64,000 bases of DNA from Nocardioides sp. S5 (GTDB lineage: Bacteria > Actinomycetota > Actinomycetes > Propionibacteriales > Nocardioidaceae): contig NZ_CP022296.1 of NCBI RefSeq assembly GCF_017310035.1, forward strand, positions 2,852,001 to 2,916,000. Direction: 5' to 3'. Every line of letters starts with the position of its first letter. Position 1 is the first letter of the stretch. Positions 1-64,000 of the stretch are shown here, in pieces. The notes under the pieces are model-generated. The model was not told the origin of the DNA. It was given only the letters and a program-made list of their open reading frames with translations, and searched no databases. A program made the position numbers and the translations under genes.

Positions 1-882
1 CGCCCCATTGCCGTGCGTCCCGTGACCGGAGGCCTGTCGAACGAGATGTGGAAGCTCGACACAGACACGGGAGCGTTCGCCGTCAAGGTCATGCGGGCCC
101 ACGCTGAGGAGCCCGGGTTCCGCGACAACATCGAGAGGGCTCACCTCGTCGAGGCCGCGGCGTTCCGGAGCGGCGTTCCGTGCCCGGAGCCGATGCTCGC
201 TGCTGGAGGCGACTGCCTAGCCGTTGTGGCTGGCGACCTCGTCAGGGTTCACCGGTGGGTGGAGGGACGACCGGTGCAGCCGTACGCCTGGCTCGAGGAG
301 GTCGGTGAGCTCACTGCTCGGATTCACAACGTGTCCGACTCCTTCGACGACGTCCTTGACGACGAGCCCTGGGACGGCACTCGATGGGCCGGGCTCGCCG
401 ACCACCCCGACCTGCCGTCCGCGCTGGCACACGGACTGAGCCGGGCAGCACCGCGCCTCGCCGCCCTCGAGGCCGCGACGGCAGCGCCAGGTGTGACGAC
501 CCTCCACGCGAGCTCGCACGGCGACCTCGACCCGAAGAACACTCTGAGCGTCGGCGAGACCCTGATGGCGCTCGACTGGGACGCTGCGGGGCCACGACCT
601 GTCATCCGGGAAGCGGCATCGGTGGCTCTCGACTGGAGCAACGGTCCGCGCGGGTTCCAGCGGGTCATCGCGGCGTACGGCCGTACCGCCGGAGTGTTCC
701 CGCACGCCGAACCCTGGGTGCTCGGCGGCTGGGTCGCGGCGTGGGGAGGATGGCTCGCCCACAACGCCACCACGCGAGCCGATGACCCGCTGGGGCGCGG
801 GGAGACGAAGCGGGCGTGTGATCGACTGCTGCGCCTGCACACCGATCTGGACGCCTACGTCGACGCGCTGCGGTTCGTCTGA
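1..882 (+). CDS. Aminoglycoside phosphotransferase-like kinase, 5'-truncated
   Basis: The reading frame is open from base 1, so the true start lies to the left; a GTG at 13 is only the first possible start inside the window. The protein has the kinase-like APH fold signature: a Brenner-type catalytic loop HGDLDPKN around residues 170-180 (Asp catalytic, Asn metal-binding), followed by LDWDAAG, whose Asp would be the second metal ligand. The N-terminal GGLSNEMWKL stretch matches the nucleotide-binding loop and AVKVM carries the ATP lysine. Substrate cannot be told; the family includes aminoglycoside, homoserine and choline kinases. A hairpin follows the stop codon. Confidence 0.8.
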   Translation, partial: RPIAVRPVTGGLSNEMWKLDTDTGAFAVKVMRAHAEEPGFRDNIERAHLVEAAAFRSGVPCPEPMLAAGGDCLAVVAGDLVRVHRWVEGRPVQPYAWLEEVGELTARIHNVSDSFDDVLDDEPWDGTRWAGLADHPDLPSALAHGLSRAAPRLAALEAATAAPGVTTLHASSHGDLDPKNTLSVGETLMALDWDAAGPRPVIREAASVALDWSNGPRGFQRVIAAYGRTAGVFPHAEPWVLGGWVAAWGGWLAHNATTRADDPLGRGETKRACDRLLRLHTDLDAYVDALRFV

Positions 883-924
883 TCGCTCGCTGCAGGACGG
901 TGAGCAGGTGCGGACGTGCCTGTG

Positions 925-950
925 ACCCCGCCTCCTACTGCTGGCGGGGT
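925..950 (+). terminator. Terminator-like hairpin after the APH-like gene
   Basis: Perfect 8-bp inverted repeat ACCCCGCC / GGCGGGGT with a 10-nt loop, 43 nt after the APH-like stop and just before the convergent HNH gene end. There is no T-tract, as is common in high-GC actinobacteria. It could serve both converging transcripts. Confidence 0.5.
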
Positions 951-961
951 GCGGGGCGGGG

Positions 962-1545
962 TCATCTTCGGGGTGACGGGATCCGGGGTGGGCCTGGGTC
1001 GGGCGGATCGAGCGCGGTGGTGCCGGTGCGGTCGCGTCGGTAGCGGTGGCCGTGCGGTGAGGTCCACTCGAACACCCCGGGGGCGACCATGTCGTAGCGC
1101 CAGGCCGTGTGGGTCTTGAGGCGATGGTGGAACCGGCACAACGCGCCCAGGTTCTCGGTCTCCGTAGGCCCGGGCTGAGGTCGACCCTCCGCTTCGGCGT
1201 CGTGGTCGTACTCGATGACGTGGTCGACGTCGCAACCCCGGGCCGGTCGACCGCAGAACGGGAACACGCAGGTCCGGTCGCGGAGGACCACGCGCTCACG
1301 GATCCGGTCCGGGACCGCGTAACCCGGCGCGGACTTCTCCTGGTTGAGGTTGATGACCGGCTTGACCGTGACCTTCGTGCGCGAGTCGCCGCACCAGGAC
1401 TGGAGCTGCTCGAGCAGCAGAAGTCGCTGGCCCTCCTCGAGCCGCCCCGTCGGCCCGAACACCGTGGCGTCGCCGGACAGGCTGGCGTCGAAGTGGGCGT
1501 GGAGGACGACCTCCCGCGCGGTGGGGAGGTCGGGTCTCGATACAG
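962..1545 (-). pseudogene. DUF222/13E12 HNH endonuclease gene, C-terminal fragment
   Basis: This is the 3' part of a DUF222-HNH gene. The frame reads REVVLHAHFDA, GPTGRLEEGQ, VTVKPVI, then the HNH nuclease core CVFPFCGRPARGCDVDH, LCRFHHRLKTH and SPHGHRYRRD. The two Cys pairs and the DH/HH histidines of the nuclease are intact. The N-terminal DUF222 half lies at 2867-3748 on the same strand, and an IS110-type element separates the two. The upstream limit (about 1545) is where recognisable family sequence begins. These genes are repeated and recombination-prone in actinobacteria, so the host protein is probably dispensable. Confidence 0.8.
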
Positions 1546-1549
1546 GGAG

Positions 1550-1769
1550 GATGGGTTACCCGGTCGGGGTCTGACCTATCTCGATACTGGCGCTGCTTGG
1601 TGTGGCTGCCTTGAAGTGCGACGTGTCGGCCCCGGCAGGGCTTGTCTGTTCTGGTGGCCAGGCCGGGCGGGCGTGACCTCATAGGACCCTGAAGAAGTTC
1701 CCGTCGCTGTACTGTCCGCCCGACCTGGAAGGTCATCTTTCACACGATGGTGAAGGAGACATTTCCAGC
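1550..1769 (+). ncRNA. Candidate bridge-RNA region in the IS110 left end
   Basis: About 220 bp of non-coding left end precedes the transposase. In IS110-group elements this segment encodes the bridge RNA that pairs with target and donor DNA. Here CATAGGACC at 1680-1688 is identical to the right edge of the element, as a donor-pairing guide would be. No fold was computed, so this is a placement by family architecture plus one 9-bp match. Confidence 0.3.
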
Positions 1770-2852
1770 ATGAGTGATGTGTCTGTTGAAGAACAAGTTC
1801 TTGATGGGGCCGGCGTGGTGGTGGGTGTTGACACCCACCAACTGGTCCATGTCGCGGCCGTGATCGACGCTCGTTTCGGCCGGCTGGCAGATCGTGAGTT
1901 CCCCGCGACCAGGGCTGGCTTTGGCGAACTGGTGTCGTGGGCCGCGACCTACGGTCCGGTCCTCGCGGTCGGAGTGGAGTCGACCGGTTCCTACGGTGCG
2001 GGGCTGACCCGCCACCTGCTCACTCACGGGGCGGGTGCGTTCGAGGTGTTCGAGGTCAACCGGCCGGAAAGGGCCACCCGGGTCAGACACGGCAAGTCCG
2101 ACCCGCTCGACGCCTACTCGGCAGCCGAGCAGGTCCTGGCCGGGCGCGCGAGCGGTCGGCCGAAGGTCAAGACCGGGATCGTGGAGGCGATCCGCGTGAT
2201 CAAGGTCCCCCGCGATGCGGCGGTCAAGAACCGCACCGCCGCGTACAGCCAGCTGCGTGACCTGATCACCGCTGCATCCGGGCGCCTTCACGACGACCTG
2301 ATCGGGCTGAGCGGGAAGAAGCGGGTAGCCAAAGTCCTGGCCATGCGCCCCGACCCGAGCCGGGTCGCTGATCCCGACCACGCGGTGCGCCATGCACTAC
2401 GAGCGCTGGCGCGACGCATCGCCTACCTCGACGGCGAGATCGCTGAGGCCGACAAGCACCTGGCGACCCTCGTGCAACAGGCCTGCCCGTCCTTGCTTGC
2501 CATGGCCCAGGTCGGAGTCCAGACCGCCGCCCAGTTGGCGATCAGCACTGGCGAGAACATCGACCGGATGCGGTCCGAAGCCAGCTTCGCCAAGCTCGTC
2601 GGGGTTGCTCCGCTTCCCGCCTCTTCCGGCAAGACCCGCCGCCACCGACTCAATCCCGGGGGCGACCGCCAAGCCAACTCCGCGCTCTACATGATCACCG
2701 TCGGACGGATGGGCCGCCACGAGGAAACCCGCGCCTACGTCGAGCGACGGCGCGCCGAAGGACTATCCACCCCCGAGATCATCCGCTGCCTCAAACGCCA
2801 CCTCGCCCGCAGCGTCTACAGAGCCCTCCGAACAGACCTCATGACCACTTGA
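1770..2852 (+). CDS. IS110-family DEDD transposase
   Basis: 360 aa, usual size for the family. The N-terminal RuvC-like DEDD domain is visible: GVDTH (Asp 22), the Glu in GVESTGSYG, and the KSDPLDAY segment with two Asp. The C-terminal Transposase_20 domain shows LVGVAPLPASSGKTRRHRLNPGGDR, with the conserved serine region used by IS110 recombinases. These enzymes move a circular dsDNA intermediate using a Holliday-junction-type nuclease plus the serine, guided by the element's bridge RNA. The gene is intact and probably active. A GAAGGAG-like ribosome site lies about 14 nt before the ATG. Confidence 0.93.
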   Translation: MSDVSVEEQVLDGAGVVVGVDTHQLVHVAAVIDARFGRLADREFPATRAGFGELVSWAATYGPVLAVGVESTGSYGAGLTRHLLTHGAGAFEVFEVNRPERATRVRHGKSDPLDAYSAAEQVLAGRASGRPKVKTGIVEAIRVIKVPRDAAVKNRTAAYSQLRDLITAASGRLHDDLIGLSGKKRVAKVLAMRPDPSRVADPDHAVRHALRALARRIAYLDGEIAEADKHLATLVQQACPSLLAMAQVGVQTAAQLAISTGENIDRMRSEASFAKLVGVAPLPASSGKTRRHRLNPGGDRQANSALYMITVGRMGRHEETRAYVERRRAEGLSTPEIIRCLKRHLARSVYRALRTDLMTT

Positions 2853-2866
2853 CGCGGCATAGGACC

Positions 2867-3748
2867 GTCGCCGGCTCGTTCCTCACCGGCTACTCGACCA
2901 CCAGCAGAGTCACTTGCCAGTCGACCACCAGCAGGGTCGTGGAGGTCGAGCGCGGTCTGTGTCCGAGCCAGGTCACCGAGCGCCTTCGCCCTGCGGGCAT
3001 CGAGCGACTCGTGCGAGCCGAGGGCCTTCTGCGTCGCGGCCCCGTGGGCGAGTGCCTGGTGGAGGTGGAGGCCGTCGGCAAGGTCGATCTCAGCCTCCAG
3101 CCGCACCGTGCCGGCGAAGTGCACGTCCTCGTCGTGGATCGTCACGTGGCGCGGGTCGACATGGAGGTACCCGTCCTCTGGATCCGCGGCAGGGTTGGCC
3201 TCGGCGAGGTCGTAGCGCTTGATGGTCTCTGCGACGAGCCGGTCCAGCTGCGCGGGACCGATCTTCCCCGCGACCGCGGCGACCTGGGCGTCGACGAACC
3301 GCGCCGCGTCGCGAGTGAGGGCAGGGGTGGAGTGGATGGTCACCTCCGCAACGGCCCGGGCGCGCCACGCGGGGACCCGTCCGGCGTGGACCTGCGCCCA
3401 CAGGCGTGGGAGGCGGTGGCGCAGCTCGAGTGCGTGACCGATGAGCTTCTTCGCCGACACGCTCGTGATGCCCAGCACGGTGCCGAGCTCGGCGACGCAG
3501 AACTCCGCAACCAGCGGCGTACCCGGACCGGCGATGGGCTCCTCGTGCTCGCACCCCGCGACGGTGAACGACGCGGCGGAGTGGATCGACTCCGGAGGGT
3601 GCAGGTCGGCCCACCTGGCAGCCAGATCGAGCTGGCGGGCTGCCTCGGTGTTCTCGATGGAGCGCGAGGCTCGGATCGAGGCGAGCAGGGCTGCGGGGCC
3701 GAGGGCGTCTGCCCCGGCCTCCGGCCCCTTCTCCAGCATCTCGATCAT
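2867..3748 (-). pseudogene. DUF222/13E12 HNH endonuclease gene, N-terminal fragment
   Basis: The fragment starts at ATG 3748 and carries the DUF222 domain: SAKKLIGHALELRHRLPRLW, AVAEVTIHS, the glycine/alanine-rich helices, and the basic ARRAKALGDLARTQTALDL stretch that normally precedes the nuclease half. The open frame continues into the IS110 element and stops at 2816, so any product would be DUF222 with an alien tail and no HNH core. The missing half is at 962-1545. A short internal repeat (GGRLASDSAGGRVAG) sits near the break. Confidence 0.8.
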
Positions 3749-3820
3749 GTGTTCGATTCTAGAGAAGGGGTCCGACAGTGGGTCGGGTCTCGATACGCCC
3801 TCGCTCGTTCCTCGCTCCGG

Positions 3821-3868
3821 CTACTCGACCACCGAGGGGAAGGCTCGGGCTACTCGACCACCGAGGGG
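3821..3868 (+). repeat. Intergenic CTACTCGACCACCGAGGGG repeats
   Basis: Two copies of a 19-bp unit (3821-3839 and 3850-3868) lie between the DUF222 fragment and the patB-like gene, preceded by GGTCTCGATAC at 3786-3796. A related piece (TCGACCACCAGCAG, twice) lies at about 2893-2934. The unit resembles dispersed palindromic repeats I know from Nocardioides intergenic regions. The rest of 3749-3959 shows no gene. Confidence 0.6.
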
Positions 3869-3959
3869 GAGGCGGCGGGTGCTCGAGCACCGAGGGTGAG
3901 CATGGTTCCGAGGCTCGCTGCGCTCGCGCCTCAACCGGCGAGGAAGGAAGAAGGAGCGA

Positions 3960-5120
3960 TCAGGTCCAGGCCTGGGCGAGCCGGCGTACGACCTCAGTCA
4001 GCCGTTCCGGCGAGGTGGCGACGTTGAGCCGCACGTGGCCGGTCGTGCCGGGGGCGTACGACTCCCCCGGGCTGACCATCACCCGACCGCGCTGGAGGGC
4101 GACGCCCGCGGCGTCGTCGTGGCCGTAGGCGGAGGCGTCGAGCCAGGCCAGGTAGGTCGCCTCGATCGGCCGCATCCGGACCTCCGGCAGGTGCTCGGCG
4201 AGCAGCGACCCGAGCAGCGTCCGCTGCTGGTCGAGTCGCTCGACCAGCGACGCGAGCCACGGGTCGCCATGGTCGTAGGCCACGCGGGCAGCGACCATGC
4301 CGAGCGGGGAGTAGGAGTCGTTGCGCGACATCGGCTGATCGACGAGGCGCAGCTGGTCGGTGCGGTCGGGCACCACGATCTGGGCACAGCGCAGACCAGC
4401 GGTGTTGAAGGCCTTCGAGGCGGCCACGACAGCGACGGCGTGGTCGTGCGTGCCCTCGATCGCGAGGTACGACACGTGCTCCGCGCCGGGCAGCACCAGC
4501 GGCGCGTGGATCTCGTCGCTGACGACCCGCGCGCCGTGGCGCAGCACCACGTCGCGGATGCCCTCGAGCTCGGCGCGGGTGAAGACGCGGCCCCACGGGT
4601 TGTGCGGCTGGGTAAGCAGCAGGGTCTGCGCCCCGTCGGCGAAGAGCCGGTCGAGGCGGTCGAGGTCGATCTCGGCACGGTCGGCGGACGCGGGCACGTC
4701 GAGACGCACCTCCTCGCGACCGGTGACGGTCGCGAGCCCAAACTGGGCGTTGTAGCCCGGCGTCGGGAACACCACGCCTCCGGGCCCGCTGAAGACATCG
4801 ATCGCGAGGCGTACGCCCGCGGTCACGTCCACGACCGGGTGCACCGCCTGCGGCTCCGGCGCCCAGCCGAAGCGGCGCGCCGACCAGGCGGTGTACGACT
4901 CCGCGAGCCCCGCGTCCCAGCCGAAGGTCGGGTAGCCGGTGATCCCGTCGGCGAGCACCTGTTGCACCGCACCGAGCACGACCGGGTCTACGGCGTAGTC
5001 CATCTCCGCCACCCACGCGGGCAGCACACCCTCCGGCACGCCCCACTTGAGCGGGAGCCTGAGCCGCGCCTCGGCCTCGGTGAGGTCGACCACCGGCCGT
5101 CGTGCTGTCGAGTGGGTCAC
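3960..5120 (-). CDS. MalY/PatB-type PLP-dependent C-S lyase / aminotransferase
   Basis: 386 aa fold-type I PLP enzyme. The N-terminus has LKWGVPEGVLPAWVAEMDY, the MalY/PatB signature; TQPHNPWGRVF binds the substrate carboxylate region, SDEIHAPLV carries the PLP-ring Asp, and ASKAFN holds the Schiff-base lysine. Family members cleave cystathionine or cysteine conjugates to pyruvate, ammonia and a thiol; some act as aminotransferases. I chose GTG 5120 rather than the upstream ATG 5156 because it overlaps the preceding stop as GTGA, showing translational coupling with the 104-aa gene and thrS. Confidence 0.85.
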   Translation of the reverse strand: MTHSTARRPVVDLTEAEARLRLPLKWGVPEGVLPAWVAEMDYAVDPVVLGAVQQVLADGITGYPTFGWDAGLAESYTAWSARRFGWAPEPQAVHPVVDVTAGVRLAIDVFSGPGGVVFPTPGYNAQFGLATVTGREEVRLDVPASADRAEIDLDRLDRLFADGAQTLLLTQPHNPWGRVFTRAELEGIRDVVLRHGARVVSDEIHAPLVLPGAEHVSYLAIEGTHDHAVAVVAASKAFNTAGLRCAQIVVPDRTDQLRLVDQPMSRNDSYSPLGMVAARVAYDHGDPWLASLVERLDQQRTLLGSLLAEHLPEVRMRPIEATYLAWLDASAYGHDDAAGVALQRGRVMVSPGESYAPGTTGHVRLNVATSPERLTEVVRRLAQAWT

Positions 5121-5431
5121 TGCGGTCCTCCCCGGTCGTCGAGCTGCGGACTCCACGCTGCCCCGAGCTCCTCGACCGTCAGCTCGGCCAGCTGCTGCTC
5201 GAGGTGGGCCCGCGTCGCACCGATCTCGTCGTGCGCGACGTCGACCCGGACTACCTCGGTGCCGTCGTCACGCCGCGAGACGACGTACGCACCGCCGGCC
5301 CCGGTCGCGTCGTTGCCCGGGACCGTGTCGGCGAGCGTCACCGCCTGCCAGACGGCTGCGGCGAACAGCCGCAGCCCACGCGTCCCGTGTGGCTCGAAGC
5401 GCAGCTCGAGGAGGTCGACGGCCCGCTCCAC
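5117..5431 (-). CDS. Hypothetical protein between thrS and the patB-like gene
   Basis: 104 aa, soluble, with no domain I can name. It begins 7 nt after the thrS stop and its own stop overlaps the GTG of the PLP lyase, so it is an operon member. The sequence has LFAAAVWQAVTLAD, then a beta-like stretch GGAYVVSRRDDGTEVVRVDVAHDE, then a helical segment rich in Leu and Glu. I infer a small cytosolic protein of unknown role. Confidence 0.65.
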   Translation of the reverse strand: MERAVDLLELRFEPHGTRGLRLFAAAVWQAVTLADTVPGNDATGAGGAYVVSRRDDGTEVVRVDVAHDEIGATRAHLEQQLAELTVEELGAAWSPQLDDRGGPQ

Positions 5432-5438
5432 CGTCGGC

Positions 5439-7424
5439 TCAGACCTGCTCGCGCGACGCGACCGCGTGCGCGACCCGCTCGATCGCCTCGTCGAGGGGTA
5501 CGCCGTTGTCCTGTCGGCCGTCGCGATAGCGGAAGGAGACCGCGCCCGCCTCGATGTCGTCGTTGCCGGCGATCATCATGAACGGCACCTTCTGCAGCTG
5601 CGCGTTGCGGATCTTCTTCTGCATCCGGTCGTCGGAGTCGTCGACCTCGACCCGCAGCCCCTGCGCCTTCATCCGGCGGGCGACGTCGTGGAGGTAGTCC
5701 GATGCGAAGTCGGCGACGGGGATCGCCTGCACCTGCACCGGCGCGAGCCAGGGCGGGAAGGCTCCGGCGTAGTGCTCGACGAGCACGCCGAAGAAGCGCT
5801 CGAGGGAGCCGAACTTCGCCGAGTGGATCATCACCGGCTGCTTCCGGCTGCCGTCGGCCGCCTGGTAGGCGAGCTCGAAGCCCTGCGGCTGGTTGAAGTC
5901 GTACTGGATGGTCGACATCTGCCACGTGCGGCCGATCGCGTCACGGGCCTGGACGGAGATCTTCGGACCGTAGAACGCGGCACCGCCCGGGTCCGGCACG
6001 AGCTCGAGTCCCGACTCGACCGCGACGTCCTCGAGGACCTTGGTGGCCGTCGCCCAGTCCTCGTCGGACCCGACGAACTTGTCGGGCTTGGCGTCGTCGC
6101 GAGTCGAGAGCTCGAGGTAGAAGTCGTCGATGCCGAAGTCACGCAGCAGGCCGAGCACGAAGTCGAGGAGGTGCTTGACCTCGCCCGGCGCCTGCTCGGG
6201 GGTGACGTAGGAGTGGCTGTCGTCCTGGGTCAGTCCGCGCACGCGGGTCAGGCCGTGCACGACACCGGACTTCTCGTAGCGGTAGACAGAGCCGAACTCG
6301 AACAACCGCAGCGGCAGCTCGCGGTAGGACCGTCCGCGCGAGCGGAAGATCAGGTTGTGCATCGGGCAGTTCATCGCCTTGAGGTAGTAGTCCGACCCCT
6401 CGAACTCCATCGGCGGGAACATCGTGTCCTTGTAGTAGGGCAGGTGTCCGGAGGTGTGGAACAGCCCTTCCTTGCTGATGTGGGGGGTGCCGACGTAGTC
6501 GAAGCCCTCCTCGATGTGGCGCTGGCGGACGTAGTCCTCCATCACGCGCTTGATCACGCCACCCTTGGGGTGGAAGACCGCGAGACCGGAGCCGATCTCG
6601 TCGGGGAAGCTGAACAGGTCGAGGTCGCGACCGAGCTTGCGGTGGTCGCGGCGCTCGGCCTCCTCGATGCGGTGCAGGTGCTCCTCGAGCGCCTCCTTGG
6701 ACTCCCAGGCGGTGCCGTAGATGCGCTGGAGCTGCTTGTTCTTCTCGTCACCGCGCCAGTAGGCCGCGGCGCTGCGCATCAGCTTGAAGGCCGGGATCCG
6801 CTTGGTCGTGGGCAGGTGCGGACCCCGGCACAGGTCCGACCACTTCGCCTCGCCGCTGCGGCCGATGTTGTCGTAGATGGTGAGCTCGCCGGCCCCGACC
6901 TCGACGCTCGCGCCCTCGGTGCCCTCGGCCCCCGCGCCGCCCTTGAGCCCGATCAGCTCGATCTTGTAGGGCTCGTCCTTGAGCTCGTCGAGCGCGTCGG
7001 CGTCGGTGGTGACCCGGCGCTCGAAGCGCTGGTTCTCCTTGATGATCTTGCGCATCGCGGACTCGATCTTCACCAGGTCCTCGGGCACGAACGGGGTCGC
7101 GACGTCGAAGTCGTAGTAGAAGCCGTTCTCGACCGGCGGACCGATGCCGAGCTTCGCCTCGGGCCACAGCTGCTGCACCGCCTGGGCCATCACGTGCGCG
7201 GTCGAGTGGCGCAGGATGTCACGGCCGTCGGCGCTGTCGATGGCCACGGACTCGACCTCGTCGCCGTCGGCGAGCTCGTACGCCAGGTCCTTGAGCTGGC
7301 CGGCGACCCGCGCCGCGATCACGTCGGCGTCCTCGCGGAACAGCTCCCATGCCTTGGTGCCGGTCGTGACCGTGGTCTCCGCACGCTGATCGGCGTGGAT
7401 GCGGACGACCTGGATGTCGGGCAC
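5439..7424 (-). CDS. thrS: Threonine--tRNA ligase
   Basis: 661 aa class II synthetase charging tRNA-Thr. Domains in order: TGS (residues about 1-65), editing domain with [11 protein letters not shown] and the [11 protein letters not shown] second editing motif, then the catalytic core with the zinc cysteine in AMNCPMHN, motif 2 [21 protein letters not shown], motif 3 near [14 protein letters not shown], and the anticodon-binding domain ending in the [10 protein letters not shown] strand. Start is GTG 7424, with AGGAG 6 nt upstream; the longer open frame is non-coding. It heads a leftward operon with the 104-aa gene and the PLP lyase. No T-box-like leader was obvious in the 147 bp divergent gap. 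Confidence 0.97.
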
Positions 7425-7571
7425 GAGAGCTCCTGTGAGGGGTGTGGAGGGTGGGGCGGGATGCTCCGGCGATGCTATCGGCCGGTCGTGGTCGCGCTCA
7501 CCCCGGTTTCGCCGCACACCCGGTCGGGTGGGGACCGCGGTGGTGGCGGCCGAGGTGGGTACATCGCGTGC

Positions 7572-8678
7572 ATGACGCTCGCGCAACGCCGGCAGGCGCC
7601 CTCCTCGGCCCCGCCGCTCACCATCGCCTCGGTCCCGTCGGGGCACGTCTACGTACGCCACCTCTCCCCCGCCGACGGCCGGGGAGCCGTACGCCTGCCC
7701 GACCCGGCGCCCGAGGACCCCGACCGCCCCGCCGGTGCGACCTGGTGGCCGCCGGTGATGCTCGACCCCGAGTGGGCCCGACAGGCCGACTTCGACGTCT
7801 TCCACCTCCACTTCGGCTTCGACGCGTGTGCTCCGGAGCAGCTGGACCAGCTGACGCGCGTGCTGCGCGGGCGGGGCAAGCCGTTCGTCTTCACCGTGCA
7901 CGACCTGCGCAACCCGCACCACAGCGACCGCCGCCTCCACGACGAGCAGCTCGACGTGCTGGTCGAGGCCGCGGACGCCCTCATCACGCTGACCCCCGGG
8001 GCCGCGCGCGAGATCGAGTCCCGCTGGGGGCGTACGCCGCTCGTGGTCCCGCACCCGCACGTCGTCGACCTGCCGACCATGACCCGCGCCCTCGAGGTGC
8101 GGCCGCTGTGGCGCCACCGGCCCTTCCGCGTGGGCCTGCACCTCAAGAGCCTGCGGGCCAACATGGACCCGATGCGGCTGCTGCCCACCCTCGTGGACAC
8201 CGTGGCCGGGCTGGACGACGCGGTGCTCCAGGTCAACTGCCACCGCGACGTCCTGGACCCCGACGGCGCCCGGCGCGACGCCGCGCTGTCGGACTGGCTG
8301 CGGGGCCAGGCCGCGGCGAGGCGGCTCGAGCTGCACGTCCACGACTTCTTCTCCGACGACGACCTGTGGACCTACCTCGCCTCGCTCGACCTGTCGGTGC
8401 TGCCCTACACGTTCGGCACCCACTCCGGCTGGCTGGAGGCGTGCCGCGACCTGCAGACCACGGTGCTGGCGCCGACCTGCGGCTACTACGCCGACCAGGG
8501 CCCGGTCCTGACCTACACCAACGACGGCGACGACTTCGACGCCGACTCGCTGCGCGACGCCGTGGTGCGCGCGCACGCCGAGCGCCCGCGGTGGGGAGCC
8601 ACCCTCGACGAGCGCACCGCGCAGCGCCGCGAGGTCGCCCGGGTCCACGAGGAGCTCTACCGGGAGCTGACCAGGTGA
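7572..8678 (+). CDS. Glycosyltransferase, GT4-like (GT-B)
   Basis: 368 aa. Start ATG 7572; the open frame extends far upstream but that part is antisense to thrS. GT-B features: N-terminal Rossmann strand [34 protein letters not shown], then [12 protein letters not shown] and VVPHPHVVD as in family 4 enzymes. The C-terminal half has [36 protein letters not shown], the nucleotide-sugar site region. It is the first of four overlapping glycosyltransferase genes; its TGA overlaps the next GTG. Donor and acceptor are unknown. Confidence 0.8.
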
Positions 8679-9790
8679 CGGCCCTCACCGTGCGTGAGGA
8701 GCAGCGTGACCGGCACGGTGACCGGCTCCGCGTCTGCCTGGTCGCCAACAGCCGGTTCCCGATCGTCGAGCCGTTCACCGGCGGCCTGGAGTCGATGACC
8801 TGGCACCTGGCCCGCGAGCTGACCCGCCGTGGGCACGAGGTCGCGGTCTTCGCCGCCCCGGGCTCCGACCCGGAGCTCGGGGTCATCGAGCTCGACGTCG
8901 AGCCACTGCCCGAGCACCCGGGCCGCCACGACGTCGGCGCACCGCCGTACGTCGAGGTCGCCGAGCACCACGCCTACCTCGCCCTGATGCTCGCGCTCGC
9001 CGGGACTGCCGGGTCGAGCTTCGACGTCGTCCACAACAACAGCCTCCACTACCTCCCGGTCGCGATGGCCCGCACGCTGCCCGTGCCCGTGCTGACCACG
9101 CTGCACACCCCGCCGCTGTGGTGGCTGGAGTCTGCGGTCAGGCTGGACCGCGGCGCCAGCTCCTTCGCTGCGGTGTCGCGCCACACGGCGGCGTCCTGGG
9201 CACCGATCACCGAGAGCACCTGCGTGCTGAACGGCATCGACGTGGACCGGTGGCCGGCGGGACCCGGGGGAACGACCGCGGTGTGGTCCGGCCGCCTGGT
9301 CGCGGAGAAGGCGCCGCACGAGGCGCTGCTCGCGGCTCGGCGCGCCGGGATCGCGATCGTGCTGGCGGGCCCGCTGCTCGACGAGGACTACTTCTGCACC
9401 CAGGTCCAGCCGTTGCTCGGTCCCGACGCGACGTACGCCGGGCACCTGCCGCAGACCGAGCTCGCCGAGCTGGTCGGTGGCTCGGCGGTCGCCGTGGTCA
9501 CCCCCGCCTGGGACGAGCCCTACGGGCTGGTCGCGGCGGAGGCGCTGGCGTGCGGCACCCCGGTGGCGGCGTACGCCCGGGGCGGCCTGCCGGAGGTGCT
9601 CTCCCCCGACACCGGCCGCCTCGCGGTCGCCGGCGACGTGGACATGCTGGCACTGGCGATGCGCGACGCCCTCACCCTCGACCGGGCCCGCTGCCGTGAG
9701 CGCGCCGTCGCCGAGCTCTCGCTGGGCCGGATGGTCGACCGCTACGAGGACGAGTACGTCCGACTGCTGGGCCGCAGGCTCGCGGCGTGA
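8675..9790 (+). CDS. Glycosyltransferase family 4
   Basis: 371 aa, GTG start overlapping the previous stop (GTGA). N-terminal acceptor domain begins [37 protein letters not shown], the classic GT4 glycine loop. The donor domain has [16 protein letters not shown] and [29 protein letters not shown], whose E-x7-E motif binds the nucleotide sugar. Likely a retaining transferase using a UDP- or GDP-sugar. It is the second gene of the four-glycosyltransferase operon; the acceptor is not known. Confidence 0.88.
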
Positions 9791-10797
9791 TCGGCTACTA
9801 CGTCCACCACCACGGCACGGGCCACCTGCACCGGGCGCTGACCGTCGCGCCCCACCTCCCGGGCCCGGTCACCGGCCTCTCGTCGCTCCCCCGCCCCGGG
9901 GCGTGGACCGGCCCGTGGGTGCAGCTGCCGCGTGACGACGAGGGGGCGGCGTACGACGACGCGGACGTCACGTCGAGCGGGCTGCTGCACTGGGTGCCCC
10001 GACAGGACGCCGGCCTGCGGCACCGCATGGCGGCCGTCTCCGCGTGGATCGAGCAGCACGAGCCCGCCGCGGTGGTCGTCGACCAGTCGGTCGAGGTGTG
10101 CCTGCTGGTGCGCCTGCACGGCGTGCCGGTCGTGGCGCTCACCGCTCCCGGGCGGCGGACCGACCCGCCCCACCTGCTCGGCTTCGGCGCCGCCGACGCG
10201 CTCGTCGGCCCGTGGCCCGCGGGCTGGACCGACCGGCTGCTGCCGGGCCTCCCGGGCATCCACGCCGACCGCTTCCAGGCCGTCGGTGCCGTCTCCCGCT
10301 TCCCCGTGGCGCCGCGGCACGTCCCGGCACACCGCGCCCGGCCGCACGTCGTGCTCCTGGCCGGCACCGGCGGCGACGGATTCACCCGCGAGTCGATCGC
10401 ACGGGCGCAGGAGCAGACGCCCGACTGGGACTGGAGCGTGCTCAGCCGCACCCTCGGCAGCTGGCACGCCGACCCGGCGGCCGTGGTCGCCGACGCCGAC
10501 GTCGTGGTGCTCCACCCGGGCCAGAACGCGCTCGCGGAGGTCGCCTCGCTGCGCGTCCCCGCGGTCGTGGTGCCGGCCCAACGCCCCTTCGACGAGCAGC
10601 ACGTGACCGCAGCCGCCCTGGCCGACGGGTGGCCGGCCGTCGTGCTCGACACCGTTCCCGACCTGGGGTGGCGCGACCTGCTCCACGAGGCGCTCCTCCT
10701 CGACGGCGAGGGCTGGTCCCGGTGGTGCGACGGCGACGCTCCGCGGCGCATCGCTGCGGTCGTCGAGCAGGTCGCCTCGCGCGGGTCCGCGGCATGA
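9787..10797 (+). CDS. Glycosyltransferase, MurG/GT28-like
   Basis: 336 aa, GTG start within a GTGA overlap. The N-terminus [18 protein letters not shown] has the G-x-GH-x-x-R loop of MurG-like enzymes. The C-terminal part has VVLLAGTGGDGF and VVVLHPGQNALAEVASLRVPAVVVPAQRPFDEQ, equivalent to the GT28 donor site (normally a GG-x-x-T/S-x-x-E pattern with a Q/N pair). Third gene in the coupled set. Its divergence from true MurG and the context suggest a dedicated glycoconjugate enzyme rather than cell-wall lipid II synthesis. Confidence 0.75.
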   Translation: MIGYYVHHHGTGHLHRALTVAPHLPGPVTGLSSLPRPGAWTGPWVQLPRDDEGAAYDDADVTSSGLLHWVPRQDAGLRHRMAAVSAWIEQHEPAAVVVDQSVEVCLLVRLHGVPVVALTAPGRRTDPPHLLGFGAADALVGPWPAGWTDRLLPGLPGIHADRFQAVGAVSRFPVAPRHVPAHRARPHVVLLAGTGGDGFTRESIARAQEQTPDWDWSVLSRTLGSWHADPAAVVADADVVVLHPGQNALAEVASLRVPAVVVPAQRPFDEQHVTAAALADGWPAVVLDTVPDLGWRDLLHEALLLDGEGWSRWCDGDAPRRIAAVVEQVASRGSAA

Positions 10798-11615
10798 GCG
10801 CCACCGCGGTGGTCACGGTGGTGCACCGCCGCAGCGAGCACCTCGCCCGTCAGCGCGAGTCGCTCGCCGCGTCGAGCACCGACGCCTTCGACCACGTCGT
10901 CGTCGCGATGGACGACCCCGCGCTCGAGGCCTCCGGCGTGGCAGCAGCCGCCCTGCCCCGCGCCCCCCTCGGCCTCCCGCTCGCCGCGGCCCGCAACCGT
11001 GGCGCGGAGGTGGCCCTCGCCCACGGCGCGCGCACCCTGGTGTTCCTCGACGTCGACTGCCTGGCGGACGCCGACCTCGTCGGCGCCTATGCCGAGGTCG
11101 TCGCCGACGAGCCGGGCACTGTGTGGTCCGGACCGGTCACCTACCTCGACCCGCCGCCTCCCGGCGGCTACGACCTGTCCGCCCTGCGCGAGCTCGACGC
11201 ACCCCACCCCGCACGACCGGCGCCGGCACCGGGCCGATGCGAGCCGGGCGCCGACCCCGACCTCTTCTGGTCGCTGTCCTTCGCCTGCTCGGACGACGCG
11301 TGGCGTCGCACCGGCGGCTTCTGCGAGGACTACGTCGGCTACGGCGGCGAGGACACCGACTTCGCACGCGTGGCACTGGTTGCCGGCCTCGACCTCGGCT
11401 GGGTGGGGGCGGCCCGCGCCTTCCACCAGTGGCACCCGGTCTCCCGGCCGCCGGTCGAGCACGTCGCCGACATCGTCCGCAACGCCCGGATCTTCCACGA
11501 TCGGTGGGGCGAGTGGCCGATGCTGGGGTGGCTGGAGGCCTTCGAGGAGCGCGGGCTGGTGCGCCGCACCCGCACGGGCGGCTGGGCACTCGTCGGACGG
11601 TCCGCGGACGAATAG
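10794..11615 (+). CDS. Glycosyltransferase, GT2/GT-A with galactosyltransferase-type C-terminus
   Basis: 273 aa, ATGA overlap with the previous gene. GT-A fold: AVVTVVHRRSEHLARQRESL, LPLAAARNRGAEVAL, then FLDVDC as the DxD-type metal site. The C-terminal FCEDYVGYGGEDTDFARVAL matches the GT7-like catalytic block (GW/GG..EDxD) of chondroitin and galactosyltransferases. Last of the four coupled glycosyltransferases, 28 bp before a P450 gene. Confidence 0.8.
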   Translation: MSATAVVTVVHRRSEHLARQRESLAASSTDAFDHVVVAMDDPALEASGVAAAALPRAPLGLPLAAARNRGAEVALAHGARTLVFLDVDCLADADLVGAYAEVVADEPGTVWSGPVTYLDPPPPGGYDLSALRELDAPHPARPAPAPGRCEPGADPDLFWSLSFACSDDAWRRTGGFCEDYVGYGGEDTDFARVALVAGLDLGWVGAARAFHQWHPVSRPPVEHVADIVRNARIFHDRWGEWPMLGWLEAFEERGLVRRTRTGGWALVGRSADE

Positions 11616-11643
11616 TCCCAGCCGTTGTGGGAACGGCTCCTGC

Positions 11644-12891
11644 ATGCGTGACGACCTCGCTGTCCTGCTCCTGCGTCACGGGTACGACGCCCTGCCGCTG
11701 GCCCGTTCGCGGCACGAGGGGGGCGACGCCTTCGAGGCCCGCATGCTCGGCCGGCGCACGCTCGTGGTCCGCGGTGAGGAGGGGGCGCGGATGTTCTACG
11801 ACGAGTCACGGATGCGCCGTCGTCGTGCCGTCCCGCCGCCGCTGGCGCACCTGCTCTTCGGCCGAGGCGCCGTGCACGGCCTCGACGGTGAGGAGCACCG
11901 AGTGCGCAAGCAGGTGTTCCTCGACCTGCTGCACGACGAGGCCGTGGCCGACCTGGCCCGTCGCGTGGACCACAGGCTCGACGAGGCCCTCCGTGCCTGG
12001 GCCCTGGGTCCCGGAGTGCCCCTCCACGAGGGCCTCGTCAGGATCTACGGCACCGCGGTCCTGGAGTGGGCGGGCACCGGCTGTGCAGGGCTCCGCGCCG
12101 AGGAGGTCGCCCAGGACCTGGCGGCCATCGTGGACGGCTTCGGGTTCTCGGGCCGCGCCTACGCGAAGGCCTGGGCTGCCCGCCTGCGGGCGGAGGCCTG
12201 GGCGAGGGACCTGCTGCGGCGCACCCGCGAGGGACGCCACCGCCCGCCCGAGGGCACGGCCGTGCACGCCTTCGCCGTCGGGGCGGGTGCCGACCTCCCG
12301 GTCCGGGTCGCCGCGGTCGAGCTGCTCAACGTGCTCCGCCCCACCGTCGCGGTGAGCTGGCTCGGGACCTTCGCCGCGCTGGCTCTCGCCGAGCACCCCG
12401 GGCACGCCGCACCCCTGCTCGGTCCGGACGCCGACCGGCACCTCGTCGCCTTCGCCCACGAGGTCCGCCGCCGCACACCCTTCGTCCCCGCCCTCACCGC
12501 CCTGTCGACCATGGACTTCCGCTCCGGGCACCACGACGTCCGCAGGGGCGACCGGGTGGTCCTCGACGTCCCGGGGACCGATCACCACCCCGACCAGTGG
12601 ACCCAGGCCGACGAGTTCTGCCCGGCGCGGTTCGTGGGCTCGGACCCCGACCCGTTCCGCTTCTTGCCGCAGGGAGGTGGAGGGCCCCTCGGTCACCGGT
12701 GCCCGGGTGAGGACGTCACCACCGCGCTCCTCGTCGTCACCCTCCGCCACCTCTCCCGGGCGCGCTTCACGCTCACGTCGCCCGACGTGCGCACCGACCG
12801 GATGCCGACCCTTCCGCGCGCCGGGCTGGTGCTGACCGACGTGTCACCGGGAGAGGCGGACGGCACCGGACCCTTCGTCCCGGCGGGTTGA
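11644..12891 (+). CDS. CYP152-like cytochrome P450 (fatty-acid peroxygenase type)
   Basis: 415 aa. The heme ligand loop is FLPQGGG..GHRCPGED with the Cys thiolate. The I-helix region reads ELLNVLRPTVAVSW, where the usual acid-alcohol pair is replaced by Arg-Pro, the hallmark of CYP152 peroxygenases (BS-beta, SP-alpha, OleT), which use H2O2 and anchor the fatty-acid carboxylate on that Arg. So hydroxylation or decarboxylation of a fatty acid is the family expectation. It follows four glycosyltransferase genes, suggesting a hydroxy-fatty-acid glycolipid; that link is inference. Confidence 0.82.
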   Translation: MRDDLAVLLLRHGYDALPLARSRHEGGDAFEARMLGRRTLVVRGEEGARMFYDESRMRRRRAVPPPLAHLLFGRGAVHGLDGEEHRVRKQVFLDLLHDEAVADLARRVDHRLDEALRAWALGPGVPLHEGLVRIYGTAVLEWAGTGCAGLRAEEVAQDLAAIVDGFGFSGRAYAKAWAARLRAEAWARDLLRRTREGRHRPPEGTAVHAFAVGAGADLPVRVAAVELLNVLRPTVAVSWLGTFAALALAEHPGHAAPLLGPDADRHLVAFAHEVRRRTPFVPALTALSTMDFRSGHHDVRRGDRVVLDVPGTDHHPDQWTQADEFCPARFVGSDPDPFRFLPQGGGGPLGHRCPGEDVTTALLVVTLRHLSRARFTLTSPDVRTDRMPTLPRAGLVLTDVSPGEADGTGPFVPAG

Positions 12892-12892
12892 T

Positions 12893-13837
12893 TCACGCAC
12901 CCGACGCGACACGGCGGCGTACGGCCTCGACCAGGTTGGCACCCACCCCGACCAGCGCGTTGCCGTAGTCACCGCGCAGCCGGTCGAGCTCCTGGCGCGG
13001 CGCCAGCACGTTGCCGGGACCGTGCACGACGGGCGCCACCAGGTCCTGGGCGACCACCTTGAACAGCGGCCCCACGAGCCGGTCGTACGCCCACGGCAGC
13101 ACGGTGAACCCGAAGCGGATCACGACGTTGGACAGACCGACCTGACCGCCCCGCCACGGGTGGTCGGCGACGGTCAGCACGCGGTCCGCCACGCGCTCCG
13201 GCGGGTCGACCGGGAAGGGCGGACGCCCCACCGAGTCGCCGTACGTCGCCGCCTGGCGGTAGATCGGCGTGTCCACGCCGCCGGGGGCGACGTAGCCGAT
13301 CCGCACGCGGGGGACGTCGCGGTTGTCGACGCGGAGCTGGCGCACGAGGGCGCGCACGCCCCACTTGCTCAGCACGTACGCCGCCATGTCCGGCACCGCG
13401 ATGTGGCCGATCAGCGAGCCGACCAGCACCAGGCTGCCCTCGCGCTGGTCACGCAGCACGGGCAGCACGTGGCGGGCGAGGTTGACCGGTCCGTTGAGGT
13501 TGGTGGCCAGCACCTGGTCGAAGACCTCGACCGGCACGTCGGGGACGCGGCCGTAGGCCACGACCCCCGCGCAGCTCACCACGACGTCGAGCCGACCGTG
13601 CCGGGCCAGCGCTGCGGCGACGGCGGAGGCGACCTGCGCGTCGTCACTGACGTCCGCCTGCGCCACCTGGGCCGAGGCGGCACCGAGGTCCTCGCAGGCG
13701 AGGGCCACCCGGTCGAGGGCACCGGCTGCACGACCGACCAGCACGACGTGGTCGCCGCGTCGGGCCGCCTGGCGGACGACGGCCTCGCCGATGCCGCTGG
13801 AGGCGCCCGTCACGAGGACGACCCGGGAGGTGCTCAC
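12893..13837 (-). CDS. Short-chain dehydrogenase/reductase
   Basis: 314 aa NAD(P)-dependent oxidoreductase. Cofactor motif TGASSGIG near the N-terminus, ADVSDD adenine-binding segment, CAG strand, catalytic Ser in LVGSLIG and the YVLSK dyad. The C-terminal extension (about 60 aa past the fold) is usual for membrane-associated SDR members. Start GTG 13837 overlaps the stop of the YihY-family gene as GTGA. Substrate unknown. It converges on the P450 gene with a 1-bp gap. Confidence 0.88.
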   Translation of the reverse strand: MSTSRVVLVTGASSGIGEAVVRQAARRGDHVVLVGRAAGALDRVALACEDLGAASAQVAQADVSDDAQVASAVAAALARHGRLDVVVSCAGVVAYGRVPDVPVEVFDQVLATNLNGPVNLARHVLPVLRDQREGSLVLVGSLIGHIAVPDMAAYVLSKWGVRALVRQLRVDNRDVPRVRIGYVAPGGVDTPIYRQAATYGDSVGRPPFPVDPPERVADRVLTVADHPWRGGQVGLSNVVIRFGFTVLPWAYDRLVGPLFKVVAQDLVAPVVHGPGNVLAPRQELDRLRGDYGNALVGVGANLVEAVRRRVASGA

Positions 13838-14919
13838 CGCACCGTCTCGTCGTCGCGCTGGTCCGAGCCGGTCTCGGCGTCGGCGTCGGAGCGACGACCC
13901 GCGCTCTCGCGCAGCCGGCGCCCGCGCAGCACGTCCTCGCGGTCCTTCTTCTCCGCCTTGTCGATCTTGCGGGTGTCTCGCGGCGGCAGCTGGATCTCCT
14001 CCTCCGCGGGCATCCCGGCCTGGAGCTCGCGACCGCGCTCGAGCTCGGCGTCGAGCTCGCCGCCGAAGAGGAGCGCGAGGTTGGTGATCCAGAGCCACAG
14101 CAGGAAGACCACGACGCCGGCGAGCGAGCCGTAGGTCTTGTCGTAGGAGCTGAAGTTGGCGACGTAGAAGCCGAAGCCCACCGACGCGGCGACCCACACG
14201 AGGATGGCGACCGCGGCGCCGACGCTGATCCAGCGGAACTTCGGCTGCTTGACGTTGGGCGTCGACCAGTAGAGCAGCGCGACGAGCAGCATCACCACGA
14301 GCAGCAGCACCGGCCACTTGGCGATGTTCCACACCGTGACGACCGTCGAGCCCAACCCGAGGGCGTCGCCGACAGCCTGTGCCGCCGGTCCGGTCACGAC
14401 GAGGCCCAGCGCCACGACGGCACTGAGGACGACCGACACCAGGGTGACGAGGAGCATCGCCGGGCGCAGCTTCCAGAACGGGCGGCCCTCCCTGATCTCG
14501 TAGATCCGGTTCATCCCGCGGCCGAAGGCGCCGACGTAGCCCGACGCGGACCACAGCGCGACCGCGAGGCCCACGACCAGGCCGAGCCCGGCGGCCGAGG
14601 TCTGGCTCAGCTCCACCAGCGTGGGCTCGAGGACCTCGGCGGCACCGCTCGCCCCGACGTCGCGCAGCACCTGCAGGAGCGCGTCGACCGTGGCGCGGCC
14701 GTCGCCGACCAGGCCCACGAGCGACAGCATCGCGACTGCGGCGGGGAACATCGCGAGCACGGCGTAGTAGGTCAGCGCGGCGGCGAGGTCGGTGCACTGG
14801 TCGTCGGAGAACTCCCGCCACGTCTTGCGCAGGACATAGGTCCACGACGGCTTCGTGAGCTCGGTCGGCGAGTCGGGCTTGTCGGTGTGGTCGTGAGTGC
14901 GCTCAGAGGTGCGGTGCAT
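13834..14919 (-). CDS. YihY/BrkB-family inner membrane protein
   Basis: 361 aa with six hydrophobic helices. Family marks: DLAAALTYYAVLAMFPAAVAMLSL near the N-terminus, ALWSASGYVGAFGRGMNRIYE, KTYGSLAGVVVFLLWLWITNLALLFGGELDAELER. The soluble C-terminal tail is highly charged. Once annotated as ribonuclease BN by error; the function of this family is unknown. First gene of a two-gene leftward operon with the SDR. Confidence 0.9.
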   Translation of the reverse strand: MHRTSERTHDHTDKPDSPTELTKPSWTYVLRKTWREFSDDQCTDLAAALTYYAVLAMFPAAVAMLSLVGLVGDGRATVDALLQVLRDVGASGAAEVLEPTLVELSQTSAAGLGLVVGLAVALWSASGYVGAFGRGMNRIYEIREGRPFWKLRPAMLLVTLVSVVLSAVVALGLVVTGPAAQAVGDALGLGSTVVTVWNIAKWPVLLLVVMLLVALLYWSTPNVKQPKFRWISVGAAVAILVWVAASVGFGFYVANFSSYDKTYGSLAGVVVFLLWLWITNLALLFGGELDAELERGRELQAGMPAEEEIQLPPRDTRKIDKAEKKDREDVLRGRRLRESAGRRSDADAETGSDQRDDETVR

Positions 14920-15004
14920 GGCTCCCCGTACCCAGCCGACGCGCGTTCACCCCCTCCCCCCGGGCGGTGCAGCGCGGACGCGCGCGTGCCTAGCGTGGTC
15001 GGTG

Positions 15005-15490
15005 ATGCAGACCTTCCTGCCCTACCCCGACTTCGCACGGTCGGCCGCCGTGCTCGACCCCAGGCGACTGGGCAAGCAGCGCGTGGAGTGCCTCCAGGTG
15101 GTCCGGGGCCTCACCGTCCCCGGCTACGGCTGGCGCCACCACCCCGCCGTACGGATGTGGCGCGGGAACCTCGAGGCGCTCGGACGCTACGCCCTCGCGT
15201 GCTGCGAGGTGTGGACCGGTCGCGGCCACGACGACACCTGCGCCGCCACCCTCGTGGTCGACCTCCGGGCGGCCGGTGTCACCGCCATCCGGAGCCAGGA
15301 CGAGCTCGCGGCGACAGGCGACCTGCCCTGGTGGCTGGGGCACGACGACTTCCACCGCGCGCACCAGTCGGCGCTGGTGCGCAAGGACCCGAGGCACTAC
15401 GGCCCACTCTTCCCGGGGGTGCCCGACGACCTCCCCTACGTCTGGCCACTTCCCGACCCGCCGGAGGAGCCGGGCAGCAACCGGTCCTGA
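15005..15490 (+). CDS. MSMEG_6728-type pyrimidine-dimer-glycosylase-like protein
   Basis: 161 aa. It begins MQTFLPYPDFARSAAVLDPRRLGKQRVE, the hallmark of the Pyr_excise-like family related to T4 endonuclease V, followed by a HHPAVRMWRG block and KDPRHYGPLFPG. A role in removing UV photoproducts is the family inference and not proven for actinobacterial members. ATG 15005 is chosen over the upstream ATG 14897 because conserved sequence starts there. Divergent from the yihY gene; its stop lies 6 bp from the convergent HAD gene. Confidence 0.8.
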   Translation: MQTFLPYPDFARSAAVLDPRRLGKQRVECLQVVRGLTVPGYGWRHHPAVRMWRGNLEALGRYALACCEVWTGRGHDDTCAATLVVDLRAAGVTAIRSQDELAATGDLPWWLGHDDFHRAHQSALVRKDPRHYGPLFPGVPDDLPYVWPLPDPPEEPGSNRS

Positions 15491-15495
15491 GCCCG

Positions 15496-16110
15496 TCAGT
15501 CCTCAGCCATCTCGACCAGTATCCGCTCCATCGCCGCGATCGACGTGGCGGTGTCGCGGTGGAGGACGGCGTGCCAGCCGGCACGCCGCGCGGCGTCGAC
15601 GTTGGCCTCGACGTCGTCGAGGAACAGCACCTCGTGCGGCTCGACGCCGAGACGGCGGGCGGCGAGCTCGTACGCCGCGGGGTCGGGCTTGGCCACGCCC
15701 ACCTCGTGGCTGTAGACGATGTCGTCGGTGACGTCCTCGAACCCGTGGTGGCGCTCGCGCTCGCGGGCGCCGGGACCGGAGTTGGACAGGATCGCGGTGA
15801 GCCGGTCGGGGCGCTGTGCGGCGAACCAGTCGAGCAGCGGACGGTCGAGGGTGCCGACGTACCACCGCCAGTAGTCCTCGACGAGCCCGTCGACCTGGTC
15901 GTCGTCGAGCCCGAGCGCCCGCTGCCACTCGGCCCGGACCTCGTCCTCGGTGACCTCACCGAGCATCGCGTCACCCGGCAGGGCGGCCAGACCGCCGGCG
16001 ATGCTGCCGGGAGCCAGGCCCAGCCGGACCTCGGCGGGCCGAGGGAACACCTCGTCGTCGACGACCTCGAGGACTCCCCCGATGTCGAGCACCACTGCCC
16101 TGATGGTCAC
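15496..16110 (-). CDS. HAD-family hydrolase
   Basis: 204 aa HAD subfamily IA phosphatase-like protein. Motif I is VVLDIGGVLE (nucleophile Asp; second Asp of DxD replaced by Gly, as in several DIGGVL members), motif II in AILSNSG, motif III Lys in VAKPDPAAY, motif IV FLDDVEANVDAA. The alpha-helical cap lies between. Start GTG 16110, with GGGG-rich sequence upstream, in place of the longer frame from 16425. It follows the MerR gene by 17 bp. Substrate unknown. Confidence 0.85.
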   Translation of the reverse strand: MTIRAVVLDIGGVLEVVDDEVFPRPAEVRLGLAPGSIAGGLAALPGDAMLGEVTEDEVRAEWQRALGLDDDQVDGLVEDYWRWYVGTLDRPLLDWFAAQRPDRLTAILSNSGPGARERERHHGFEDVTDDIVYSHEVGVAKPDPAAYELAARRLGVEPHEVLFLDDVEANVDAARRAGWHAVLHRDTATSIAAMERILVEMAED

Positions 16111-16127
16111 CTCGACCCCCGTCCGTC

Positions 16128-17009
16128 TCACCGCGTCGCGTCCAGGTAGGTGATCATCCGCTCGAAGAGCTGGGAGGCGCGACGCAGGTCCTCCGAGGCG
16201 GGCGGCGGCTCGTCGTCGGTGAGCTGCGGACCGGGCGGCCGCCAGCCGGGCCGGTAGCCGTCGGCCAGCTCCGAGCACACGCGGCTCGCGTCGCGCACCA
16301 CGCGCGGGTCGAGGGACCACACGGCCTCGAACGTGCGCTCGGAGGCCCCCGCGCCGGAGCGTCCGGGGAGCTCGACGGCGGCCAGGCACGCGGGGAGGTC
16401 GCCGGCGTCGCAGACGACCAGCCACTCCCGGTTCAGCGCAGCGTCGACGGGCAGGCCCACCTCGACGGGCGCGCCGTCGGACATGGGCGCGGGGTCAGGG
16501 AGGTCGGCGAAGACCACGGTGCGTCGCGACGTGCGCGCCAGCTCCCGCCAGCGGTCGAGGGATCCGCGCAGGTGGCTCTCGCGCTGGAACCCGCCGAAGA
16601 GCAGCGGATGTGCGGCGCGGGCGCAGCACTCGTCCTCCACGGCGTGGCTCATCGCCAGCAGGGTGCGGCGCGAGAGCACCTGGGGCACCAGCTCGGGGTG
16701 GTTCCTGCGCAGCTCGGCGAAGACCGAACCCGATCGCACCCCAGCCGTCGCCGCCCGCTCGATGGCGGCGGTGAGCGAGAGGCCGCCACGACGGCGCTCG
16801 AGCACCGCCCGCACCGCGTCGACATCGGACCCGTCGTAGCGGCGGTGCCCGCCGTCCTGGCGTCGGGGCCGCGGAAATCCGTGGCGTGACTCCCAGCTGC
16901 GGATCGTCGCGATGGGTACACCCGTCCTGCGGGAGAGCTCGCCGATCGACAGCTCGTCGCTGGACGACGTGGACCTGGGGTGCGGCGAGGTGGGATGCTG
17001 GTGTGCCAT
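16128..17009 (-). CDS. MerR-family regulator with DICT sensory domain
   Basis: 293 aa. The N-terminal MerR winged helix is clear: LSIGELSRRTGVPIATIRSWESRHGFPRP, then DGGHRRYDGSDV. The rest matches the DICT domain (RRTLLAMSHAVEDECCARA, FGGFQRE), a sensory fold often attached to light-signalling proteins and MerR regulators. It is divergent from the carotenoid operon across only 83 bp, so I infer it controls crt expression, in the manner of other MerR regulators of carotenogenesis. GGAGG lies only 1 nt before ATG 17009, so translation may begin at a later codon. Confidence 0.85.
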   Translation of the reverse strand: MAHQHPTSPHPRSTSSSDELSIGELSRRTGVPIATIRSWESRHGFPRPRRQDGGHRRYDGSDVDAVRAVLERRRGGLSLTAAIERAATAGVRSGSVFAELRRNHPELVPQVLSRRTLLAMSHAVEDECCARAAHPLLFGGFQRESHLRGSLDRWRELARTSRRTVVFADLPDPAPMSDGAPVEVGLPVDAALNREWLVVCDAGDLPACLAAVELPGRSGAGASERTFEAVWSLDPRVVRDASRVCSELADGYRPGWRPPGPQLTDDEPPPASEDLRRASQLFERMITYLDATR

Positions 17010-17092
17010 TCCTCCACCTCTCGCCTAGATTTCCTTGGAAGTGTTGCATAGGTTTTGGGAGCGGTGGGTTGAGCGGCACATGGAGGGCACCG
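17010..17092. promoter_or_regulatory. Divergent merR/crtE promoter region
   Basis: Only 83 bp separate the two start codons, and it is noticeably AT-richer than its flanks. It contains TTCCTTGGAA (inverted TTCC/GGAA, about 17031-17040) and TTGCATAGGTTTT further right. Promoter boxes for each direction cannot be assigned with confidence. GGAGG at 17082-17086 lies 6 nt before the crtE ATG. Confidence 0.45.
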
Positions 17093-18136
17093 ATGAGGGC
17101 GACCGGTTGTGACGAGGCACTCGCGAGGCTGCTGGACCAGGGACGCGTGCGGGCGAGCGCCATCGACCCCCACCACGCGGCGCTCTGGGACGCGCTGGCC
17201 GCGGCCACCGAGGACGGCAAGCGGCTGCGTCCCCGGCTGGTCGTCGCGACGCACGACGCGCTCGGCGGGGGCCTGCACCTGGCCGCCGCCGAGGTGGGCG
17301 CCGCCGTCGAGCTGCTCCACACTGCGTTCGTCATCCACGACGACGTCATCGACGACGACCACCTGCGCCGTGGACGGCCCAACGTCAGCGGCACCTTCCG
17401 CGACTCCGCGCACCGCGGTGGTGCCGGTCCCGAGGCGATGGAGGTCTACGGACTCACCGCGGCCATCCTGGCCGGCGACCTGGCCCTCGCCGCCTCCGTC
17501 CGTGCCGTGGCGACCTGCGGCGCCCCGCCCGACGTCGTGCACTGCCTGCTCGACCTCTTCGACGTCGCCCTCCACACGACCGCGTCGGGCGAGCTGGCAG
17601 ACGTGCGCCTCACGATGGCGCACCACGAGGTCTCCCTCGCCGAGAGCCTGGCGATGGAGGAGCAGAAGACCAGCGCCTACTCCTTCTCCCTCCCGCTCCA
17701 GGCGGGCGCCGTCCTGGCCGGTGCTGCAGAGCCCGTGGTCGCCCGGCTCGGCGAGGCCGGCCGGTCGATGGGCCTGGCCTTCCAGCTGGTCGACGACCTG
17801 ATCGGCGTCTTCGGCGACCCGGCGCGCTCGGGCAAGAGCACGACCAGCGACCTGCGGGCGGGCAAGCAGACGCCCCTGCTCGTCCACGCGCGCACGACCA
17901 CGGAGTGGGAGCAGGTGCGCCAGCTCGTCGGGCGCGACCTCGACGACGACGACCTCGCCCGGGTGCGCGAGCTCCTCACCACCTCGGGGTCCCGCGCGTT
18001 CGTCGAGGACCTCGCTGCGCAGCACCTCGCATCGGCGCGCGCCATGGTCGACGAGGCCGGGGTCCCGGTCGAGCTGCTCGACGACCTCGAGGCCTCCACC
18101 TCGGTCCTCGTCGGCGCGCGCGAGGCGGCGGCATGA
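17093..18136 (+). CDS. crtE: Geranylgeranyl diphosphate synthase-like polyprenyl synthetase
   Basis: 347 aa. It condenses IPP with allylic diphosphates, giving the C20 precursor of the pathway. First Asp-rich motif IHDDVIDDD, second LVDDLIGVFGD, with GKRLRPRL and GKQTPLL lysines for diphosphate binding. Start ATG 17093 has GGAGG 6 nt upstream; the in-frame extension to 16886 is antisense to the merR gene. First gene of a 15-gene operon that ends at idi (30,469). Its TGA overlaps the crtB ATG. Confidence 0.92.
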   Translation: MRATGCDEALARLLDQGRVRASAIDPHHAALWDALAAATEDGKRLRPRLVVATHDALGGGLHLAAAEVGAAVELLHTAFVIHDDVIDDDHLRRGRPNVSGTFRDSAHRGGAGPEAMEVYGLTAAILAGDLALAASVRAVATCGAPPDVVHCLLDLFDVALHTTASGELADVRLTMAHHEVSLAESLAMEEQKTSAYSFSLPLQAGAVLAGAAEPVVARLGEAGRSMGLAFQLVDDLIGVFGDPARSGKSTTSDLRAGKQTPLLVHARTTTEWEQVRQLVGRDLDDDDLARVRELLTTSGSRAFVEDLAAQHLASARAMVDEAGVPVELLDDLEASTSVLVGAREAAA

Positions 18137-19017
18137 GCATGTTCGTCGGTCGCGGTGCCCCGCGCAGCCTCTACGACGTGGTGTCCGAGGAGAGCTCGGC
18201 CGTCGTCATCCGCCAGTACTCCAGCTCCTTCGGCCTGGCCTCGCGCCTGCTCGGCGAGCCGGTGCGCACCCAGGTCCGCAACGTCTACGCCCTGGTGCGC
18301 GTCGCCGACGAGATCGTCGACAACCCCGATCCCGCCCTCGGGCGCGACGCCCGGGCCACCATGCTCGACTGGCTCGAGGACGACGTACGCCACGCCCTCG
18401 CGACCGGCTGGAGCGGCAACCTCGTGGTGCACGCCTTCGCCCGCACGGCGCAGGCCGTCGGCATCGAGGACGACGTCGTGGCTCCCTTCTTCAGCTCGAT
18501 GCGCACCGACCTCGACACCACGACGCACACCCAGGAGAGCTTCGACCGCTACGTCTACGGCTCCGCCGAGGTCGTCGGCCTGATGTGCCTGCGAGCCTTC
18601 CTCGCCGCGCCCGACGCCGTGGGTGACCGCGCCCGCGCCTACGACGAGCTCGCCCCCGGGGCGCGGCGGCTGGGCGCGGCCTTCCAGAAGCTCAACTTCG
18701 TCCGCGACCTCTCCGACGACCACGACGTCCTGCGTCGCGACTACTTCCCCGGCCTCGACGTCGAGCGCTTCTGCGACCGCGACCGGGACCGCATCCTCGA
18801 CGACATCGACGCCGACCTGGCCGCGGCGGCCACCGTGGTCCCCGACCTCCCCCCGAGCAGCCGGCGCGCGGTGCGCGCCGCGCACGCGACCTTCGCCGAG
18901 CTGGCCGCACGGCTGCGTGCCACGCCGGCCGCCGACATCCGCCGGCAGCGCGTGCGCGTGCCCGCCGCCGTCAAGCTCCGCCTCGCGCTGGGCTCCCTCC
19001 ACGAAGGACGAGCATGA
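18133..19017 (+). CDS. crtB: Phytoene synthase
   Basis: 294 aa. Head-to-head condensation of two GGPP to phytoene. The family marks are SSSFGLASRLL, the first Asp motif VRVADEIVD, and the second motif NFVRDLSDDHDVLRRDYFP. ATGA overlap with crtE and with crtI shows the three are translated together. All catalytic motifs are intact. Confidence 0.94.
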   Translation: MSMFVGRGAPRSLYDVVSEESSAVVIRQYSSSFGLASRLLGEPVRTQVRNVYALVRVADEIVDNPDPALGRDARATMLDWLEDDVRHALATGWSGNLVVHAFARTAQAVGIEDDVVAPFFSSMRTDLDTTTHTQESFDRYVYGSAEVVGLMCLRAFLAAPDAVGDRARAYDELAPGARRLGAAFQKLNFVRDLSDDHDVLRRDYFPGLDVERFCDRDRDRILDDIDADLAAAATVVPDLPPSSRRAVRAAHATFAELAARLRATPAADIRRQRVRVPAAVKLRLALGSLHEGRA

Positions 19018-20651
19018 GAATGGCACTCCCCGACCGGCTCGGCCGGCGTACGGGCACGACCGCCGCTGCCACACCCGGGTCCGCGCAGCGCGTCGTGGTC
19101 ATCGGCGGCGGCATCGCCGGGCTCGCCACGGCCGCCCTGCTGGCGTCGCGAGGCCACAGCGTCGACCTCGTCGAGAAGAACGACGACCTCGGCGGCCGGG
19201 TCGGCAGCGTGGAGCGCGGCGGGTTCCGCTTCGACACCGGTGCGTCGTGGTACCTCATGCCGGAGGTGTTCGAGCACTTCTTCTCGCTGCTCGGCACGAC
19301 GGCGGACGCGGAGCTCGACCTCACCGTCCTCGACCCGAGCTACCGGGTGTTCTTCGAGGGCCACGACGAGTCGATCGACGTACGTCCCGACCGGGCCCAC
19401 AACCGCGCCCTGTTCGAGTCCCTCGAGCCCGGTGCCGGTGAGCGCTTCGACGCCTACCTCCGCTCGGCGGAGGAGACCTACGACATGGCGCTGCGCCGCT
19501 TCCTCTACAGCAACTTCGACGCCGCCTCGTCGTTCCTCCACCCCGACGTGGTCCGCAGCACCCCGCGGCTGAGCCGCCTGCTGACCCGCTCGCTGGAGAG
19601 CCACGTCGCCGCGTCCTTCTCCGACAACCGGCTGCGGCAGGTCCTCGGCTACCCGGCCGTCTTCCTCGGCTCCTCCCCCAGCCGCGCGCCGAGCATGTAC
19701 CACCTGATGAGCCGCCTCGACCTCGGCGACAGCGTGCTCTACCCGCAGGGCGGCTTCACCCGTCTCATCGAGGTCATCGCCGCCCTGGCCGAGCGCCACG
19801 GGGCGCGGCTGCACACCGGGTGCGAGGCGACCGCGATCGTGACGGACGGCAGTGGAAGTGGACGCGGGCGCCGGGCGCGGGTGACCGGTGTCGAGCACCT
19901 CGACGCCTCGGGCTCCCGGGTCGTGCGGCCCGCCGACGTCGTCGTCGGTGCAGCCGACCTGCACCACCTCGAGACCGCTCTGCTGCCGACCGCGTTGCAG
20001 ACGCACCCCGAGCGTGCGTGGCGCGACCGCTCACCCGGACCGGGTGCGGTGCTGGCCATGCTGGGCGTGGAGGGGGCACTGCCCGAGCTGCCGCACCACT
20101 CGCTGTTCTTCACCAGCGACTGGCAGCAGAACTTCGGCGACATCTTCGGCAAGGACGCGCGCGTCCCCGAGCCCGCCTCGGTCTACGTCTGCAAGCCCTC
20201 CGAGACCGACCCGACGGTCGCGCCCGCGGGGCACGAGAACCTCTTCGTCCTCGTCCCGGTGCCGGCCGACACCCGCATCGGCCGCGGGGGCGACGACGGC
20301 GCGGGCTCGGAGCAGGTGGAGCGCACCGCCGACGCCGCGATCGCGCAGGTCGCCCGGTGGTCCGGGGTCCACGACCTGGCCGACCGGGTCGTGGTCCGTC
20401 ACACCGTCGGTCCCGAGGACTTCGAGGCGCGCTACCACTCCTGGCGGGGCGGTGCGCTCGGGCTCGAGCACACGCTGCGCCAGAGCGCGTTCCTCCGGCC
20501 GGGCAACACCTCGGCGAAGGTCGACGGGCTCCTCTACGCCGGCTCGACCACCGTGCCCGGCGTCGGCCTGCCGATGTGCCTCATCAGCGCCGAGCTGGTG
20601 CTCAAGCGACTGACCGGCGACCGGTCGGCGCAGCCGGTGGGCGGCCGATGA
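19014..20651 (+). CDS. crtI: Phytoene desaturase
   Basis: 545 aa FAD enzyme that introduces double bonds into phytoene, normally to lycopene. N-terminal dinucleotide fold VVIGGGIAGLATAALLASRGHSVDLVEK with DLGGRVG, and the C-terminal family signature LLYAGSTTVPGVGLPMCLISAELV. Length is typical of bacterial CrtI. ATGA overlaps at both ends. Confidence 0.95.
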   Translation: MRMALPDRLGRRTGTTAAATPGSAQRVVVIGGGIAGLATAALLASRGHSVDLVEKNDDLGGRVGSVERGGFRFDTGASWYLMPEVFEHFFSLLGTTADAELDLTVLDPSYRVFFEGHDESIDVRPDRAHNRALFESLEPGAGERFDAYLRSAEETYDMALRRFLYSNFDAASSFLHPDVVRSTPRLSRLLTRSLESHVAASFSDNRLRQVLGYPAVFLGSSPSRAPSMYHLMSRLDLGDSVLYPQGGFTRLIEVIAALAERHGARLHTGCEATAIVTDGSGSGRGRRARVTGVEHLDASGSRVVRPADVVVGAADLHHLETALLPTALQTHPERAWRDRSPGPGAVLAMLGVEGALPELPHHSLFFTSDWQQNFGDIFGKDARVPEPASVYVCKPSETDPTVAPAGHENLFVLVPVPADTRIGRGGDDGAGSEQVERTADAAIAQVARWSGVHDLADRVVVRHTVGPEDFEARYHSWRGGALGLEHTLRQSAFLRPGNTSAKVDGLLYAGSTTVPGVGLPMCLISAELVLKRLTGDRSAQPVGGR

Positions 20652-20992
20652 GCCTGGTCCACTGGTCCTACGTCGCCATGCTCGCCTTCTGCCTGGCCGG
20701 GACCCTGCCGCTGGTGCCTGCCTTCCGGCTGGACGTCCTGCGCCAGCCCCGCCGGCTGCTGCTCACCGTGCTGCTGGCGGGCACGCCCTTCGTGGTGTGG
20801 GACCTCTACGCCACAGCGGCGGGGCACTGGTCCTTCGACGAGGGCCAGACACTGCCCTGGCGCGTCGGCGGCCTGCCGCTGGAGGAGCTGGGCTTCTTCG
20901 TGGTGATCCCGGTGGTGGGGGTGCTCACGCTCGAGGGCGTCCGCGCCGCCCGCCGGCGCCTCGCGACCGCTGCGCGCGAGGGGGACGCGTGA
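20648..20992 (+). CDS. crtYc: Lycopene cyclase subunit, CrtYc type
   Basis: 114 aa with three hydrophobic helices and the PLEEL motif essential in this family. With the next gene it forms the heterodimeric cyclase of actinobacteria. Relatives make beta rings on C40 carotenoids (CrtYc/Yd) or act on C50 carotenoids (CrtYe/Yf, CrtYg/Yh); sequence alone does not separate these, so product specificity is open. ATGA overlap with crtI and GTGA overlap with the partner. Confidence 0.85.
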   Translation: MSLVHWSYVAMLAFCLAGTLPLVPAFRLDVLRQPRRLLLTVLLAGTPFVVWDLYATAAGHWSFDEGQTLPWRVGGLPLEELGFFVVIPVVGVLTLEGVRAARRRLATAAREGDA

Positions 20993-21327
20993 CCTACACG
21001 GCCCTCGCGGTGGTGGGCGTGCTCCTGGCACTGGCCCTGGACCGGTGGGGGTTGCGCACGCGCGTGACCTCGACCCGGGACTGGTGGTCGGCCTACGCCA
21101 TCATCGTGTTCTTCCAGCTGCTCACCAACGGCTGGCTCACCGGTCGCGGGATCGTGCGCTACTCCCCCGACGCCATCATCGGCAGCGACCGGATCGTCCT
21201 CGTCGGGGACGGCCGGCTGGTCTACGCGCCGGTCGAGGACCTGGCCTTCGGGTTCGCCCTGGTGCTGACCAGCTGTGCCGTCTGGACATGGCTCGGCCGA
21301 CGCCGCCCCTCCCGGGAGGCAGCGTGA
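20989..21327 (+). CDS. crtYd: Lycopene cyclase subunit, CrtYd type
   Basis: 112 aa, three predicted membrane helices, GTG start inside a GTGA overlap. It has the partner-subunit pattern: DRWGLRTRVTSTRDWW, then VYAPVEDLAFGFALVL with the PVEDL motif equivalent to PLEEL in the other subunit. Both halves are needed for activity in known pairs. Confidence 0.85.
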   Translation: MTYTALAVVGVLLALALDRWGLRTRVTSTRDWWSAYAIIVFFQLLTNGWLTGRGIVRYSPDAIIGSDRIVLVGDGRLVYAPVEDLAFGFALVLTSCAVWTWLGRRRPSREAA

Positions 21328-22721
21328 GCATCTCGACACGGCTGCAGGAGATGCAGCCCACCGACATCGGAGTGCCCGGGCCGACCTCGCTCGACATGGC
21401 CCGCGGGTTCCGCTCCATCCGCGCCGACCCGCTGTCCTTCCTCTCCTCGGTCTCCGAGCAGTACGGCGACCTCGTCTCCTTCCCGGTGCCGGGCGCCCCC
21501 GCGCTGCTCCTCAACGACCCAGCGGCCGTGCGCCACGTCCTCCAGACCTCGGCGCGCAGCTGGGGCAAGGACACCGTGCAGTACGCCGCCCTCGCGCGGG
21601 TGACGGGACAGGGCCTGCTGGCCTCGGCGGAGCCGAGCTGGATCGACCACCGGCGCCTCGCCGCCCCCGCGTTCCACCACCAGCGCCTGGAGGCGGTCGG
21701 CGACCAGGTGCGTGCCGCGGCGCGGTCCGCGGTCGGCGTACGCCTGCCCGCGGCGGTCGGCGCCGGCGGCGGCACCGGCGTGGTGGACGTGGCCGCGCTC
21801 ACCCACACCATCGGCCTCGACGCGGTCGGACGGGCGCTCTTCTCCGCCGACCTGTCCGGACAGGCCCAGACCCTCCTCGACGCGACGAGCGACGCCGCGG
21901 AGCTCGTGGTCCGGCTCGGCCGCGCGATCCTCCCCCGGGCGCACTGGACGCCCACGCGCCTCAACGTGCGCCTGCGCTCGGCGCGGCGCCGGCTGGACGC
22001 GGCGTCGGCGGAGATCATCGCCCAGCGCCGGGCCCGCAACGGCCGGGCGAGCACGGCTCCTCACGGCGACGACCTGCTCGGCCTGCTGCTCGACAGCGGG
22101 CTCACCGACGCCGAGGTCCGCGACGAGCTCGTCACCATGATCGTCGCCGGCCACGAGACCGTCGCGGCCTCCCTTGCCTGGACGTTCATGCTGCTGGCCG
22201 AGCACCCCGAGGTGCAGGACCGCACCCGCGCCGAGCTCGCCGCCCACCCGGGTCCGGTGTCGCTGGTGGCCACGCGTGAGGCGCTGCCGTGGACACGGGC
22301 CGTCATCGACGAGGCGCTGCGGCTCTTCCCGCCCGCGTGGGCGCTCTCGCGCCGCTCGGTGCGCGACGACGTCGTCGCGGGCCACGACGTCCCGGCCGGC
22401 ACCCTCGCCATCATCAGCCCGTGGCTCGTGCACCGCCGGCCCGACCCGTGGACCGCGCCGCTGGCGTTCCGTCCCGAGCGCTTCCTCGACCCGGGCGCCG
22501 GGCGCACGGCGTACCTGCCCTTCGGCCAGGGGCCGCGCCTGTGCATCGGCCGGGAGTTCGCCCTCGGCGAGATGGTGATGGTGCTCGACGAGGTGCTCCG
22601 CGAGCACCGCCTCGACGTGCCCGGGGACTGGAGCCGACCCGACCCGCAGGCCAGGGTGGCGGTGCACCCGCGCGGCGGGATGCCGCTGCTCGTGACGCGC
22701 CTGGACCGGGCCCGCGCATGA
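21324..22721 (+). CDS. Cytochrome P450 of the carotenoid operon
   Basis: 465 aa. I-helix AGHETVAASLAW, ExxR in DEALRLFPP, and heme loop FGQGPRLCIGRE. Length and motifs resemble CYP175-type carotenoid hydroxylases and other class-I-partnered P450s. The GTG start 21324 overlaps the crtYd stop; the frame upstream is antisense or out of phase. Located between the cyclase and sugar/acyl-transfer genes, it most likely oxidises the carotenoid so that it can be glycosylated. No redox partner is encoded in the operon. Confidence 0.88.
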   Translation: MSISTRLQEMQPTDIGVPGPTSLDMARGFRSIRADPLSFLSSVSEQYGDLVSFPVPGAPALLLNDPAAVRHVLQTSARSWGKDTVQYAALARVTGQGLLASAEPSWIDHRRLAAPAFHHQRLEAVGDQVRAAARSAVGVRLPAAVGAGGGTGVVDVAALTHTIGLDAVGRALFSADLSGQAQTLLDATSDAAELVVRLGRAILPRAHWTPTRLNVRLRSARRRLDAASAEIIAQRRARNGRASTAPHGDDLLGLLLDSGLTDAEVRDELVTMIVAGHETVAASLAWTFMLLAEHPEVQDRTRAELAAHPGPVSLVATREALPWTRAVIDEALRLFPPAWALSRRSVRDDVVAGHDVPAGTLAIISPWLVHRRPDPWTAPLAFRPERFLDPGAGRTAYLPFGQGPRLCIGREFALGEMVMVLDEVLREHRLDVPGDWSRPDPQARVAVHPRGGMPLLVTRLDRARA

Positions 22722-23887
22722 GCGACGTCGTCGTGGTGGTCCTGGTCCTCGCGGCGATGGCGACTGCCCGCTGGCTGCTCGCCGACCTCCGTACGCCACC
22801 GCGCGGCGCCACCATCCCGACCTCCTCCTCGCGGGTCTCGGTCGTCGTGCCGGCGCGCGACGAGGCGCTCACCCTCCCCGACCTCCTCGCCTCGCTCGCC
22901 GCGCTCGCCACACCCGTGCAGGACGTGGTGGTCGTCGACGACGACTCCCGCGACGCGACCGCGGAGGTGGCGCGGGCCGCGGGTGCCCGGGTCGTGCCGG
23001 CAGGACGACCGCCCGCCGGCTGGACCGGCAAGGCGTGGGCCTGCCACGTGGGCGCCGACGTCGCCGACGGCGACCTCCTGCTCTTCCTCGACGCCGACAC
23101 GGTGCTGGCACCGGACGCGCTCGCCGGGCTCCTGGAGCTGCACGCAGGCTCGGGCGGGCTGGTGTCGGTCCAGCCCTACCACCGCGTCGTCCGCCCGCAC
23201 GAGCAGCTGTCGGCGTGGTTCAACGTCGTCGCCGTGATGGCGAGCGCGGCGTTCGTCGGCCCCCGGACGGGGGCGTCGCGCTCACGGGTCCCGATGGCCT
23301 TCGGGCCCTGCCTGCTCACGTCCCGTGCCGACCTGGCTGCCGCCGGCGGGCACGCTGCGGTCCGCTCCGCGATCCTCGACGACGCCGCCCTCGCCGCGGC
23401 CTACCACCGCGCCGGCCTGCCGGTCGTGTGCGCGGCGGGAGGCGCGTCGGTGCGGATGCGCAGCTATCCCGAGGGGCTGGGCCAGCTCGCGGCGGGCTGG
23501 ACGAAGAACATCGCCTCCGGGGCCTCGTCGGCGTGGCTGCCGGCGGCGCTCGGCACCGTGCTCTTCGTCTCCGTGCACCACGCGGTCGCCGTCGGTGCCG
23601 TGCTGACGCTGCTCGGCGCGACGACAGGGGTCGGCGGGACGCTGGTCGACGGGCACACAGCGGTGTGGGTGGCGGCGTACGTCGCCCTCGCCTGGCAGCT
23701 GCGCACGGTGCTGCGCCGGCTGGGGTCCTTCCGCTGGTGGACCTGGGCCCTGACGCCGGCCTCCCTGCTCGCCTTCGACCTGGTCTTCGCGCGCTCGGCG
23801 GTGCTGAGCGGCGTACGCCGGTCGGTGAGGTGGCGCGGTCGCGACGTGGACCTGCGCGGGCACGACTCCGCCCGCGAGGTGGCCTGA
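22718..23887 (+). CDS. CrtQ-like carotenoid glycosyltransferase (GT2)
   Basis: 389 aa. A short N-terminal membrane helix precedes a GT-A domain: VSVVVPARDEALTLPDLLASL, VVVVDDDSRDAT, and DGDLLLFLDADT (DxD). Acceptor block PMAFGPCLLTSR, then three C-terminal membrane helices. This matches the CrtQ family that glucosylates carotenoid acids in staphylococci. Here it would act on the P450-oxidised carotenoid. ATGA overlap with the P450; the next start overlaps its stop (TGATG). Confidence 0.8.
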   Translation: MSDVVVVVLVLAAMATARWLLADLRTPPRGATIPTSSSRVSVVVPARDEALTLPDLLASLAALATPVQDVVVVDDDSRDATAEVARAAGARVVPAGRPPAGWTGKAWACHVGADVADGDLLLFLDADTVLAPDALAGLLELHAGSGGLVSVQPYHRVVRPHEQLSAWFNVVAVMASAAFVGPRTGASRSRVPMAFGPCLLTSRADLAAAGGHAAVRSAILDDAALAAAYHRAGLPVVCAAGGASVRMRSYPEGLGQLAAGWTKNIASGASSAWLPAALGTVLFVSVHHAVAVGAVLTLLGATTGVGGTLVDGHTAVWVAAYVALAWQLRTVLRRLGSFRWWTWALTPASLLAFDLVFARSAVLSGVRRSVRWRGRDVDLRGHDSAREVA

Positions 23888-24387
23888 TGCTCCGCCACGT
23901 CATGCCGCAGACCGTCACGGTGGCCGTCGACGTGGTCGCCTGGGGGGTCTTCCACGCCGCCACCGGCTACGCCGCACACCGCCTCGGCGACGAGCGGCTG
24001 GGCCGCGACGGGTTCGTGCTGCGCCCGCGGGCGTTCGAGCGCGACGGGCGGTTCTACCGACGCCGGCTGCGCATCCACCGGTGGAAGGACCGCCTGCCCG
24101 AGGCCGGTGCCCTCTTCGCAGGCGGGGTGAGCAAGCGGCAGCTGCCGTCGGCCGACGTCACGGGGCTCGAGCTGTTCGTGCGCGAGACGCGCCGCGCCGA
24201 GCTCGGGCACTGGTGGGCGATGGCGTGCAGCCCGCTCTTCGTGCTCTGGAACCCGCCACTGCCTGCAGCGCTCCTGATGGGGTACGGGGTGCTCGTGAAC
24301 CTGCCCTTCATCCTCATCCAGCGCTACAACCGCTTCCGCACGCAGGCGATCCTCGAGCGGCTGTCGCAGCGCGGGAGCCGGTCGTGA
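23887..24387 (+). CDS. CrtO-like glycosyl-carotenoid acyltransferase
   Basis: 166 aa membrane protein with helices at both ends. RRLRIHRWKDRLPEAGALFAGGVSK matches the staphylococcal CrtO family that esterifies the sugar of glycosyl-diaponeurosporenoate with a fatty acid, including the conserved KDRLPE and SK positions; LVNLPFILIQRYNR is the C-terminal signature. The TGATG start overlap with the CrtQ-like gene supports a joint job: making an acylated carotenoid glycoside. Confidence 0.8.
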   Translation: MLRHVMPQTVTVAVDVVAWGVFHAATGYAAHRLGDERLGRDGFVLRPRAFERDGRFYRRRLRIHRWKDRLPEAGALFAGGVSKRQLPSADVTGLELFVRETRRAELGHWWAMACSPLFVLWNPPLPAALLMGYGVLVNLPFILIQRYNRFRTQAILERLSQRGSRS

Positions 24388-25226
24388 GCACCGAGGCGCA
24401 GGCGCGCCAGGGAGCGAGGGTGGACACCGACGTGTCCCGGACGACCACCGGGTCGCGCCACGGCCCGATCGCCCAGTTCCTCATCTCGTGGTCACCGCTG
24501 AGCGCGATCCTCCTCGCCTACGCCGTCGCCGGGTGGATCAGCGCGCCGCTCGAGACGGGCGACGGGGCCACGACCAACCGGGTGGGCGCGCCGCTGCACG
24601 TCTCGGGTCCCGCGGTGGCCGACGAGCGCCTGTTCGGCGCCGTGCCCACGGTGTGGCTCCAGGAGCGGCTGCTCGCGGGTTCCCCCCAGTGGTATGACGC
24701 GGTCGCGGCGCTGGTCTACGTCACCCACTTCGTCACCATCCCACTGCTGACGACGCTCGTCTGGTTCCAGCTGCGCGAGCGCTTCACCGCGTGGCTGGTG
24801 GCCGTGCTGTCCATGTCGTTCGTCGGGATCGCGATCTACGTCGCCTACCCCGCCGCCCCGCCGTGGCTCGCCTCCGAGAGCGGCGACATCGGACCGGTCG
24901 CGCGCATCTCCCACGTCGGATGGGACTACCTCCACCTCGACGCGGTCGGTCGCCTCACCCAGCTCGGGCAGAGCGGCAGCAACCCGGTCGCGGCGATGCC
25001 GTCGCTGCACGCCGGGGCAGCACTGCTCGTCGCCCTCTTCCTGTGGCCCTCGGTGTCGCGGTGGGCGCGGTGGGCGCTGCTCGCCTACGCCGTGACGATG
25101 GCGGCGGTGCTCGTCTACACCGGCGAGCACTACGTCGTCGACGTGCTCGCAGGCTGGCTGGTCGCCGCGCTCGCCCTCGGGCTGGCGTCGACGTCGTTGG
25201 CGCGGCGAGCAAGGGTGGGCACATGA
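24384..25226 (+). CDS. PAP2-family membrane phosphatase/phosphotransferase
   Basis: 280 aa, six hydrophobic helices, GTG start in a GTGA overlap. PAP2 motifs visible: PSLHAGAALL (C2 histidine) and YTGEHYVVDVLAGW (C3 His-Asp). The spacing and AAMPSLHAG resemble the AUR1/inositol-phosphorylceramide-synthase branch. It may dephosphorylate a prenyl diphosphate or move a phospho-head group; within the operon a lipid-finishing role is inferred. Confidence 0.75.
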   Translation: MSTEAQARQGARVDTDVSRTTTGSRHGPIAQFLISWSPLSAILLAYAVAGWISAPLETGDGATTNRVGAPLHVSGPAVADERLFGAVPTVWLQERLLAGSPQWYDAVAALVYVTHFVTIPLLTTLVWFQLRERFTAWLVAVLSMSFVGIAIYVAYPAAPPWLASESGDIGPVARISHVGWDYLHLDAVGRLTQLGQSGSNPVAAMPSLHAGAALLVALFLWPSVSRWARWALLAYAVTMAAVLVYTGEHYVVDVLAGWLVAALALGLASTSLARRARVGT

Positions 25227-26047
25227 GCGCCGCCACCGCACCTGCGCGCCGCGGCTCGCGGGCAGCCCTCGGCGTCCTGGGTGCCGCCCACGCCGGCCCC
25301 GCGGTGGCCGTCACGGTCCTCGCCGGTCTCCTCTGCGTGGCCCAGGGCCTCGACGCCCCCCGGTCCGCGCTGGTGGTCGCGGCCGTGCTCGCCGGGCAGC
25401 TGTCGATCGGCTGGAGCAACGACCTCGTCGACCTCCCGCGCGACCTCGCCGCCGGGCGCACCGACAAGCCGATGGCGACCGGCGAGGTGTCGGTCCGCGG
25501 CGTCCGCGCCGCCTGCGCCGCCGCCGTGGTCGTGTGCGTGCTGCTGTCGATGGCGCTCGGCACCGCGGCAGGCCTGGTGCACCTCGGTTGCGTGGTGTCG
25601 GCCTGGGCCTACAACCTCGGGCTCAAGGCCACGGCGTGGTCGTGGGCGCCGTACGCCCTCTCGTTCGGCGGCCTCACCGCGGTCGTGTCCCTCGCCGACG
25701 GTGAGCTGCCGCCGTGGTGGTGGCCGCTGGCGGCCGCCCTGCTCGGTGTGGGCGCCCACCTCCTCAACGTCCTCCCCGACCTCGACGACGACGCCGCCAC
25801 CGGCGTACGCGGCCTGCCGCACCGCCTCGGGCGCGCCCGCATCGCCCCGGTGGCGGCCGTCGTCCTCGTCACCGCCTCGCTCGTCGCACTCGTCGGCGCG
25901 GCGCCCCCGACCTCCGTGACCGTGGCGACAGCAGCACTCGTGCTCGCGCTGGCCGCCGTGGTCGTCACCGGCACCCGCCGCGCCCCCTTCCTCGCCGCGA
26001 TCGCGATCGCACTCGTCGACGCGACCCTGCTCGTGGTGGCCCGATGA
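25223..26047 (+). CDS. UbiA-family prenyltransferase
   Basis: 274 aa with about eight membrane helices. First Asp motif SNDLVDLPRD, DKPMATG loop, and second motif LPDLDDDAATG, all needed for Mg-prenyl-diphosphate binding. Two readings: a CrtEb-like lycopene elongase for C50 carotenoids, or transfer of a C20 chain to an aromatic lipid. The neighbours (geranylgeranyl reductase, type III PKS) and the DKPMATG pattern make me favour aromatic prenylation, but not firmly. ATGA overlaps on both sides. Confidence 0.78.
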   Translation: MSAATAPARRGSRAALGVLGAAHAGPAVAVTVLAGLLCVAQGLDAPRSALVVAAVLAGQLSIGWSNDLVDLPRDLAAGRTDKPMATGEVSVRGVRAACAAAVVVCVLLSMALGTAAGLVHLGCVVSAWAYNLGLKATAWSWAPYALSFGGLTAVVSLADGELPPWWWPLAAALLGVGAHLLNVLPDLDDDAATGVRGLPHRLGRARIAPVAAVVLVTASLVALVGAAPPTSVTVATAALVLALAAVVVTGTRRAPFLAAIAIALVDATLLVVAR

Positions 26048-27249
26048 CCGCCCCGGCCGTCGAGCAGTGGGACCTCGTCGTGGTGGGTGCGGGCCCGGCC
26101 GGGTCGTCCGCCGCCCTCGGCGCGCTCACCGCCGACCCGACCCTGCGGGTGCTGCTGGTCGACCGCAGCGACTTCCCGCGCGACAAGTCCTGCGGCGACG
26201 GGATCGCCCCGCACGCGATCGACCGGCTCGCCGAGGTCGGCGCCGCCGACGTGGTGGACGGGTGGGCGCCGCTGCGCGACCTGGAGCTGTCCCGCGGCGA
26301 CGTACGCGTCTCGGGGCCGATGCGTCGCGAGGCCTACGTGGTGCCGCGCCGGGTGCTCGACGCCCGCCTGGTCGAGAAGGCCGTGGCCGCCGGTGCGGTC
26401 CTGCGCCGCCACCGGGTCACGTCCGTCACCGCGGAGCCCGGGCGGGCGCTGGTCTCCGAGCGCTTCGCCGCGCCCGTGGTCGTCGGCGCCGACGGTGCCC
26501 ACTCGCTCGTGCGCACCGCCCTGCTCGGCCGACGACGCGACCAGCGCGCGCTCGCCATCCGCGGCTACGCGCCGACTCCGCCGCACCTGGTCGGCCGTCA
26601 GGTGATCCGCTACGGCGAGCGCACGCAGCCGTCGTACGCCTGGGCGTTCGACCGCGGCGACGGCCTCGCCAACGTCGGCTACGGCGAGCTGCTGCCGCGG
26701 GGCCGCGGTGACGGGAGCCCCCCGAGCCGGCGCCTGCTGCTCGAGCAGCTCGAGGAGCTCCTGCCCGGGATGGCGAGCACCGGCACCGACTGGCGCGGGC
26801 ACCACCTGCCCCTCAGCTCCTGGCGCTGGGAGCAGCCCGACGGACCCGTGCTGCTGGTCGGCGACGCGGCCGGCCTGGTCAACCCGATGACCGGCGAGGG
26901 CATCTACTACGCCGTCGCCACCGGCATCGCCGCCGGGCGCACCGCCGCGCGAGCCGTGGCCCTCGGCCGGGGCTACGACCCAGGCGAGCGGCACCGCACG
27001 GTGGTGCGCACGATGCTGGGCACGCACCTGCGCCACACCTGGCTGGCCTCGCGGCTCGCGCAGTCCCCGCGGATCGTCGACGCCGGCATCCGCGCGGCCG
27101 GCCGCGACCGCCACGCCTTCGACACGCTCGTCGAGCTCGGCCTCGGCGACGGCCGCATCGGCCCCCGCCTGGCCGGAGGCCTTCTCGGCGCCCTCGTCCG
27201 TCCGTCCCGCCCCGTCCGACCCGCCCCCGTCCCGACCACACCGAGGTAG
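26044..27249 (+). CDS. Geranylgeranyl reductase-family FAD enzyme
   Basis: 401 aa. FAD fold [17 protein letters not shown], the GGR-type [12 protein letters not shown] motif, and [21 protein letters not shown]. Such enzymes saturate geranylgeranyl chains. Next to the UbiA gene it suggests that the transferred prenyl chain becomes partly or fully reduced. ATGA overlap with UbiA; 5 bp gap to the type III PKS. Confidence 0.83.
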
Positions 27250-27254
27250 CTGAC

Positions 27255-28313
27255 ATGAGGATCCTCTCCGTCCGAGGTGCGCTGCCGGCGCACTCCCATC
27301 CGCAGGACGAGATCACCGAGGCCTTCGCCCAGGTGATCTCCCAGCGCAGCCTCGACCACGCCCTGCTGCGGCGCTTCCACCGCAACGCCGGCGTGGAGCG
27401 ACGCCACACGGTGCTGCCGCTGGAGGACTACGCCCGGCTCGAGGACTTCGGCCACGCCAACGACCAGTTCATCGAGCACGCCGTGGAGCTGGGGTCGCGC
27501 GCCCTCGTCGACGCGCTCAAGGCCGCCGACCTGACGCCCTCCGACGTCGACCTGGTCGTCACCGCGACGGTCACGGGCCTGGCCGTCCCCTCGCTCGACG
27601 CCCGCATCGCCGCCCAGGTGGGGCTGCGCGAGGACGTGCGACGGATGCCGCTGGTGGGGCTGGGCTGCGTGGCGGGCGCCGCCGGCATCGCCCGGGTGCA
27701 CGACTACCTGCTCGGCCACCCCGGCCACACCGCCGTGCTCGTCGCCGTCGAGCTGTGCTCGCTCACCCTCCAGCGCGACGACGTGTCGGTGCCCAACCTG
27801 GTGGCCAGCGGGCTCTTCGGCGACGGCGCCGCCGCGGTCGTCGCGGTCGGCAGCGATGGCCGCCCGGGCGGGCCGGTCGAGGTCCTCGACTCCCGCAGCC
27901 GGCTCTACCCCGACAGCGAGCGCACCATGGGCTTCGACGTCGCCGCCAGCGGCCTGCGGATCGTCCTGGACGCCGAGGTCCCGCACCTCGTGGAGCGCTA
28001 CCTGCGCGGGGACGTCGACGCGTTCCTCGACTCCCACGGCCTCACCCGCGCCGACATCGGGTTGTGGGTCTGCCACCCCGGCGGACCGAAGGTCATCGAG
28101 GCGCTCGAGGCGGCGCTGGAGGTCCCCCGCGACGCGGTGCGGCTCACCTGGGAGTCGCTGGCCAAGGTCGGCAACCTGTCCTCGGTCTCGGTGCTCCAGG
28201 TCCTGGAGGACACCCTGCGCGAGCGCCCGCCGGCCCCCGGCACCCATGGCGTCCTGCTGGCGATGGGCCCGGGCTTCTGCTCCGAGCTCGTGCTGCTGAG
28301 GGCGACGTCGTGA
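27255..28313 (+). CDS. Type III polyketide synthase (alkylresorcinol/pyrone type)
   Basis: 352 aa. Catalytic triad in order: Cys in [11 protein letters not shown], His in VCHPGGPKV and Asn in [11 protein letters not shown]. Family enzymes extend a fatty acyl starter with malonyl units to alkylresorcinols or alkylpyrones. The order PKS, ICMT-like methyltransferase, FAD oxygenase is the same as srsA, srsB, srsC in Streptomyces griseus, which make phenolic lipids. GAGG lies 9 nt before the ATG. The closest functional assignment is an SrsA-like enzyme. Confidence 0.88.
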
Positions 28314-28852
28314 CCACGCTGCTGGCCTTCACGGTCCTCGTCGCCCTCGTCGGCGTCGAGCGCGTCGCCGAGCTGGTGGTGTCGGTGCGCAACGCCGCGT
28401 GGAGCAAGGAGCGCGGCGGGGTCGAGAGCGGACTGGGCCACTTCCCCTTCATGGTCGTGCTCCACACCGGCCTGCTCGTCGGCGCACTCGTCGAGGCGTG
28501 GGTCCGGCGCCCGGACGTCCCGTCCGTCCTGGCGTGGTCGATGCTCGCCCTCGTCATCGCCTCGCAGGCCCTGCGGTGGTGGTGCATCGGCACCCTCGGG
28601 CGGCGCTGGAACACCCGCGTGATCGTCGTGCCCGGCCTGCCGCCGGTGACGGGTGGCCCCTACCGGCTGATGCGCCACCCCAACTACGTCGCCGTCGTGG
28701 TCGAGGGCATCGCCCTGCCGCTCGTGCACGCCGCCTGGATCACCGCGCTGGTCTTCACCGTCCTCAACGCCGGCCTGCTCGCGGTCCGGATCCGGGTCGA
28801 GGACCGCGCGCTGGCCACCCTGCCCCGCACCACGGAGGCCGCCGGTGCATGA
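28310..28852 (+). CDS. ICMT-type membrane methyltransferase (SrsB-like)
   Basis: 180 aa with four or five membrane helices; GTG start overlaps the PKS stop. The SAM-binding signature [12 protein letters not shown] and a C-terminal RIRVEDRAL helix are those of isoprenylcysteine carboxyl methyltransferases. Bacterial versions beside type III PKS genes O-methylate phenolic lipids. It overlaps the next gene by 8 bp. Confidence 0.85.
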
Positions 28853-29882
28853 CCTCGTCGTCGCCGGTGGCGGGCCCGTCGGCCTCGCGACGGCGCTGCA
28901 CGCCCACCGCGCCGGGCTGTCGGTCCTGGTGCACGAGCCGCGTGGTGGACCGGTCGACAAGGCCTGCGGCGAGGGCCTCATGCCCGGCGCCGTCGCCGAG
29001 CTGGCCGACCTGGGCGTGCACCCGCGCGGTCGCGACCTGACCGGCATCCACTACCTCGACGACCGGGTGGGCAAGGACGTCCGCGCCGCCTTCGCCTCCG
29101 GCCCCGGTCGGGGCGTACGCCGCACCGTGCTCCACGCCGCGCTGTCCGAGCAGGTGGAGGCAGCCGGGATCGAGGTCGACCCCACGCCGGTCCGCACCGT
29201 CGACGACCGGGGGGACCACCTGGTCGTCGAGGGCCTCCGGACGCGCTACCTCGTGGCGGCGGACGGACTGCACTCCCCCGTGCGCCGGCTGGTGGGTCTC
29301 GAGGTCCCCCACGCGGGTCGGCGGCGCTTCGGGCTGCGCTGCCACGTCCGGCAGGCGCCGTGGTCGTCGTACGTCGAGGTGCACTGGTCGCGACGCGCCG
29401 AGGCCTACGTGACCCCCGTCGACGACGACCTGGTGGGCGTGGCCGTCCTCGCCGACGCCGGCTCCCGCTTCGAGGACCTGCTCGCCGACTTCCCGGTGCT
29501 CGAGCGGCGCCTCACTGGCCCCCGCACGCCCGTGATGGGCGCCGGGCCGCTGCGCCAGCGGGCCAGCTCCCGCGTCCGCGGCCGGGTCCTGCTGGTCGGC
29601 GACGCTGCGGGCTACGTCGACGCCCTGACCGGCGAGGGCCTCGCGCTCGGGCTGGGCCAGGCGCGGGCCGCCGTGGAGTGCCTGGCCGCCGGACGGCCCC
29701 AGCACTACGCGTCCGTAGCGCGGCGCCTGGGGCTGCGCCACGAGGCGCTCACCCACCTGCTCCTGCGCGCCACCGGGCAGCCGACCGTGCGCCGGCACCT
29801 CGTCCCCGCGGCCGCCCGCGCCCCCTGGCTGTTCTCCACGGCCGTCAACCAGCTCGCCCGACCTGTCGGAAGGACCCCATGA
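28845..29882 (+). CDS. FAD-dependent oxygenase/oxidoreductase (SrsC-like position)
   Basis: 345 aa. N-terminal FAD fold VVAGGGPVGLATALHAHRAGLSVLVHEP, the KACGEGLMPGAV loop, and [22 protein letters not shown]. In the srs operon the third gene is a flavoprotein hydroxylase turning alkylresorcinol into a quinol; this gene holds that position. GEGLMP is also found in GGR-like enzymes, so reductase activity is possible. GTG 28845 is used since the nearby ATG is out of frame. Confidence 0.8.
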   Translation: MHDLVVAGGGPVGLATALHAHRAGLSVLVHEPRGGPVDKACGEGLMPGAVAELADLGVHPRGRDLTGIHYLDDRVGKDVRAAFASGPGRGVRRTVLHAALSEQVEAAGIEVDPTPVRTVDDRGDHLVVEGLRTRYLVAADGLHSPVRRLVGLEVPHAGRRRFGLRCHVRQAPWSSYVEVHWSRRAEAYVTPVDDDLVGVAVLADAGSRFEDLLADFPVLERRLTGPRTPVMGAGPLRQRASSRVRGRVLLVGDAAGYVDALTGEGLALGLGQARAAVECLAAGRPQHYASVARRLGLRHEALTHLLLRATGQPTVRRHLVPAAARAPWLFSTAVNQLARPVGRTP

Positions 29883-30469
29883 CCCATCTCGCCGCCCCCG
29901 AGCAGGTGGTGCTCCTCGACGAGGAGGGCCACGCTGTCGGCACCGCCGACAAGCTCGGCGTCCACCACGCCGGGACGCCGCTGCACCTCGCCTTCTCGTG
30001 CTACCTCTTCGACGGTGCGGGCAACGTCCTGCTCACCCGTCGCGCCGACGACAAGCGCACCTTCCCCGGCGTCTGGACCAACAGCTGCTGCGGGCACCCG
30101 GCGCCCGGGGAGCCGCTCGCCGAGGCCGTACGCCGACGGGTCGAGCAGGAGCTCGGCACGCGCCTGAGCGACCTGCGCCTGGTCCTGCCGCGGTTCCGCT
30201 ACCGCGCCGAGCAGGACGGGGTCGTGGAGAACGAGATGTGCCCGGTCTACGTCGCGCTCGCCCCGGGCCCGGTCGACCCCGACCCGGCCGAGGTCGGCGA
30301 GACCGCGTGGGAGCCGTGGGCCGACTTCCGTGCCGCCGTGCTGTCGGGCACGCGCGAGGTCTCCGTGTGGTGCCGCGAGCAGGTGGAGCAGCTCCCCGCG
30401 GACCCGCTGTCGGCGCCCGTCGCCCCCGAGGACGACCTGCCGCCGGCCGCGCGCCCACGCCACACCTGA
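29879..30469 (+). CDS. idi: Isopentenyl-diphosphate delta-isomerase, type I
   Basis: 196 aa Nudix enzyme balancing IPP and DMAPP for the isoprenoid operon. Catalytic Cys in TNSCCGHP, Nudix-like GEPLAEAVRRRVEQELG, and ENEMCPVY with the second active-site Glu. ATGA overlap with the FAD gene and AAGGA upstream. It closes the 15-gene operon; GGTGTGACACC (30492-30502) lies just downstream. Confidence 0.95.
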   Translation: MTHLAAPEQVVLLDEEGHAVGTADKLGVHHAGTPLHLAFSCYLFDGAGNVLLTRRADDKRTFPGVWTNSCCGHPAPGEPLAEAVRRRVEQELGTRLSDLRLVLPRFRYRAEQDGVVENEMCPVYVALAPGPVDPDPAEVGETAWEPWADFRAAVLSGTREVSVWCREQVEQLPADPLSAPVAPEDDLPPAARPRHT

Positions 30470-30560
30470 AACGCACGTGGTGGTGCCCGCAGGTGTGACA
30501 CCCTGTAGCCGGTGCCTCGAGACGGCGGGCTGCCCGGATCTGGCACGAAGGTAGGCCTCG

Positions 30561-32999
30561 GTGTCCCACAGCGGTGCGACGAGCGCGGACGAGCACGCGC
30601 GCGACGAGTCCGCCCCGCGGGTCCCGCCGCCACGCTCGGCGACCACGCTCGACGCCGAGAGCGACCGCATCGCGTGGCGGTTGGCGGTGGACGCAGCAGG
30701 TGTCGGCGCGTTCGTCTGGGACCTCGTCCACGACCGGCTGAGGTGGGACGGTCGGCTGCTCGAGCTCTTCGGGCTCGACGAAAAGTCCTTCGGCGGCACC
30801 ATCGAGTCCTTCAACCGGTGCGTGCACCCCGACGACCTGCGGCGCGTCAGCGACGCCCTGGAGCGCGCGATCGCCACGTGCGGTGACTACGAGGCCGAGT
30901 ACCGCGTCGTCCTGCCGACCGGTGAGCTCCGGTGGATCGAGGCCCGGGGCCGTGCCCTGGCGGACGACACCACGGGCCGGGCCGTACGCCTCGTCGGCGC
31001 TGCCTACGACACGACCTCGGTGCACGACGGCGAGGCCCGGCTCGGCCGGGTCCTGGAGTCGATGTCGTCGGCCTTCTACCAGCTCGACCACGCGTGGCGC
31101 TTCACCTACGTCAACTCCGAGGCCGAGCGGCTGCTGGGCCAGGGCCGGGCCCGCCTGCTGGGCGAGAGCATCTGGGAGGCCTTCCCCGCGGCGGTGGGGA
31201 GCACGTTCGAGACCCACTACCGCGAGGCCCTCGCCACCGGTGGTCCGGTGTCGTTCGAGGCGCACTACCCGGCCCCCCTGGACGGGTGGTACGAGGTCCG
31301 CGCCTGGCCCTCGCCGGAGGGGCTCGCCGTCTACTTCCACGACATCTCCGCGCGTCGTGCCACACAGGACGCGCTGGACCGGTCCGCGCACCGCCTGGCG
31401 CTGCTCGCGTCGGTCTCCGAGGACCTCGGCGACACGCTCGACCCGACCGAGGGCGTCAGCCGGCTCGCGACCCTGCTGGTCCCCGAGCTCGGCGACTGGT
31501 GCCTGGTGACGCTGGTGGAGGACCCGCAGGCCGCCGACTGGCGCCGGGGCCTGCGCGACGTCGCCTGGGCCCACACCGACGAGACGCTGACCGGGACACT
31601 GCGCGAGTACGCCTCGCTGCGCCTCGGCGCGCTGACCGACGGGTCCTTCCTGGCCCACGCCGTCCGCAACATGGCATCGGTCCTCATCACCTCGGACGCG
31701 GCCGAGCGGATCGCCACCGTGCTGTCCCCCGGTCCGGCCCGCGACCGGCTCCACGAGCTGGCGCCCTCCAGCGCGATGATCGTGCCGCTGCGCGCCCGCG
31801 GACGAACCGTCGCCGTGGTGAGCCTCTTCCGCGGCCACGACCGGCGGGCCTTCTCGACCGCGGACCAGTCCCTGCTCGAGGACATCGGGTCCCGCGCGGC
31901 CCTCGCCCTCGACAACGCACGGCTGTACGCCTCGCAGCGCGAGGTCTCCGAGACCCTCCAGCGCAGCATGCTCACCGATCCGCCCCGGCCCGAGCACCTC
32001 GAGATCGTCACCCGTTACGCCCCCGCGGGCGACGTGGCGCGCATCGGCGGCGACTGGTACGACGCGTTCCTCCAGCAGAGCCGTGGCCCCGGCGGGCACG
32101 ACGTCGTGGTCGTCGTCGGCGACGTGGTGGGGCACGACGTGGAGGCCGCGGCCGCGATGGGCCAGCTGCGCGGCCTGCTGCGCGGGCTGGCCGTGCACAG
32201 TGGCTACGCGCCGGCCGCCGTGCTGTCGGGGGTCGACACGGTGATGCAGTCCCTCCAGATGGAGACGACCGCCACCGCGGTGGTCGCACGCTTCGAGCGC
32301 CATCCCCGCGCCGGGGCCGAGGCCGGCGAGGAGGTCGTGCTTCGCTGGGCGCACGCAGGACACCCGCCGGCGCTGCTGCTGACGCCGGGCGGGGACGTCA
32401 CCCGTCTCGCCGACGTGGACGACAACGACCTGCTGCTCGGGCTCGACCCGGAGACCCGCCGCGCGGAGCAGGTGGCCTTCGTCGAGCCCGGCGCCACCCT
32501 GATCCTCTACACGGACGGCCTGGTCGAGCGCCGCGGGCGGGACGTCGACGAGGGCATCGAGGCGCTCATCGACCTCGTACGCACCACGGCGCCCGGCGCT
32601 GCCGACGTCGAGGACCTCTGCGACCGTCTGCTCGACGGCATGGTGGACGGCACGCCCGAGGACGACGTGGCCCTGCTGGCCGTACGGCTCCGACAGCGTG
32701 ACCCGCGCGGCCCGGGATGCCCGGGCTCAGGTGTTGTAGCGCAGCAGCGAGATCACGGTGAAGAGCAGCGCGACCACCAGCACGACGCCGAGCACGGCGA
32801 GCAGCGGGGTGACCTTGGGGCGCGGGCCGGGTGCGTTGAGGGGCTGGTTGGTCGTGGGCATCTCGCGGTCGTCGTCCATGCCTGCACCCGTACCCCGGGA
32901 CCGGCTCGGGATGCGCCCGCTGCCACGAGGAACCGGGGGCCTTGCCAGCGTCGGTCGCAAGGCCCCCGGTGGTGGGTCAGGGTCGTACGCACTGCGTGA
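30561..32999 (+). CDS. PAS-PAS-GAF-SpoIIE phosphatase, stop codon possibly lost
   Basis: 812 aa as read. Domains: PAS (about 40-150, WRLAVDAAGVGAFVWD), PAS (about 155-255, YQLDHAWRFTYVNSEAERLLG), GAF (about 285-455), PP2C/SpoIIE (about 465-710: GGDWYDAF, VVVVVGDVVGHDVEAAAAMGQLR, EDDVALLAVRL). Such proteins dephosphorylate anti-sigma-antagonist proteins in stress signalling. The catalytic domain ends near 32,695, yet the frame runs 300 bp more, through two hairpins and antisense to a small membrane gene. In another frame a TGA lies at 32699-32701, so a frameshift or lost stop is likely. Confidence 0.85.
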   Translation: MSHSGATSADEHARDESAPRVPPPRSATTLDAESDRIAWRLAVDAAGVGAFVWDLVHDRLRWDGRLLELFGLDEKSFGGTIESFNRCVHPDDLRRVSDALERAIATCGDYEAEYRVVLPTGELRWIEARGRALADDTTGRAVRLVGAAYDTTSVHDGEARLGRVLESMSSAFYQLDHAWRFTYVNSEAERLLGQGRARLLGESIWEAFPAAVGSTFETHYREALATGGPVSFEAHYPAPLDGWYEVRAWPSPEGLAVYFHDISARRATQDALDRSAHRLALLASVSEDLGDTLDPTEGVSRLATLLVPELGDWCLVTLVEDPQAADWRRGLRDVAWAHTDETLTGTLREYASLRLGALTDGSFLAHAVRNMASVLITSDAAERIATVLSPGPARDRLHELAPSSAMIVPLRARGRTVAVVSLFRGHDRRAFSTADQSLLEDIGSRAALALDNARLYASQREVSETLQRSMLTDPPRPEHLEIVTRYAPAGDVARIGGDWYDAFLQQSRGPGGHDVVVVVGDVVGHDVEAAAAMGQLRGLLRGLAVHSGYAPAAVLSGVDTVMQSLQMETTATAVVARFERHPRAGAEAGEEVVLRWAHAGHPPALLLTPGGDVTRLADVDDNDLLLGLDPETRRAEQVAFVEPGATLILYTDGLVERRGRDVDEGIEALIDLVRTTAPGAADVEDLCDRLLDGMVDGTPEDDVALLAVRLRQRDPRGPGCPGSGVVAQQRDHGEEQRDHQHDAEHGEQRGDLGARAGCVEGLVGRGHLAVVVHACTRTPGPARDAPAATRNRGPCQRRSQGPRWWVRVVRTA
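32710..32726 (-). terminator. Compact hairpin at the end of two converging genes
   Basis: Perfect GCCCGGG-ATG-CCCGGGC inverted repeat, immediately after the stop of the small leftward membrane gene and just past the expected end of the SpoIIE gene. Usable in both directions; no T-run. Confidence 0.5.
32727..32879 (-). CDS. Small single-helix membrane protein
   Basis: 50 aa: a polar Pro-rich N-terminus then one hydrophobic helix VTPLLAVLGVVLVVALLFTVISLL. ATG 32879, or internal ATG 32861. It is antisense to the odd C-terminal extension of the SpoIIE frame, which argues that the extension and not this gene is the artefact. No function known. Confidence 0.55.
   Translation of the reverse strand: MDDDREMPTTNQPLNAPGPRPKVTPLLAVLGVVLVVALLFTVISLLRYNT
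32932..32970 (+). terminator. Strong 13-bp terminator-like hairpin
   Basis: Perfect inverted repeat ACCGGGGGCCTTG / CAAGGCCCCCGGT around a 13-nt loop. It lies upstream of the small membrane gene and inside the tail of the SpoIIE open frame. As a terminator for the rightward transcript it would cut before that frame's stop at 32,997, again suggesting the true gene ends earlier. Confidence 0.6.
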
Positions 33000-33087
33000 G
33001 CACGGCGACCCGGACCCGTCGCGTGTCATCTGGTCCCCCGACTGTCCGGCGCGCACCACTGACGCTAGGCGCCACGCTGTCGGCTGG

Positions 33088-33279
33088 TCAGGGCCCTTGG
33101 TCCTGAGATGCGGAGGACTCCTGTGCCGTGGGGCCGGCCCCGCCCGGCTGCGCCTCGCCGACGTCGGGCTCCTGTCCGTCCGCCCCGTGGTCGGACGCGT
33201 GGTTCAGTCCCGCCCAGAACCGGGAGCTCACGGCGCTGGACATCTCGGCGGGCTCCTCGGCTTCGTGGTGCTCGTCCAT
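33088..33279 (-). CDS. Small acidic hypothetical protein
   Basis: 63 aa, very acidic and Ala/Gly/Ser-rich (starts MDEHHEAEEPAEMSS), probably unstructured. A good ribosome site GAGGGG lies 5 nt before ATG 33279. No family recognised. Confidence 0.5.
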   Translation of the reverse strand: MDEHHEAEEPAEMSSAVSSRFWAGLNHASDHGADGQEPDVGEAQPGGAGPTAQESSASQDQGP

Positions 33280-33438
33280 GACGACCCCTCTGTGTGGCCG
33301 GCCGGTCCTCCCGGCCTGCCCTCCACGGTGCTCCGCGGCCGCAGCGGCGTACAGGGCCGAACGGCCCGGACCTGCACGAGGTCCCTGTGGGTGCGCAGGG
33401 CCGGGTATGGGAGGGCCGGGTGGTGGTTACCGGGGGTC

Positions 33439-33732
33439 ATGGCACCGAAGGACGCAGCCGTCGCGGCGTCGGACAGCTGGGTGGACCCGGACGGGTTCCG
33501 CGCACCGGCCGGTCTCGTGCACGCGTGGGTGCGTGGCACCAACCAGACCGTCTGCGGCGTGCAGATCAGCAGGGCGCGGCTGTACCGGTTCTCGCACGTG
33601 CAGTGGGTCGACGCGCAGCCCGCCACGGGACGGGACGCCGACGAGGTGCGTGAGGTGTGCCGCAAGTGCGCCGCCGGGATGGGTGCGCGGCGCGACACCA
33701 AGCCGTGGCGTCGGGACAACCCGCGCCCCTGA
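33439..33732 (+). CDS. Hypothetical protein with paired cysteines
   Basis: 97 aa, soluble. The sequence has NQTVCGVQISRARLYRF and VCRKCAAGMGARRD, so a zinc-binding or redox pair VCRKC is possible. Start ATG 33439 after a GGGGG run. The composition fits a genuine actinobacterial small protein, but I do not recognise the family. Confidence 0.5.
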   Translation: MAPKDAAVAASDSWVDPDGFRAPAGLVHAWVRGTNQTVCGVQISRARLYRFSHVQWVDAQPATGRDADEVREVCRKCAAGMGARRDTKPWRRDNPRP

Positions 33733-33948
33733 GAGCGACGAGCGACCAGGTCGCCGAGAGGTGTGTCCAGCCCTCCCCAGATGCGGCCCCCCGGGGGGCT
33801 GCGTAGGGAGGGCACACGTGTTCCGCGCGTGACGCTCCTCGCCGCCTTCTTGAAAAGGAGCGTCCCCAGTTGGGACTGCCGAAGGTCGACCCACGGTGGT
33901 GAGCGTGTCACCGCGAGCGGGCAAACTGTCCGACGCGCCAAACGTACA

Positions 33949-34184
33949 CCCCTAGGGGGGACCGGACATGGAAAGAGACCCCCATCGGGGGCTCAGACCT
34001 GGTCGTGGTGGTGGGCGATACTGGGTTCGAATCTTACTTCAGCACATGCGGCGATACTGGACACAGGTGGACAGAACGGCCCTGACCTGCGAAGACACCG
34101 TCCAGCATCGCTCGGGCGCGTGGACAGAACCACACATGTTTTGCCATCCTTGTTGCACGTTGTTGCACGAAATAGGGAGCGGAC
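33949..34184. other. Attachment-like repeat region before the integrase
   Basis: Non-coding DNA rich in short repeats. Seen: CCCCTAGGGG palindrome (33949-33958); hairpin CCCCC-ATC-GGGGG (33979-33991); GGCGATACTGG twice (34014-34024, 34050-34060); tRNA T-arm-like GGGTTCGAATC (34023-34033) that does not belong to a whole tRNA; GTGGACAGAAC twice (34067-34077, 34120-34130); TTGTTGCACG in tandem (34150-34169). Direct repeats just upstream of an integrase are typical of attP core and arm sites. The stretch 33733-33948 shows no gene. Confidence 0.45.
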
Positions 34185-35285
34185 ATGCCACGCAGGCGCG
34201 GATTCGGTGCGATCAGGAAGCTTCCCAGCAAGCGCTACCAAGCGTCCTACCTCGGTCCGGACACCCTCCGACACATGGCCCCCTTCACGTTTGAGACGGC
34301 AGAGGATGCCGAGGCGTGGCTCACGGATCGACGTCGAGAGATCAAGAACGAGGACTGGACACCGCCGACCACGAAGAAGCCACTCACCTTCGGCGAGCAC
34401 GCCGAGCGCTGGCTCACGCACCGCCAGTTGAAGCCGCGCACGCGCTACCACTACCGCAAGATTCTCGACGCGCGGATCTTGCCGACCTTCGGCGACGTCG
34501 CCTTGAAGCACGTCACCGCCGACCTGATCGACGACTGGTACTACCGGATGGGCGAGACCACCCCGACCGCCAACGCACACGCCTACGGCCTCATGAGGAC
34601 GATCCTCAGCGACGCCGTGCAACGCCGACTGATCGATTACAACCCCTGCCACATTCGAGGCGCGGGCAACACCAAACGGGTCAAACAGATTGGCCCCGCC
34701 ACCTTGCCCGAGCTTGAGGCCCTGACCCTGGCAATGCCCGAGCGCTACCAACTCATGATCCTTCTGGCCGCCTGGTGCGGACTCCGCTTCGGTGAGATCA
34801 CCGAACTACGCCGCCACGACCTCGACATGACCAACGGCGTCGTGAAGATCCGCCGAGCCGTGGTCCGCGTCGACGGTGAGGTCATCATCGGTGCGCCGAA
34901 GTCCGACGCAGGCAGCCGCGACGTCGCGATCCCGCCGCACCTGTGCCCCGTCGTGAAGGCGCACCTGGCCGACAACATCACCGGCGGTCGAGACGGTCTG
35001 CTCTTCCCGTCCGCAGGCGACCCGACCAAACACCTGGCTCCGGCCACGCTTTACCGCGTCTTCTACAAGGCACGCGAAGAGGCAGGCAGACCCGATCTTC
35101 GGTTCCACGACCTACGCCACACCGGCGCCGTCCTGGCCGCGAGCACCGGAGCCACCCTGGCCGAACTCATGGCCCGCCTCGGACACTCCACTGCCGGCGC
35201 AGCCCTGCGGTACCAACACGCCGCACAAGACCGCGACAAGGTCATCGCCCAGGCCCTGTCGAACCTGGCAACCAAAAGCCGCTGA
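34185..35285 (+). CDS. Tyrosine recombinase/integrase
   Basis: 366 aa phage-type integrase. Arm-binding and SAM-like core-binding domain (about 60-155), catalytic domain after about 170. Catalytic residues: Arg in CGLRFGE, Lys in GAPKSDAGSRD, HDLRH, His in LGHSTAGAALRY and the tyrosine of RYQHA. GGGAG lies before ATG 34185. No excisionase or phage gene follows, so it may be the remnant of the event that brought in neighbouring DNA, possibly the transport island to its right. Its far attachment site is not seen. Confidence 0.92.
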   Translation: MPRRRGFGAIRKLPSKRYQASYLGPDTLRHMAPFTFETAEDAEAWLTDRRREIKNEDWTPPTTKKPLTFGEHAERWLTHRQLKPRTRYHYRKILDARILPTFGDVALKHVTADLIDDWYYRMGETTPTANAHAYGLMRTILSDAVQRRLIDYNPCHIRGAGNTKRVKQIGPATLPELEALTLAMPERYQLMILLAAWCGLRFGEITELRRHDLDMTNGVVKIRRAVVRVDGEVIIGAPKSDAGSRDVAIPPHLCPVVKAHLADNITGGRDGLLFPSAGDPTKHLAPATLYRVFYKAREEAGRPDLRFHDLRHTGAVLAASTGATLAELMARLGHSTAGAALRYQHAAQDRDKVIAQALSNLATKSR

Positions 35286-35467
35286 CCGACAGCCAACGTC
35301 AGGGCGCCAAGAAGACACGCCCCCGCGCCGTCCCGCACGTGGTGACGCCACGCAAGCGCTCGCCCCAACTTTGCAACACGGAAGCGGCTGTCCGTCCCCT
35401 CTATGGATCGGCACGCGGAGCGTGCCACAGAGGGATGGGCTCGCGGAGCGACCCGGTGCGGGATCGC

Positions 35468-35868
35468 TCATCGGGACAGTTCCAGCTGGAACGGCGGTGG
35501 GCGCCGGTCAGTGGCGCCAGCGCCTGAAGAGGAACTAGGAGCCCGCGGACGAGAGTGACCGCGATGCCGTCCGAGCAACTGTTGCGGCTCTGGGTGCTGG
35601 ACGAGTTCCTCCAGGAAGCGCACCACCAGCACAAGCACCAAAGTTCCGGCGACCTTGGCTTCTAGTTCGTCGAAGGTGTGGGTTGCCAGACTCTCCGGCA
35701 AAACCAGGTCGCCGACACAGAGCTCCCACAATCCCAAGCCCACTTGGAGCAGCACAACACCGGCGAGGACCGTGTCGATGCTCTCGAAGAGGTAGACCAA
35801 GGGGTCCTCCCGTGGGCCAGTGCGAAGTTCACGGCTGCCATGAACTGGATGGCCTTCCGCCTGCTCAA
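35468..35868 (-). pseudogene. UPF0114/YqhA-family membrane protein remnant
   Basis: One frame reads LVYLFESIDTVLAGVVLLQVGLGLWELCVGDLVLPESL, then FDELEAKVAGTLVLVLVVRFLEELVQ, the middle helices of YqhA/UPF0114 proteins. After PEPQQLL (about 35,575) the family pattern continues only in another frame (DGIAVTLVRGLLVPLQAL, the last helix). The first helix is missing or also out of frame. I call a truncated, frameshifted remnant next to the integrase. A sequencing error could mimic the frameshift but not the missing start. Confidence 0.6.
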
Positions 35869-36035
35869 GCGAAAATGGCCAGATACTGCGTCGATTCCAG
35901 GACGCGCCGCAGGGCTGGAGGTTGGTCATGCCTGGCGGCTGATCAGTGGGTGCGGATGTCTCGTGGGCCCTGGCGTTCCGTCTGCGGCGGGTGGGCTGTC
36001 CCCGGCGATCAGCAATGCGTGGGCCTTGCGTGAGC

Positions 36036-36458
36036 TTAACGCGTTCCGGGGGCGTGACGAACCTGCATGATCGCGCCCACGACGATGCCGGCGCCACCGC
36101 CCACCATGGTGACGGTGACGGAGGTGGGGTAGTCGCGAAGCGCGCCAAGGAGTAGCAGTGTTCCACCTGCTAGCGCCGTGACTGCTACTGCCGACGAGGC
36201 GTCGGTCGCGCGCAACCACATGGTGCCGATGATGGCGATGGTCGTTGCGGCGGAGACCCAATACCCAGCGGCGTTACCCACCGGATCGTTGGGGAACAGC
36301 CCCCACGAGGACCACAGCGCTCCCACTGCGCTCAGCAGGGTCAACAGCCATCCGATGTCTCGAGATGGTTCCAGTGGTGGGAAGTCCTCGCGTGCCGTGG
36401 ACTGCCGTCGGGGGTCGGTGGGGTGACTGCCATCAGCTCCCGATCGGCTGACGCTCAC
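36036..36458 (-). CDS. Small four-helix membrane protein
   Basis: 140 aa with four hydrophobic helices (DIGWLLTLLSAVGALWSSW, AAGYWVSAATTIAIIGTMWL, AVAVTALAGGTLLLLGAL, VTVTMVGGGAGIVVGAIMQV), resembling SPW-repeat-like proteins. GTG 36458 is chosen because AGGAGG lies 4 nt upstream. It is downstream of the baeRF-like gene on the same strand and may belong to that operon. Function unknown. Confidence 0.6.
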   Translation of the reverse strand: MSVSRSGADGSHPTDPRRQSTAREDFPPLEPSRDIGWLLTLLSAVGALWSSWGLFPNDPVGNAAGYWVSAATTIAIIGTMWLRATDASSAVAVTALAGGTLLLLGALRDYPTSVTVTMVGGGAGIVVGAIMQVRHAPGTR

Positions 36459-36555
36459 GTGGCCTCCTGTTCGTGTGGCATGTCGGATGTAGGCGCACGT
36501 GTGTCGCACCTCGTGCGCTGCGTTCGTGACGGGCGAACACCGTTGCGGCCTCCAT

Positions 36556-37734
36556 TCACCTGGACCTCAGGAGGGCGATTCCCCCGAACTCATGCAGCTG
36601 TGCGTCGTCGACGAAGGCGATGAGGTTGCCGGCTTGAATTGCGTGCTCGATGAGGTCGTCAATCAGGTCGTGGGACACAGGCCCCCCACCTTCTCCGGGC
36701 GGTCGAGGGTGGACGTAGCCCTGCTCGACGACAAGGGTGCCCGGGGTCCGGCTTGCCACGGCCGTCCAGCACTGGTCCAGCCCGGCCACTACCTGTTCGG
36801 GATCGTTGACGGCAGCCTCGCGCAGAGTCTCCAGAGTCTGCTGACCCCGTCGGTGCAGGTAGTCCTCCAGACACAATGCTGTCGCTGTGAACAGCTGGTC
36901 AGGTTTGTTGGCCGTGGGGCCGACGACGGCCCCCGCGAGCCGATGCAGCCACCGCGCACTGCTCCTCAGCTCGTTCACGAGCACCGCGTCGCCGGCCAGG
37001 ACGAGCGGAGCCGGGCGCTCTGCTCGCAGGCCTGCCATCCAGGGGTCGATCCGGGCGAGCAGGTCGCTGCGGTCGTCGGCCTCGCGCTCCGCGCCGAGCC
37101 CGAGCCCCGACTCCGGGTAGGGCCTTTCGAGATTCGGCGAGGCCACCAGCCGCGCACTGCCTACGGGGAGACGCTCAATCGTGTCGAGCAGCGTGACGCG
37201 TGCGGCAACCCAGTACACGCGAGCTCCGAATTCGTCGACGCGTAGGACCAGGTGCGGTGGGGTCCGGTGCAGCGCCCGGAGCAGGTCACGGGTGGCGAAG
37301 GTGGACTCGACCACGACCTTCTGGTGGACCGCCACCGGAAGCGTCCAGGCTCGCGACACGCTGTGGCTGACGAAGAGCGCGAGAGCGTTCTGCGTGCTCG
37401 AGTCCTGGGCGATGCGGGCCTGTCGTCGCAGTTCGTACATCAACCGCTCGCGGTCGCCCAACGGTTGGTCGTCGAGGCGTCGCTCGGCGTCGAGGAGCAG
37501 GCCTTCGAGGCGTTCGCGGTCTGCGATCGCCATCCGTGCAGCCGGGGTCGTCGGCATCAGCACGGAGATGCAGGGGTAACCACCGGCCGCGGTCAAATGC
37601 GCGGCAGCCTCCGGTGTGAGGTCCCGGGGAATGGCTCGGCCGCCCCCGCCGACGTGGTCGGCATCCGTGGTGAGGGGCGAATCCTCCATATCGGGAGCGT
37701 GGACTGAGGCGCCGCGCCGGTCACTATGGATCAT
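36556..37734 (-). CDS. baeRF family-3-like (eRF1-related) protein, copy 1
   Basis: 392 aa. Start ATG 37734 with AGGAGA 6 nt upstream. Family marks shared with the copy at 51,005: YPCISVLMPTTP, VVVESTFATRDLLRALHR, APLVLAGDAVLVNEL, a VAGLDQCWTAV block, the TLVVEQGYV strand and the final LIDDLIEHAI..GNLIAFVDDAQL, which in eRF1-like folds is the L7Ae-like domain. These bacterial relatives of archaeal/eukaryotic release factor are thought to act on ribosomes, but this family's role is unproven. Last or near-last gene of the operon from promoter-leader A. Confidence 0.75.
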   Translation of the reverse strand: MIHSDRRGASVHAPDMEDSPLTTDADHVGGGGRAIPRDLTPEAAAHLTAAGGYPCISVLMPTTPAARMAIADRERLEGLLLDAERRLDDQPLGDRERLMYELRRQARIAQDSSTQNALALFVSHSVSRAWTLPVAVHQKVVVESTFATRDLLRALHRTPPHLVLRVDEFGARVYWVAARVTLLDTIERLPVGSARLVASPNLERPYPESGLGLGAEREADDRSDLLARIDPWMAGLRAERPAPLVLAGDAVLVNELRSSARWLHRLAGAVVGPTANKPDQLFTATALCLEDYLHRRGQQTLETLREAAVNDPEQVVAGLDQCWTAVASRTPGTLVVEQGYVHPRPPGEGGGPVSHDLIDDLIEHAIQAGNLIAFVDDAQLHEFGGIALLRSR

Positions 37735-37786
37735 GATCCTTCTCCTTCCGGACCTTGCACTGCGGCGGTACGCCGCTCGCTGACCG

Positions 37787-38566
37787 TCATGGCGTCCGCC
37801 GGGCGAACCGGCGTGCCCTTCGAACGCGGCCCGCGGTGGGGTGGGTCCTGACGATGTCGATCCGCACGAGCGGGGTTCCCGGCCACAGCTGGGCAATCTC
37901 CCCTTCGCGGTCGGCGACGTCGAGTGTCATGCGTCGTTCCCACAGGAGGTGGAGGTCTGGGTCGCGCGAGACCGGGGAGTGGGGCACCGTCAGCACCAGG
38001 TGGGCTTCGTCGCCGACGGACACCCAGCGGTGGAGCTCATCGACGACGTCCCATGACAGTGGCATTCCTGCGTCGGCGCGCACGTGGGGCCTGCCCTCGC
38101 AGCGTCGATTCGCCCGATGGGCCGTCGTTTCAGCGGGGTGGGGCTCGGCCGGAGCCAGGAGTGTGTCGAGCGCACATTCGTTCGAGCGCGTGTGTCCAGG
38201 TCCTCCGATGCCGCGCCGCCATGCCCAAGCCCCCCAGGCCCCCCAGGCCCCCCTCAACGCGCTCGGCTCGTGTTCGAACCTCACCGTCACGCGACTCGCG
38301 TCGGGTCCCGCAACCCCCGCGAGGTCTTCGAGACGGTCGCGAAGGTTGCTGTCCGCCGTGGCAGTGCTGCGCCGTCGCACGAACGAGAGCAGTCTGCGGT
38401 GCGGGATCGTCAGGGTCACGTGCACGCAGCACCCTGCCTGGAGATGACGTACGACCTCGTCGAGATCCGTGCGCGACCAGGCACCCGAGACAGGGAGTCG
38501 CACGTGGGGGTGGAACGGGTCGCCGCTCTCGGGCATCGCAGCAACCGGCAGCCTGAGGAGCATCAT
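37787..38566 (-). CDS. Hypothetical protein of the baeRF operon
   Basis: 259 aa, start ATG 38566 with GGGGAGG upstream, overlapping the stop of the small membrane gene (ATGA). Two similar halves are suggested: CCVHVTLTIPHRRLLSFVRRR and AHLVLTVPHSPVSRDPDLH share a V-LT-PH pattern, about 130 aa apart, so it may be an internal duplication. A 9-bp tandem repeat (38229-38255) encodes GAWGAWGAW. No family recognised. Confidence 0.6.
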   Translation of the reverse strand: MMLLRLPVAAMPESGDPFHPHVRLPVSGAWSRTDLDEVVRHLQAGCCVHVTLTIPHRRLLSFVRRRSTATADSNLRDRLEDLAGVAGPDASRVTVRFEHEPSALRGAWGAWGAWAWRRGIGGPGHTRSNECALDTLLAPAEPHPAETTAHRANRRCEGRPHVRADAGMPLSWDVVDELHRWVSVGDEAHLVLTVPHSPVSRDPDLHLLWERRMTLDVADREGEIAQLWPGTPLVRIDIVRTHPTAGRVRRARRFARRTP

Positions 38567-38760
38567 GGACGCCTCCCCGCCGCGTCGACGTACGGGCCGT
38601 CGGAGCCACCCTCGGGCACGGACCCGTGGGACGAGTGTCGCCGGTTGCGACGTGCCGCTGCGCTCGCCTGCCCGCGCCTGACACCGCACCAGCCGAGCTC
38701 GCGCGCCGCCCAGAGGCCGAGCCAGAGAGCCAGTCCGAGGAGGATGAGTAGGTCGTCCAT
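38563..38760 (-). CDS. Small membrane-anchored protein
   Basis: 65 aa: one N-terminal helix DDLLILLGLALWLGLWAA then a basic, low-complexity tail. ATG 38760 is taken; GTG 38772 is also possible. First gene after leader A, coupled to the next through ATGA. The start context GGTGGTGATCAGCATGG is almost identical to that of a small reading frame before the stress-protein gene (57,650), suggesting shared ancestry of the two operon heads. Confidence 0.55.
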   Translation of the reverse strand: MDDLLILLGLALWLGLWAARELGWCGVRRGQASAAARRNRRHSSHGSVPEGGSDGPYVDAAGRRP

Positions 38761-38819
38761 GCTGATCACCACCGTTGTCGTCGGTCCGGGCCTCGTTGCC
38801 CGGAATGGTGATCAGGAGT

Positions 38820-38961
38820 GGTCTCTCCCGTCCCGGTTATGGGACCCGGTCGCCGGGCCGATCAGTCGGGGTGACAGCCGTGGTGACGTGCGACCGGAGG
38901 TGGGGTACTCCCCAACCCTGATGTACGTAGATCGTATCACGAAGCTTTCTTCGCATGTCAA
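38820..38961 (-). promoter_or_regulatory. Promoter and structured leader A (baeRF copy 1 operon)
   Basis: Read leftward. -35 TTGACA at 38961-38956, overlapping the stop of the HTH gene; spacer contains CGAAG-AAAG-CTTCG; -10 near TACGAT (38936-38931). Transcript leader then has box 1 GGGGAGTACCCC (38913-38902), an internal CGTCACCACGG, and box 3 GGGAGAGACC (38829-38820). The same parts recur at 50,9xx, 53,2xx and 56,4xx. The boxes resemble those of the yybP-ykoY manganese riboswitch as I remember them; no fold or model search could be run. Confidence 0.6.
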
Positions 38962-39251
38962 GGGGTGGCGGTGGTCTTGTTGACGAGGTCGACGAAGGCG
39001 CCGATGGTGACTCCGGACTCGAGGTCGTGGCGGAAGTGGGAGTCGCGGGTGACCCGGTACCGGTTGCGCCGACCCACCTTCTCCTTGTCCACGTAGCCGT
39101 GCTCGACCAGGTCCGCGACGATCTGCTGCACCGCCCTCTCGGTGATGCCGACGGCGTCGGCGATGTCGCGGGTCCGCGCGTCCGGGTCGCGCGCGAGGGC
39201 GACCAGGACGTGGCCGTGGTTGGAGAGGAAGGTCCAGTCGTCGCGGGTCAT
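38958..39251 (-). CDS. Winged-helix transcriptional regulator
   Basis: 97 aa MarR/ArsR-like HTH protein: VALARDPDARTRDIADAVGITERAVQQIVADLVEHGYVDKEKVGRRNRYRV is a standard wHTH with wing. It sits between the P-type ATPase gene and promoter A, whose -35 overlaps its stop. The nearby upstream sequence has CGAAACCAGAATCG, loosely like the CGAAG-N4-CTTCG operator, so it is the prime candidate for the regulon's repressor; this is inference. No strong ribosome site before ATG 39251. Confidence 0.75.
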   Translation of the reverse strand: MTRDDWTFLSNHGHVLVALARDPDARTRDIADAVGITERAVQQIVADLVEHGYVDKEKVGRRNRYRVTRDSHFRHDLESGVTIGAFVDLVNKTTATP

Positions 39252-39298
39252 GACGAGCCATGGTACGCGATTCTGGTTTCGTATGTCCCGGGTCGTCC

Positions 39299-42022
39299 TC
39301 AGCCTTCTCGTCGACGCGTGCCCCAGCGGTGGCCGAGCTTGACGAGCTCCTCGACCAACAGCACGCACAGCGCCACTCCGATGCAGATTCCCCACTGCTC
39401 GGGTGTGAGGGCGACGGTGTCGAAGATCGCCTGGCCCCACGTCGTGTGCACGGCTGCGATGTGCAGCAGGGCCACCGTCGTCAGGGACACCCACAGCCAC
39501 CGGTTGGTGAAGGTGTGCGGTGCGAACACGGTGACGTGCTCCGCGCGTGCGTTGAGCGCGTTGACGAGCTGGAAGAGCACGAAGGTGGTGAAGGCCATGG
39601 TCAGGCTGACGGCCTCGCCCCACTCCTCGCGGGCGAGGATGAGGACCGCGAGGGTGCCGATCGCCATCACCAGGCCCACGCGGGCCAGCCTGATCAGTCG
39701 CGCCGGGGAGAGGATCTGATCGCCGCTGCGTCGCGGGGGCTCGGACATGATCCCCGGCCGGGCCGGGTCCACGCCCAGCGCCATTGCGGGCGGGCCGTCC
39801 ATGATGATGTTGACCCACAGGATCTGCACGGCCGTCAACGGGGCCGGCAGCCCCATCACCGAGGCGCCGAGGAAGGTCGAGATGGCGCCCATGTTGGTGG
39901 AGAGCTGGAAGCGCACGAACTTCACCACGTTGTCGTAGATCGAGCGACCCTCCTCGACGGCGCCGACGATGGTGGTGAAGTTGTCGTCGGTGAGGATGAG
40001 GTCGCCCGCCTCCTTGGTGACCTCGGTTCCCGTCAGACCCATGGCCACGCCGATGTGCGCCGAGCGCAGCGCCGCGGCGTCGTTGACGCCATCACCAGTC
40101 ATGGCCACGACATGGCCCCGCGCGGTGAGCGCCTTCACGATGGCGACCTTGTGCTCGGGAGACACCCGGGCGAACACCGCCACCTCGTCGACGACGTCGG
40201 CCAGCTCCTCGGTCGACAGCTCGGAGAGCTCGGCGCCGGTCATCGCGCGGCCCTCGATGCCGAGCTCGCGGGCGATGGCGACGGCGGTCGCGACGTGGTC
40301 GCCGGTGATCATCTTCACCCCCACACCGGCCCGGTGGCACAGGGCCACCGCCGAGGTCGCCTCGGGCCGCGGTGGGTCGGCGATCCCGAGCAGGCCGAGC
40401 AGGGTCAGCGACGCAACGTCGGAGTGTGGCTCGGATGACGGTGACTCGACCAGGCGGGTGGCCACGGCCAGCACGCGCAGTCCGCGCTCGCCCATTGCCG
40501 CGATGGCGTCGTCGAGTCGCTCTCGGTCGGACGCGGTGAGCGCAACCTCCTCGCCGCCGAGCAGCCACGAGTCGCAACGCCGCAGCAGCACGTCGGCCGC
40601 GCCCTTGGCCAGCACGCGGGAAGCGGGACCCTCGTCGTGGTAGGTGACCATGTACTTGTAGTCGGCGTCGAAGGGGATCTCCGCCGATCGCGGCCACTCC
40701 TGACGGCGCGCCGTCACGTCGAGCCCCGCCTTGGCCGCCAGCACGACCAGCGCACCCTCGGTCGGGTCGCCGATGATGCCGGCGCTATCCCCATCCCCGT
40801 CGCCGTCCGCCTTGAGTTCGGCGTCGCTGCACAGGGCGAGTGCGTCGAGCAGCAGCGGCGGCAGGCTTGCTTGCGCGCCGTCGGAGTAGAGGATTTCGCC
40901 GTCGGTGTCGTATCCCTGGCCGTGGACCGTGAGCACGTTCTCGCCCACGCGTACCTCGCGGACCGTCATCTCGTTGAGGGTCAGGGTGCCGGTCTTGTCG
41001 CTGCAGATGACGGTGGCCGAGCCCAGTGTCTCGACCGAGGCCAGCCGCTTGACGATCGCGTTGCGGCCCGCCATCCGGTGCACGCCGAGCGCGAGCGTCA
41101 GCGCCAGTACGGCCGGCAGGCCCTCCGGGACGGTCGCCACCGCGAGCGCCACGGCTCGCAGGGCGATCTCGGAGGGGGCCTCGCCCCGCGCCAGGGCCAG
41201 CGCGACGTACACCGTCACGGCGACGAGCCCGATCACGGCCAGCCGCTTGCCCAGGGTGTCGAGCTGCCGCTGCAGGGGGGTCTGCGGCTCCTCGCCAGTG
41301 GCGAGCATCTCGGCGATGGCGCCGACGGAGGTCTCCATGCCGGTGGCGGTCACGACCGCTTCGGCCCGTCCGCGGGTGAGCGCGGTGTTCATGTGGACCA
41401 TGCCGTCGCGATCTGCGAGGGGGGCGTCGTGTTCTACGGTCGAGTTGGCCCGTTTGGGGACGGGCTGGGACTCACCGGTCAGGGCCGATTCGTCGACCTC
41501 CACCGAGGAGGCGAGGATTAGGCGCGCGTCCGCGGGCACCCGGTCGCCCGCCTCGAGCAGGACGACGTCGCCGGGCACGAGGTCGCCGGCGTCGACGACG
41601 AGGGTTCGCCCGTCGCGCCGGATCCGCGCCGAGGGGCTCAGCATGTTGCGTAGCGCCTCGAGGCTCTTCTCGGCTCGCTGCTCTTGGAAGAACCCGATGC
41701 TGGCGTTGATGAGGAGCACCACGGCGATGACGATGGTGTCCTTGATCTCACCCACGAGGCCCGCGAGGACCGCGGCACCGATGAGCACCAGGATCAGGAC
41801 GCTGCGGAACTGGTCGAGGAAGCGCAGCAGCACCGGTCGGCGTACGGGCTCGGCCAGCTGGTTGGGGCCGAACCGGTCGAGCCGTGTCCGGGCCTCCTCG
41901 CTGCTCAGGCCTTGGGCGGGGTCGACCTCCAGTGTCATGGCCACTTCCTCGGCGCTGGCGGCGTGAGGGTTGCTGAGTGGGGTGCTGTGCGGGGTGGTGC
42001 TGGGGACGGGTGCCGCGGTCAT
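39299..42022 (-). CDS. P2-type cation-transporting ATPase (Ca2+/Mn2+ class)
   Basis: 907 aa. N-terminal cation-ATPase domain, actuator TGES, phosphorylation site DKTGTLTLNE, hinge MTGDGVNDAAALRSA, and helix M4 VATVPEGLPAVLAL typical of P2A/P2-type pumps (no CPx, so not a heavy-metal P1B type). C-terminal six-helix cation domain is complete. Relatives move Ca2+, and some move Mn2+ or Na+. ATGA overlap with the V-ATPase B gene makes it the last gene of that operon, so both pumps are made together. Confidence 0.92.
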   Translation of the reverse strand: MTAAPVPSTTPHSTPLSNPHAASAEEVAMTLEVDPAQGLSSEEARTRLDRFGPNQLAEPVRRPVLLRFLDQFRSVLILVLIGAAVLAGLVGEIKDTIVIAVVLLINASIGFFQEQRAEKSLEALRNMLSPSARIRRDGRTLVVDAGDLVPGDVVLLEAGDRVPADARLILASSVEVDESALTGESQPVPKRANSTVEHDAPLADRDGMVHMNTALTRGRAEAVVTATGMETSVGAIAEMLATGEEPQTPLQRQLDTLGKRLAVIGLVAVTVYVALALARGEAPSEIALRAVALAVATVPEGLPAVLALTLALGVHRMAGRNAIVKRLASVETLGSATVICSDKTGTLTLNEMTVREVRVGENVLTVHGQGYDTDGEILYSDGAQASLPPLLLDALALCSDAELKADGDGDGDSAGIIGDPTEGALVVLAAKAGLDVTARRQEWPRSAEIPFDADYKYMVTYHDEGPASRVLAKGAADVLLRRCDSWLLGGEEVALTASDRERLDDAIAAMGERGLRVLAVATRLVESPSSEPHSDVASLTLLGLLGIADPPRPEATSAVALCHRAGVGVKMITGDHVATAVAIARELGIEGRAMTGAELSELSTEELADVVDEVAVFARVSPEHKVAIVKALTARGHVVAMTGDGVNDAAALRSAHIGVAMGLTGTEVTKEAGDLILTDDNFTTIVGAVEEGRSIYDNVVKFVRFQLSTNMGAISTFLGASVMGLPAPLTAVQILWVNIIMDGPPAMALGVDPARPGIMSEPPRRSGDQILSPARLIRLARVGLVMAIGTLAVLILAREEWGEAVSLTMAFTTFVLFQLVNALNARAEHVTVFAPHTFTNRWLWVSLTTVALLHIAAVHTTWGQAIFDTVALTPEQWGICIGVALCVLLVEELVKLGHRWGTRRREG

Positions 42023-43569
42023 GGCTGGCTCCAGGTGGTGCTCTTGGCGGTGCTCTCGGTGCGCTCGGTGGTGGTGGTGGTGCGGTGGTGCTGGGCGACG
42101 TGGTCGGCCCCGACCCGGCCTAGCTCGTCGGGCTCGAAGTCGCCGAGCAGTTCCCAGCCCAGGTCCAGGGTCTGGGTGATGGTCCGCCGGGCCTCGCCCT
42201 GGCCGACGAACTCCTCCTCGAAGCGACGGGCGAACGCGAGGTAGCGGCGGTCCTCGGCCGTCAGGCCGCTCTCGCCGACGATCGAGACCAGGCGCCGTAC
42301 CTCGACGCCGCGGGCGTAGCAGGCGTAGAGCTGGTCGGCCAGACCCCGGTGGTCGGCCCGCGTACGCCCCGCGCCGACGCCGGCGTTCATCAGCCGCGAC
42401 AGCGACGGCAGGACGTCGAAGGGCGGGTCGACGCCGCGTCCGGCCATGTCGCGCGAGAGGACCACCTGTCCCTCGGTGATGTAGCCGGTGAGGTCCGGGA
42501 TCGGGTGGGTGATGTCGCCGTCGGGCATGGTCAGCAGCGACAGCTGGGTCAAGGAGCCGGTCGAGCCGTGCACCCGTCCCGCCCGCTCGAAGAGGGAGGC
42601 CAGATCGGTGTACATGTAGCCGGGGTAGCCGCGCCGCCCCGGCATCTCCTCGCGGGCCGCGGCGATCTCGCGCAGCGCCTCGCAGTACGCGGTGATGTCG
42701 GTGAGGATCACCAGGACGTGCAGGTGCTTCTCGAAGGCGAGGTACTCGGCCAGCGTCAGCGCCACCCGGGGGGTGAGCAACCGCTCGATGGTGGGGTCGT
42801 CGGCCAGGTTGAGCAACAGCACATTGCGGTGCCCTGATGCGCTGGTGGCGAACTGGTCCCGGAAGAAGTCGGCCTCGCGGCGCGTGACGCCCATCGCTGC
42901 GAAGACGACCACTACTCCCTCGGTCCCGTCGGCCTGGTTGTCGTGTCTGGCCTCGCCGGGCACCCGGGCCTGGATGGCGATCCGGGCGGCCACCTCAGCG
43001 GCGGGCAGCCCGGCCGCGGTGAAGACGGGCAGCTTCTGCCCACGGACCAGGGTGTTGAGGCCATCGATGGCCGAGAAGCCGGTCTCGATGAACTGGTCGG
43101 GGTGGATCCGCGCGACGGGGTTGAGCGGCAGCCCGTTCACCGGCCGGTACGCCTCGGCGGTGGGCTCCGGCCGGCCGTCCCGCGGACGCCCGGCACCGTC
43201 GAGGACGCGTCCCAGTACGTCGGTCCCGACGCCGGTGACCGCTGCGCGGAACCGCGCGCGCACGGCGACGTTGGCCCGGCCCATGCCCTCGGTGCCGCCG
43301 AGCACCTGAACCACCGCGCGGGAGCGGTCCACCTCGAGGACCTGGCCGTCGCGTTCCGTGCCGTCGTCGGTGACGACGGTGACGACGTCGCCGAACGCTA
43401 CGGCCTCGGCGCCCTCGACCAGCAGCAGCGGCCCGGCCACCCGGCGTACGTCGCGCATCTCGATCGTGGGCAGGATGCCCACGGGTGCGACGGCGACGGC
43501 GTCCCGCGCGCGGGTGATCGTGTCCGCGGTGTCTTCCGGGCTGTCTTTGGAGCTGTCCAGCGTGGTCAT
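42019..43569 (-). CDS. ntpB: V/A-type ATPase subunit B
   Basis: 516 aa regulatory, non-catalytic nucleotide-binding subunit. Family stretches: IHPDQFIETGFSAIDGLNTLVRGQKLPVFTAAGLP (no Walker A, as expected), RREADFFRDQF, LNLADDPTIERLLTPRVALT, and EMPGRRGYPGYMYTDLASLFERAGR. The C-terminal tail (about 40 aa, Thr/Glu-rich) is longer than usual. ATGA overlaps join it to subunit A and to the P-type ATPase. Confidence 0.95.
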   Translation of the reverse strand: MTTLDSSKDSPEDTADTITRARDAVAVAPVGILPTIEMRDVRRVAGPLLLVEGAEAVAFGDVVTVVTDDGTERDGQVLEVDRSRAVVQVLGGTEGMGRANVAVRARFRAAVTGVGTDVLGRVLDGAGRPRDGRPEPTAEAYRPVNGLPLNPVARIHPDQFIETGFSAIDGLNTLVRGQKLPVFTAAGLPAAEVAARIAIQARVPGEARHDNQADGTEGVVVVFAAMGVTRREADFFRDQFATSASGHRNVLLLNLADDPTIERLLTPRVALTLAEYLAFEKHLHVLVILTDITAYCEALREIAAAREEMPGRRGYPGYMYTDLASLFERAGRVHGSTGSLTQLSLLTMPDGDITHPIPDLTGYITEGQVVLSRDMAGRGVDPPFDVLPSLSRLMNAGVGAGRTRADHRGLADQLYACYARGVEVRRLVSIVGESGLTAEDRRYLAFARRFEEEFVGQGEARRTITQTLDLGWELLGDFEPDELGRVGADHVAQHHRTTTTTERTESTAKSTTWSQP

Positions 43570-45416
43570 CGCTGCTCCTCCTCGTCGGTGGTGAGTGCCG
43601 CGCGCTCCTCAGTAGCGCGCTCTTTGGTGGTGAGTGCGGCGTGCATGGTCGAGACGGCGTCGTCGAGGTGTCGCTCGAGCGTGTCGTCGACCGGCCAGCC
43701 ACGTGCTGCGGCGACCGTGCGCAGGACGGGGTGGGCGACGACGTCGGCGACGGGTCGCCCGGCGGTGACCGCAGCGGTCATGGCCTCCTCGGCCGACTTG
43801 ATCAGTCGCAGCATCGTGACCTGCTTGGCCGGCGGACAGCTGGCGTCGGCGGGGTCGAAGGAGTTCTGCTGCAGGTAGTCCTCGCGGAGCATGCGACCCA
43901 CGCGCAGGGTGACTCGCTGGGGCGGCGCTACCGCCTCCACGCCCAGGAGGCTGACCACCTCCTGCAGGCTCCCTTCCTCCTGCAGCGTGCGGACGGCCCA
44001 GGCGCTGAGGCGCGACCAGTCCTCGGCGACGTGCTCGTCGAACCACTCGCCCAGCCGGTAGGTGGTGTAGCTGCGTGTCCAGTTGATCGACGGGAAGTGG
44101 CGGCTGCGGGCCAGGCTCGCATCGAGCGCCCAGAAGCATCCGGCCACGCGCAGGCTGTTCTGGGTGACCGGCTCGGAGAAGTCCCCGCCTGCGGGCGACA
44201 CGGCGCCGACGACGGTGACCGACCCGCTACGCGGGGTGGAGCCGAGGCAGTCGACGAGCCCGGCGCGCTCATAGAAGGCCGCGAGGCGGGTGGCGAGGTA
44301 GGCGGGGTAGCCGTCCTCGGCCGGGATCTCGCCGAGACGACCCGACACCTCGCGCAGTGCCTCGCCCCAGCGGCTGGTGGAGTCGGCGAGCAGGACGGCG
44401 TGCAGGCCTTGGTCGCGGTAGTACTCGGCCATCGTGATGCCGAGGTAGACGCTGGCCTCCCGGGCCGCGACCGGCATGTTGGAGGTGTTGGCCACGAGCA
44501 CGGTCCGCTCCATCAGGGGGCGACCGGTGCGCGGGTCAGAGAGCTGTGGGAACTCCTCGAGCACCTCGGTCAGCTCGTTGCCCCGCTCGCCGCAGCCGAC
44601 GTAGACCACCACGTCGGCCTCGGCGTGCTTGGCGATCGCCTGCTCGAGCACCGTCTTGCCGGTGCCGAATCCGCCGGGGATGATGCCGGCACCGCCGAGG
44701 GCGATCGGGAAGAGGCTGTCGAGGACCCGCTGGCCGGTGAGCAGCGGGCGGTGCAGGGCCTGGTGTCCCCGCACGGGACGGGGCCTGCGGATCGGCCAGC
44801 GTTGCAGCATTTGCACGTCGTGGCCCTGGACGCGGGCGATGACCTCGTCGACGCGGTGCGACCCCTCCGCGACGTGCTCCACCACGCCGCGGACGCCCGG
44901 CGGCACCAGGACGCGGTGGCGCAGCGCTGTGGTCTCCTGCACGGTCCCGAGCTCGTCGCCCGCCTCCACGCGGTCGCCCGCCACCACGGACGGCACGAAC
45001 TCCCAGGTCCGGGAGCGGTCGAGGCCGGGCAGGTCGGCGCCGCGCGGGATGTAGATGCCGTGTTCGGCGTTCAGGGCGGCGAGCGGGCGCTGGGTGCCGT
45101 CGAACACGGTGCCGAGCAGCCCGGGGCCGAGTTCGATGGTCAGCGGTCCCCCGGTGCCGGTCACGGGGTCGCCGACGCGCAGCCCCGAGGTGTCCTCGAA
45201 GACCTGTACCGTGGCCAGGGCGCCGTCGAGGCGGATCACCTCCCCGGGCAGGTCCTGCGGGCCGACCTTGACCACGTCGTAGAGCCGGCACGCGGGTAGG
45301 CCAGCGACCTCGAGGACTGGGCCCGAGACCCGCACCACCGTCCCGACCTGGTCGCCGGAACCGGCCGGCGCGCCGCCGTGTGTCGTGCTCGGCATCGTGG
45401 TGGGTGTCGTGCTCAT
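43566..45416 (-). CDS. ntpA: V/A-type ATPase catalytic subunit A
   Basis: 616 aa. Walker A GGFGTGKT (the common form is GAFGCGKT), catalytic Glu region in GCGERGNELTEVLEEFP, Walker B in HAVLLADSTSRWGEAL, and the VSPAGGDFSEPVTQ stretch of A subunits. The A-type non-homologous insertion (GTVFDGTQRPL..) is present, separating it from F-type beta. Start ATG 45416 overlaps the F-subunit stop. The C-terminus is rich in Glu and Thr. Confidence 0.95.
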   Translation of the reverse strand: MSTTPTTMPSTTHGGAPAGSGDQVGTVVRVSGPVLEVAGLPACRLYDVVKVGPQDLPGEVIRLDGALATVQVFEDTSGLRVGDPVTGTGGPLTIELGPGLLGTVFDGTQRPLAALNAEHGIYIPRGADLPGLDRSRTWEFVPSVVAGDRVEAGDELGTVQETTALRHRVLVPPGVRGVVEHVAEGSHRVDEVIARVQGHDVQMLQRWPIRRPRPVRGHQALHRPLLTGQRVLDSLFPIALGGAGIIPGGFGTGKTVLEQAIAKHAEADVVVYVGCGERGNELTEVLEEFPQLSDPRTGRPLMERTVLVANTSNMPVAAREASVYLGITMAEYYRDQGLHAVLLADSTSRWGEALREVSGRLGEIPAEDGYPAYLATRLAAFYERAGLVDCLGSTPRSGSVTVVGAVSPAGGDFSEPVTQNSLRVAGCFWALDASLARSRHFPSINWTRSYTTYRLGEWFDEHVAEDWSRLSAWAVRTLQEEGSLQEVVSLLGVEAVAPPQRVTLRVGRMLREDYLQQNSFDPADASCPPAKQVTMLRLIKSAEEAMTAAVTAGRPVADVVAHPVLRTVAAARGWPVDDTLERHLDDAVSTMHAALTTKERATEERAALTTDEEEQR

Positions 45417-45829
45417 GGGTGGTCTCCTTCGGGGACGAAGCTGATCTCGTAGCCGACCGCTCGTCCGAGCAGTCGCTGGAGCTGGTCGTGGGGCTCGGTG
45501 TCCACGGCCGGGGCGTCGGGCGGGAGGCCGACCACGAGGACGTCGGTGCGCTCGGCCCAGGCATCGCGGGCGGCGAGTGGCAGTCGAATCCACGCGTCGT
45601 GGTGCACCAGGACCACCGCGCGGCCGTCGCCGGGCAGGCGCACAGCTGTCTCGACAGCTCTGTTGACGGCGTCGGCTCCGATCTCCCCGTCCGGGCCGGG
45701 CTCGGGCACCACCGTCGCGGCGCCCGCGAGGCGGAAGCCCGCGTCGACGTCTCGCGGAGCCACCACGACGACCTCCGAGTCCACTTCTGAGTCCATCCGT
45801 GGCGCTGAGGGGGTAAGCGCGTTCGTCAC
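45413..45829 (-). CDS. V/A-type ATPase subunit F
   Basis: 138 aa (NtpG of Enterococcus, AtpF of Thermus). Begins with a 15-residue extension, then VVVVAPRDVDAGFRLAGA, AVVLVHHDAWIRLP and the VLVVGLPPDAPAV strand, the Rossmann-like pattern of the small central-stalk subunit. GTG 45829 overlaps the subunit C stop (GTGA); its stop overlaps the subunit A ATG. Confidence 0.82.
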   Translation of the reverse strand: MTNALTPSAPRMDSEVDSEVVVVAPRDVDAGFRLAGAATVVPEPGPDGEIGADAVNRAVETAVRLPGDGRAVVLVHHDAWIRLPLAARDAWAERTDVLVVGLPPDAPAVDTEPHDQLQRLLGRAVGYEISFVPEGDHP

Positions 45830-46710
45830 GGGGTCCTCCGGTCCGCTCCGCCGGTGACGAGGATCAGTCCGGCTCGGCGGTGTCGGCGCGCGCGCTCCTC
45901 GAGCAGCAGCACGTAGCCCACCAGCGGGTCGGCGCTCTCGGCGTCGCCGCGGCGCAGCCGCGCGGCGGCGCCGGCGGTGGCCTCGTCGTGCAGGTCCCGG
46001 TCGAGATGGCCGAGATCCCCGTGCAACTCGTACGCCGCTGCGGCGGCCCGCCAGCGTGGGTAGACGCCGAGAACGGGAGCCCAGCGCCCAGTGATCGCGT
46101 GCTCCAGGTCGCGGACGCCGAGGCGCCCGAGCGGCATCAGCCGGCCGGGGTCGACGTCCGACCGGGCCAGCGCGATGAGCAGGTTGCGCTGGTCCCGCTC
46201 GCGGGCGAGGAGGTCCGCGACGGGACGCGAACGCGGGTGGGCCGCGCGTTCGCCCCACTCGGCGTGCGCCGTGGCCGTCACTGCGAGCTCGAGCTCCTCG
46301 ACGTCGCGGTGCAGCTCGAAGCGTGACCACAGCCGAGGCAGGGCCGCCGCCGTGATCGGCGTCGGCAGCCGCAGCCGTTCGAGGAGGGCGACGACGCCCG
46401 CCTCGTCCCGCGTGTGGGCGAGCTCGGCGGCCCGCTCGGGGGTGATGGCACCGACCGCGCGCACCCCCCGGAGCCGGTCTTCAGGCGGGAGGCCCGAGGC
46501 CGCGCCGCGCAGCAGCGCGAGGGCGTCGCGCAGGTCGTGTCGTCCCGTCAGCACCTGTGCCACCGCGCGTGCCTCGCCCACGAACAGCTGCGGCAGCCGA
46601 CGCATCTCCTCGCTCTCCTCGCGATCACCCTGGCCTGCTCCGTCCGGGGTCAGGCGCGACATCCGGGCCCGCAGGGCCGTCGAGCCGGCGACGTACAGCG
46701 GTGCCGTCAT
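45826..46710 (-). CDS. ntpC: V/A-type ATPase subunit C (d-type socket)
   Basis: 294 aa, mostly helical, matching the AC39/subunit C family that links the central stalk to the membrane ring. Diverged and about 30 residues shorter than typical, but position between E and F, RDLEHAITGRWAPVL and the repeated Arg/Leu helices support it. GTGA/ATGA overlaps at both ends. Confidence 0.78.
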   Translation of the reverse strand: MTAPLYVAGSTALRARMSRLTPDGAGQGDREESEEMRRLPQLFVGEARAVAQVLTGRHDLRDALALLRGAASGLPPEDRLRGVRAVGAITPERAAELAHTRDEAGVVALLERLRLPTPITAAALPRLWSRFELHRDVEELELAVTATAHAEWGERAAHPRSRPVADLLARERDQRNLLIALARSDVDPGRLMPLGRLGVRDLEHAITGRWAPVLGVYPRWRAAAAAYELHGDLGHLDRDLHDEATAGAAARLRRGDAESADPLVGYVLLLEERARRHRRAGLILVTGGADRRTP

Positions 46711-47339
46711 CGCGGGTCCACCTCCGGGACCACTTCCGCGTCAGCTTTCGCGTCCGCTTCGGGGTCCACTTCCGGGTGCGGTTCGCACACCGCGTCGCGC
46801 AGCACCGGGCGCAGCAGCGGCCACGCCGCGTCAAGGCGTCCTTCGGCGGTGTTGTGCACCGCTCGCCCCTGGGCGTCGCGCAGCACGACGCCGACCCCCA
46901 CGGGTCCAGTCTCCACGACGAGGCAGGGCCGGTGGCGGCGTACGGCGTCCAGGTGGGCCGGATCGACCGTGCAGGAGGTGGCCGAGGGCAGGAGAGCCAT
47001 CGCCTCGTCGAGGAGGTCGAGCGTGGCCGCAGTCCCGTGGCCTGTGCCGACCAGTTCCTGCAGCTCCTTTCCGGCAGCCGTGCGCACCCGTTCGAGCTCG
47101 GCGTCGACCACCTCGCGAACGTGGGCGCGGGACGCGGCTGCCCCGGTGGAGCGGACGCGGAGCGCCTGGTCGCGGGCGGTCGACTCGGCTCGGGTGAGGA
47201 TGCCGAGGCGGTCGCGCTCGGCCGCCTGGTGGGCTTCCCGGAGGATCTCGCGGGCGCGATGTTCGTCCCGGGCGAGCACGTCGGCCAGGTCGCGACGACC
47301 GTCGTGCTCCATGGTCTCGAGCAGCGCCTGGAGGGTCAT
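46707..47339 (-). CDS. ntpE: V/A-type ATPase subunit E (peripheral stalk)
   Basis: 210 aa. N-terminal coiled coil rich in Ala, Arg and Glu, then a globular C-terminal part with GPVGVGVVLRDAQGRAVHNTAEGRLDAAWPLLRPVL, the family's conserved end. The last residues are an odd acidic tail (PEADAKADAEVVPEVDPR). Located between K and C as in Thermus-type operons. Confidence 0.85.
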   Translation of the reverse strand: MTLQALLETMEHDGRRDLADVLARDEHRAREILREAHQAAERDRLGILTRAESTARDQALRVRSTGAAASRAHVREVVDAELERVRTAAGKELQELVGTGHGTAATLDLLDEAMALLPSATSCTVDPAHLDAVRRHRPCLVVETGPVGVGVVLRDAQGRAVHNTAEGRLDAAWPLLRPVLRDAVCEPHPEVDPEADAKADAEVVPEVDPR

Positions 47340-47340
47340 G

Positions 47341-47562
47341 TCAGCCGCCCAGCAGGAGCACGATCATGGCCGCGACCGCGAAGCCCAGGATGACGAGCGT
47401 CTCGGGGATGGCCACGAGCAGGATGGCCCGACCGGCGAGCTCGGGCTTCTCGGCGATGGCTCCCATGGCCGCCGCGCCGATCCGCGCCTGGGCGTAGCCG
47501 GTGGCGAGGGCGGCGAGGCCGACGGCGAGTCCTGCTCCGAGGGCGATGAGTCCGGTTTCCAT
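47341..47562 (-). CDS. ntpK: V/A-type ATPase ring subunit K/L (c-type), two helices
   Basis: 73 aa with two membrane helices. TM1 GLIALGAGLAVGLAALATGYAQARIG, polar loop GAIAEKPEL, TM2 AIPETLVILGFAVAAMIVLLLGG with the ion-carrying Glu. It closely resembles the single-hairpin Thermus thermophilus subunit and not the four-helix Enterococcus NtpK. ATG 47562 has AGGTGA upstream. The Thermus likeness favours H+ coupling, though Gln in TM1 and ET in TM2 are also found in Na+ rings. Confidence 0.93.
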   Translation of the reverse strand: METGLIALGAGLAVGLAALATGYAQARIGAAAMGAIAEKPELAGRAILLVAIPETLVILGFAVAAMIVLLLGG

Positions 47563-47567
47563 GTGTG

Positions 47568-49661
47568 TCACCTTTCGTGGGTGGCGTCGGCGATGCGGAC
47601 GCCGTTGGTGGTGCCGTGCGGCGGGACGCCGACCGGGTCGAAGGTTGGGGTGAGGAGTGGGCCGAGCGGTCGGTCGCGGGGTGGGGTCAGGAGTGCGCGG
47701 GGGTTGAGGGCCCCGTGGGCGCCGAGGGGTTGGAAGGCCTGGCCCTCGCCGTCGTGGAACTTGCTGAAGAACTCGACGTAGTGCAGTCGCAGGGCCTGGA
47801 CCATCGGGCTGAACGCCGCCAGACCCAGGTTGAGCAGGTGCAGCAGGACGGCGACGAACAGTCCGATGAGGAGGGGCAGCTCGGTGGCGAGCTCGTTGGC
47901 GACGTTGGCGAGGTAGACCGAGGCGAGTCCCACCGCGGCGACCCGGAGGTAGGACAAGACGTTGCCGACCGTGCCGATGAGCTCGAGTGGGCCGAGGAGG
48001 GCGCCGATGGGGCCGTGCACGGAGCTGGTGGCCACGAGTCCCACGACGGCGGGGACCAGCGCGGCGAGGGTGACCCACGAGGGGGCGTTCAGGATGGTGG
48101 CCGCGATGGCCGCGGTCGCGCCGAGCAGGACGGCCAGGGTGCCGCCCACCTCGAGGGTGCGGTGCCGGTCGCCACGGCGCAGCGCGGTCACCAGGCCGAG
48201 GGTCAGGCCGAGCACGATGTGGGACCAGCCGAGGGCGACGGCGAAGAGCAGGAGGGGCTCGAGGGCCTCGGGTCCGCCGCGGTAGAACCACAGCGCCGGC
48301 ATCCCCCACATGTTGCCGAGGCTGCCGAGCGCCTCGCCGAACATCACGCCCCACAGCACCGCCCACGCACCGCCGGCGATCAGGACGCGGCCGGCGTCGT
48401 CCATCACCCCGCCTTCCACACCGCCGCGGTCGTGCGTGCGTGCCCGGTGGCGCAGCCACCAGCCGATGCCGGCGAGCGCGGCGCCGTAGACGACGTCGCC
48501 GACCATGACACCGAAGAGGAACGGCAAGAAGATCGCCATCAGTCCGGTCGGGTCCAGCCCGTTCGGGGAGGGCCAGGAGAGGAACCCGACCAGGCGGCGG
48601 TAGGGGGACCATGCGGCGCGTCCGGTCAGCTCCACCGGGGAGGGGCCGGGGACCTCGCCCGCCGGGGCGTCGACGACGGCCACGTCGGCGAGGCCGTCGC
48701 GGTCGAGCTGCTCGCGCACCTCGCGGCGACGGTCTGCCCGCACCCAGCAGCGCAGGAGGAAGGTGCGCTCGGAGAGCGCGGCGGCCGCGACCGCGGCGTC
48801 GCGTTCGGTCAGCACGAGCAGCGCACGCGCGGCGGCGCGCAGCCCGGGGGCCTCGCGGAGCCAGAGCGCGTCGAGGTCGGCGCGGACGGCGTCGAGGTCG
48901 GCCTGGAGGTCGACGAGCCGGGCGCGCATCCGCACGAGCGTGGTGTGCAGGGACAGGTGGGCGTAGTCCTCGGGTACCTCGACCCGGCTGATCTCATCCG
49001 CGCCCATGAGACCGAGGACCTCGGGCAGCCGGTCGCGGGCCACCACCAGGAGGCAGCCGCGGGCGCGGCCGGCGTCCGTACTGCGGAGCATGAACCCGTT
49101 GCCGGCGAGCTGCCGCAGCTGGGTCTCGAGCAGTCCGACCACGGCCCCGGCCGGGTCGTCGAGCACCAGCGCGGTCATCGCCAGTCCCAGCAGCTCGAGC
49201 TCGGCATCGGAGAGCGAGGTCAGCTCCGGCACGAGGGTCTCGAGCTGGGCGAGGACGTCCACGTAGCGCGCCAGCGCGTCGCGCTCCTCCTCCAGCGAGG
49301 CCTGGGCCCCGCGCAGGGACTCGACCTCGAGCTCGAGCGTCGCGATGTTGACGTCGGCGTCGCGCGGGTCCACCGGTGCGGCGTCCGCGCTCCGGCGTGG
49401 CGACTCGCGTGCCAACGAGGCATCTGACGGCGCCCACTCCAGCAGGCGTTGCACCCGGGCCAGCAGGTCCCGCCTGGCCATACGGTCCTCACCCTTGTTC
49501 GCAGCCGGGTCTGCAACCGGGTCCGCAGCCTTGTCCGCACTGCCGGTCGGCGCCCCGGATGGCGTCACCTCGGCGACCCCGGCTCGCTGGAGCGACTCGA
49601 CCGTCTCGAGCAGCTGCTCGCGTCGGCCCAGGAGCTGGACGTGGTGCAGTCGGCGGATCAT
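47568..49661 (-). CDS. ntpI: V/A-type ATPase subunit I (a-type)
   Basis: 697 aa. A soluble N-terminal half with long coiled coils, then about eight membrane helices; FLPFLFGVMVGDVVYG, the GEALGSLGNMWGMP region, LSYLRVAAVGLASVYLANVANEL (with the ion-path Arg) and the end SPMVQALRLHYVEFFSKF are family marks. ATG 49661 overlaps the preceding stop (ATGA); the frame upstream of it is antisense-like repeat. Start context MIRRLHHVQLLG matches family N-termini. Confidence 0.93.
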   Translation of the reverse strand: MIRRLHHVQLLGRREQLLETVESLQRAGVAEVTPSGAPTGSADKAADPVADPAANKGEDRMARRDLLARVQRLLEWAPSDASLARESPRRSADAAPVDPRDADVNIATLELEVESLRGAQASLEEERDALARYVDVLAQLETLVPELTSLSDAELELLGLAMTALVLDDPAGAVVGLLETQLRQLAGNGFMLRSTDAGRARGCLLVVARDRLPEVLGLMGADEISRVEVPEDYAHLSLHTTLVRMRARLVDLQADLDAVRADLDALWLREAPGLRAAARALLVLTERDAAVAAAALSERTFLLRCWVRADRRREVREQLDRDGLADVAVVDAPAGEVPGPSPVELTGRAAWSPYRRLVGFLSWPSPNGLDPTGLMAIFLPFLFGVMVGDVVYGAALAGIGWWLRHRARTHDRGGVEGGVMDDAGRVLIAGGAWAVLWGVMFGEALGSLGNMWGMPALWFYRGGPEALEPLLLFAVALGWSHIVLGLTLGLVTALRRGDRHRTLEVGGTLAVLLGATAAIAATILNAPSWVTLAALVPAVVGLVATSSVHGPIGALLGPLELIGTVGNVLSYLRVAAVGLASVYLANVANELATELPLLIGLFVAVLLHLLNLGLAAFSPMVQALRLHYVEFFSKFHDGEGQAFQPLGAHGALNPRALLTPPRDRPLGPLLTPTFDPVGVPPHGTTNGVRIADATHER

Positions 49662-50065
49662 CGGCTCGCCTTCGGGGTCCGGTCGGCCCGCTGGGCCACG
49701 GTCGGGGCCACGGTCGGGGCCACGGGCGGGGTCACGGTCGGGGCGACGGTCAGGACGGCGGCGACGGTGGCGGCGACGAGCTCCTCCCGCAGGCGCACGG
49801 CCCGCTGCGTCACCTCGACGCCGATCCGCTGCTGTTCGGCCTCGTCGGCCTGTACCCATTCGCGTGCCTCCTGCAAGATACGCGCGGACAGGCGGTCGGC
49901 TTCCGCGGCGGCTTCCGCGGCGAACTCCCCCACGAGGAGCTCCGCCTGCTCCCGGGCCGCGACAACGCGGGCGTTGCTCTGCCGCGCCTCCTCGAGACGG
50001 GCCTCGATAAGCCGCTCTAGCTCGCGCACCTGGCGCATCGCGGCCGGATCCTGCATCTGCGTCAT
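49658..50065 (-). CDS. V/A-type ATPase stalk subunit G/H
   Basis: 135 aa (NtpF/AtpG-like). Almost wholly coiled coil (MRQVRELERLIEARLEEARQ, AEAAAEADRLSARILQEA), followed by a C-terminal Pro/Thr/Val repeat TVAPTVTPPVAPTVAPTVAQ coded by an imperfect 15-bp tandem repeat (about 49,690-49,755). It pairs with subunit E in the peripheral stalk. The repeat tail is unusual for the family. Coupled by ATGA on both sides. Confidence 0.78.
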   Translation of the reverse strand: MTQMQDPAAMRQVRELERLIEARLEEARQSNARVVAAREQAELLVGEFAAEAAAEADRLSARILQEAREWVQADEAEQQRIGVEVTQRAVRLREELVAATVAAVLTVAPTVTPPVAPTVAPTVAQRADRTPKASR

Positions 50066-50748
50066 CGCCGTTCCTCCTCGTCGGGTCGCGGCACGGGAGG
50101 ATGGTCCGGTGCCGGTCGGTCCTGCGGGACGCGACGTCGCTCCCGCGCCCGCTTCAGGCGGGAGTGCTCCTCACGCTCGCGCTCCTCGAGGACCGCGGTG
50201 ATGTGGGCGGCCTCCTCCTCGAGTCCGGGGATGACGACGTTCTCGAGCGCGTTGACCTGGCGCGTGGTGCGGGCCACTTCCTCGGTGAGCCGGCGCACCG
50301 TGGCCTCGAGGGCCACGAAGCGCAGGACGTGCTCGAGGTACCGCTCGTAGGCCTCCGCCGCCGCCTCGATCGACGGGGCCACCAGCACCGGTGCCGCGCC
50401 GCGCTCCTCGGCCGTCCGTCGCAGGTCGTTGGCCTGCACCGTCACGACCCGCACGCCGACCACCATGCGGTCCTCGCGCTCGGCGACGACGCCGTTGGCC
50501 GCACCCGACGCGACCGCCGCGACGGCGGCCGGGCCCTCGTCGGCGGTGCTCTCGTCGAGCAGCGCGCGAGCCTCCCGGGCGAGGACGGCGGCGGCCTCAC
50601 GCTGGGCGGACACGTCTGCGTCGAGACGGTGCAACTCGCGCACCAGGGCCATCCGCTTGTCGACCAGAAGGTCACGGCCCTGGGCCGCGAAGGCGATCGC
50701 CGAGCGACGCCGCAGCAGCTCGGTCCGGGTCGCGGTCAGGGCCGTCAT
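50062..50748 (-). CDS. ntpD: V/A-type ATPase subunit D (central stalk)
   Basis: 228 aa. Two long helices flank a short middle; MTALTATRTELLRRRSAIAFAAQGRDLLVDKR and the C-terminal VARTTRQVNALENVVIPGLEEEAAHI are textbook D-subunit pieces. In Thermus and Enterococcus D comes last; here it is first, giving D-G-I-K-E-C-F-A-B. ATG 50748 is chosen since it overlaps the TGA of a 27-aa leader frame (ATGA). Confidence 0.92.
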   Translation of the reverse strand: MTALTATRTELLRRRSAIAFAAQGRDLLVDKRMALVRELHRLDADVSAQREAAAVLAREARALLDESTADEGPAAVAAVASGAANGVVAEREDRMVVGVRVVTVQANDLRRTAEERGAAPVLVAPSIEAAAEAYERYLEHVLRFVALEATVRRLTEEVARTTRQVNALENVVIPGLEEEAAHITAVLEEREREEHSRLKRARERRRVPQDRPAPDHPPVPRPDEEERR

Positions 50749-50828
50749 CGCCGCCACCCCGCAGGGCCGACCCGCCCGGGCGGACGGCGCCGATCCTTCA
50801 GCCGGTCACGAAGTAGCTGAGTATTCAC
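50745..50828 (-). CDS. 27-aa leader peptide coupled to ntpD
   Basis: GTG 50828 has a good ribosome site (GGGAGG, 8 nt upstream) and the frame's TGA overlaps the ntpD ATG. The product is basic: MNTQLLRDRLKDRRRPPGRV followed by GPAGWRR. Position after the structured leader and ATGA coupling suggest it carries ribosomes to ntpD. Its short run of Arg and Pro codons could matter for translation. Small size keeps confidence modest. Confidence 0.45.
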   Translation of the reverse strand: MNTQLLRDRLKDRRRPPGRVGPAGWRR

Positions 50829-50856
50829 GGAGAATGCCTCCCGACAGTGGTCGGAA

Positions 50857-50996
50857 GGTCTTCCCCGCCACACCCCGGGAGGTGTGGTCGGCCACCGGGT
50901 CGCAGGACGACCGGAGTGACGATGGCCGGTTGGTGGGGTACTCCCCTTCAAGGGTTTCTTACGCATCAGATTACGTGAATCGTGCTGCGGTGTCAA
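50857..50996 (-). promoter_or_regulatory. Promoter and structured leader B (V-ATPase operon)
   Basis: Read leftward: -35 TTGACA (50996-50991), exact 17-bp spacer, -10 TAATCT (50973-50968). The spacer is a degenerate form of the CGAAG-N4-CTTCG operator. Leader: box 1 AAGGGGAGTACCCCACC (GGGGAGTACCCC at 50946-50935), CATCGTCACTCC, then box 3 variant GGGGAAGACC (50866-50857). About 110 nt later come the small leader frame and ntpD. Same organisation as leaders A, C and D. Confidence 0.65.
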
Positions 50997-51004
50997 GGTT
51001 GGCA

Positions 51005-52138
51005 CTAGCGCCGCAGGACCAGCGCAATCCGGTCATGGTTCGCGAGGTCGCCGTCGGCCACCAGCGCCAGCTGGCCGCCCATCAAGATCACCTGCTCCAT
51101 CAGGTCGTCCACCAAGTCATGCACGTCGCCGGCCCCGGAGGCATCCCCGGAGGCGTTCCCTGAGGAGTTCGCAGGAGCCCCGCGTCCGGGTGCCGTCGTG
51201 CCTGGACTGATGAAGTTCTCCTCGACCAGCAGCATCGCGGGCAGGCGTCGCCCGAGGGCCCGCCAGCACTGCTCGATGCCCGAGGCCACGTCCGTGGGTC
51301 GATCCGACTCTGCCTGGCGCAGCAGCGCGAGTGCGTCGTCGCGTCGTGTCCGCAGGTACGCCTCGACGGACGTGATGCCGGCCAGGGCCAGGTCGAGGGC
51401 CGTGGCGCAGTCGCGGTCATCAACCCGCCCGGCGAGCCGCTCCAGATTGGCACTGAGGGAGCAGAACTCCTCGAGCAACCGCGGCGGACCCACCAGCACG
51501 AGCGGGCTCGGGTGGTCGGCCCGGTAGTCGCCCAGCATCCGGTCGACCTTGCGCAGGAACCTGGCCATCAGCTCCGTTCGGGCCTCGGCGGCGCCCGGCT
51601 GTCCGGCACCCGGCACCCGGATCGGCCGCCCCGAGCCAAACGGCTCGGACCGTCCCACTGGGCGCAGTCCGCCGTCCTCGGAGGCGTACAGGTGGGCGCA
51701 CGTGGGGTGTAGCAGCAGCACGGCGTGGGGTGGCATGCGGTGCAGGGCCGCGATGAGCGGCCGAGTGGCGAAGGTGCTCTCCACCACCGCCCGGGCGGTC
51801 ACCGACTGTGGCAGCCGGAACGAGCGGGCGACGGCCCGGTTCACGTAGATGCACAGCCCCAGGTCGGTCGGCTGGTCTCCCGCGCGGTCGACCTGCTCGG
51901 CCAGCTTGTCCAGCAGCGCGGACCGGTTCATCACGCCACGCTCGGCGAGCGTGTGTTCCACGTCTCGGACCAGGTCGTCCAACCTCGACCGGTCCTCCCT
52001 GGTCATGCGCGGGGACGGCTTCGTCGGCAGGAGGACCGAGATGCACGGAAAGCCGGAGGTGATCGCCAGGTCGGCGATGTCCCTGGTCCTCAGCGCCACC
52101 GGCGAACCGCCCGCCTTGGGACGCGTGCGGGGGCTCAT
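51005..52138 (-). CDS. baeRF family-3-like (eRF1-related) protein, copy 2
   Basis: 377 aa, paralogue of the protein at 36,556. Shared marks: FPCISVLLPTKP, AVVESTFATRPLIAALHRMPPHAVLLL, SPLVLVGPPRLLEEF, ASGIEQCWRALG, PAMLLVEENF, and the ending HDLVDDLMEQVILMGGQLALVADGDL. A low-complexity Gly/Ser/Asn insert (SSGNASGDASGAG) precedes the last domain. ATG 52138 overlaps the terC stop (ATGA), so it is made with TerC from promoter C. Confidence 0.75.
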   Translation of the reverse strand: MSPRTRPKAGGSPVALRTRDIADLAITSGFPCISVLLPTKPSPRMTREDRSRLDDLVRDVEHTLAERGVMNRSALLDKLAEQVDRAGDQPTDLGLCIYVNRAVARSFRLPQSVTARAVVESTFATRPLIAALHRMPPHAVLLLHPTCAHLYASEDGGLRPVGRSEPFGSGRPIRVPGAGQPGAAEARTELMARFLRKVDRMLGDYRADHPSPLVLVGPPRLLEEFCSLSANLERLAGRVDDRDCATALDLALAGITSVEAYLRTRRDDALALLRQAESDRPTDVASGIEQCWRALGRRLPAMLLVEENFISPGTTAPGRGAPANSSGNASGDASGAGDVHDLVDDLMEQVILMGGQLALVADGDLANHDRIALVLRR

Positions 52139-53106
52139 CGCAGCACCTCGTCCTCGTCGGACGCGTGGGCCGGCGTCGCGTGGGGGGCGACGGTGGCCTG
52201 GTCACGAGTCGCGCGGAGACTGGCGATGACCGCAACGGCGATGCAGCTGGCGATCACGCCGAGGGAGAGCCAGATCGGAACCTTGTAGACGTCGAGGAGC
52301 AGCATCTTGATGCCGACGAAGACCAAGATCGCGGCGAGGCCGGCCTTGAGGTAGATGAAGCGGTCGATGAGATCGGCGAGCAGGAAGTACATCGCTCGAA
52401 GGCCCAGGATGGCGAAGGCGTTGCTGGTGAAGACCAGGAACGGGTCCTGGGTGACGGCGAAGATCGCGGGGATGGAGTCGACGGCGAAGATGATGTCAGT
52501 GGTCTCGACCATGATGAGGACGAAGAACAGCGGCGTGGCCACCCACTTGCCCGCCTGCTTCACCCAGAACTTCTGCCCGTGGTACTCCTCCGTCGAGGGG
52601 ATCTTCCTCTTGGCCAGTGCCAGCAGCTTGTTGCGCGAGAGGTCCATCTGGTCGTCGCGGTGGCGGAACATCTTCCAGCCCGTGTATACGAGGAAGGCGC
52701 CGAAGAGGTAGAGGATCCAGGCGAAGTTCTCGATCAGGACCGCGCCACCGGCGATGAAGATCGCCCGGAAGACCAGTGCCCCGAGGACGCCGTAGAACAG
52801 GACCCGGTGCTGGTACTCCCGCGGCACGGCGAAGTAGGTGAAGATCAGCGCGAAGACGAAGACGTTGTCGACCGCCAGCGACTTCTCGATCAGGTACCCG
52901 GCGTAGTACTCGCCGCCGGCCTGGGCGCCGTAGGCCCACCAGACGATGCCGCCGAACGTCAGGCCGAGGCTGACCCAGACCGCGGACCAGGCGGCAGCCT
53001 CCTTGACACCGACGACGTGAGCGGTGCGGTGGGCGAACAGGTCGATCGCCAGCATCACGACGATGACGCCCAGCACCGCCGCCCAGGCCCAGAAGGGAAC
53101 ATCCAT
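52135..53106 (-). CDS. TerC/Alx-family membrane protein
   Basis: 323 aa, eight or nine membrane helices. Family acidic motifs LAVDNVFVFALIF and VETTDIIFAVDSIPAIFAVTQDPFLVFTSNAFAILGLRAMYF are intact; a cytosolic loop with KIPSTEEYHGQKFW lies between the halves. E. coli Alx and relatives export Mn2+ and are under a yybP-ykoY riboswitch, which fits the leader seen here. GGAGG lies 10 nt before ATG 53106. Confidence 0.92.
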   Translation of the reverse strand: MDVPFWAWAAVLGVIVVMLAIDLFAHRTAHVVGVKEAAAWSAVWVSLGLTFGGIVWWAYGAQAGGEYYAGYLIEKSLAVDNVFVFALIFTYFAVPREYQHRVLFYGVLGALVFRAIFIAGGAVLIENFAWILYLFGAFLVYTGWKMFRHRDDQMDLSRNKLLALAKRKIPSTEEYHGQKFWVKQAGKWVATPLFFVLIMVETTDIIFAVDSIPAIFAVTQDPFLVFTSNAFAILGLRAMYFLLADLIDRFIYLKAGLAAILVFVGIKMLLLDVYKVPIWLSLGVIASCIAVAVIASLRATRDQATVAPHATPAHASDEDEVLR

Positions 53107-53160
53107 GACAGCTATACCTCCAGCGTGACCACTCGACCAACAGCCGAGCGTGACGTTGGA

Positions 53161-53300
53161 GGTCTCCCCCGCCGCCCGGTCCGTGGACCTGGCGACCGCC
53201 GCACCGGACCGGGCAGGGCCGGTCGAACTGTCGATGTCAGCGAGGGTGGGGTACTCCCCTCATGCGCTACAGTATTCACGAAGCACACTTCGGAAGTCAA
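53161..53300 (-). promoter_or_regulatory. Promoter and structured leader C (terC operon; shared with heliorhodopsin)
   Basis: Read leftward: -35 TTGACT (53300-53295), spacer of 18 with a perfect CGAAG-TGTG-CTTCG inverted repeat, -10 AATACT (53276-53271). Leader: box 1 GGGGAGTACCCC (53259-53248), then box 3 GGGGGAGACC (53170-53161), about 98 nt between them; the CGTCA element seen in A, B and D is not clear here. The operator also lies 40-50 bp before the rightward heliorhodopsin ATG, so one repressor could control both genes. Confidence 0.65.
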
Positions 53301-53322
53301 GTCCCGCACACGAGGAGCGACC

Positions 53323-54123
53323 ATGTCCGGCCAGCACCGCGAACCATCTCCCGATCCGCTTGCTCCCGAGGTGGAAGCCTTGGCTCCGAAACTGCGACGC
53401 GACAACCTGGTAGCAGCCGTGCTCCACCTCGCCCAGGCCGTCGCGGTCCTCGCCCTGGCCACCAGCTTCGCACTCCCAGTCACCGGGACCTACCTCGCCG
53501 GCCCACCCGGAACGACGCCGGAGGAGCAGGTCGTTCTCTTCGACGTCCCAACCGGTGCCGCGGTGGCAGCGTTCCTCCTGTTGTCCGCGCTGGCCCACGT
53601 CGTCGTCACCACCACCTGGGGGGCCGGCTACCGGGCCGACCTCGCCCGACGCCGCAACCGGGCTCGCTGGATCGAGTACTCCGTGTCCTCGTCGCTGATG
53701 ATCGTGCTGATCGCCCAGCTGGTCGGGATCTCCGACGTCGCGGCCCTGCTGGCGCTGTTCGGCGTCAACGCCTCGATGATCCTGTTCGGGTGGCTCCAAG
53801 AGCACTACGAGGACCCGGGCTCGCGCGGCTGGCTGCCGTTCATCTTCGGGTGTGCCGCCGGGATCGTGCCGTGGCTCGCGATCACGGTCTACCTGGTGTC
53901 ACCGCAGTCCACCTCCGGGGCCGAGCCGCCCGCCTTCGTCTACGGCATCTTCGTGTCGCTCTTCGCCTTCTTCAACGTCTTCGCCCTCAACCAATGGCTG
54001 CAGTACCGCGGCCTCGGACGGTGGCGCGACTACCTGTTCGGCGAACGGGTCTACATCCTGCTCAGCCTCGTCGCGAAGTCAGCGCTGTCCTGGCAGGTGT
54101 TCGCCGGCACCCTTGCCAGCTGA
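53323..54123 (+). CDS. Heliorhodopsin
   Basis: 266 aa, seven membrane helices. Heliorhodopsin marks: RARWIEYSVSSSLMIVLIAQLVGI (Glu118, the counter-ion position equal to E107 of HeR 48C12), LFGVNASMILFGWLQE, FIFGCAAGIVPWLAITVYL, PAFVYGIFVSLFAFFNVFALNQWLQYRGLGRWRDYLFGE, and helix 7 VYILLSLVAKSALSW with Lys252 for the retinal Schiff base. Heliorhodopsins sit inverted in the membrane, with N-terminus inside, and do not clearly pump ions. GAGGAG is before ATG 53323. No retinal-forming oxygenase is in the window. Divergent from terC. Confidence 0.95.
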   Translation: MSGQHREPSPDPLAPEVEALAPKLRRDNLVAAVLHLAQAVAVLALATSFALPVTGTYLAGPPGTTPEEQVVLFDVPTGAAVAAFLLLSALAHVVVTTTWGAGYRADLARRRNRARWIEYSVSSSLMIVLIAQLVGISDVAALLALFGVNASMILFGWLQEHYEDPGSRGWLPFIFGCAAGIVPWLAITVYLVSPQSTSGAEPPAFVYGIFVSLFAFFNVFALNQWLQYRGLGRWRDYLFGERVYILLSLVAKSALSWQVFAGTLAS

Positions 54124-54138
54124 CCTCACCACTGGAGC

Positions 54139-55707
54139 TCACCACTGGCTGCTGCCGCAGTTCGGAGCGTCGGCGAGTCGCCGTTCGACGTCGGCGCGGA
54201 CCAGGACGTTGTACCCGCAGATCGTGGCGGCCGGCTCGTAGTGCTCCTCGATCATGGAGCGGAGTCGGCCGTCGTCATCGATGTCCCACGAGTTCACCCC
54301 GTTCAACACGACGAACCAGGTCGGCCGCGAGGGTCCGTCGAGCAGGCGCTCGAGGCGCTGCTGGTCCGGGTCGAGGGTCCGCATCGGCAGGCTCCAGAGG
54401 TAGGGGTAGGGAGTGGGCAGGTCGGCCGCCTCCACGACCTGCGAGTTCCCGTACGCGACCACCATCGTGTCGCCCTCCTCGGCGGAGTCGGCCACCCACC
54501 CGCCGATGAGCTGGGGGTACCACAGCCGCGGCGAGGCCTGGTAGGCGAGCGTGGTGGTGGCCACTGCCCCCAGCGACGCGACCGCCGCCCACAGCGCCAA
54601 GCCGCGCATCAGCCGCCGCCCGGCGCCACGGCCGGCGCTCACCAGACCCGCCGCGAGGCCCGCAGCGGGAGCCAACGCCTGCAGGTAGTCCAGCCAGTAG
54701 CTCCCCCCGACCACGATGCCGATCGCGCTCCACCCGAGCAGGGCGAGCAATGCCCACTGCTCGGCCGCGAGAGGGCGAGGCCGACGCAGCAACCCAACCA
54801 GCCAGGTCATCACGACAGGCACAGCCGCACTGGCCACGGCGGCGAGCACGAGGAGCCGAGCGCGCTCCATCGGTGCCGAGTGGTGGGACGCGGCCAGCAC
54901 CTGTCCCGCCTCGACACGGAAGGCGATCACGTCCTCCCACATCACGTCCATCGCGACCCCCTTGAGGTGGGCCCACGCCGCCAGCGCTGCGACGACGACG
55001 ACGGTGCCCGCACCGAAGCCGGCGGCCAGCGTGCCGAGCCGCGTCCGAGACCCCGGATGCCGCAGCGCCGAGACCGCGATCAGCACCCCGGCGAAGGCGA
55101 ACGCGTCGACGAAGTTCTGCTTCGCCAACGGCGCAGCGGCAGCGAGCACACCGGCGACCAGCCCCCAGCCGACGGTCGTGCGGAGGTCACCGGCTCGCCA
55201 ACCGTGCAGAATCGCGGCGATGCTACCCGTGACGAAGAGGAGCGCGAACATCACGCCGTCGGCCTGATCGGCCGCCAGCGCCGGGGAGCACATCAGAGCC
55301 GCCGTCACCACCGCTGCCCACCTCGCCGCGACCGGGCCGGCCAGCAGGCCGGCGGCGCGAGCGGTCGCCAGCACGATCGCCACGACCACCGGGATCGTGA
55401 TGACCCGGATCGCCGCGTCGGTGTCCCACAGGGCCGCCAGGCGGAAGAACGCCATCAGCAACGGCGGCCGGTCGACGTGGAAGTCGCCGTAGATGAACTC
55501 GCCCTCGCCCGGCGCCCAGTGGCGCGCAGCATGCAGGTACCCACCCTCATCGGAACGAATCGGCTGGGCCACGAAGACCGAGCGAACCGCCACTACAGCC
55601 GCACAGGTCAGCCACAGGACACGCGTGGTGACGCGCTCGTCGTACGAACGACCGGGCCGATTCGCGGGACCGGGCGCTGCCGGGCGGTCCGCCAGCGCGG
55701 TGTCCAT
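54139..55707 (-). CDS. ArnT/GT39-type membrane glycosyltransferase
   Basis: 522 aa, about eleven helices. The first loop has RSDEGGYLHAARHW, the acidic loop of GT-C enzymes (DE pair), followed by the DRPPLL motif. The soluble C-terminal part begins near SPRLWYPQLIGGWVADSAEEG. Such enzymes use polyprenyl-phosphate sugars to modify cell-surface lipids or proteins. Start ATG 55707 overlaps the DUF2784 stop (TGATG). Last gene of the operon from promoter D. Confidence 0.8.
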   Translation of the reverse strand: MDTALADRPAAPGPANRPGRSYDERVTTRVLWLTCAAVVAVRSVFVAQPIRSDEGGYLHAARHWAPGEGEFIYGDFHVDRPPLLMAFFRLAALWDTDAAIRVITIPVVVAIVLATARAAGLLAGPVAARWAAVVTAALMCSPALAADQADGVMFALLFVTGSIAAILHGWRAGDLRTTVGWGLVAGVLAAAAPLAKQNFVDAFAFAGVLIAVSALRHPGSRTRLGTLAAGFGAGTVVVVAALAAWAHLKGVAMDVMWEDVIAFRVEAGQVLAASHHSAPMERARLLVLAAVASAAVPVVMTWLVGLLRRPRPLAAEQWALLALLGWSAIGIVVGGSYWLDYLQALAPAAGLAAGLVSAGRGAGRRLMRGLALWAAVASLGAVATTTLAYQASPRLWYPQLIGGWVADSAEEGDTMVVAYGNSQVVEAADLPTPYPYLWSLPMRTLDPDQQRLERLLDGPSRPTWFVVLNGVNSWDIDDDGRLRSMIEEHYEPAATICGYNVLVRADVERRLADAPNCGSSQW

Positions 55708-56126
55708 CACCCGGGCTCGGCTCCTGGTGAGCTCGCGCTCGCCGTCGCGGCTTGTTCGCCGGCACCCTGCTCCGCACGCCGTCGGAGCCGCAACACCACG
55801 TAGGCGTACGTCGCGAGGATGACCACCAGGTGGGTCGCGTACACGAAGGTCTGGGTGCCGTCGGGGAGCAGGATCCCGAAGACGTAGTGGTCGAGGAAGG
55901 AACCGGAGTACGGCGTGCCACCGGCGCGTTCGACCAGGTCCTTCTCGAGCACCGTCAGGGGACAGCTGCCCTGAGTGATGACGATGCCGACCCCCCACGA
56001 CACCACGGCGAGGTGCGGGACGAACCACACCCGCGACACGAGGGCAAGCAGGGCGCCGAGCATCTGGAAGACCAGGAACGCCAGGTGCAGGAGGACGACG
56101 GCCCACGCCATCAGGGTCCAGGCCAT
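55707..56126 (-). CDS. DUF2784 membrane protein
   Basis: 139 aa, four hydrophobic helices; WGVGIVITQGSCPLTVLEKDLVERAGG and SFLDHYVFGILLPDG are the DUF2784 pattern. GAGGGG lies 7 nt upstream of ATG 56126. Role unknown. First recognised gene after leader D, coupled to the GT39-type gene. Confidence 0.82.
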   Translation of the reverse strand: MAWTLMAWAVVLLHLAFLVFQMLGALLALVSRVWFVPHLAVVSWGVGIVITQGSCPLTVLEKDLVERAGGTPYSGSFLDHYVFGILLPDGTQTFVYATHLVVILATYAYVVLRLRRRAEQGAGEQAATASASSPGAEPG

Positions 56127-56193
56127 CGCAGTACCCCTCTCGGCCCTCGCCCGCCAGTGACGCCAAGGATGACGGAGCCGCTCGCCGGGGCGG

Positions 56194-56337
56194 TCACATC
56201 CACCGCTGGCGGGGCGTCCGCGGTTTGGTCGCTACGACCATGCGTCGGACCGCACTGACGAGACGACCACCTGGAGAGGCGAACCAGGTTGGCCACGCCC
56301 CTTGGGTCCGACCGGAGACCTGAATCTTGAACATCAT
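56194..56337 (-). CDS. Possible 47-aa small frame in leader D
   Basis: ATGATG start after GGGTGGTGTCC, basic product (MMFKIQVSGRTQGAWPTW at the start, many Arg later). It lies between leader D and the DUF2784 gene, in the same place as the small frames after leaders A and B. No family, no strong ribosome site; could be spurious. Confidence 0.25.
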   Translation of the reverse strand: MMFKIQVSGRTQGAWPTWFASPGGRLVSAVRRMVVATKPRTPRQRWM

Positions 56338-56385
56338 GGACACCACCCGAATCTCGGCGAGCCGTTCCTACGTCTCGCTGCGGAT

Positions 56386-56507
56386 GGTCTCTCCCGTCCC
56401 TGGCGGGACCGGGCTCCGGGAGCCGTTGGCACCGTGTTGACGAAGCCCGCCACGGGGATGCTCCCCATTGCACAAACCAGTATTCATGCTTTCGTCATCG
56501 TTTTCAA
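56386..56507 (-). promoter_or_regulatory. Promoter and structured leader D (DUF2784-GT39 operon)
   Basis: Read leftward: -35 TTGAAA (56507-56502), 17-bp spacer, -10 AATACT (56484-56479), the same -10 as promoter C. Leader: box 1 variant GGGGAGCATCCCC (56466-56454), CTTCGTCAACACGG, then box 3 GGGAGAGACC (56395-56386). The CGAAG operator is poorly kept. About 260 nt separate box 3 from the DUF2784 ATG. The CGTCAACA piece is the copy most like the manganese riboswitch consensus I recall. Confidence 0.62.
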
Positions 56508-56874
56508 GGGTTCGGCACGGAAGGATTCGACCTGAGGACGACTCGAAACCAGGGGTTGAGGATGGTGCGGCGGAATACGGACTGCTGCAAAGGGGTGCGC
56601 CGTGGATCGGCTTGACGGTGCCGCCGTGCGACGACGCACTTGCCACCGCATCATCGGCGAAAGGCCTTCAATGACCACAGGGGCCGCGAGAGCACTGAGC
56701 GGCGCCAGAAGCCTGCCAGCGTATCGGGCGGCTTGTCGTGGGTCGGAGAAATCTCATCATGCCAGCGGGACGTCGCTGCACGGACAGATCAAGTCGAGAG
56801 ACGCGCGCCGGCCTCGGGACGCAGCCCACGCGCCAATCCAGGGGGTCACCGGTCGCACCCCCATCCCAAGCGGC
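56508..56874. other. Intergenic stretch without a convincing gene
   Basis: About 370 bp between promoter D and the end of the stress-protein gene. Open frames here are short, lack ribosome sites and show no family pattern. It holds the downstream region of the leftward stress-protein transcript; no hairpin stood out. Confidence 0.5.
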
Positions 56875-57561
56875 CTACCCCAAGCGACCTCGACGAGCAC
56901 CCCCCGGCCGCTGCCGTTGCCAGCGGGCGCGGCCTGCCTGTGAGCGAGACTCGACCACCAGGACCGGCAGACGGGAGTGGCGAACCAACCACGACGAGAC
57001 GCTGCCGAGCAGGCGTGTGGACAGTCCACGACCCCGGCGTCCCACCACGATCAGATCCATGCCCCGGTCCTCGGCAAACCACAGCAGGGCTTCACCAGGC
57101 GGACCGGCCAACACCGCGAAACCTACCTGGCCACCGACGCCGCGGACCCGTGCGGCTGACGACCTCAACCGATGCGTTGCGGCATCGATGTCTGCGTAGC
57201 TGGCATCCTCGGTCGCGTCGTGGCACACCACCTCCGCCAGCACGAGCAGTCCGAGATGAGACCCGAGGAGATCGTTCGCCCGGTCGAGAGCCGCTTGCGC
57301 CTCCACCGAGCCATCCAGACCGATTAGCACCCGGGGCCCGTCCGCGGCCTCAGCCTCCTGTCCGGGTGACGCCGGGCCCGGCACGACCAGACGGGGACGC
57401 CGTTCGACCCGCTCGAACGCGATCGGGACGAAGATCGGACCGAACGCCACCGCGATGACCGCCCACCTGGGGTCGTGTCCGCGACGAGCCATCCACAGCC
57501 CGACGGCGAGCCCGAAGAGCACCCAGCCCACGGCGACCATCAGAACTTCGTCTGTGCTCAT
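56875..57561 (-). CDS. Membrane-anchored universal stress protein
   Basis: 228 aa. Two N-terminal membrane helices (VLMVAVGWVLFGLAVGLWMA, WAVIAVAFGPIFVPIAF) precede a UspA domain: RVLIGLDGSVEAQAALDRA, DLIVVGRRGRGLSTRLLGSVSSWLVRHS (G-2x-G-9x-G-S ATP-binding motif) and LPVLVVE. Most Usp proteins are soluble, so the anchor is unusual. ATG 57561 follows the stop of a 29-aa frame by one base (TGA-C-ATG), suggesting coupling. Expressed from promoter E. Confidence 0.82.
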   Translation of the reverse strand: MSTDEVLMVAVGWVLFGLAVGLWMARRGHDPRWAVIAVAFGPIFVPIAFERVERRPRLVVPGPASPGQEAEAADGPRVLIGLDGSVEAQAALDRANDLLGSHLGLLVLAEVVCHDATEDASYADIDAATHRLRSSAARVRGVGGQVGFAVLAGPPGEALLWFAEDRGMDLIVVGRRGRGLSTRLLGSVSSWLVRHSRLPVLVVESRSQAGRARWQRQRPGGARRGRLG

Positions 57562-57562
57562 G

Positions 57563-57652
57563 TCAGGTCCATCCCCGCCCAACACCAAGGACACGAGCAG
57601 ACCACCGACGAGACCGGATCGCTCGCCAGCCGAGGACACGAAGGTCAACCAT
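57563..57652 (-). CDS. 29-aa leader frame coupled to the stress-protein gene
   Basis: ATG 57652 (or GTG 57664) to TGA one base before the Usp ATG. Product is basic and begins MVDLRVLGWRAIRSRRW. Its start context GGTGGTGATCTGCATGG differs in one base from that of the small membrane gene after leader A (38,760), so the two operon heads may be copies. Probably a leader peptide or decayed gene. Confidence 0.35.
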   Translation of the reverse strand: MVDLRVLGWRAIRSRRWSARVLGVGRGWT

Positions 57653-57802
57653 GCAGATCACCACCGTCGCAGTAGGCGCGGGCGCCGGCCGGGAACCGGA
57701 TCAACGGGTCGAGCCGCCACCGGAGTGAAGCCCGAGCCGGGCACGTTCAACGCATCAGGACCGTCTCATCCAGCGATGGACCCCCCAAGCCCACATGCGA
57801 CA

Positions 57803-57830
57803 ACGTTATCACGAACTCTAGTTCGTTCAA
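57803..57830 (-). promoter_or_regulatory. Promoter E with 16-bp palindromic operator
   Basis: Read leftward: -35 TTGAAC (57830-57825), 16-bp spacer, -10 TAACGT (57808-57803). The spacer is filled by ACGAACT-AG-AGTTCGT (57826-57811), two perfect 7-bp arms, the best-kept version of the element seen in promoters A and C. No GGGGAGTA or GAGACC leader boxes follow. It drives the 29-aa frame and the stress-protein gene. Confidence 0.6.
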
Positions 57831-57881
57831 AATCGTGCTCCTCGTCCTGGCCGCCGAAAGGACTCGGCTGTCGTACCCAAC

Positions 57882-57895
57882 CTGACCCAGGTCAG
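57882..57895. promoter_or_regulatory. CTGACC-CA-GGTCAG inverted repeat
   Basis: Perfect 6-bp arms around a 2-bp centre, between the end of the Mrp operon and promoter E. The remaining gap (57,653-58,005) holds no gene I can support. The site could bind a dimeric regulator; it is too small to be a good terminator. Confidence 0.3.
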
Positions 57896-58005
57896 CGATT
57901 GACGGCCAAGTCATCACGGCACTCCGCGAGCGTGGCTACGTCAGTTCCCGCGCTGGCCCACTCGCTCGTCGACAACCAACTCGCCCCTCATGGGCTGCAC
58001 GACCT

Positions 58006-58332
58006 TCAGGGTGGAGATTCGAGCTCGTCCTGGGTGCCTGGTGTCCGAGGGGCTCTCGAGAGCCACGCCGCCTCGGCGATGGCGATGCCGGCAATAGGCA
58101 CGGTGAGCAGCTGTAGCACGATCGCGAGGCTGAGAGTGATCACCGAGGCCGGACTCGGGTCGAGGATCAGGACACCGAGCAACACACTGACCACGCCAAG
58201 TCCGGCGGCCTTCGCGGCCGCGTTGATCCGGGCGTACACGTCGGGCAGCCACAGCAGTCCTACCGCGGCGCTCGCGAACAGCGCGACGCCCACGAGCACC
58301 AGCACTCCAGCGGCCAGCTCCTGGGCACTCAC
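58006..58332 (-). CDS. mrpG: Mrp antiporter subunit G
   Basis: 108 aa, three helices. LWLPDVYARINAAAKAAGLGVVSVLLG is the MnhG/PhaG signature, followed by the third helix and a polar tail. GTG 58332 overlaps the mrpF stop. Last gene of the Mrp operon, part of the multi-subunit Na+/H+ antiporter. Confidence 0.93.
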   Translation of the reverse strand: MSAQELAAGVLVLVGVALFASAAVGLLWLPDVYARINAAAKAAGLGVVSVLLGVLILDPSPASVITLSLAIVLQLLTVPIAGIAIAEAAWLSRAPRTPGTQDELESPP

Positions 58333-58610
58333 GGCGAACGCCGATCGACCAGCCGCGCAAGCGCGACGGTGGTGAGAAATCCGGCCAGGGTTGCCACCAT
58401 GACGAGGCTGTAGAGGGTCGGCTCGTCGAGTCGCGCCGCCAGGAGTGCCACGGCGGCGATGAGAACCGCGAAGCCAACGTCGGCCACCAGTGCCCGGTCG
58501 GCGTCAGTGGGGCCGCGCACCATCCGCACGATGGCCGCGACGAGCGTGCCCGCGAGCACCAACAGCGCGAGGTCCAGCACCGAGCCCAGAGTCGGCTCCA
58601 CGCCACTCAC
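58329..58610 (-). CDS. mrpF: Mrp antiporter subunit F
   Basis: 93 aa, three helices; VRMVRGPTDADRALVADVGFAVLIA is the typical MnhF stretch with the conserved Asp. The start at 58610 overlaps the mrpE stop. Position E-F-G is standard. Confidence 0.92.
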   Translation of the reverse strand: MSGVEPTLGSVLDLALLVLAGTLVAAIVRMVRGPTDADRALVADVGFAVLIAAVALLAARLDEPTLYSLVMVATLAGFLTTVALARLVDRRSP

Positions 58611-58990
58611 CTTCTTTCCTTTTCGTCCGGGGCCGTGCCGCCCCGCTCCCGCCGGCGGACGGCGTCAAGCAGCTCCGCCTCGAGCCGCGCCAGGTCTGCG
58701 CGAAATGCCGTCGTGTCGGAGGCGTGCATGCCGTGCACGATCAGCCGCGTGCGGTCAGGACTGAGGGAGACTGCCATAGTGCCGGGAGTCAGGGTGATCA
58801 AGCCCATGTAGGCGGCCACCTCTGCGTCGGTCCGGCACCGCAGCCGCACCTCGACCAGGGCCGGCGCGAGCCGCGGCCGGCCCGTCAGGATGGTCGCTGC
58901 GACCTGCACGTTGGCCTTCAGGTAGTGCCACCCGTAGACCACCACGAACAGAGCCATGCGGACAGGACGAGGAGCACGGGCCCCGGTCAT
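58607..58990 (-). CDS. mrpE: Mrp antiporter subunit E
   Basis: 127 aa. N-terminal helices RMALFVVVYGWHYLKANVQVA then the soluble part VEVRLRCRTDAEVAAYMGLITLTPGTMAVSLSPD and LIVHGMHA, the MnhE pattern. ATG 58990 overlaps the mrpD stop. The C-terminus is charged and slightly shorter than usual. Confidence 0.92.
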   Translation of the reverse strand: MTGARAPRPVRMALFVVVYGWHYLKANVQVAATILTGRPRLAPALVEVRLRCRTDAEVAAYMGLITLTPGTMAVSLSPDRTRLIVHGMHASDTTAFRADLARLEAELLDAVRRRERGGTAPDEKERR

Positions 58991-60567
58991 GGCGACGTCA
59001 CCGCCTCGACATACGTTCCGACGTCGACCAGACCATCGGCCGCCCGCTCGCAGACAACGAGCAGCGGCTCCGCAGCGAGGCCGAGCGACACCGCCACCCC
59101 GGCCAGGACGACCGCGGGGGCCAGCAGCAGCGGCCGCGACGCGATCGCACCGGCCGCGGGCAGGATCGGACCAGAGCGCGACGGGACCACCGTGATCGTT
59201 GCTTCGGTCGACGGGCCAGCACCCGGTCTCGTCACGGGCTGGGACTCGGGCTGGGGCTGGGGCTCGGGCTGGGTGAAGATGGCGTTCCACAACTTCAGCA
59301 TCGAGACCAAGGTGAGCAGGCTGACGACCGCCACCGCTGCCACTGCGGCGTACTGGTGCTCGGCGACGGCTGCCTGCACGAGTTTCAGCTTGGCGACGAA
59401 GCCGGAGAGCGGCGGGACACCGACCAGTGCCAGTGCGGAGATCCCGAATGCCCCCGCGAGCACGGGTTCCGTGCGGCCGATTCCGCCCAAGAGGCGCAGC
59501 TCGTCGGTGCCGTGGCGGACCTCGATGGCGCCGGCGCACATCAGTAGCGCTGCCTTGACCAGGACGTACTGGACGAGGAAGAAGATGCCGGCTGCCAGCC
59601 CGGCGGTGGTGAACAACCCCAGGCCGAGCAGCATGTAGCCGATCTGGCTGACCATGTGAAAGGTCAACACAGATCGAACGGAGCGCTCCCCCAGTGCAGC
59701 GAGGACGCCGACCACCATGGTGAGCAGCCCGAGGACGAGGAAGATCCACAACCAGCGTCGGTCGCCGTCGAACACGACGGCATAGATCCGGAACAGCGCA
59801 TAGACACCAACCTTGGTGAGAAGACCGGAGAAGAGGACGACCACGGCGGGGCCGGCCACGGCGTAGCTGCTCGGGAGCCAGCTGTGCAGGGGCACGATCG
59901 CGGCCTTGATCCCCAGGGCCAACAGCACCACTGCGGTCGCGAGCGCAGCCGCCGGGTTGCGGGCAGCACCTGCCAGCTCGCCGAGGTCGACGGTGCCTGT
60001 GACGCCGTAGAGGAGGCCGACGCCAGCCAGGAACAGGGTGGAGGCGAGCAGGTTGACGCTGACGTAGCGTTGTCCGGCCGCCAGCCGACGCCGCCCTCCG
60101 GATCGGATCAGGAGCACGTAGCTCGGAACCAGCATCACCTCGACGAACACGAACAACGAGAACAGGTCGCCGGTGAGCATCGCGCCGTACACACCGGTGG
60201 AGAGCACCAGGGCCAACGCGACGAAGTGGCCGTCGTCCTCGCCTGTCGCAGCCGCGAAAACGAGGCTCAGCAGCACCAGCAGCGACGTGACCGCCATCAT
60301 GAGGGCGCCGAGGACATCGGCGACGAGCACGATCGCGATGCCGGACGGCCAGCCCCCGAGCCGCAGGGTCGCTATGTCCCCGTCGAGGGCGGAAGTCAGC
60401 AACACCATGGACGCCACCAGCACAACGACCGTGACGCCCCACCCGACCGCTCGAGCGATCCTTGGCGGGGCACCCGCCGAGCCCGCGCCGCGTCGGGACA
60501 GGAGCAGGACCATTCCGACGCCTGCCAAGGGAGCGAAGACCGGCAGCGCCAGCAGCATCGGGCTCAT
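58987..60567 (-). CDS. mrpD: Mrp antiporter subunit D
   Basis: 526 aa, about fourteen helices, homologous to complex I NuoM/N subunits. Visible: LFSLFVFVEVMLVPSYVLL (the key Glu of TM5), GIKAAIVPLHSWLPSSYAVAGP (Lys), SVLTFHMVSQIGYMLLGLG and GVPPLSGFVAKLKLV. A Pro/Gln-rich insert (TQPEPQPQPESQPV) before the last helices is unusual and may be a linker. ATGA overlap with mrpC. Confidence 0.93.
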   Translation of the reverse strand: MSPMLLALPVFAPLAGVGMVLLLSRRGAGSAGAPPRIARAVGWGVTVVVLVASMVLLTSALDGDIATLRLGGWPSGIAIVLVADVLGALMMAVTSLLVLLSLVFAAATGEDDGHFVALALVLSTGVYGAMLTGDLFSLFVFVEVMLVPSYVLLIRSGGRRRLAAGQRYVSVNLLASTLFLAGVGLLYGVTGTVDLGELAGAARNPAAALATAVVLLALGIKAAIVPLHSWLPSSYAVAGPAVVVLFSGLLTKVGVYALFRIYAVVFDGDRRWLWIFLVLGLLTMVVGVLAALGERSVRSVLTFHMVSQIGYMLLGLGLFTTAGLAAGIFFLVQYVLVKAALLMCAGAIEVRHGTDELRLLGGIGRTEPVLAGAFGISALALVGVPPLSGFVAKLKLVQAAVAEHQYAAVAAVAVVSLLTLVSMLKLWNAIFTQPEPQPQPESQPVTRPGAGPSTEATITVVPSRSGPILPAAGAIASRPLLLAPAVVLAGVAVSLGLAAEPLLVVCERAADGLVDVGTYVEAVTSP

Positions 60568-60920
60568 CGGCCCGCCCTCGGTTCGTCCGTCTCGTCCATG
60601 TCATCTGCTGCGCTCACGTCCGGGTCTTCGACGGACTCCGCGCGCAGGATCGCCAGCAGATAGACGCTGACCCCGAACGTGATCACCACGGCGGTCAGGA
60701 CGAAGGCCTGGGGCAGCGGGTCCGCCAAGGCGGCGGGGTCCCCGGCACCATCGCCGACGAAGGGCGCCCGGCGGCGATCGAGACCACCCGACGCCAGCAA
60801 CAGCACGTTGACGCCATGGCCCAGGAGCACGAATCCGAGGATCACGCGCAGGAGCCCGGGCTGTGCGAGGAACCACACCCCGCCGGCCACCAGCAGGCCG
60901 ACGATGATCGCCGCGGTCAC
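60564..60920 (-). CDS. mrpC: Mrp antiporter subunit C
   Basis: 118 aa, three helices, NuoK-like. LRVILGFVLLGHGVNVLLLASGG and DPLPQAFVLTAVVITFGVSVYLLAI are MnhC signatures. GTG 60920 overlaps the mrpA stop. The C-terminal tail is acidic. Confidence 0.93.
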   Translation of the reverse strand: MTAAIIVGLLVAGGVWFLAQPGLLRVILGFVLLGHGVNVLLLASGGLDRRRAPFVGDGAGDPAALADPLPQAFVLTAVVITFGVSVYLLAILRAESVEDPDVSAADDMDETDEPRAGR

Positions 60921-63655
60921 GGGTGCACCCTTGACGACTCGGGCCGGTGGGTGCGCGCCGCGAAGCGGTCGAGGGCGGCCGTCAGCATACCGAGGACCAT
61001 GAGCATGACACCGATGTCGAACAGCAGTGCCGAGCCGACACCGACCGCGTCCAGTCCGGGCAGCTTGAACGGCGCCAGCACAGCCTCGCCCTTGGCGCTC
61101 GCCAGCAGTCCGGTGCCGAGGGAGACCAAGATCCCACTCCCGACTAGCAGCTCAGGTCGCGACCACCTCGGTAGCCGTCCGTGTGCGATCTGGTGGGTCG
61201 CGGCCGCGGCGCCTGCGACGAGGGCGGCGATGAATCCTCCGCCGGGGGCGTCGTGGCCGACGTAGAGCAGGTAGGCAGCCACCAGCGCCGCGCCCGGCAC
61301 GACCAGCCGTGCGCTCACTTGGAGGAACACCGATGCGGCGGCGCTGAGATGGTCGGCGTCGGCGGGTGGCTCCGGGGTGTGATCATCTGCGGCGGTGGAG
61401 CCGAGCAGAGCGAGCAGCCCGAGCGCGACCGCGCCGAGAACGACTGCCTCGCCAAGGGTGTCCATCGCCCGGAAGTCCACCAGGATGGTGTTGACCACGT
61501 TGGTGCCTCCGGTCGCCGCCTCGGCGTTGTCGAGAAAGAACGACGAGGCGGTTGACGGACCTCGCCGCCCGGTCAGGGCGTACGTCGCCGATGCGGCGGC
61601 GAGCCCGCAGGCGAGCGCGAGCAGCACCGACCACGGCACTCGCGGCCCGTCCCCGGTGGGCAACCGCGCCGGCAGCCGACGCAGCACCCAGACCACGACG
61701 ACGGCGGTCAACACCTCGACCAGCACGAGGGTCAGCGCGACGTCCGGCGCGCCAGCGGTCACGAACAGGGCCGCCATCAGCAAGCCGACGAACCCGAGCG
61801 CAGCAACGGCCGCGAGGGTGTCACGGGCGACCACGGCGGCCGCGACGCCGAGAGCGAACAAGCCGACCACCACCCAGTCACCCACCGTGTCGGCGGGTCG
61901 CACCGGCGGGAGGTTGCGCAGCGTCACGAATCCGACTGCCGCGAGAAAAACGACGCCACCAAGGGGCCGGACAAGGTGGCTCATCGTCCCGCCCGCGCGG
62001 TCCGGCTGCCCGACCCGGTATCCGAACGCAATCAGTCCGGCGTGGGCCCGGTCGAACGCTGCCCCGGCGTCGGGAACCACGACCCGGTCGAGCAGTCGGT
62101 CCACCTGGTGTCGACGCAGGAAGAGCATCAGCCCAGAGCTGAATGCGATGCTCGACATGACGATCTCAGGACTGAGTCCGTGCCAGAACTGGAACGCCCC
62201 CAATGGCTCGCCAGGCACGACATCGGCGCCGGCTCGTGCCACGAGCGGGTTCAACAAGTCGATGCCGGCGCCCAGGACCAACCCGGCCAACGCCGCGATC
62301 GCCGCAGGGGCCAGGAACGCCGGCGACGGCTCGTAGAGGCCGGGTTGGTGAGTGCTGCCGCCGAAAGCGCCGTAGACGATGCGCAGCCCGTAGGCCGTGG
62401 TCAGCGCCGATGCGGCGACTGCGATCGAGCCGGCGACCAGCCCCGCCGCTGGGGCGAAGTCGGCCTGGAAGATTCCTTGGAAGAGGTATTCCTTGCTCAC
62501 GAAGCCGAGCATCGGCACGATGCCGGCCATCGAGAGTCCGGCCAGCGCTGTCATCGTCGCGGTCACCGGCATCACCCGCCACAGCCCGGACAGCTCCCGG
62601 ATGTCGCGACTACCTGCCTCCTTGTCGATGATTCCGACGAGCATGAACAACGTCGCCTTGAACAGCGCGTGGGCGATGGTGTGGAGCATAGCGGCGGCAA
62701 GAGCGATCGGGGTGCCGACGCCGATGGCGGCAACCAGCAGCCCGAGCTGGCTGACGGTCGAGTGGGCGAGGATGGCCTTCAGATCGTGCTGGCGCAGGGC
62801 CATGAAGGCGCCCCACAACGCCGAGGTCAATCCGATCGAGACCAGGAGCGCCGACCATGCGGGCACGCCCGAGAAGATGGGCGAGACCAGCATCAGCAGG
62901 TACACACCGGCCTTGACCATCGTCGCCGCATGCAGGAAGGCGCTGACCGGGGTCATCGCCACCATCGCACCGGGTAGCCAGAAATGCAGCGGCACCTGGG
63001 CCGACTTGGTAAACGCGGCGAACGCGATCAGGGCGCCGATCGGCAATGCCAGCGGTGACGCGAGGATCACCTCGCGGTCGGCCAGGATGTCGCTGATTGC
63101 CGTGCTCCCGGTGACCACGGTGAGGAGCACCACGGCTACCAGCAGGGCCAGACCGCCGGCTGCGGTGATCAGCAGAGCCCGCCGGGCCGGCCGGGTGGCC
63201 CGGCCCCCGGCCAGCCCGAGCAGCAGGAAGGAACAGTAGGTGGTGGCCTCCCAGAACACGAAGAGGAGCACAACATCGGCGGCAAGCACCAGCCCCAGCA
63301 TGGCGGCCGCGAACAGCGTGAGCAGTCCGTAGATGGCCCCATGGGGATCGTGCGAGCTCAAGTAGCGAGGGCAGTAGGCCATGATCAAGGCGCCTACGCC
63401 GAGCACCATCAACGCGAACAGCGACGAGAGTCCGTTGAGCCGCAGGGCGAACGAGACCCCCAACGACGGCAACCAGTCCACGGAGGTCTCGACCGTGCCC
63501 CCGTCAAGGATGCGCGGCACGTGGAACGCGATCAGGATCGCGACCCCCGCGAAACCAGCGGCGAACACGTAGCCGAGCTCCCGGCCCCCACCCAAGCGAG
63601 CCAGGAGCGGAGCCAGGACGGCCAAGACCGTCAGCGCGCCAAGGGCGAGCAGCAC
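60917..63655 (-). CDS. mrpA: Mrp antiporter subunit A fused to MrpB domain
   Basis: 912 aa. The first 500 residues are NuoL-like (SSHDPHGAIYGLLTLFAAAMLG, VLLFVFWEATTYCSFLLLG, KSAQVPLHFWLPGAMVAMTPVSAFLHAATMVKAGVYLL, HDLKAILAHSTVSQLGLL). A middle part matches the MrpA C-terminal/MbhD-like helices, and the last 150 residues are MrpB-like (LVVPGAALVAAYLLYVGHDAPGGGFIAALVAG). No separate mrpB exists, so A and B are one protein. GTG 63655 is preceded by GAGGAGG at 5 nt. Confidence 0.92.
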   Translation of the reverse strand: MLLALGALTVLAVLAPLLARLGGGRELGYVFAAGFAGVAILIAFHVPRILDGGTVETSVDWLPSLGVSFALRLNGLSSLFALMVLGVGALIMAYCPRYLSSHDPHGAIYGLLTLFAAAMLGLVLAADVVLLFVFWEATTYCSFLLLGLAGGRATRPARRALLITAAGGLALLVAVVLLTVVTGSTAISDILADREVILASPLALPIGALIAFAAFTKSAQVPLHFWLPGAMVAMTPVSAFLHAATMVKAGVYLLMLVSPIFSGVPAWSALLVSIGLTSALWGAFMALRQHDLKAILAHSTVSQLGLLVAAIGVGTPIALAAAMLHTIAHALFKATLFMLVGIIDKEAGSRDIRELSGLWRVMPVTATMTALAGLSMAGIVPMLGFVSKEYLFQGIFQADFAPAAGLVAGSIAVAASALTTAYGLRIVYGAFGGSTHQPGLYEPSPAFLAPAAIAALAGLVLGAGIDLLNPLVARAGADVVPGEPLGAFQFWHGLSPEIVMSSIAFSSGLMLFLRRHQVDRLLDRVVVPDAGAAFDRAHAGLIAFGYRVGQPDRAGGTMSHLVRPLGGVVFLAAVGFVTLRNLPPVRPADTVGDWVVVGLFALGVAAAVVARDTLAAVAALGFVGLLMAALFVTAGAPDVALTLVLVEVLTAVVVVWVLRRLPARLPTGDGPRVPWSVLLALACGLAAASATYALTGRRGPSTASSFFLDNAEAATGGTNVVNTILVDFRAMDTLGEAVVLGAVALGLLALLGSTAADDHTPEPPADADHLSAAASVFLQVSARLVVPGAALVAAYLLYVGHDAPGGGFIAALVAGAAAATHQIAHGRLPRWSRPELLVGSGILVSLGTGLLASAKGEAVLAPFKLPGLDAVGVGSALLFDIGVMLMVLGMLTAALDRFAARTHRPESSRVHP

Positions 63656-63698
63656 GTCGGCCTCCTCGGGTCGTGACGCTCGTCGGACATCCGGAGCC

Positions 63699-64000
63699 TC
63701 AGGACGGCGCCAGCGGCTCGCGAGCCGCGCGACGCCGACCAATCTCGTAGGCCCCGAGGACGACCAAGGTGATCGCGACCAACGGCAAGGTGAACCAGAT
63801 CATCACGGCCGTGAAGCCCCCGAGCGCGTCGTGCTCGGTGGCTGCCAGCACCACGTAAGCGGTGAACGCGGCGTACAACCCGACGAACAGCGCGCCCTCC
63901 CAACGGGCGATGGCCATCCCGGTGAAAGCCACGGGCAGCAGCGCGACCGCTGCGGCGATCATGAGCGGGATGTCGAGGGCCACGGCCGCGTCTGCGACCG
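63699..64000 (-). CDS. Calcium/cation antiporter (CaCA family), 5' end outside window
   Basis: Only the last 99 residues are inside the window; the frame is open at base 64000. LDIPLMIAAAVALLPVAFTGMAIARWEGALFVGLYAAFTAYVVLAATEHDAL matches the C-terminal half of YrbG-like Na+/Ca2+ exchangers, followed by a final helix and a basic end. It lies 43 bp upstream of mrpA on the same strand and probably heads or belongs to the Mrp operon. Confidence 0.8.
   Translation of the reverse strand, partial: VADAAVALDIPLMIAAAVALLPVAFTGMAIARWEGALFVGLYAAFTAYVVLAATEHDALGGFTAVMIWFTLPLVAITLVVLGAYEIGRRRAAREPLAPS

Follow-up and report, generated by a model that had tools for sequence, protein, structure and literature searches.

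The closest described system is the yybP-ykoY Mn2+ riboswitch (RF00080, 'Manganese'; E. coli alx and mntP, L. lactis yoaB, X. oryzae). In that riboswitch a P1.1-L1-P1.2 leg carries GGGGAGUA and GAGACC, loop L3 contains the adenosine that binds Mn2+, metal exporters are the targets and switching works through the 3' arm of P1.1; these features recur in the leaders examined here. L3 reads UCA41AU43UC in L. lactis and ACA48U49ACU52 in X. oryzae (PMC6754395). In C. glutamicum, yybP-ykoY leaders, likewise actinobacterial Mn2+ riboswitches and in one case placed before terC (cg2157), scored 44-50 bits with the then-current Rfam model (PMC3890552), whereas the leaders here have no RF00080 match, the two being compared by score only. 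The NiCo riboswitch is likewise a metal-ion RNA with helical legs around a junction (PMC6754395), but the loops found here are those of the Mn2+ class. On the protein side, the closest described relative is Balon (PMC10901736, the source of structure 8rd8), and the main text of that paper contains neither the word riboswitch nor the word manganese.

Four leaders, A-D, read leftward before four operons within the window, by which we mean the whole stretch of 64,000 nucleotides analysed (see the table). They were found where the preliminary description had placed them, and their motifs, the CGTCA of A, B and D, and the -35 and AT-rich -10 elements were confirmed by sequence. All four share GGGGAGYAYCCC...(CGUCA)...GGGRAGACC. 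More precisely, GGGGAGTACCCC lies at 38902-38913 (A), 50935-50946 (B) and 53248-53259 (C), while in leader D GGGGAGCATCCCC starts at 56466; the 3' element is GGGAGAGACC in A and D, GGGGAAGACC in B and GGGGGAGACC in C, and C carries CGACA in place of CGTCA. The -35 boxes visible at the four leaders are TTGACA, TTGACA, TTGACT and TTGAAA, each followed by an AT-rich -10. The promoter of leader A lies directly upstream of its aptamer. The pattern GGGGAGNAYCCC has exactly 4 matches on both strands of the 64 kb, namely leaders A-D; 0.23 would be expected, and none of 100 shuffles has as many. A looser pattern with one mismatch is unremarkable (15 matches vs 10.1 expected). The earlier count of four copies thus holds for the window but not for the genome, which has six, the two others each preceding terC (G000:C1:82467-82576 and 883259-883374). 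Weak further matches in the same genome (L034-L036, at best E 0.14) were rejected, as they overlap or adjoin open frames and do not have the loop motifs. One more own-genome match, L068, has E 8.6.

Features of the leaders and their operons in the window
Feature	Position	Strand	Support
Leader A aptamer, Mn2+-riboswitch-like	38810..38924	(-)	R1 28.3 bits, E 5e-5 (leader A outside R1 training); R2 59.7 bits (leader A in R2 training)
Leader B aptamer, before V-ATPase/P-ATPase operon	50847..50956	(-)	R1 55.5 bits, E 2.9e-12
Leader C aptamer, before terC and baeRF gene	53151..53269	(-)	R1 41.7 bits, E 1.4e-8
Leader D aptamer, before DUF2784 operon	56376..56476	(-)	R1 35.7 bits, E 5.3e-7
Dyad CGAAGAAAGCTTCGTGA, promoter spacer of A, candidate operator	38937..38953	(-)	0 mismatches
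Dyad CGAAGTGTGCTTCGTGA, promoter spacer of C, candidate operator	53276..53292	(-)	0 mismatches
Small winged-helix regulator, last gene before leader A	38958..39254	(-)	weak ArsR/SmtB, CmtR, MntR matches below cut-off
65-aa ORF, first start codon after leader A	38563..38760	(-)	homologue in L112
259-aa ORF, 4-nt overlap with 65-aa ORF	37787..38566	(-)	longer form 37787-38689 without Pfam match
baeRF/Balon-like, leader A operon	36556..37896 (longest frame; start probably near 37.6 kb)	(-)	NF052287 117.5 bits
27-aa ORF, first start codon after leader B, overlaps V-ATPase D frame	50745..50828	(-)	
V-ATPase subunit D	50062..50757	(-)	PF01813 1.9e-35
V-ATPase subunits I, c, E, C/d, A	43566..49859	(-)	Pfam (E below its cut-off); A also NCBIfam
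V-ATPase subunit B	42019..43569	(-)	Pfam
P-type ATPase, nearest PMR1/SPCA type	39299..42022	(-)	TIGR01522 762.5 bits, best of 22 models; 4-nt overlap with V-ATPase B
TerC/Alx family metal exporter	52135..53106	(-)	PF03741 5.1e-58; TIGR03718 R_switched_Alx 435.3 bits, above cut-off 246.4
baeRF/Balon-like, leader C operon	51005..52138	(-)	PF18845 8.7e-13; NF052287 139.6 bits; overlaps terC 4 nt
47-aa ORF, first start codon after leader D	56194..56337	(-)	
DUF2784 protein, leader D operon	55707..56126	(-)	PF10861 1.1e-22
Protein earlier called GT39	54139..55728	(-)	0 Pfam families at E<=1

Homologous leaders were gathered by a pattern search, which gave 23 places; 14 of these were kept by eye, with leader B added from the window, and nine were dropped, L006, L009, L011, L015, L016, L017, L019 and L023 as chance and L007 as a CRISPR-like repeat. 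A first MAFFT alignment (A1) misaligned P3, for which reason RNAalifold recovered no more than P1.1, P1.2 and a handful of other pairs; later work used the subgroup A2 and a covariance model. Across 105 matches the leader is a covarying three-way-junction RNA: 95.8% of cells pair, against 34-51% when slid, and double-change cells number 821 against 284 in shuffles. Double changes occur in 23 of 28 pairs with 17 sequences and in 26 of 28 with all 105. The preliminary description had proposed one structured leader before all four operons, and the conserved, strongly covarying structure of its homologues upholds this; the module was also sought in relatives and recurs there.

The fold obtained by sequence comparison consists of a switch helix P1.1, an internal loop L1, a helix P1.2 and a three-way junction with P3 and P4. 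The L1 sides, between P1.1 and P1.2, are GGAGUA (104/105) and RAGA (105/105); from the RF00080 consensus and the known structure, we take this loop to be the family's L1. L3 is a bulge loop on P3, flush on the 3' side, reading UCANNNC in 80 of 105 sequences and ACAGUUC, with ACA rather than UCA, in leader C. The adenosine after C is nearly constant, with CA at columns 62-63 in 100/105 and GACA..., shifted by one position, in the remaining five. Unlike yybP-ykoY RNAs, whose solved structures have a four-way junction, these leaders are GC-rich, have an L3 that is usually 7 nt, fall below Rfam detection and form a three-way junction because the P2 hairpin is missing. P2 is missing in 104/105, where the linker of 7-12 nt is too short for it or (at 12 nt) unpaired on folding; the sole carrier, L029, has both a P2 hairpin and the compact-type L3. 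Because the model that retrieved the 105 sequences was built mostly from leaders lacking P2, relatives with a P2 hairpin are under-represented among them.

We read leaders A-D as a compact form of the yybP-ykoY Mn2+ riboswitch, together with the ON mechanism and the regulon proposed below, at a probability of about 0.9; that they bind Mn2+ is something we infer from their sequences. RF00080 matched none of the leaders scanned, either above its cut-off or at E<=10, and Rfam scans of the window and the leaders gave chance-like matches only, with no NiCo match. From the other direction, the model R1, whose training set was seven leaders of the extra terC type and nothing else, finds two of the five RF00080 places in 149 phylum genomes (L027, E 7.5e-7; L029, E 7.7e-6) and misses three at E<=10 (L025, L026, L028). 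A wholly new riboswitch class was rejected because the loops (L1 and L3) and the targets (TerC/UPF0016 neighbours) match the Mn2+ class, and the preliminary view of the leader as being of an undescribed kind is not supported. A sister class with the same fold that answers to another ion or signal (e.g., Ca2+, Zn2+ or alkaline pH alone) would suit the compact junction, the blindness of RF00080 to the leaders and a regulon that includes a V-ATPase and a pump closest to PMR1. Alkaline pH, too, elicits a response from the alx and mntP switches of E. coli (PMC9603457). Nevertheless, these RNAs retain the L3 adenosine and its flanks, which are associated with Mn2+ specificity, and most of their neighbours are TerC/UPF0016 genes, as after the weak RF00080 matches L025, L027 and L029, and we regard a sister class as improbable.

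The 3' arm of the switch helix can also pair with the RBS in all five leaders tried (A-E), from which we infer a translational ON switch. The predicted energy of the P1.1 3' arm with the RBS is -12.9 to -18.4 kcal/mol, versus -5.4 to -12.0 with the aptamer arm. Over 103 loci this pairing has a mean of -16.0, against -12.3 for shuffled and -12.6 for swapped sequences, and at 54 of the 103 loci 5 or fewer shuffles per 100 are as good. Single leaders are mostly unexceptional in this respect (shuffles as good per 100: E 0, D 9, A 10, C 19, B 46, sixth copy 49). With the aptamer forced to form, the RBS window becomes clearly more open in three leaders (B, from 0.19 to 0.42; D, from 0.19 to 0.36; E, from 0.20 to 0.48), changes little in C (from 0.27 to 0.31) and stays at 0.05 in A. 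Going by the known structure, a single Mn2+, coordinated by phosphates and the L3 adenosine N7, would hold L3 docked on L1 and so lock P1.1. The pairing suggests that without metal the 5' GGGG would fold onto CCCC and the P1.1 3' arm would pair with the RBS (OFF), and that with metal P1.1 would form and free the RBS (ON). The genes so activated in this genome would be those for the TerC exporters, the operon of the V-ATPase and PMR1-like pump, those for two Balon-like factors, and the DUF2784 operon. Leader-peptide attenuation was also considered and rejected, the first ORFs after A, B and D sharing no sequence by eye.

The promoter spacers of A and C hold an exact dyad, CGAAGN4CTTCGTGA, and a small winged-helix gene adjoins the leader at five loci (L012, L112, L128, L060 and L102) and on a Pseudonocardia plasmid, where a relative 56% identical to the protein encoded before leader A precedes the same riboswitch. 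Control could lie mainly at the DNA level, the winged-helix protein encoded nearby binding the dyad promoters and the leaders playing no active part. The dyad occurs at two or fewer mismatches in 10 of 112 leaders, including L129, a near-identical copy of C, yet the other 102 keep the RNA structure without it, and it is in the RNA that the compensatory changes sit. Leaders B and D have only versions with 5 mismatches, and when 3 mismatches are allowed the window holds 21 matches, where 10.9 would be expected. We therefore think a mainly DNA-level regulon slightly less probable still than a sister class. The riboswitch and DNA-level control may coexist, and our guess is that the winged-helix protein on the promoter dyad could form a second layer.

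In the set of matches, the gene starting within 400 nt downstream, judged by position only, is TerC in 68 and UPF0016 in 23 of the 105 copies (91/105), and in the class draw the compact RNA occurs in 74 of 114 genera. The compact model (R2) would fill a gap: in these 296 class genomes it hits 187, and the Rfam Mn2+ model 11, none above its cut-off. At least three of the 11 (G298, G421, G463) overlap R2 matches, among the R2 matches listed, and two (G206, G261) are not R2 matches. That leaders A-D are merely recent duplicates, alike by descent and without function, has next to no probability: they sit together in 17.7 kb of a single island and their core motifs are (nearly) identical, but this reading is contradicted by the covariation, their arms differ with pairing kept, their downstream genes differ, and the RNA is spread as just described. 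The V-ATPase link comes from copies of a single island whose DNA is 84-100% identical, and on two other actinobacterial plasmids the V-ATPase operons are not directly preceded by an R2 match. The island is shared by several genera and is probably mobile.

The genes behind the leaders are mostly as first named, by Pfam or NCBIfam; the exception is 'GT39', which matches no Pfam model and, in a run on 54139-56166, no NCBIfam model. The P-type ATPase scores under the TIGR01522 (PMR1/SPCA Ca2+/Mn2+) cut-off (762.5 vs 798.3 bits), and its best PDB match is calcium-transporting ATPase type 2C member 1 (E 2.3e-182). The two baeRF proteins are 36% identical, and the sole NCBIfam match of both is a hibernation-factor model, NF052287 (AOC03_06830 family), at scores below its cut-off of 330 bits (leader C 139.6, leader A 117.5, plasmid homologue 181.2). 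The leader C protein, the one used for this comparison, matches the Balon structure 8rd8 over residues 23-376 of 377 (E 5.9e-8), in effect its full length. A hibernation role is putative for both.

Targets such as the V-ATPase, Balon-like and DUF2784 operons set these leaders apart from described yybP-ykoY RNAs. What appears to be new is the compact riboswitch form and its predicted regulon, with the V-ATPase/PMR1-like pump operon and two Balon-like putative hibernation factors, on an island shared across genera. The preliminary claim of a system not known as described stands for this regulon, for which a literature search of limited scope found no prior description, but not for the leader RNA, which is of a known Mn2+ riboswitch kind. 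The compact form offers a ready test of Mn2+ aptamer function without P2. We would give even odds to a broader reading, in which the compact Mn2+ riboswitch is widespread in Actinomycetes, escapes Rfam and coordinates an island that is mobile between genera, turning on export, the V-ATPase/PMR1-like pump and the Balon-like factors. One ion-sensing RNA would then control all three, so that overload (of metal, perhaps alkaline) would directly trigger ribosome hibernation. If true, metal sensing would, through a link that we did not find in a limited literature search, be tied to ribosome hibernation and V-ATPase expression.

The preliminary description placed four leaders (A to D) in the window, and reading of the sequence confirmed all four at those places. 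The motif GGGGAGNAYCCC occurs four times in the window against 0.23 expected, and every occurrence is a leader. A covariance model, R1, built from the seven extra-terC-type leaders of alignment A2 alone, recovers all four window leaders (B at E 2.9e-12, C at 1.4e-8, D at 5.3e-7 and A at 5e-5). Searched across the whole genome, the covariance model R2 returns six copies at E <= 1.3e-11, namely A to D and two extra copies, both with terC directly downstream, and its next-best match lies at E 8.6. Mrp-type Na+/H+ antiporter genes adjoin the island, and searches with R1 and R2 found no aptamer ahead of them. The motif search also picked up a CRISPR-like array of GGCTCACCCCCACGTGCGTGGGGAGGAC repeats in another locus (L007).

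The fold comprises P1.1, L1, P1.2 and a three-way junction carrying P4 and P3, the latter containing L3; P1.1 and P1.2 were found by RNAalifold from the MAFFT alignment A1 with no structure supplied. Among 17 sequences, 92.7% of cells are paired, with both-side changes at 23 of 28 pairs (89 such cells vs 27.9 in shuffles), and among 105 matches (alignment A6) the figures are 95.8%, 26 of 28 pairs, and 821 cells vs 284; the fitting of the two alignments to the structure biases these counts in its favour, and the sequences are related to one another. When the partner is slid, pairing in the 105 matches, which derive from 100 sources chosen mostly among the better-scoring listed matches and are not a random sample, falls to 34-51%.

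The GGAGUA side of L1 is present in 104 of the 105 matches and the RAGA side in all of them. L3 reads UCANNNC in 80, UCACUAU in one, ACANNNU/ACAGUUC types in 19 and GACA... in five; for the solved Mn2+ riboswitches, L3 is given as UCA41AU43UC (L. lactis) and ACA48U49ACU52 (X. oryzae) (PMC6754395), with Mn2+ contacts described at N7 of A41/A48 and at phosphates (PMC6754395, PMC9190785). The consensus of the Rfam yybP-ykoY family, RF00080, contains GGGGAGUAGC and CGUCAACAUACU. Unlike the canonical form, the window leaders lack the P2 hairpin, and a linker of 7-12 nt occupies its place in 104 of 105 matches, whereas the related locus L029 combines a canonical P2 hairpin with a 7-nt L3 like that of the present leaders and has terC downstream.

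RF00080 gives no match at the leaders, even at E <= 10. R2 matches at E <= 0.01 occur in 129 of 147 genomes drawn from the genus, 187 of 296 from the class (74 of 114 genera) and 40 of 149 from the phylum; on the same draws RF00080 has matches in 11 class and 5 phylum genomes, none above its own cut-off, R2 having been trained on actinobacterial sequences and thus being expected to perform better there. Two of the five phylum matches of RF00080 are also R1 matches (L027, L029) and three are not (L025, L026, L028). Of its 11 class matches, five were compared with the R2 matches listed, three of them overlapping and two not. The Mn2+ riboswitch class is already known in actinobacteria, since the C. 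glutamicum terC gene is listed with an Rfam Mn2+ leader (PMC3890552). Our literature search, which covered few subscription papers, found no description of a P2-less Mn2+ riboswitch or of V-ATPase or Balon genes controlled by an Mn2+ riboswitch, which is weak evidence of absence.

ORFs of at least 80 aa with a start no more than 400 nt downstream of the RNA were compared by phmmer with 13 references (E <= 1e-3). The 105 matches, which include close relatives and the loci of the references themselves, precede TerC in 68 cases, UPF0016 in 23, V-ATPase D in two, and baeRF and the leader D protein in one each, leaving ten with none. Two of these (window leader A and L112) are of the leader A type, with the baeRF gene further downstream; L012 runs off its locus, and the second match of L098 has no ORF. 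A scan of the remaining six identified, each in a single genome, a PGPGW membrane protein (L042) and a protein with a GreA/GreB C-terminal domain (L096); it gave no Pfam match for the proteins after the RNA in L084, L105, L122 and L123. The proteins of L084, L105 and L122, directly downstream of the riboswitch in other class members, are alike (278-292 aa) and possibly form a new Mn2+-linked family.

In A to D and a fifth leader tested, E, the 3' arm of P1.1 (CC...) after the aptamer could pair with the ribosome-binding site as well, at -12.9 to -18.4 kcal/mol vs -5.4 to -12.0 with the aptamer arm; GGGGAGUACCCC is able to close on itself (-6.9 to -7.9). Across 103 loci, mean downstream pairing of the arm is -16.0 vs -12.3 when the downstream sequence is shuffled and -12.6 when it is swapped, and at least 95 of 100 shuffles are beaten at 54 loci, E being the only one among the six own copies. 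The ensemble calculation gives the expected opening of the ribosome-binding site for leaders B, D and E, a slight one for C and no opening for A. The modelled pairing fits a translational ON switch with a presumed Mn2+ step, the same mode as that reported for E. coli mntP (PMC9603457).

Features associated with the leaders
Feature	Sequence	Position	Strand	Arrangement
Extra leader copy	contig C1	82467-82576
Extra leader copy	contig C1	883259-883374
V-ATPase operon				downstream of B; last V-ATPase gene overlaps P-type ATPase gene
27-aa ORF	window	50745-50828	-	first reading frame after B
47-aa ORF	window	56194-56337	-	first reading frame after D
TerC/Alx protein				downstream of C
baeRF protein				C operon; 4-nt overlap with TerC/Alx gene
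65-aa ORF, 259-aa ORF, second baeRF protein				downstream of A, in this order
Stretch with B, C and D	window	44065-56757
Mrp-type antiporter genes	window	58607-63742	-
UPF0114/YqhA protein	window	35468-36166	-	downstream of Balon-like gene
UPF0114/YqhA protein	L158, Pseudonocardia plasmid	20871-21344	-	downstream of Balon-like gene
CGAACTAGAGTTCGTGA	window	57809-57825	-
PGPGW protein	L042	1642-1971
GreA/GreB C-terminal domain protein	L096	1345-1908
Leader C type baeRF homologue	L054, Jiangella	775-1451
Leader C type baeRF homologue	L131, Jiangella	5069-5745
Weak R2 match	L159, Rubrobacter radiotolerans plasmid	1658-1739	-

In the window as in relatives L129-L132, all copies of one island, the leader stands ahead of the V-ATPase; the P-type ATPase of this operon is closest to PMR1/SPCA pumps. 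No R2 match lies directly upstream of the V-ATPase and P-type ATPase genes of a Pseudonocardia plasmid or of the V-ATPase operon of a Rubrobacter plasmid. On the R. radiotolerans plasmid R2 has one weak hit (18.8 bits, E 0.0018), which does not precede the V-ATPase operon. The 12.7-kb stretch containing leaders B to D recurs at 99.9% identity in records of Janibacter terrae and Nocardioides flavus and at 84% in N. ferulae, and about 8 kb of Jiangella muralis, leader B included, is common to the island at 88%. The 27-aa frame after leader B is kept in the Jiangella copy and not recognisable in N. ferulae. Sequence identity of 99.9% suggests a recent transfer from one genus to another; a draft record might be contaminated, but the divergent copies favour transfer.

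The promoters of A and C share an exact dyad, CGAAGN4CTTCGTGA, found within two mismatches in 10 of 112 leaders checked, one of which (L129) is a near-identical copy of C. A small winged-helix gene adjoins the leader in the window, in L012, L060, L102, L112 and L128, and on the Pseudonocardia plasmid; its product has weak matches to metal-sensing regulators, and our guess is that it might bind the dyad as a second regulatory layer. The window also holds CGAACTAGAGTTCGTGA, a dyad near in sequence to that of A and C and similar as well to an actinobacterial LexA box.

The baeRF proteins of leaders A and C are 36% identical, and the sole NCBIfam match of both is the AOC03_06830 ribosome-hibernation family, under its cut-off. 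AOC03_06830 is described as Balon (PMC10901736); the leader C protein has a full-length match to the Balon structure 8rd8. UPF0114/YqhA membrane proteins were also observed downstream of the Balon-like gene, both in the window and on the Pseudonocardia plasmid. In the Jiangella copy, the leader C type homologue matches in two different frames and is perhaps broken or misassembled. Outside the window, 101 A6 matches were checked, mostly with 1.5-1.9 kb of downstream DNA each; a baeRF homologue follows the RNA in L069, L128, L112 and weakly L060, and in no others; one is also present in L022, the continuation of L012. The link between the RNA and baeRF genes is thus not general. On a Pseudonocardia broussonetiae plasmid, an R2 match of 62.8 bits stands ahead of a 190-aa ORF and a Balon-like protein, which scores 181 bits to the AOC03_06830 family and shares 30% identity with the leader A protein. 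The strongest indication that the RNA and Balon-like genes are not linked by accident is this reappearance of the arrangement in a distant copy.
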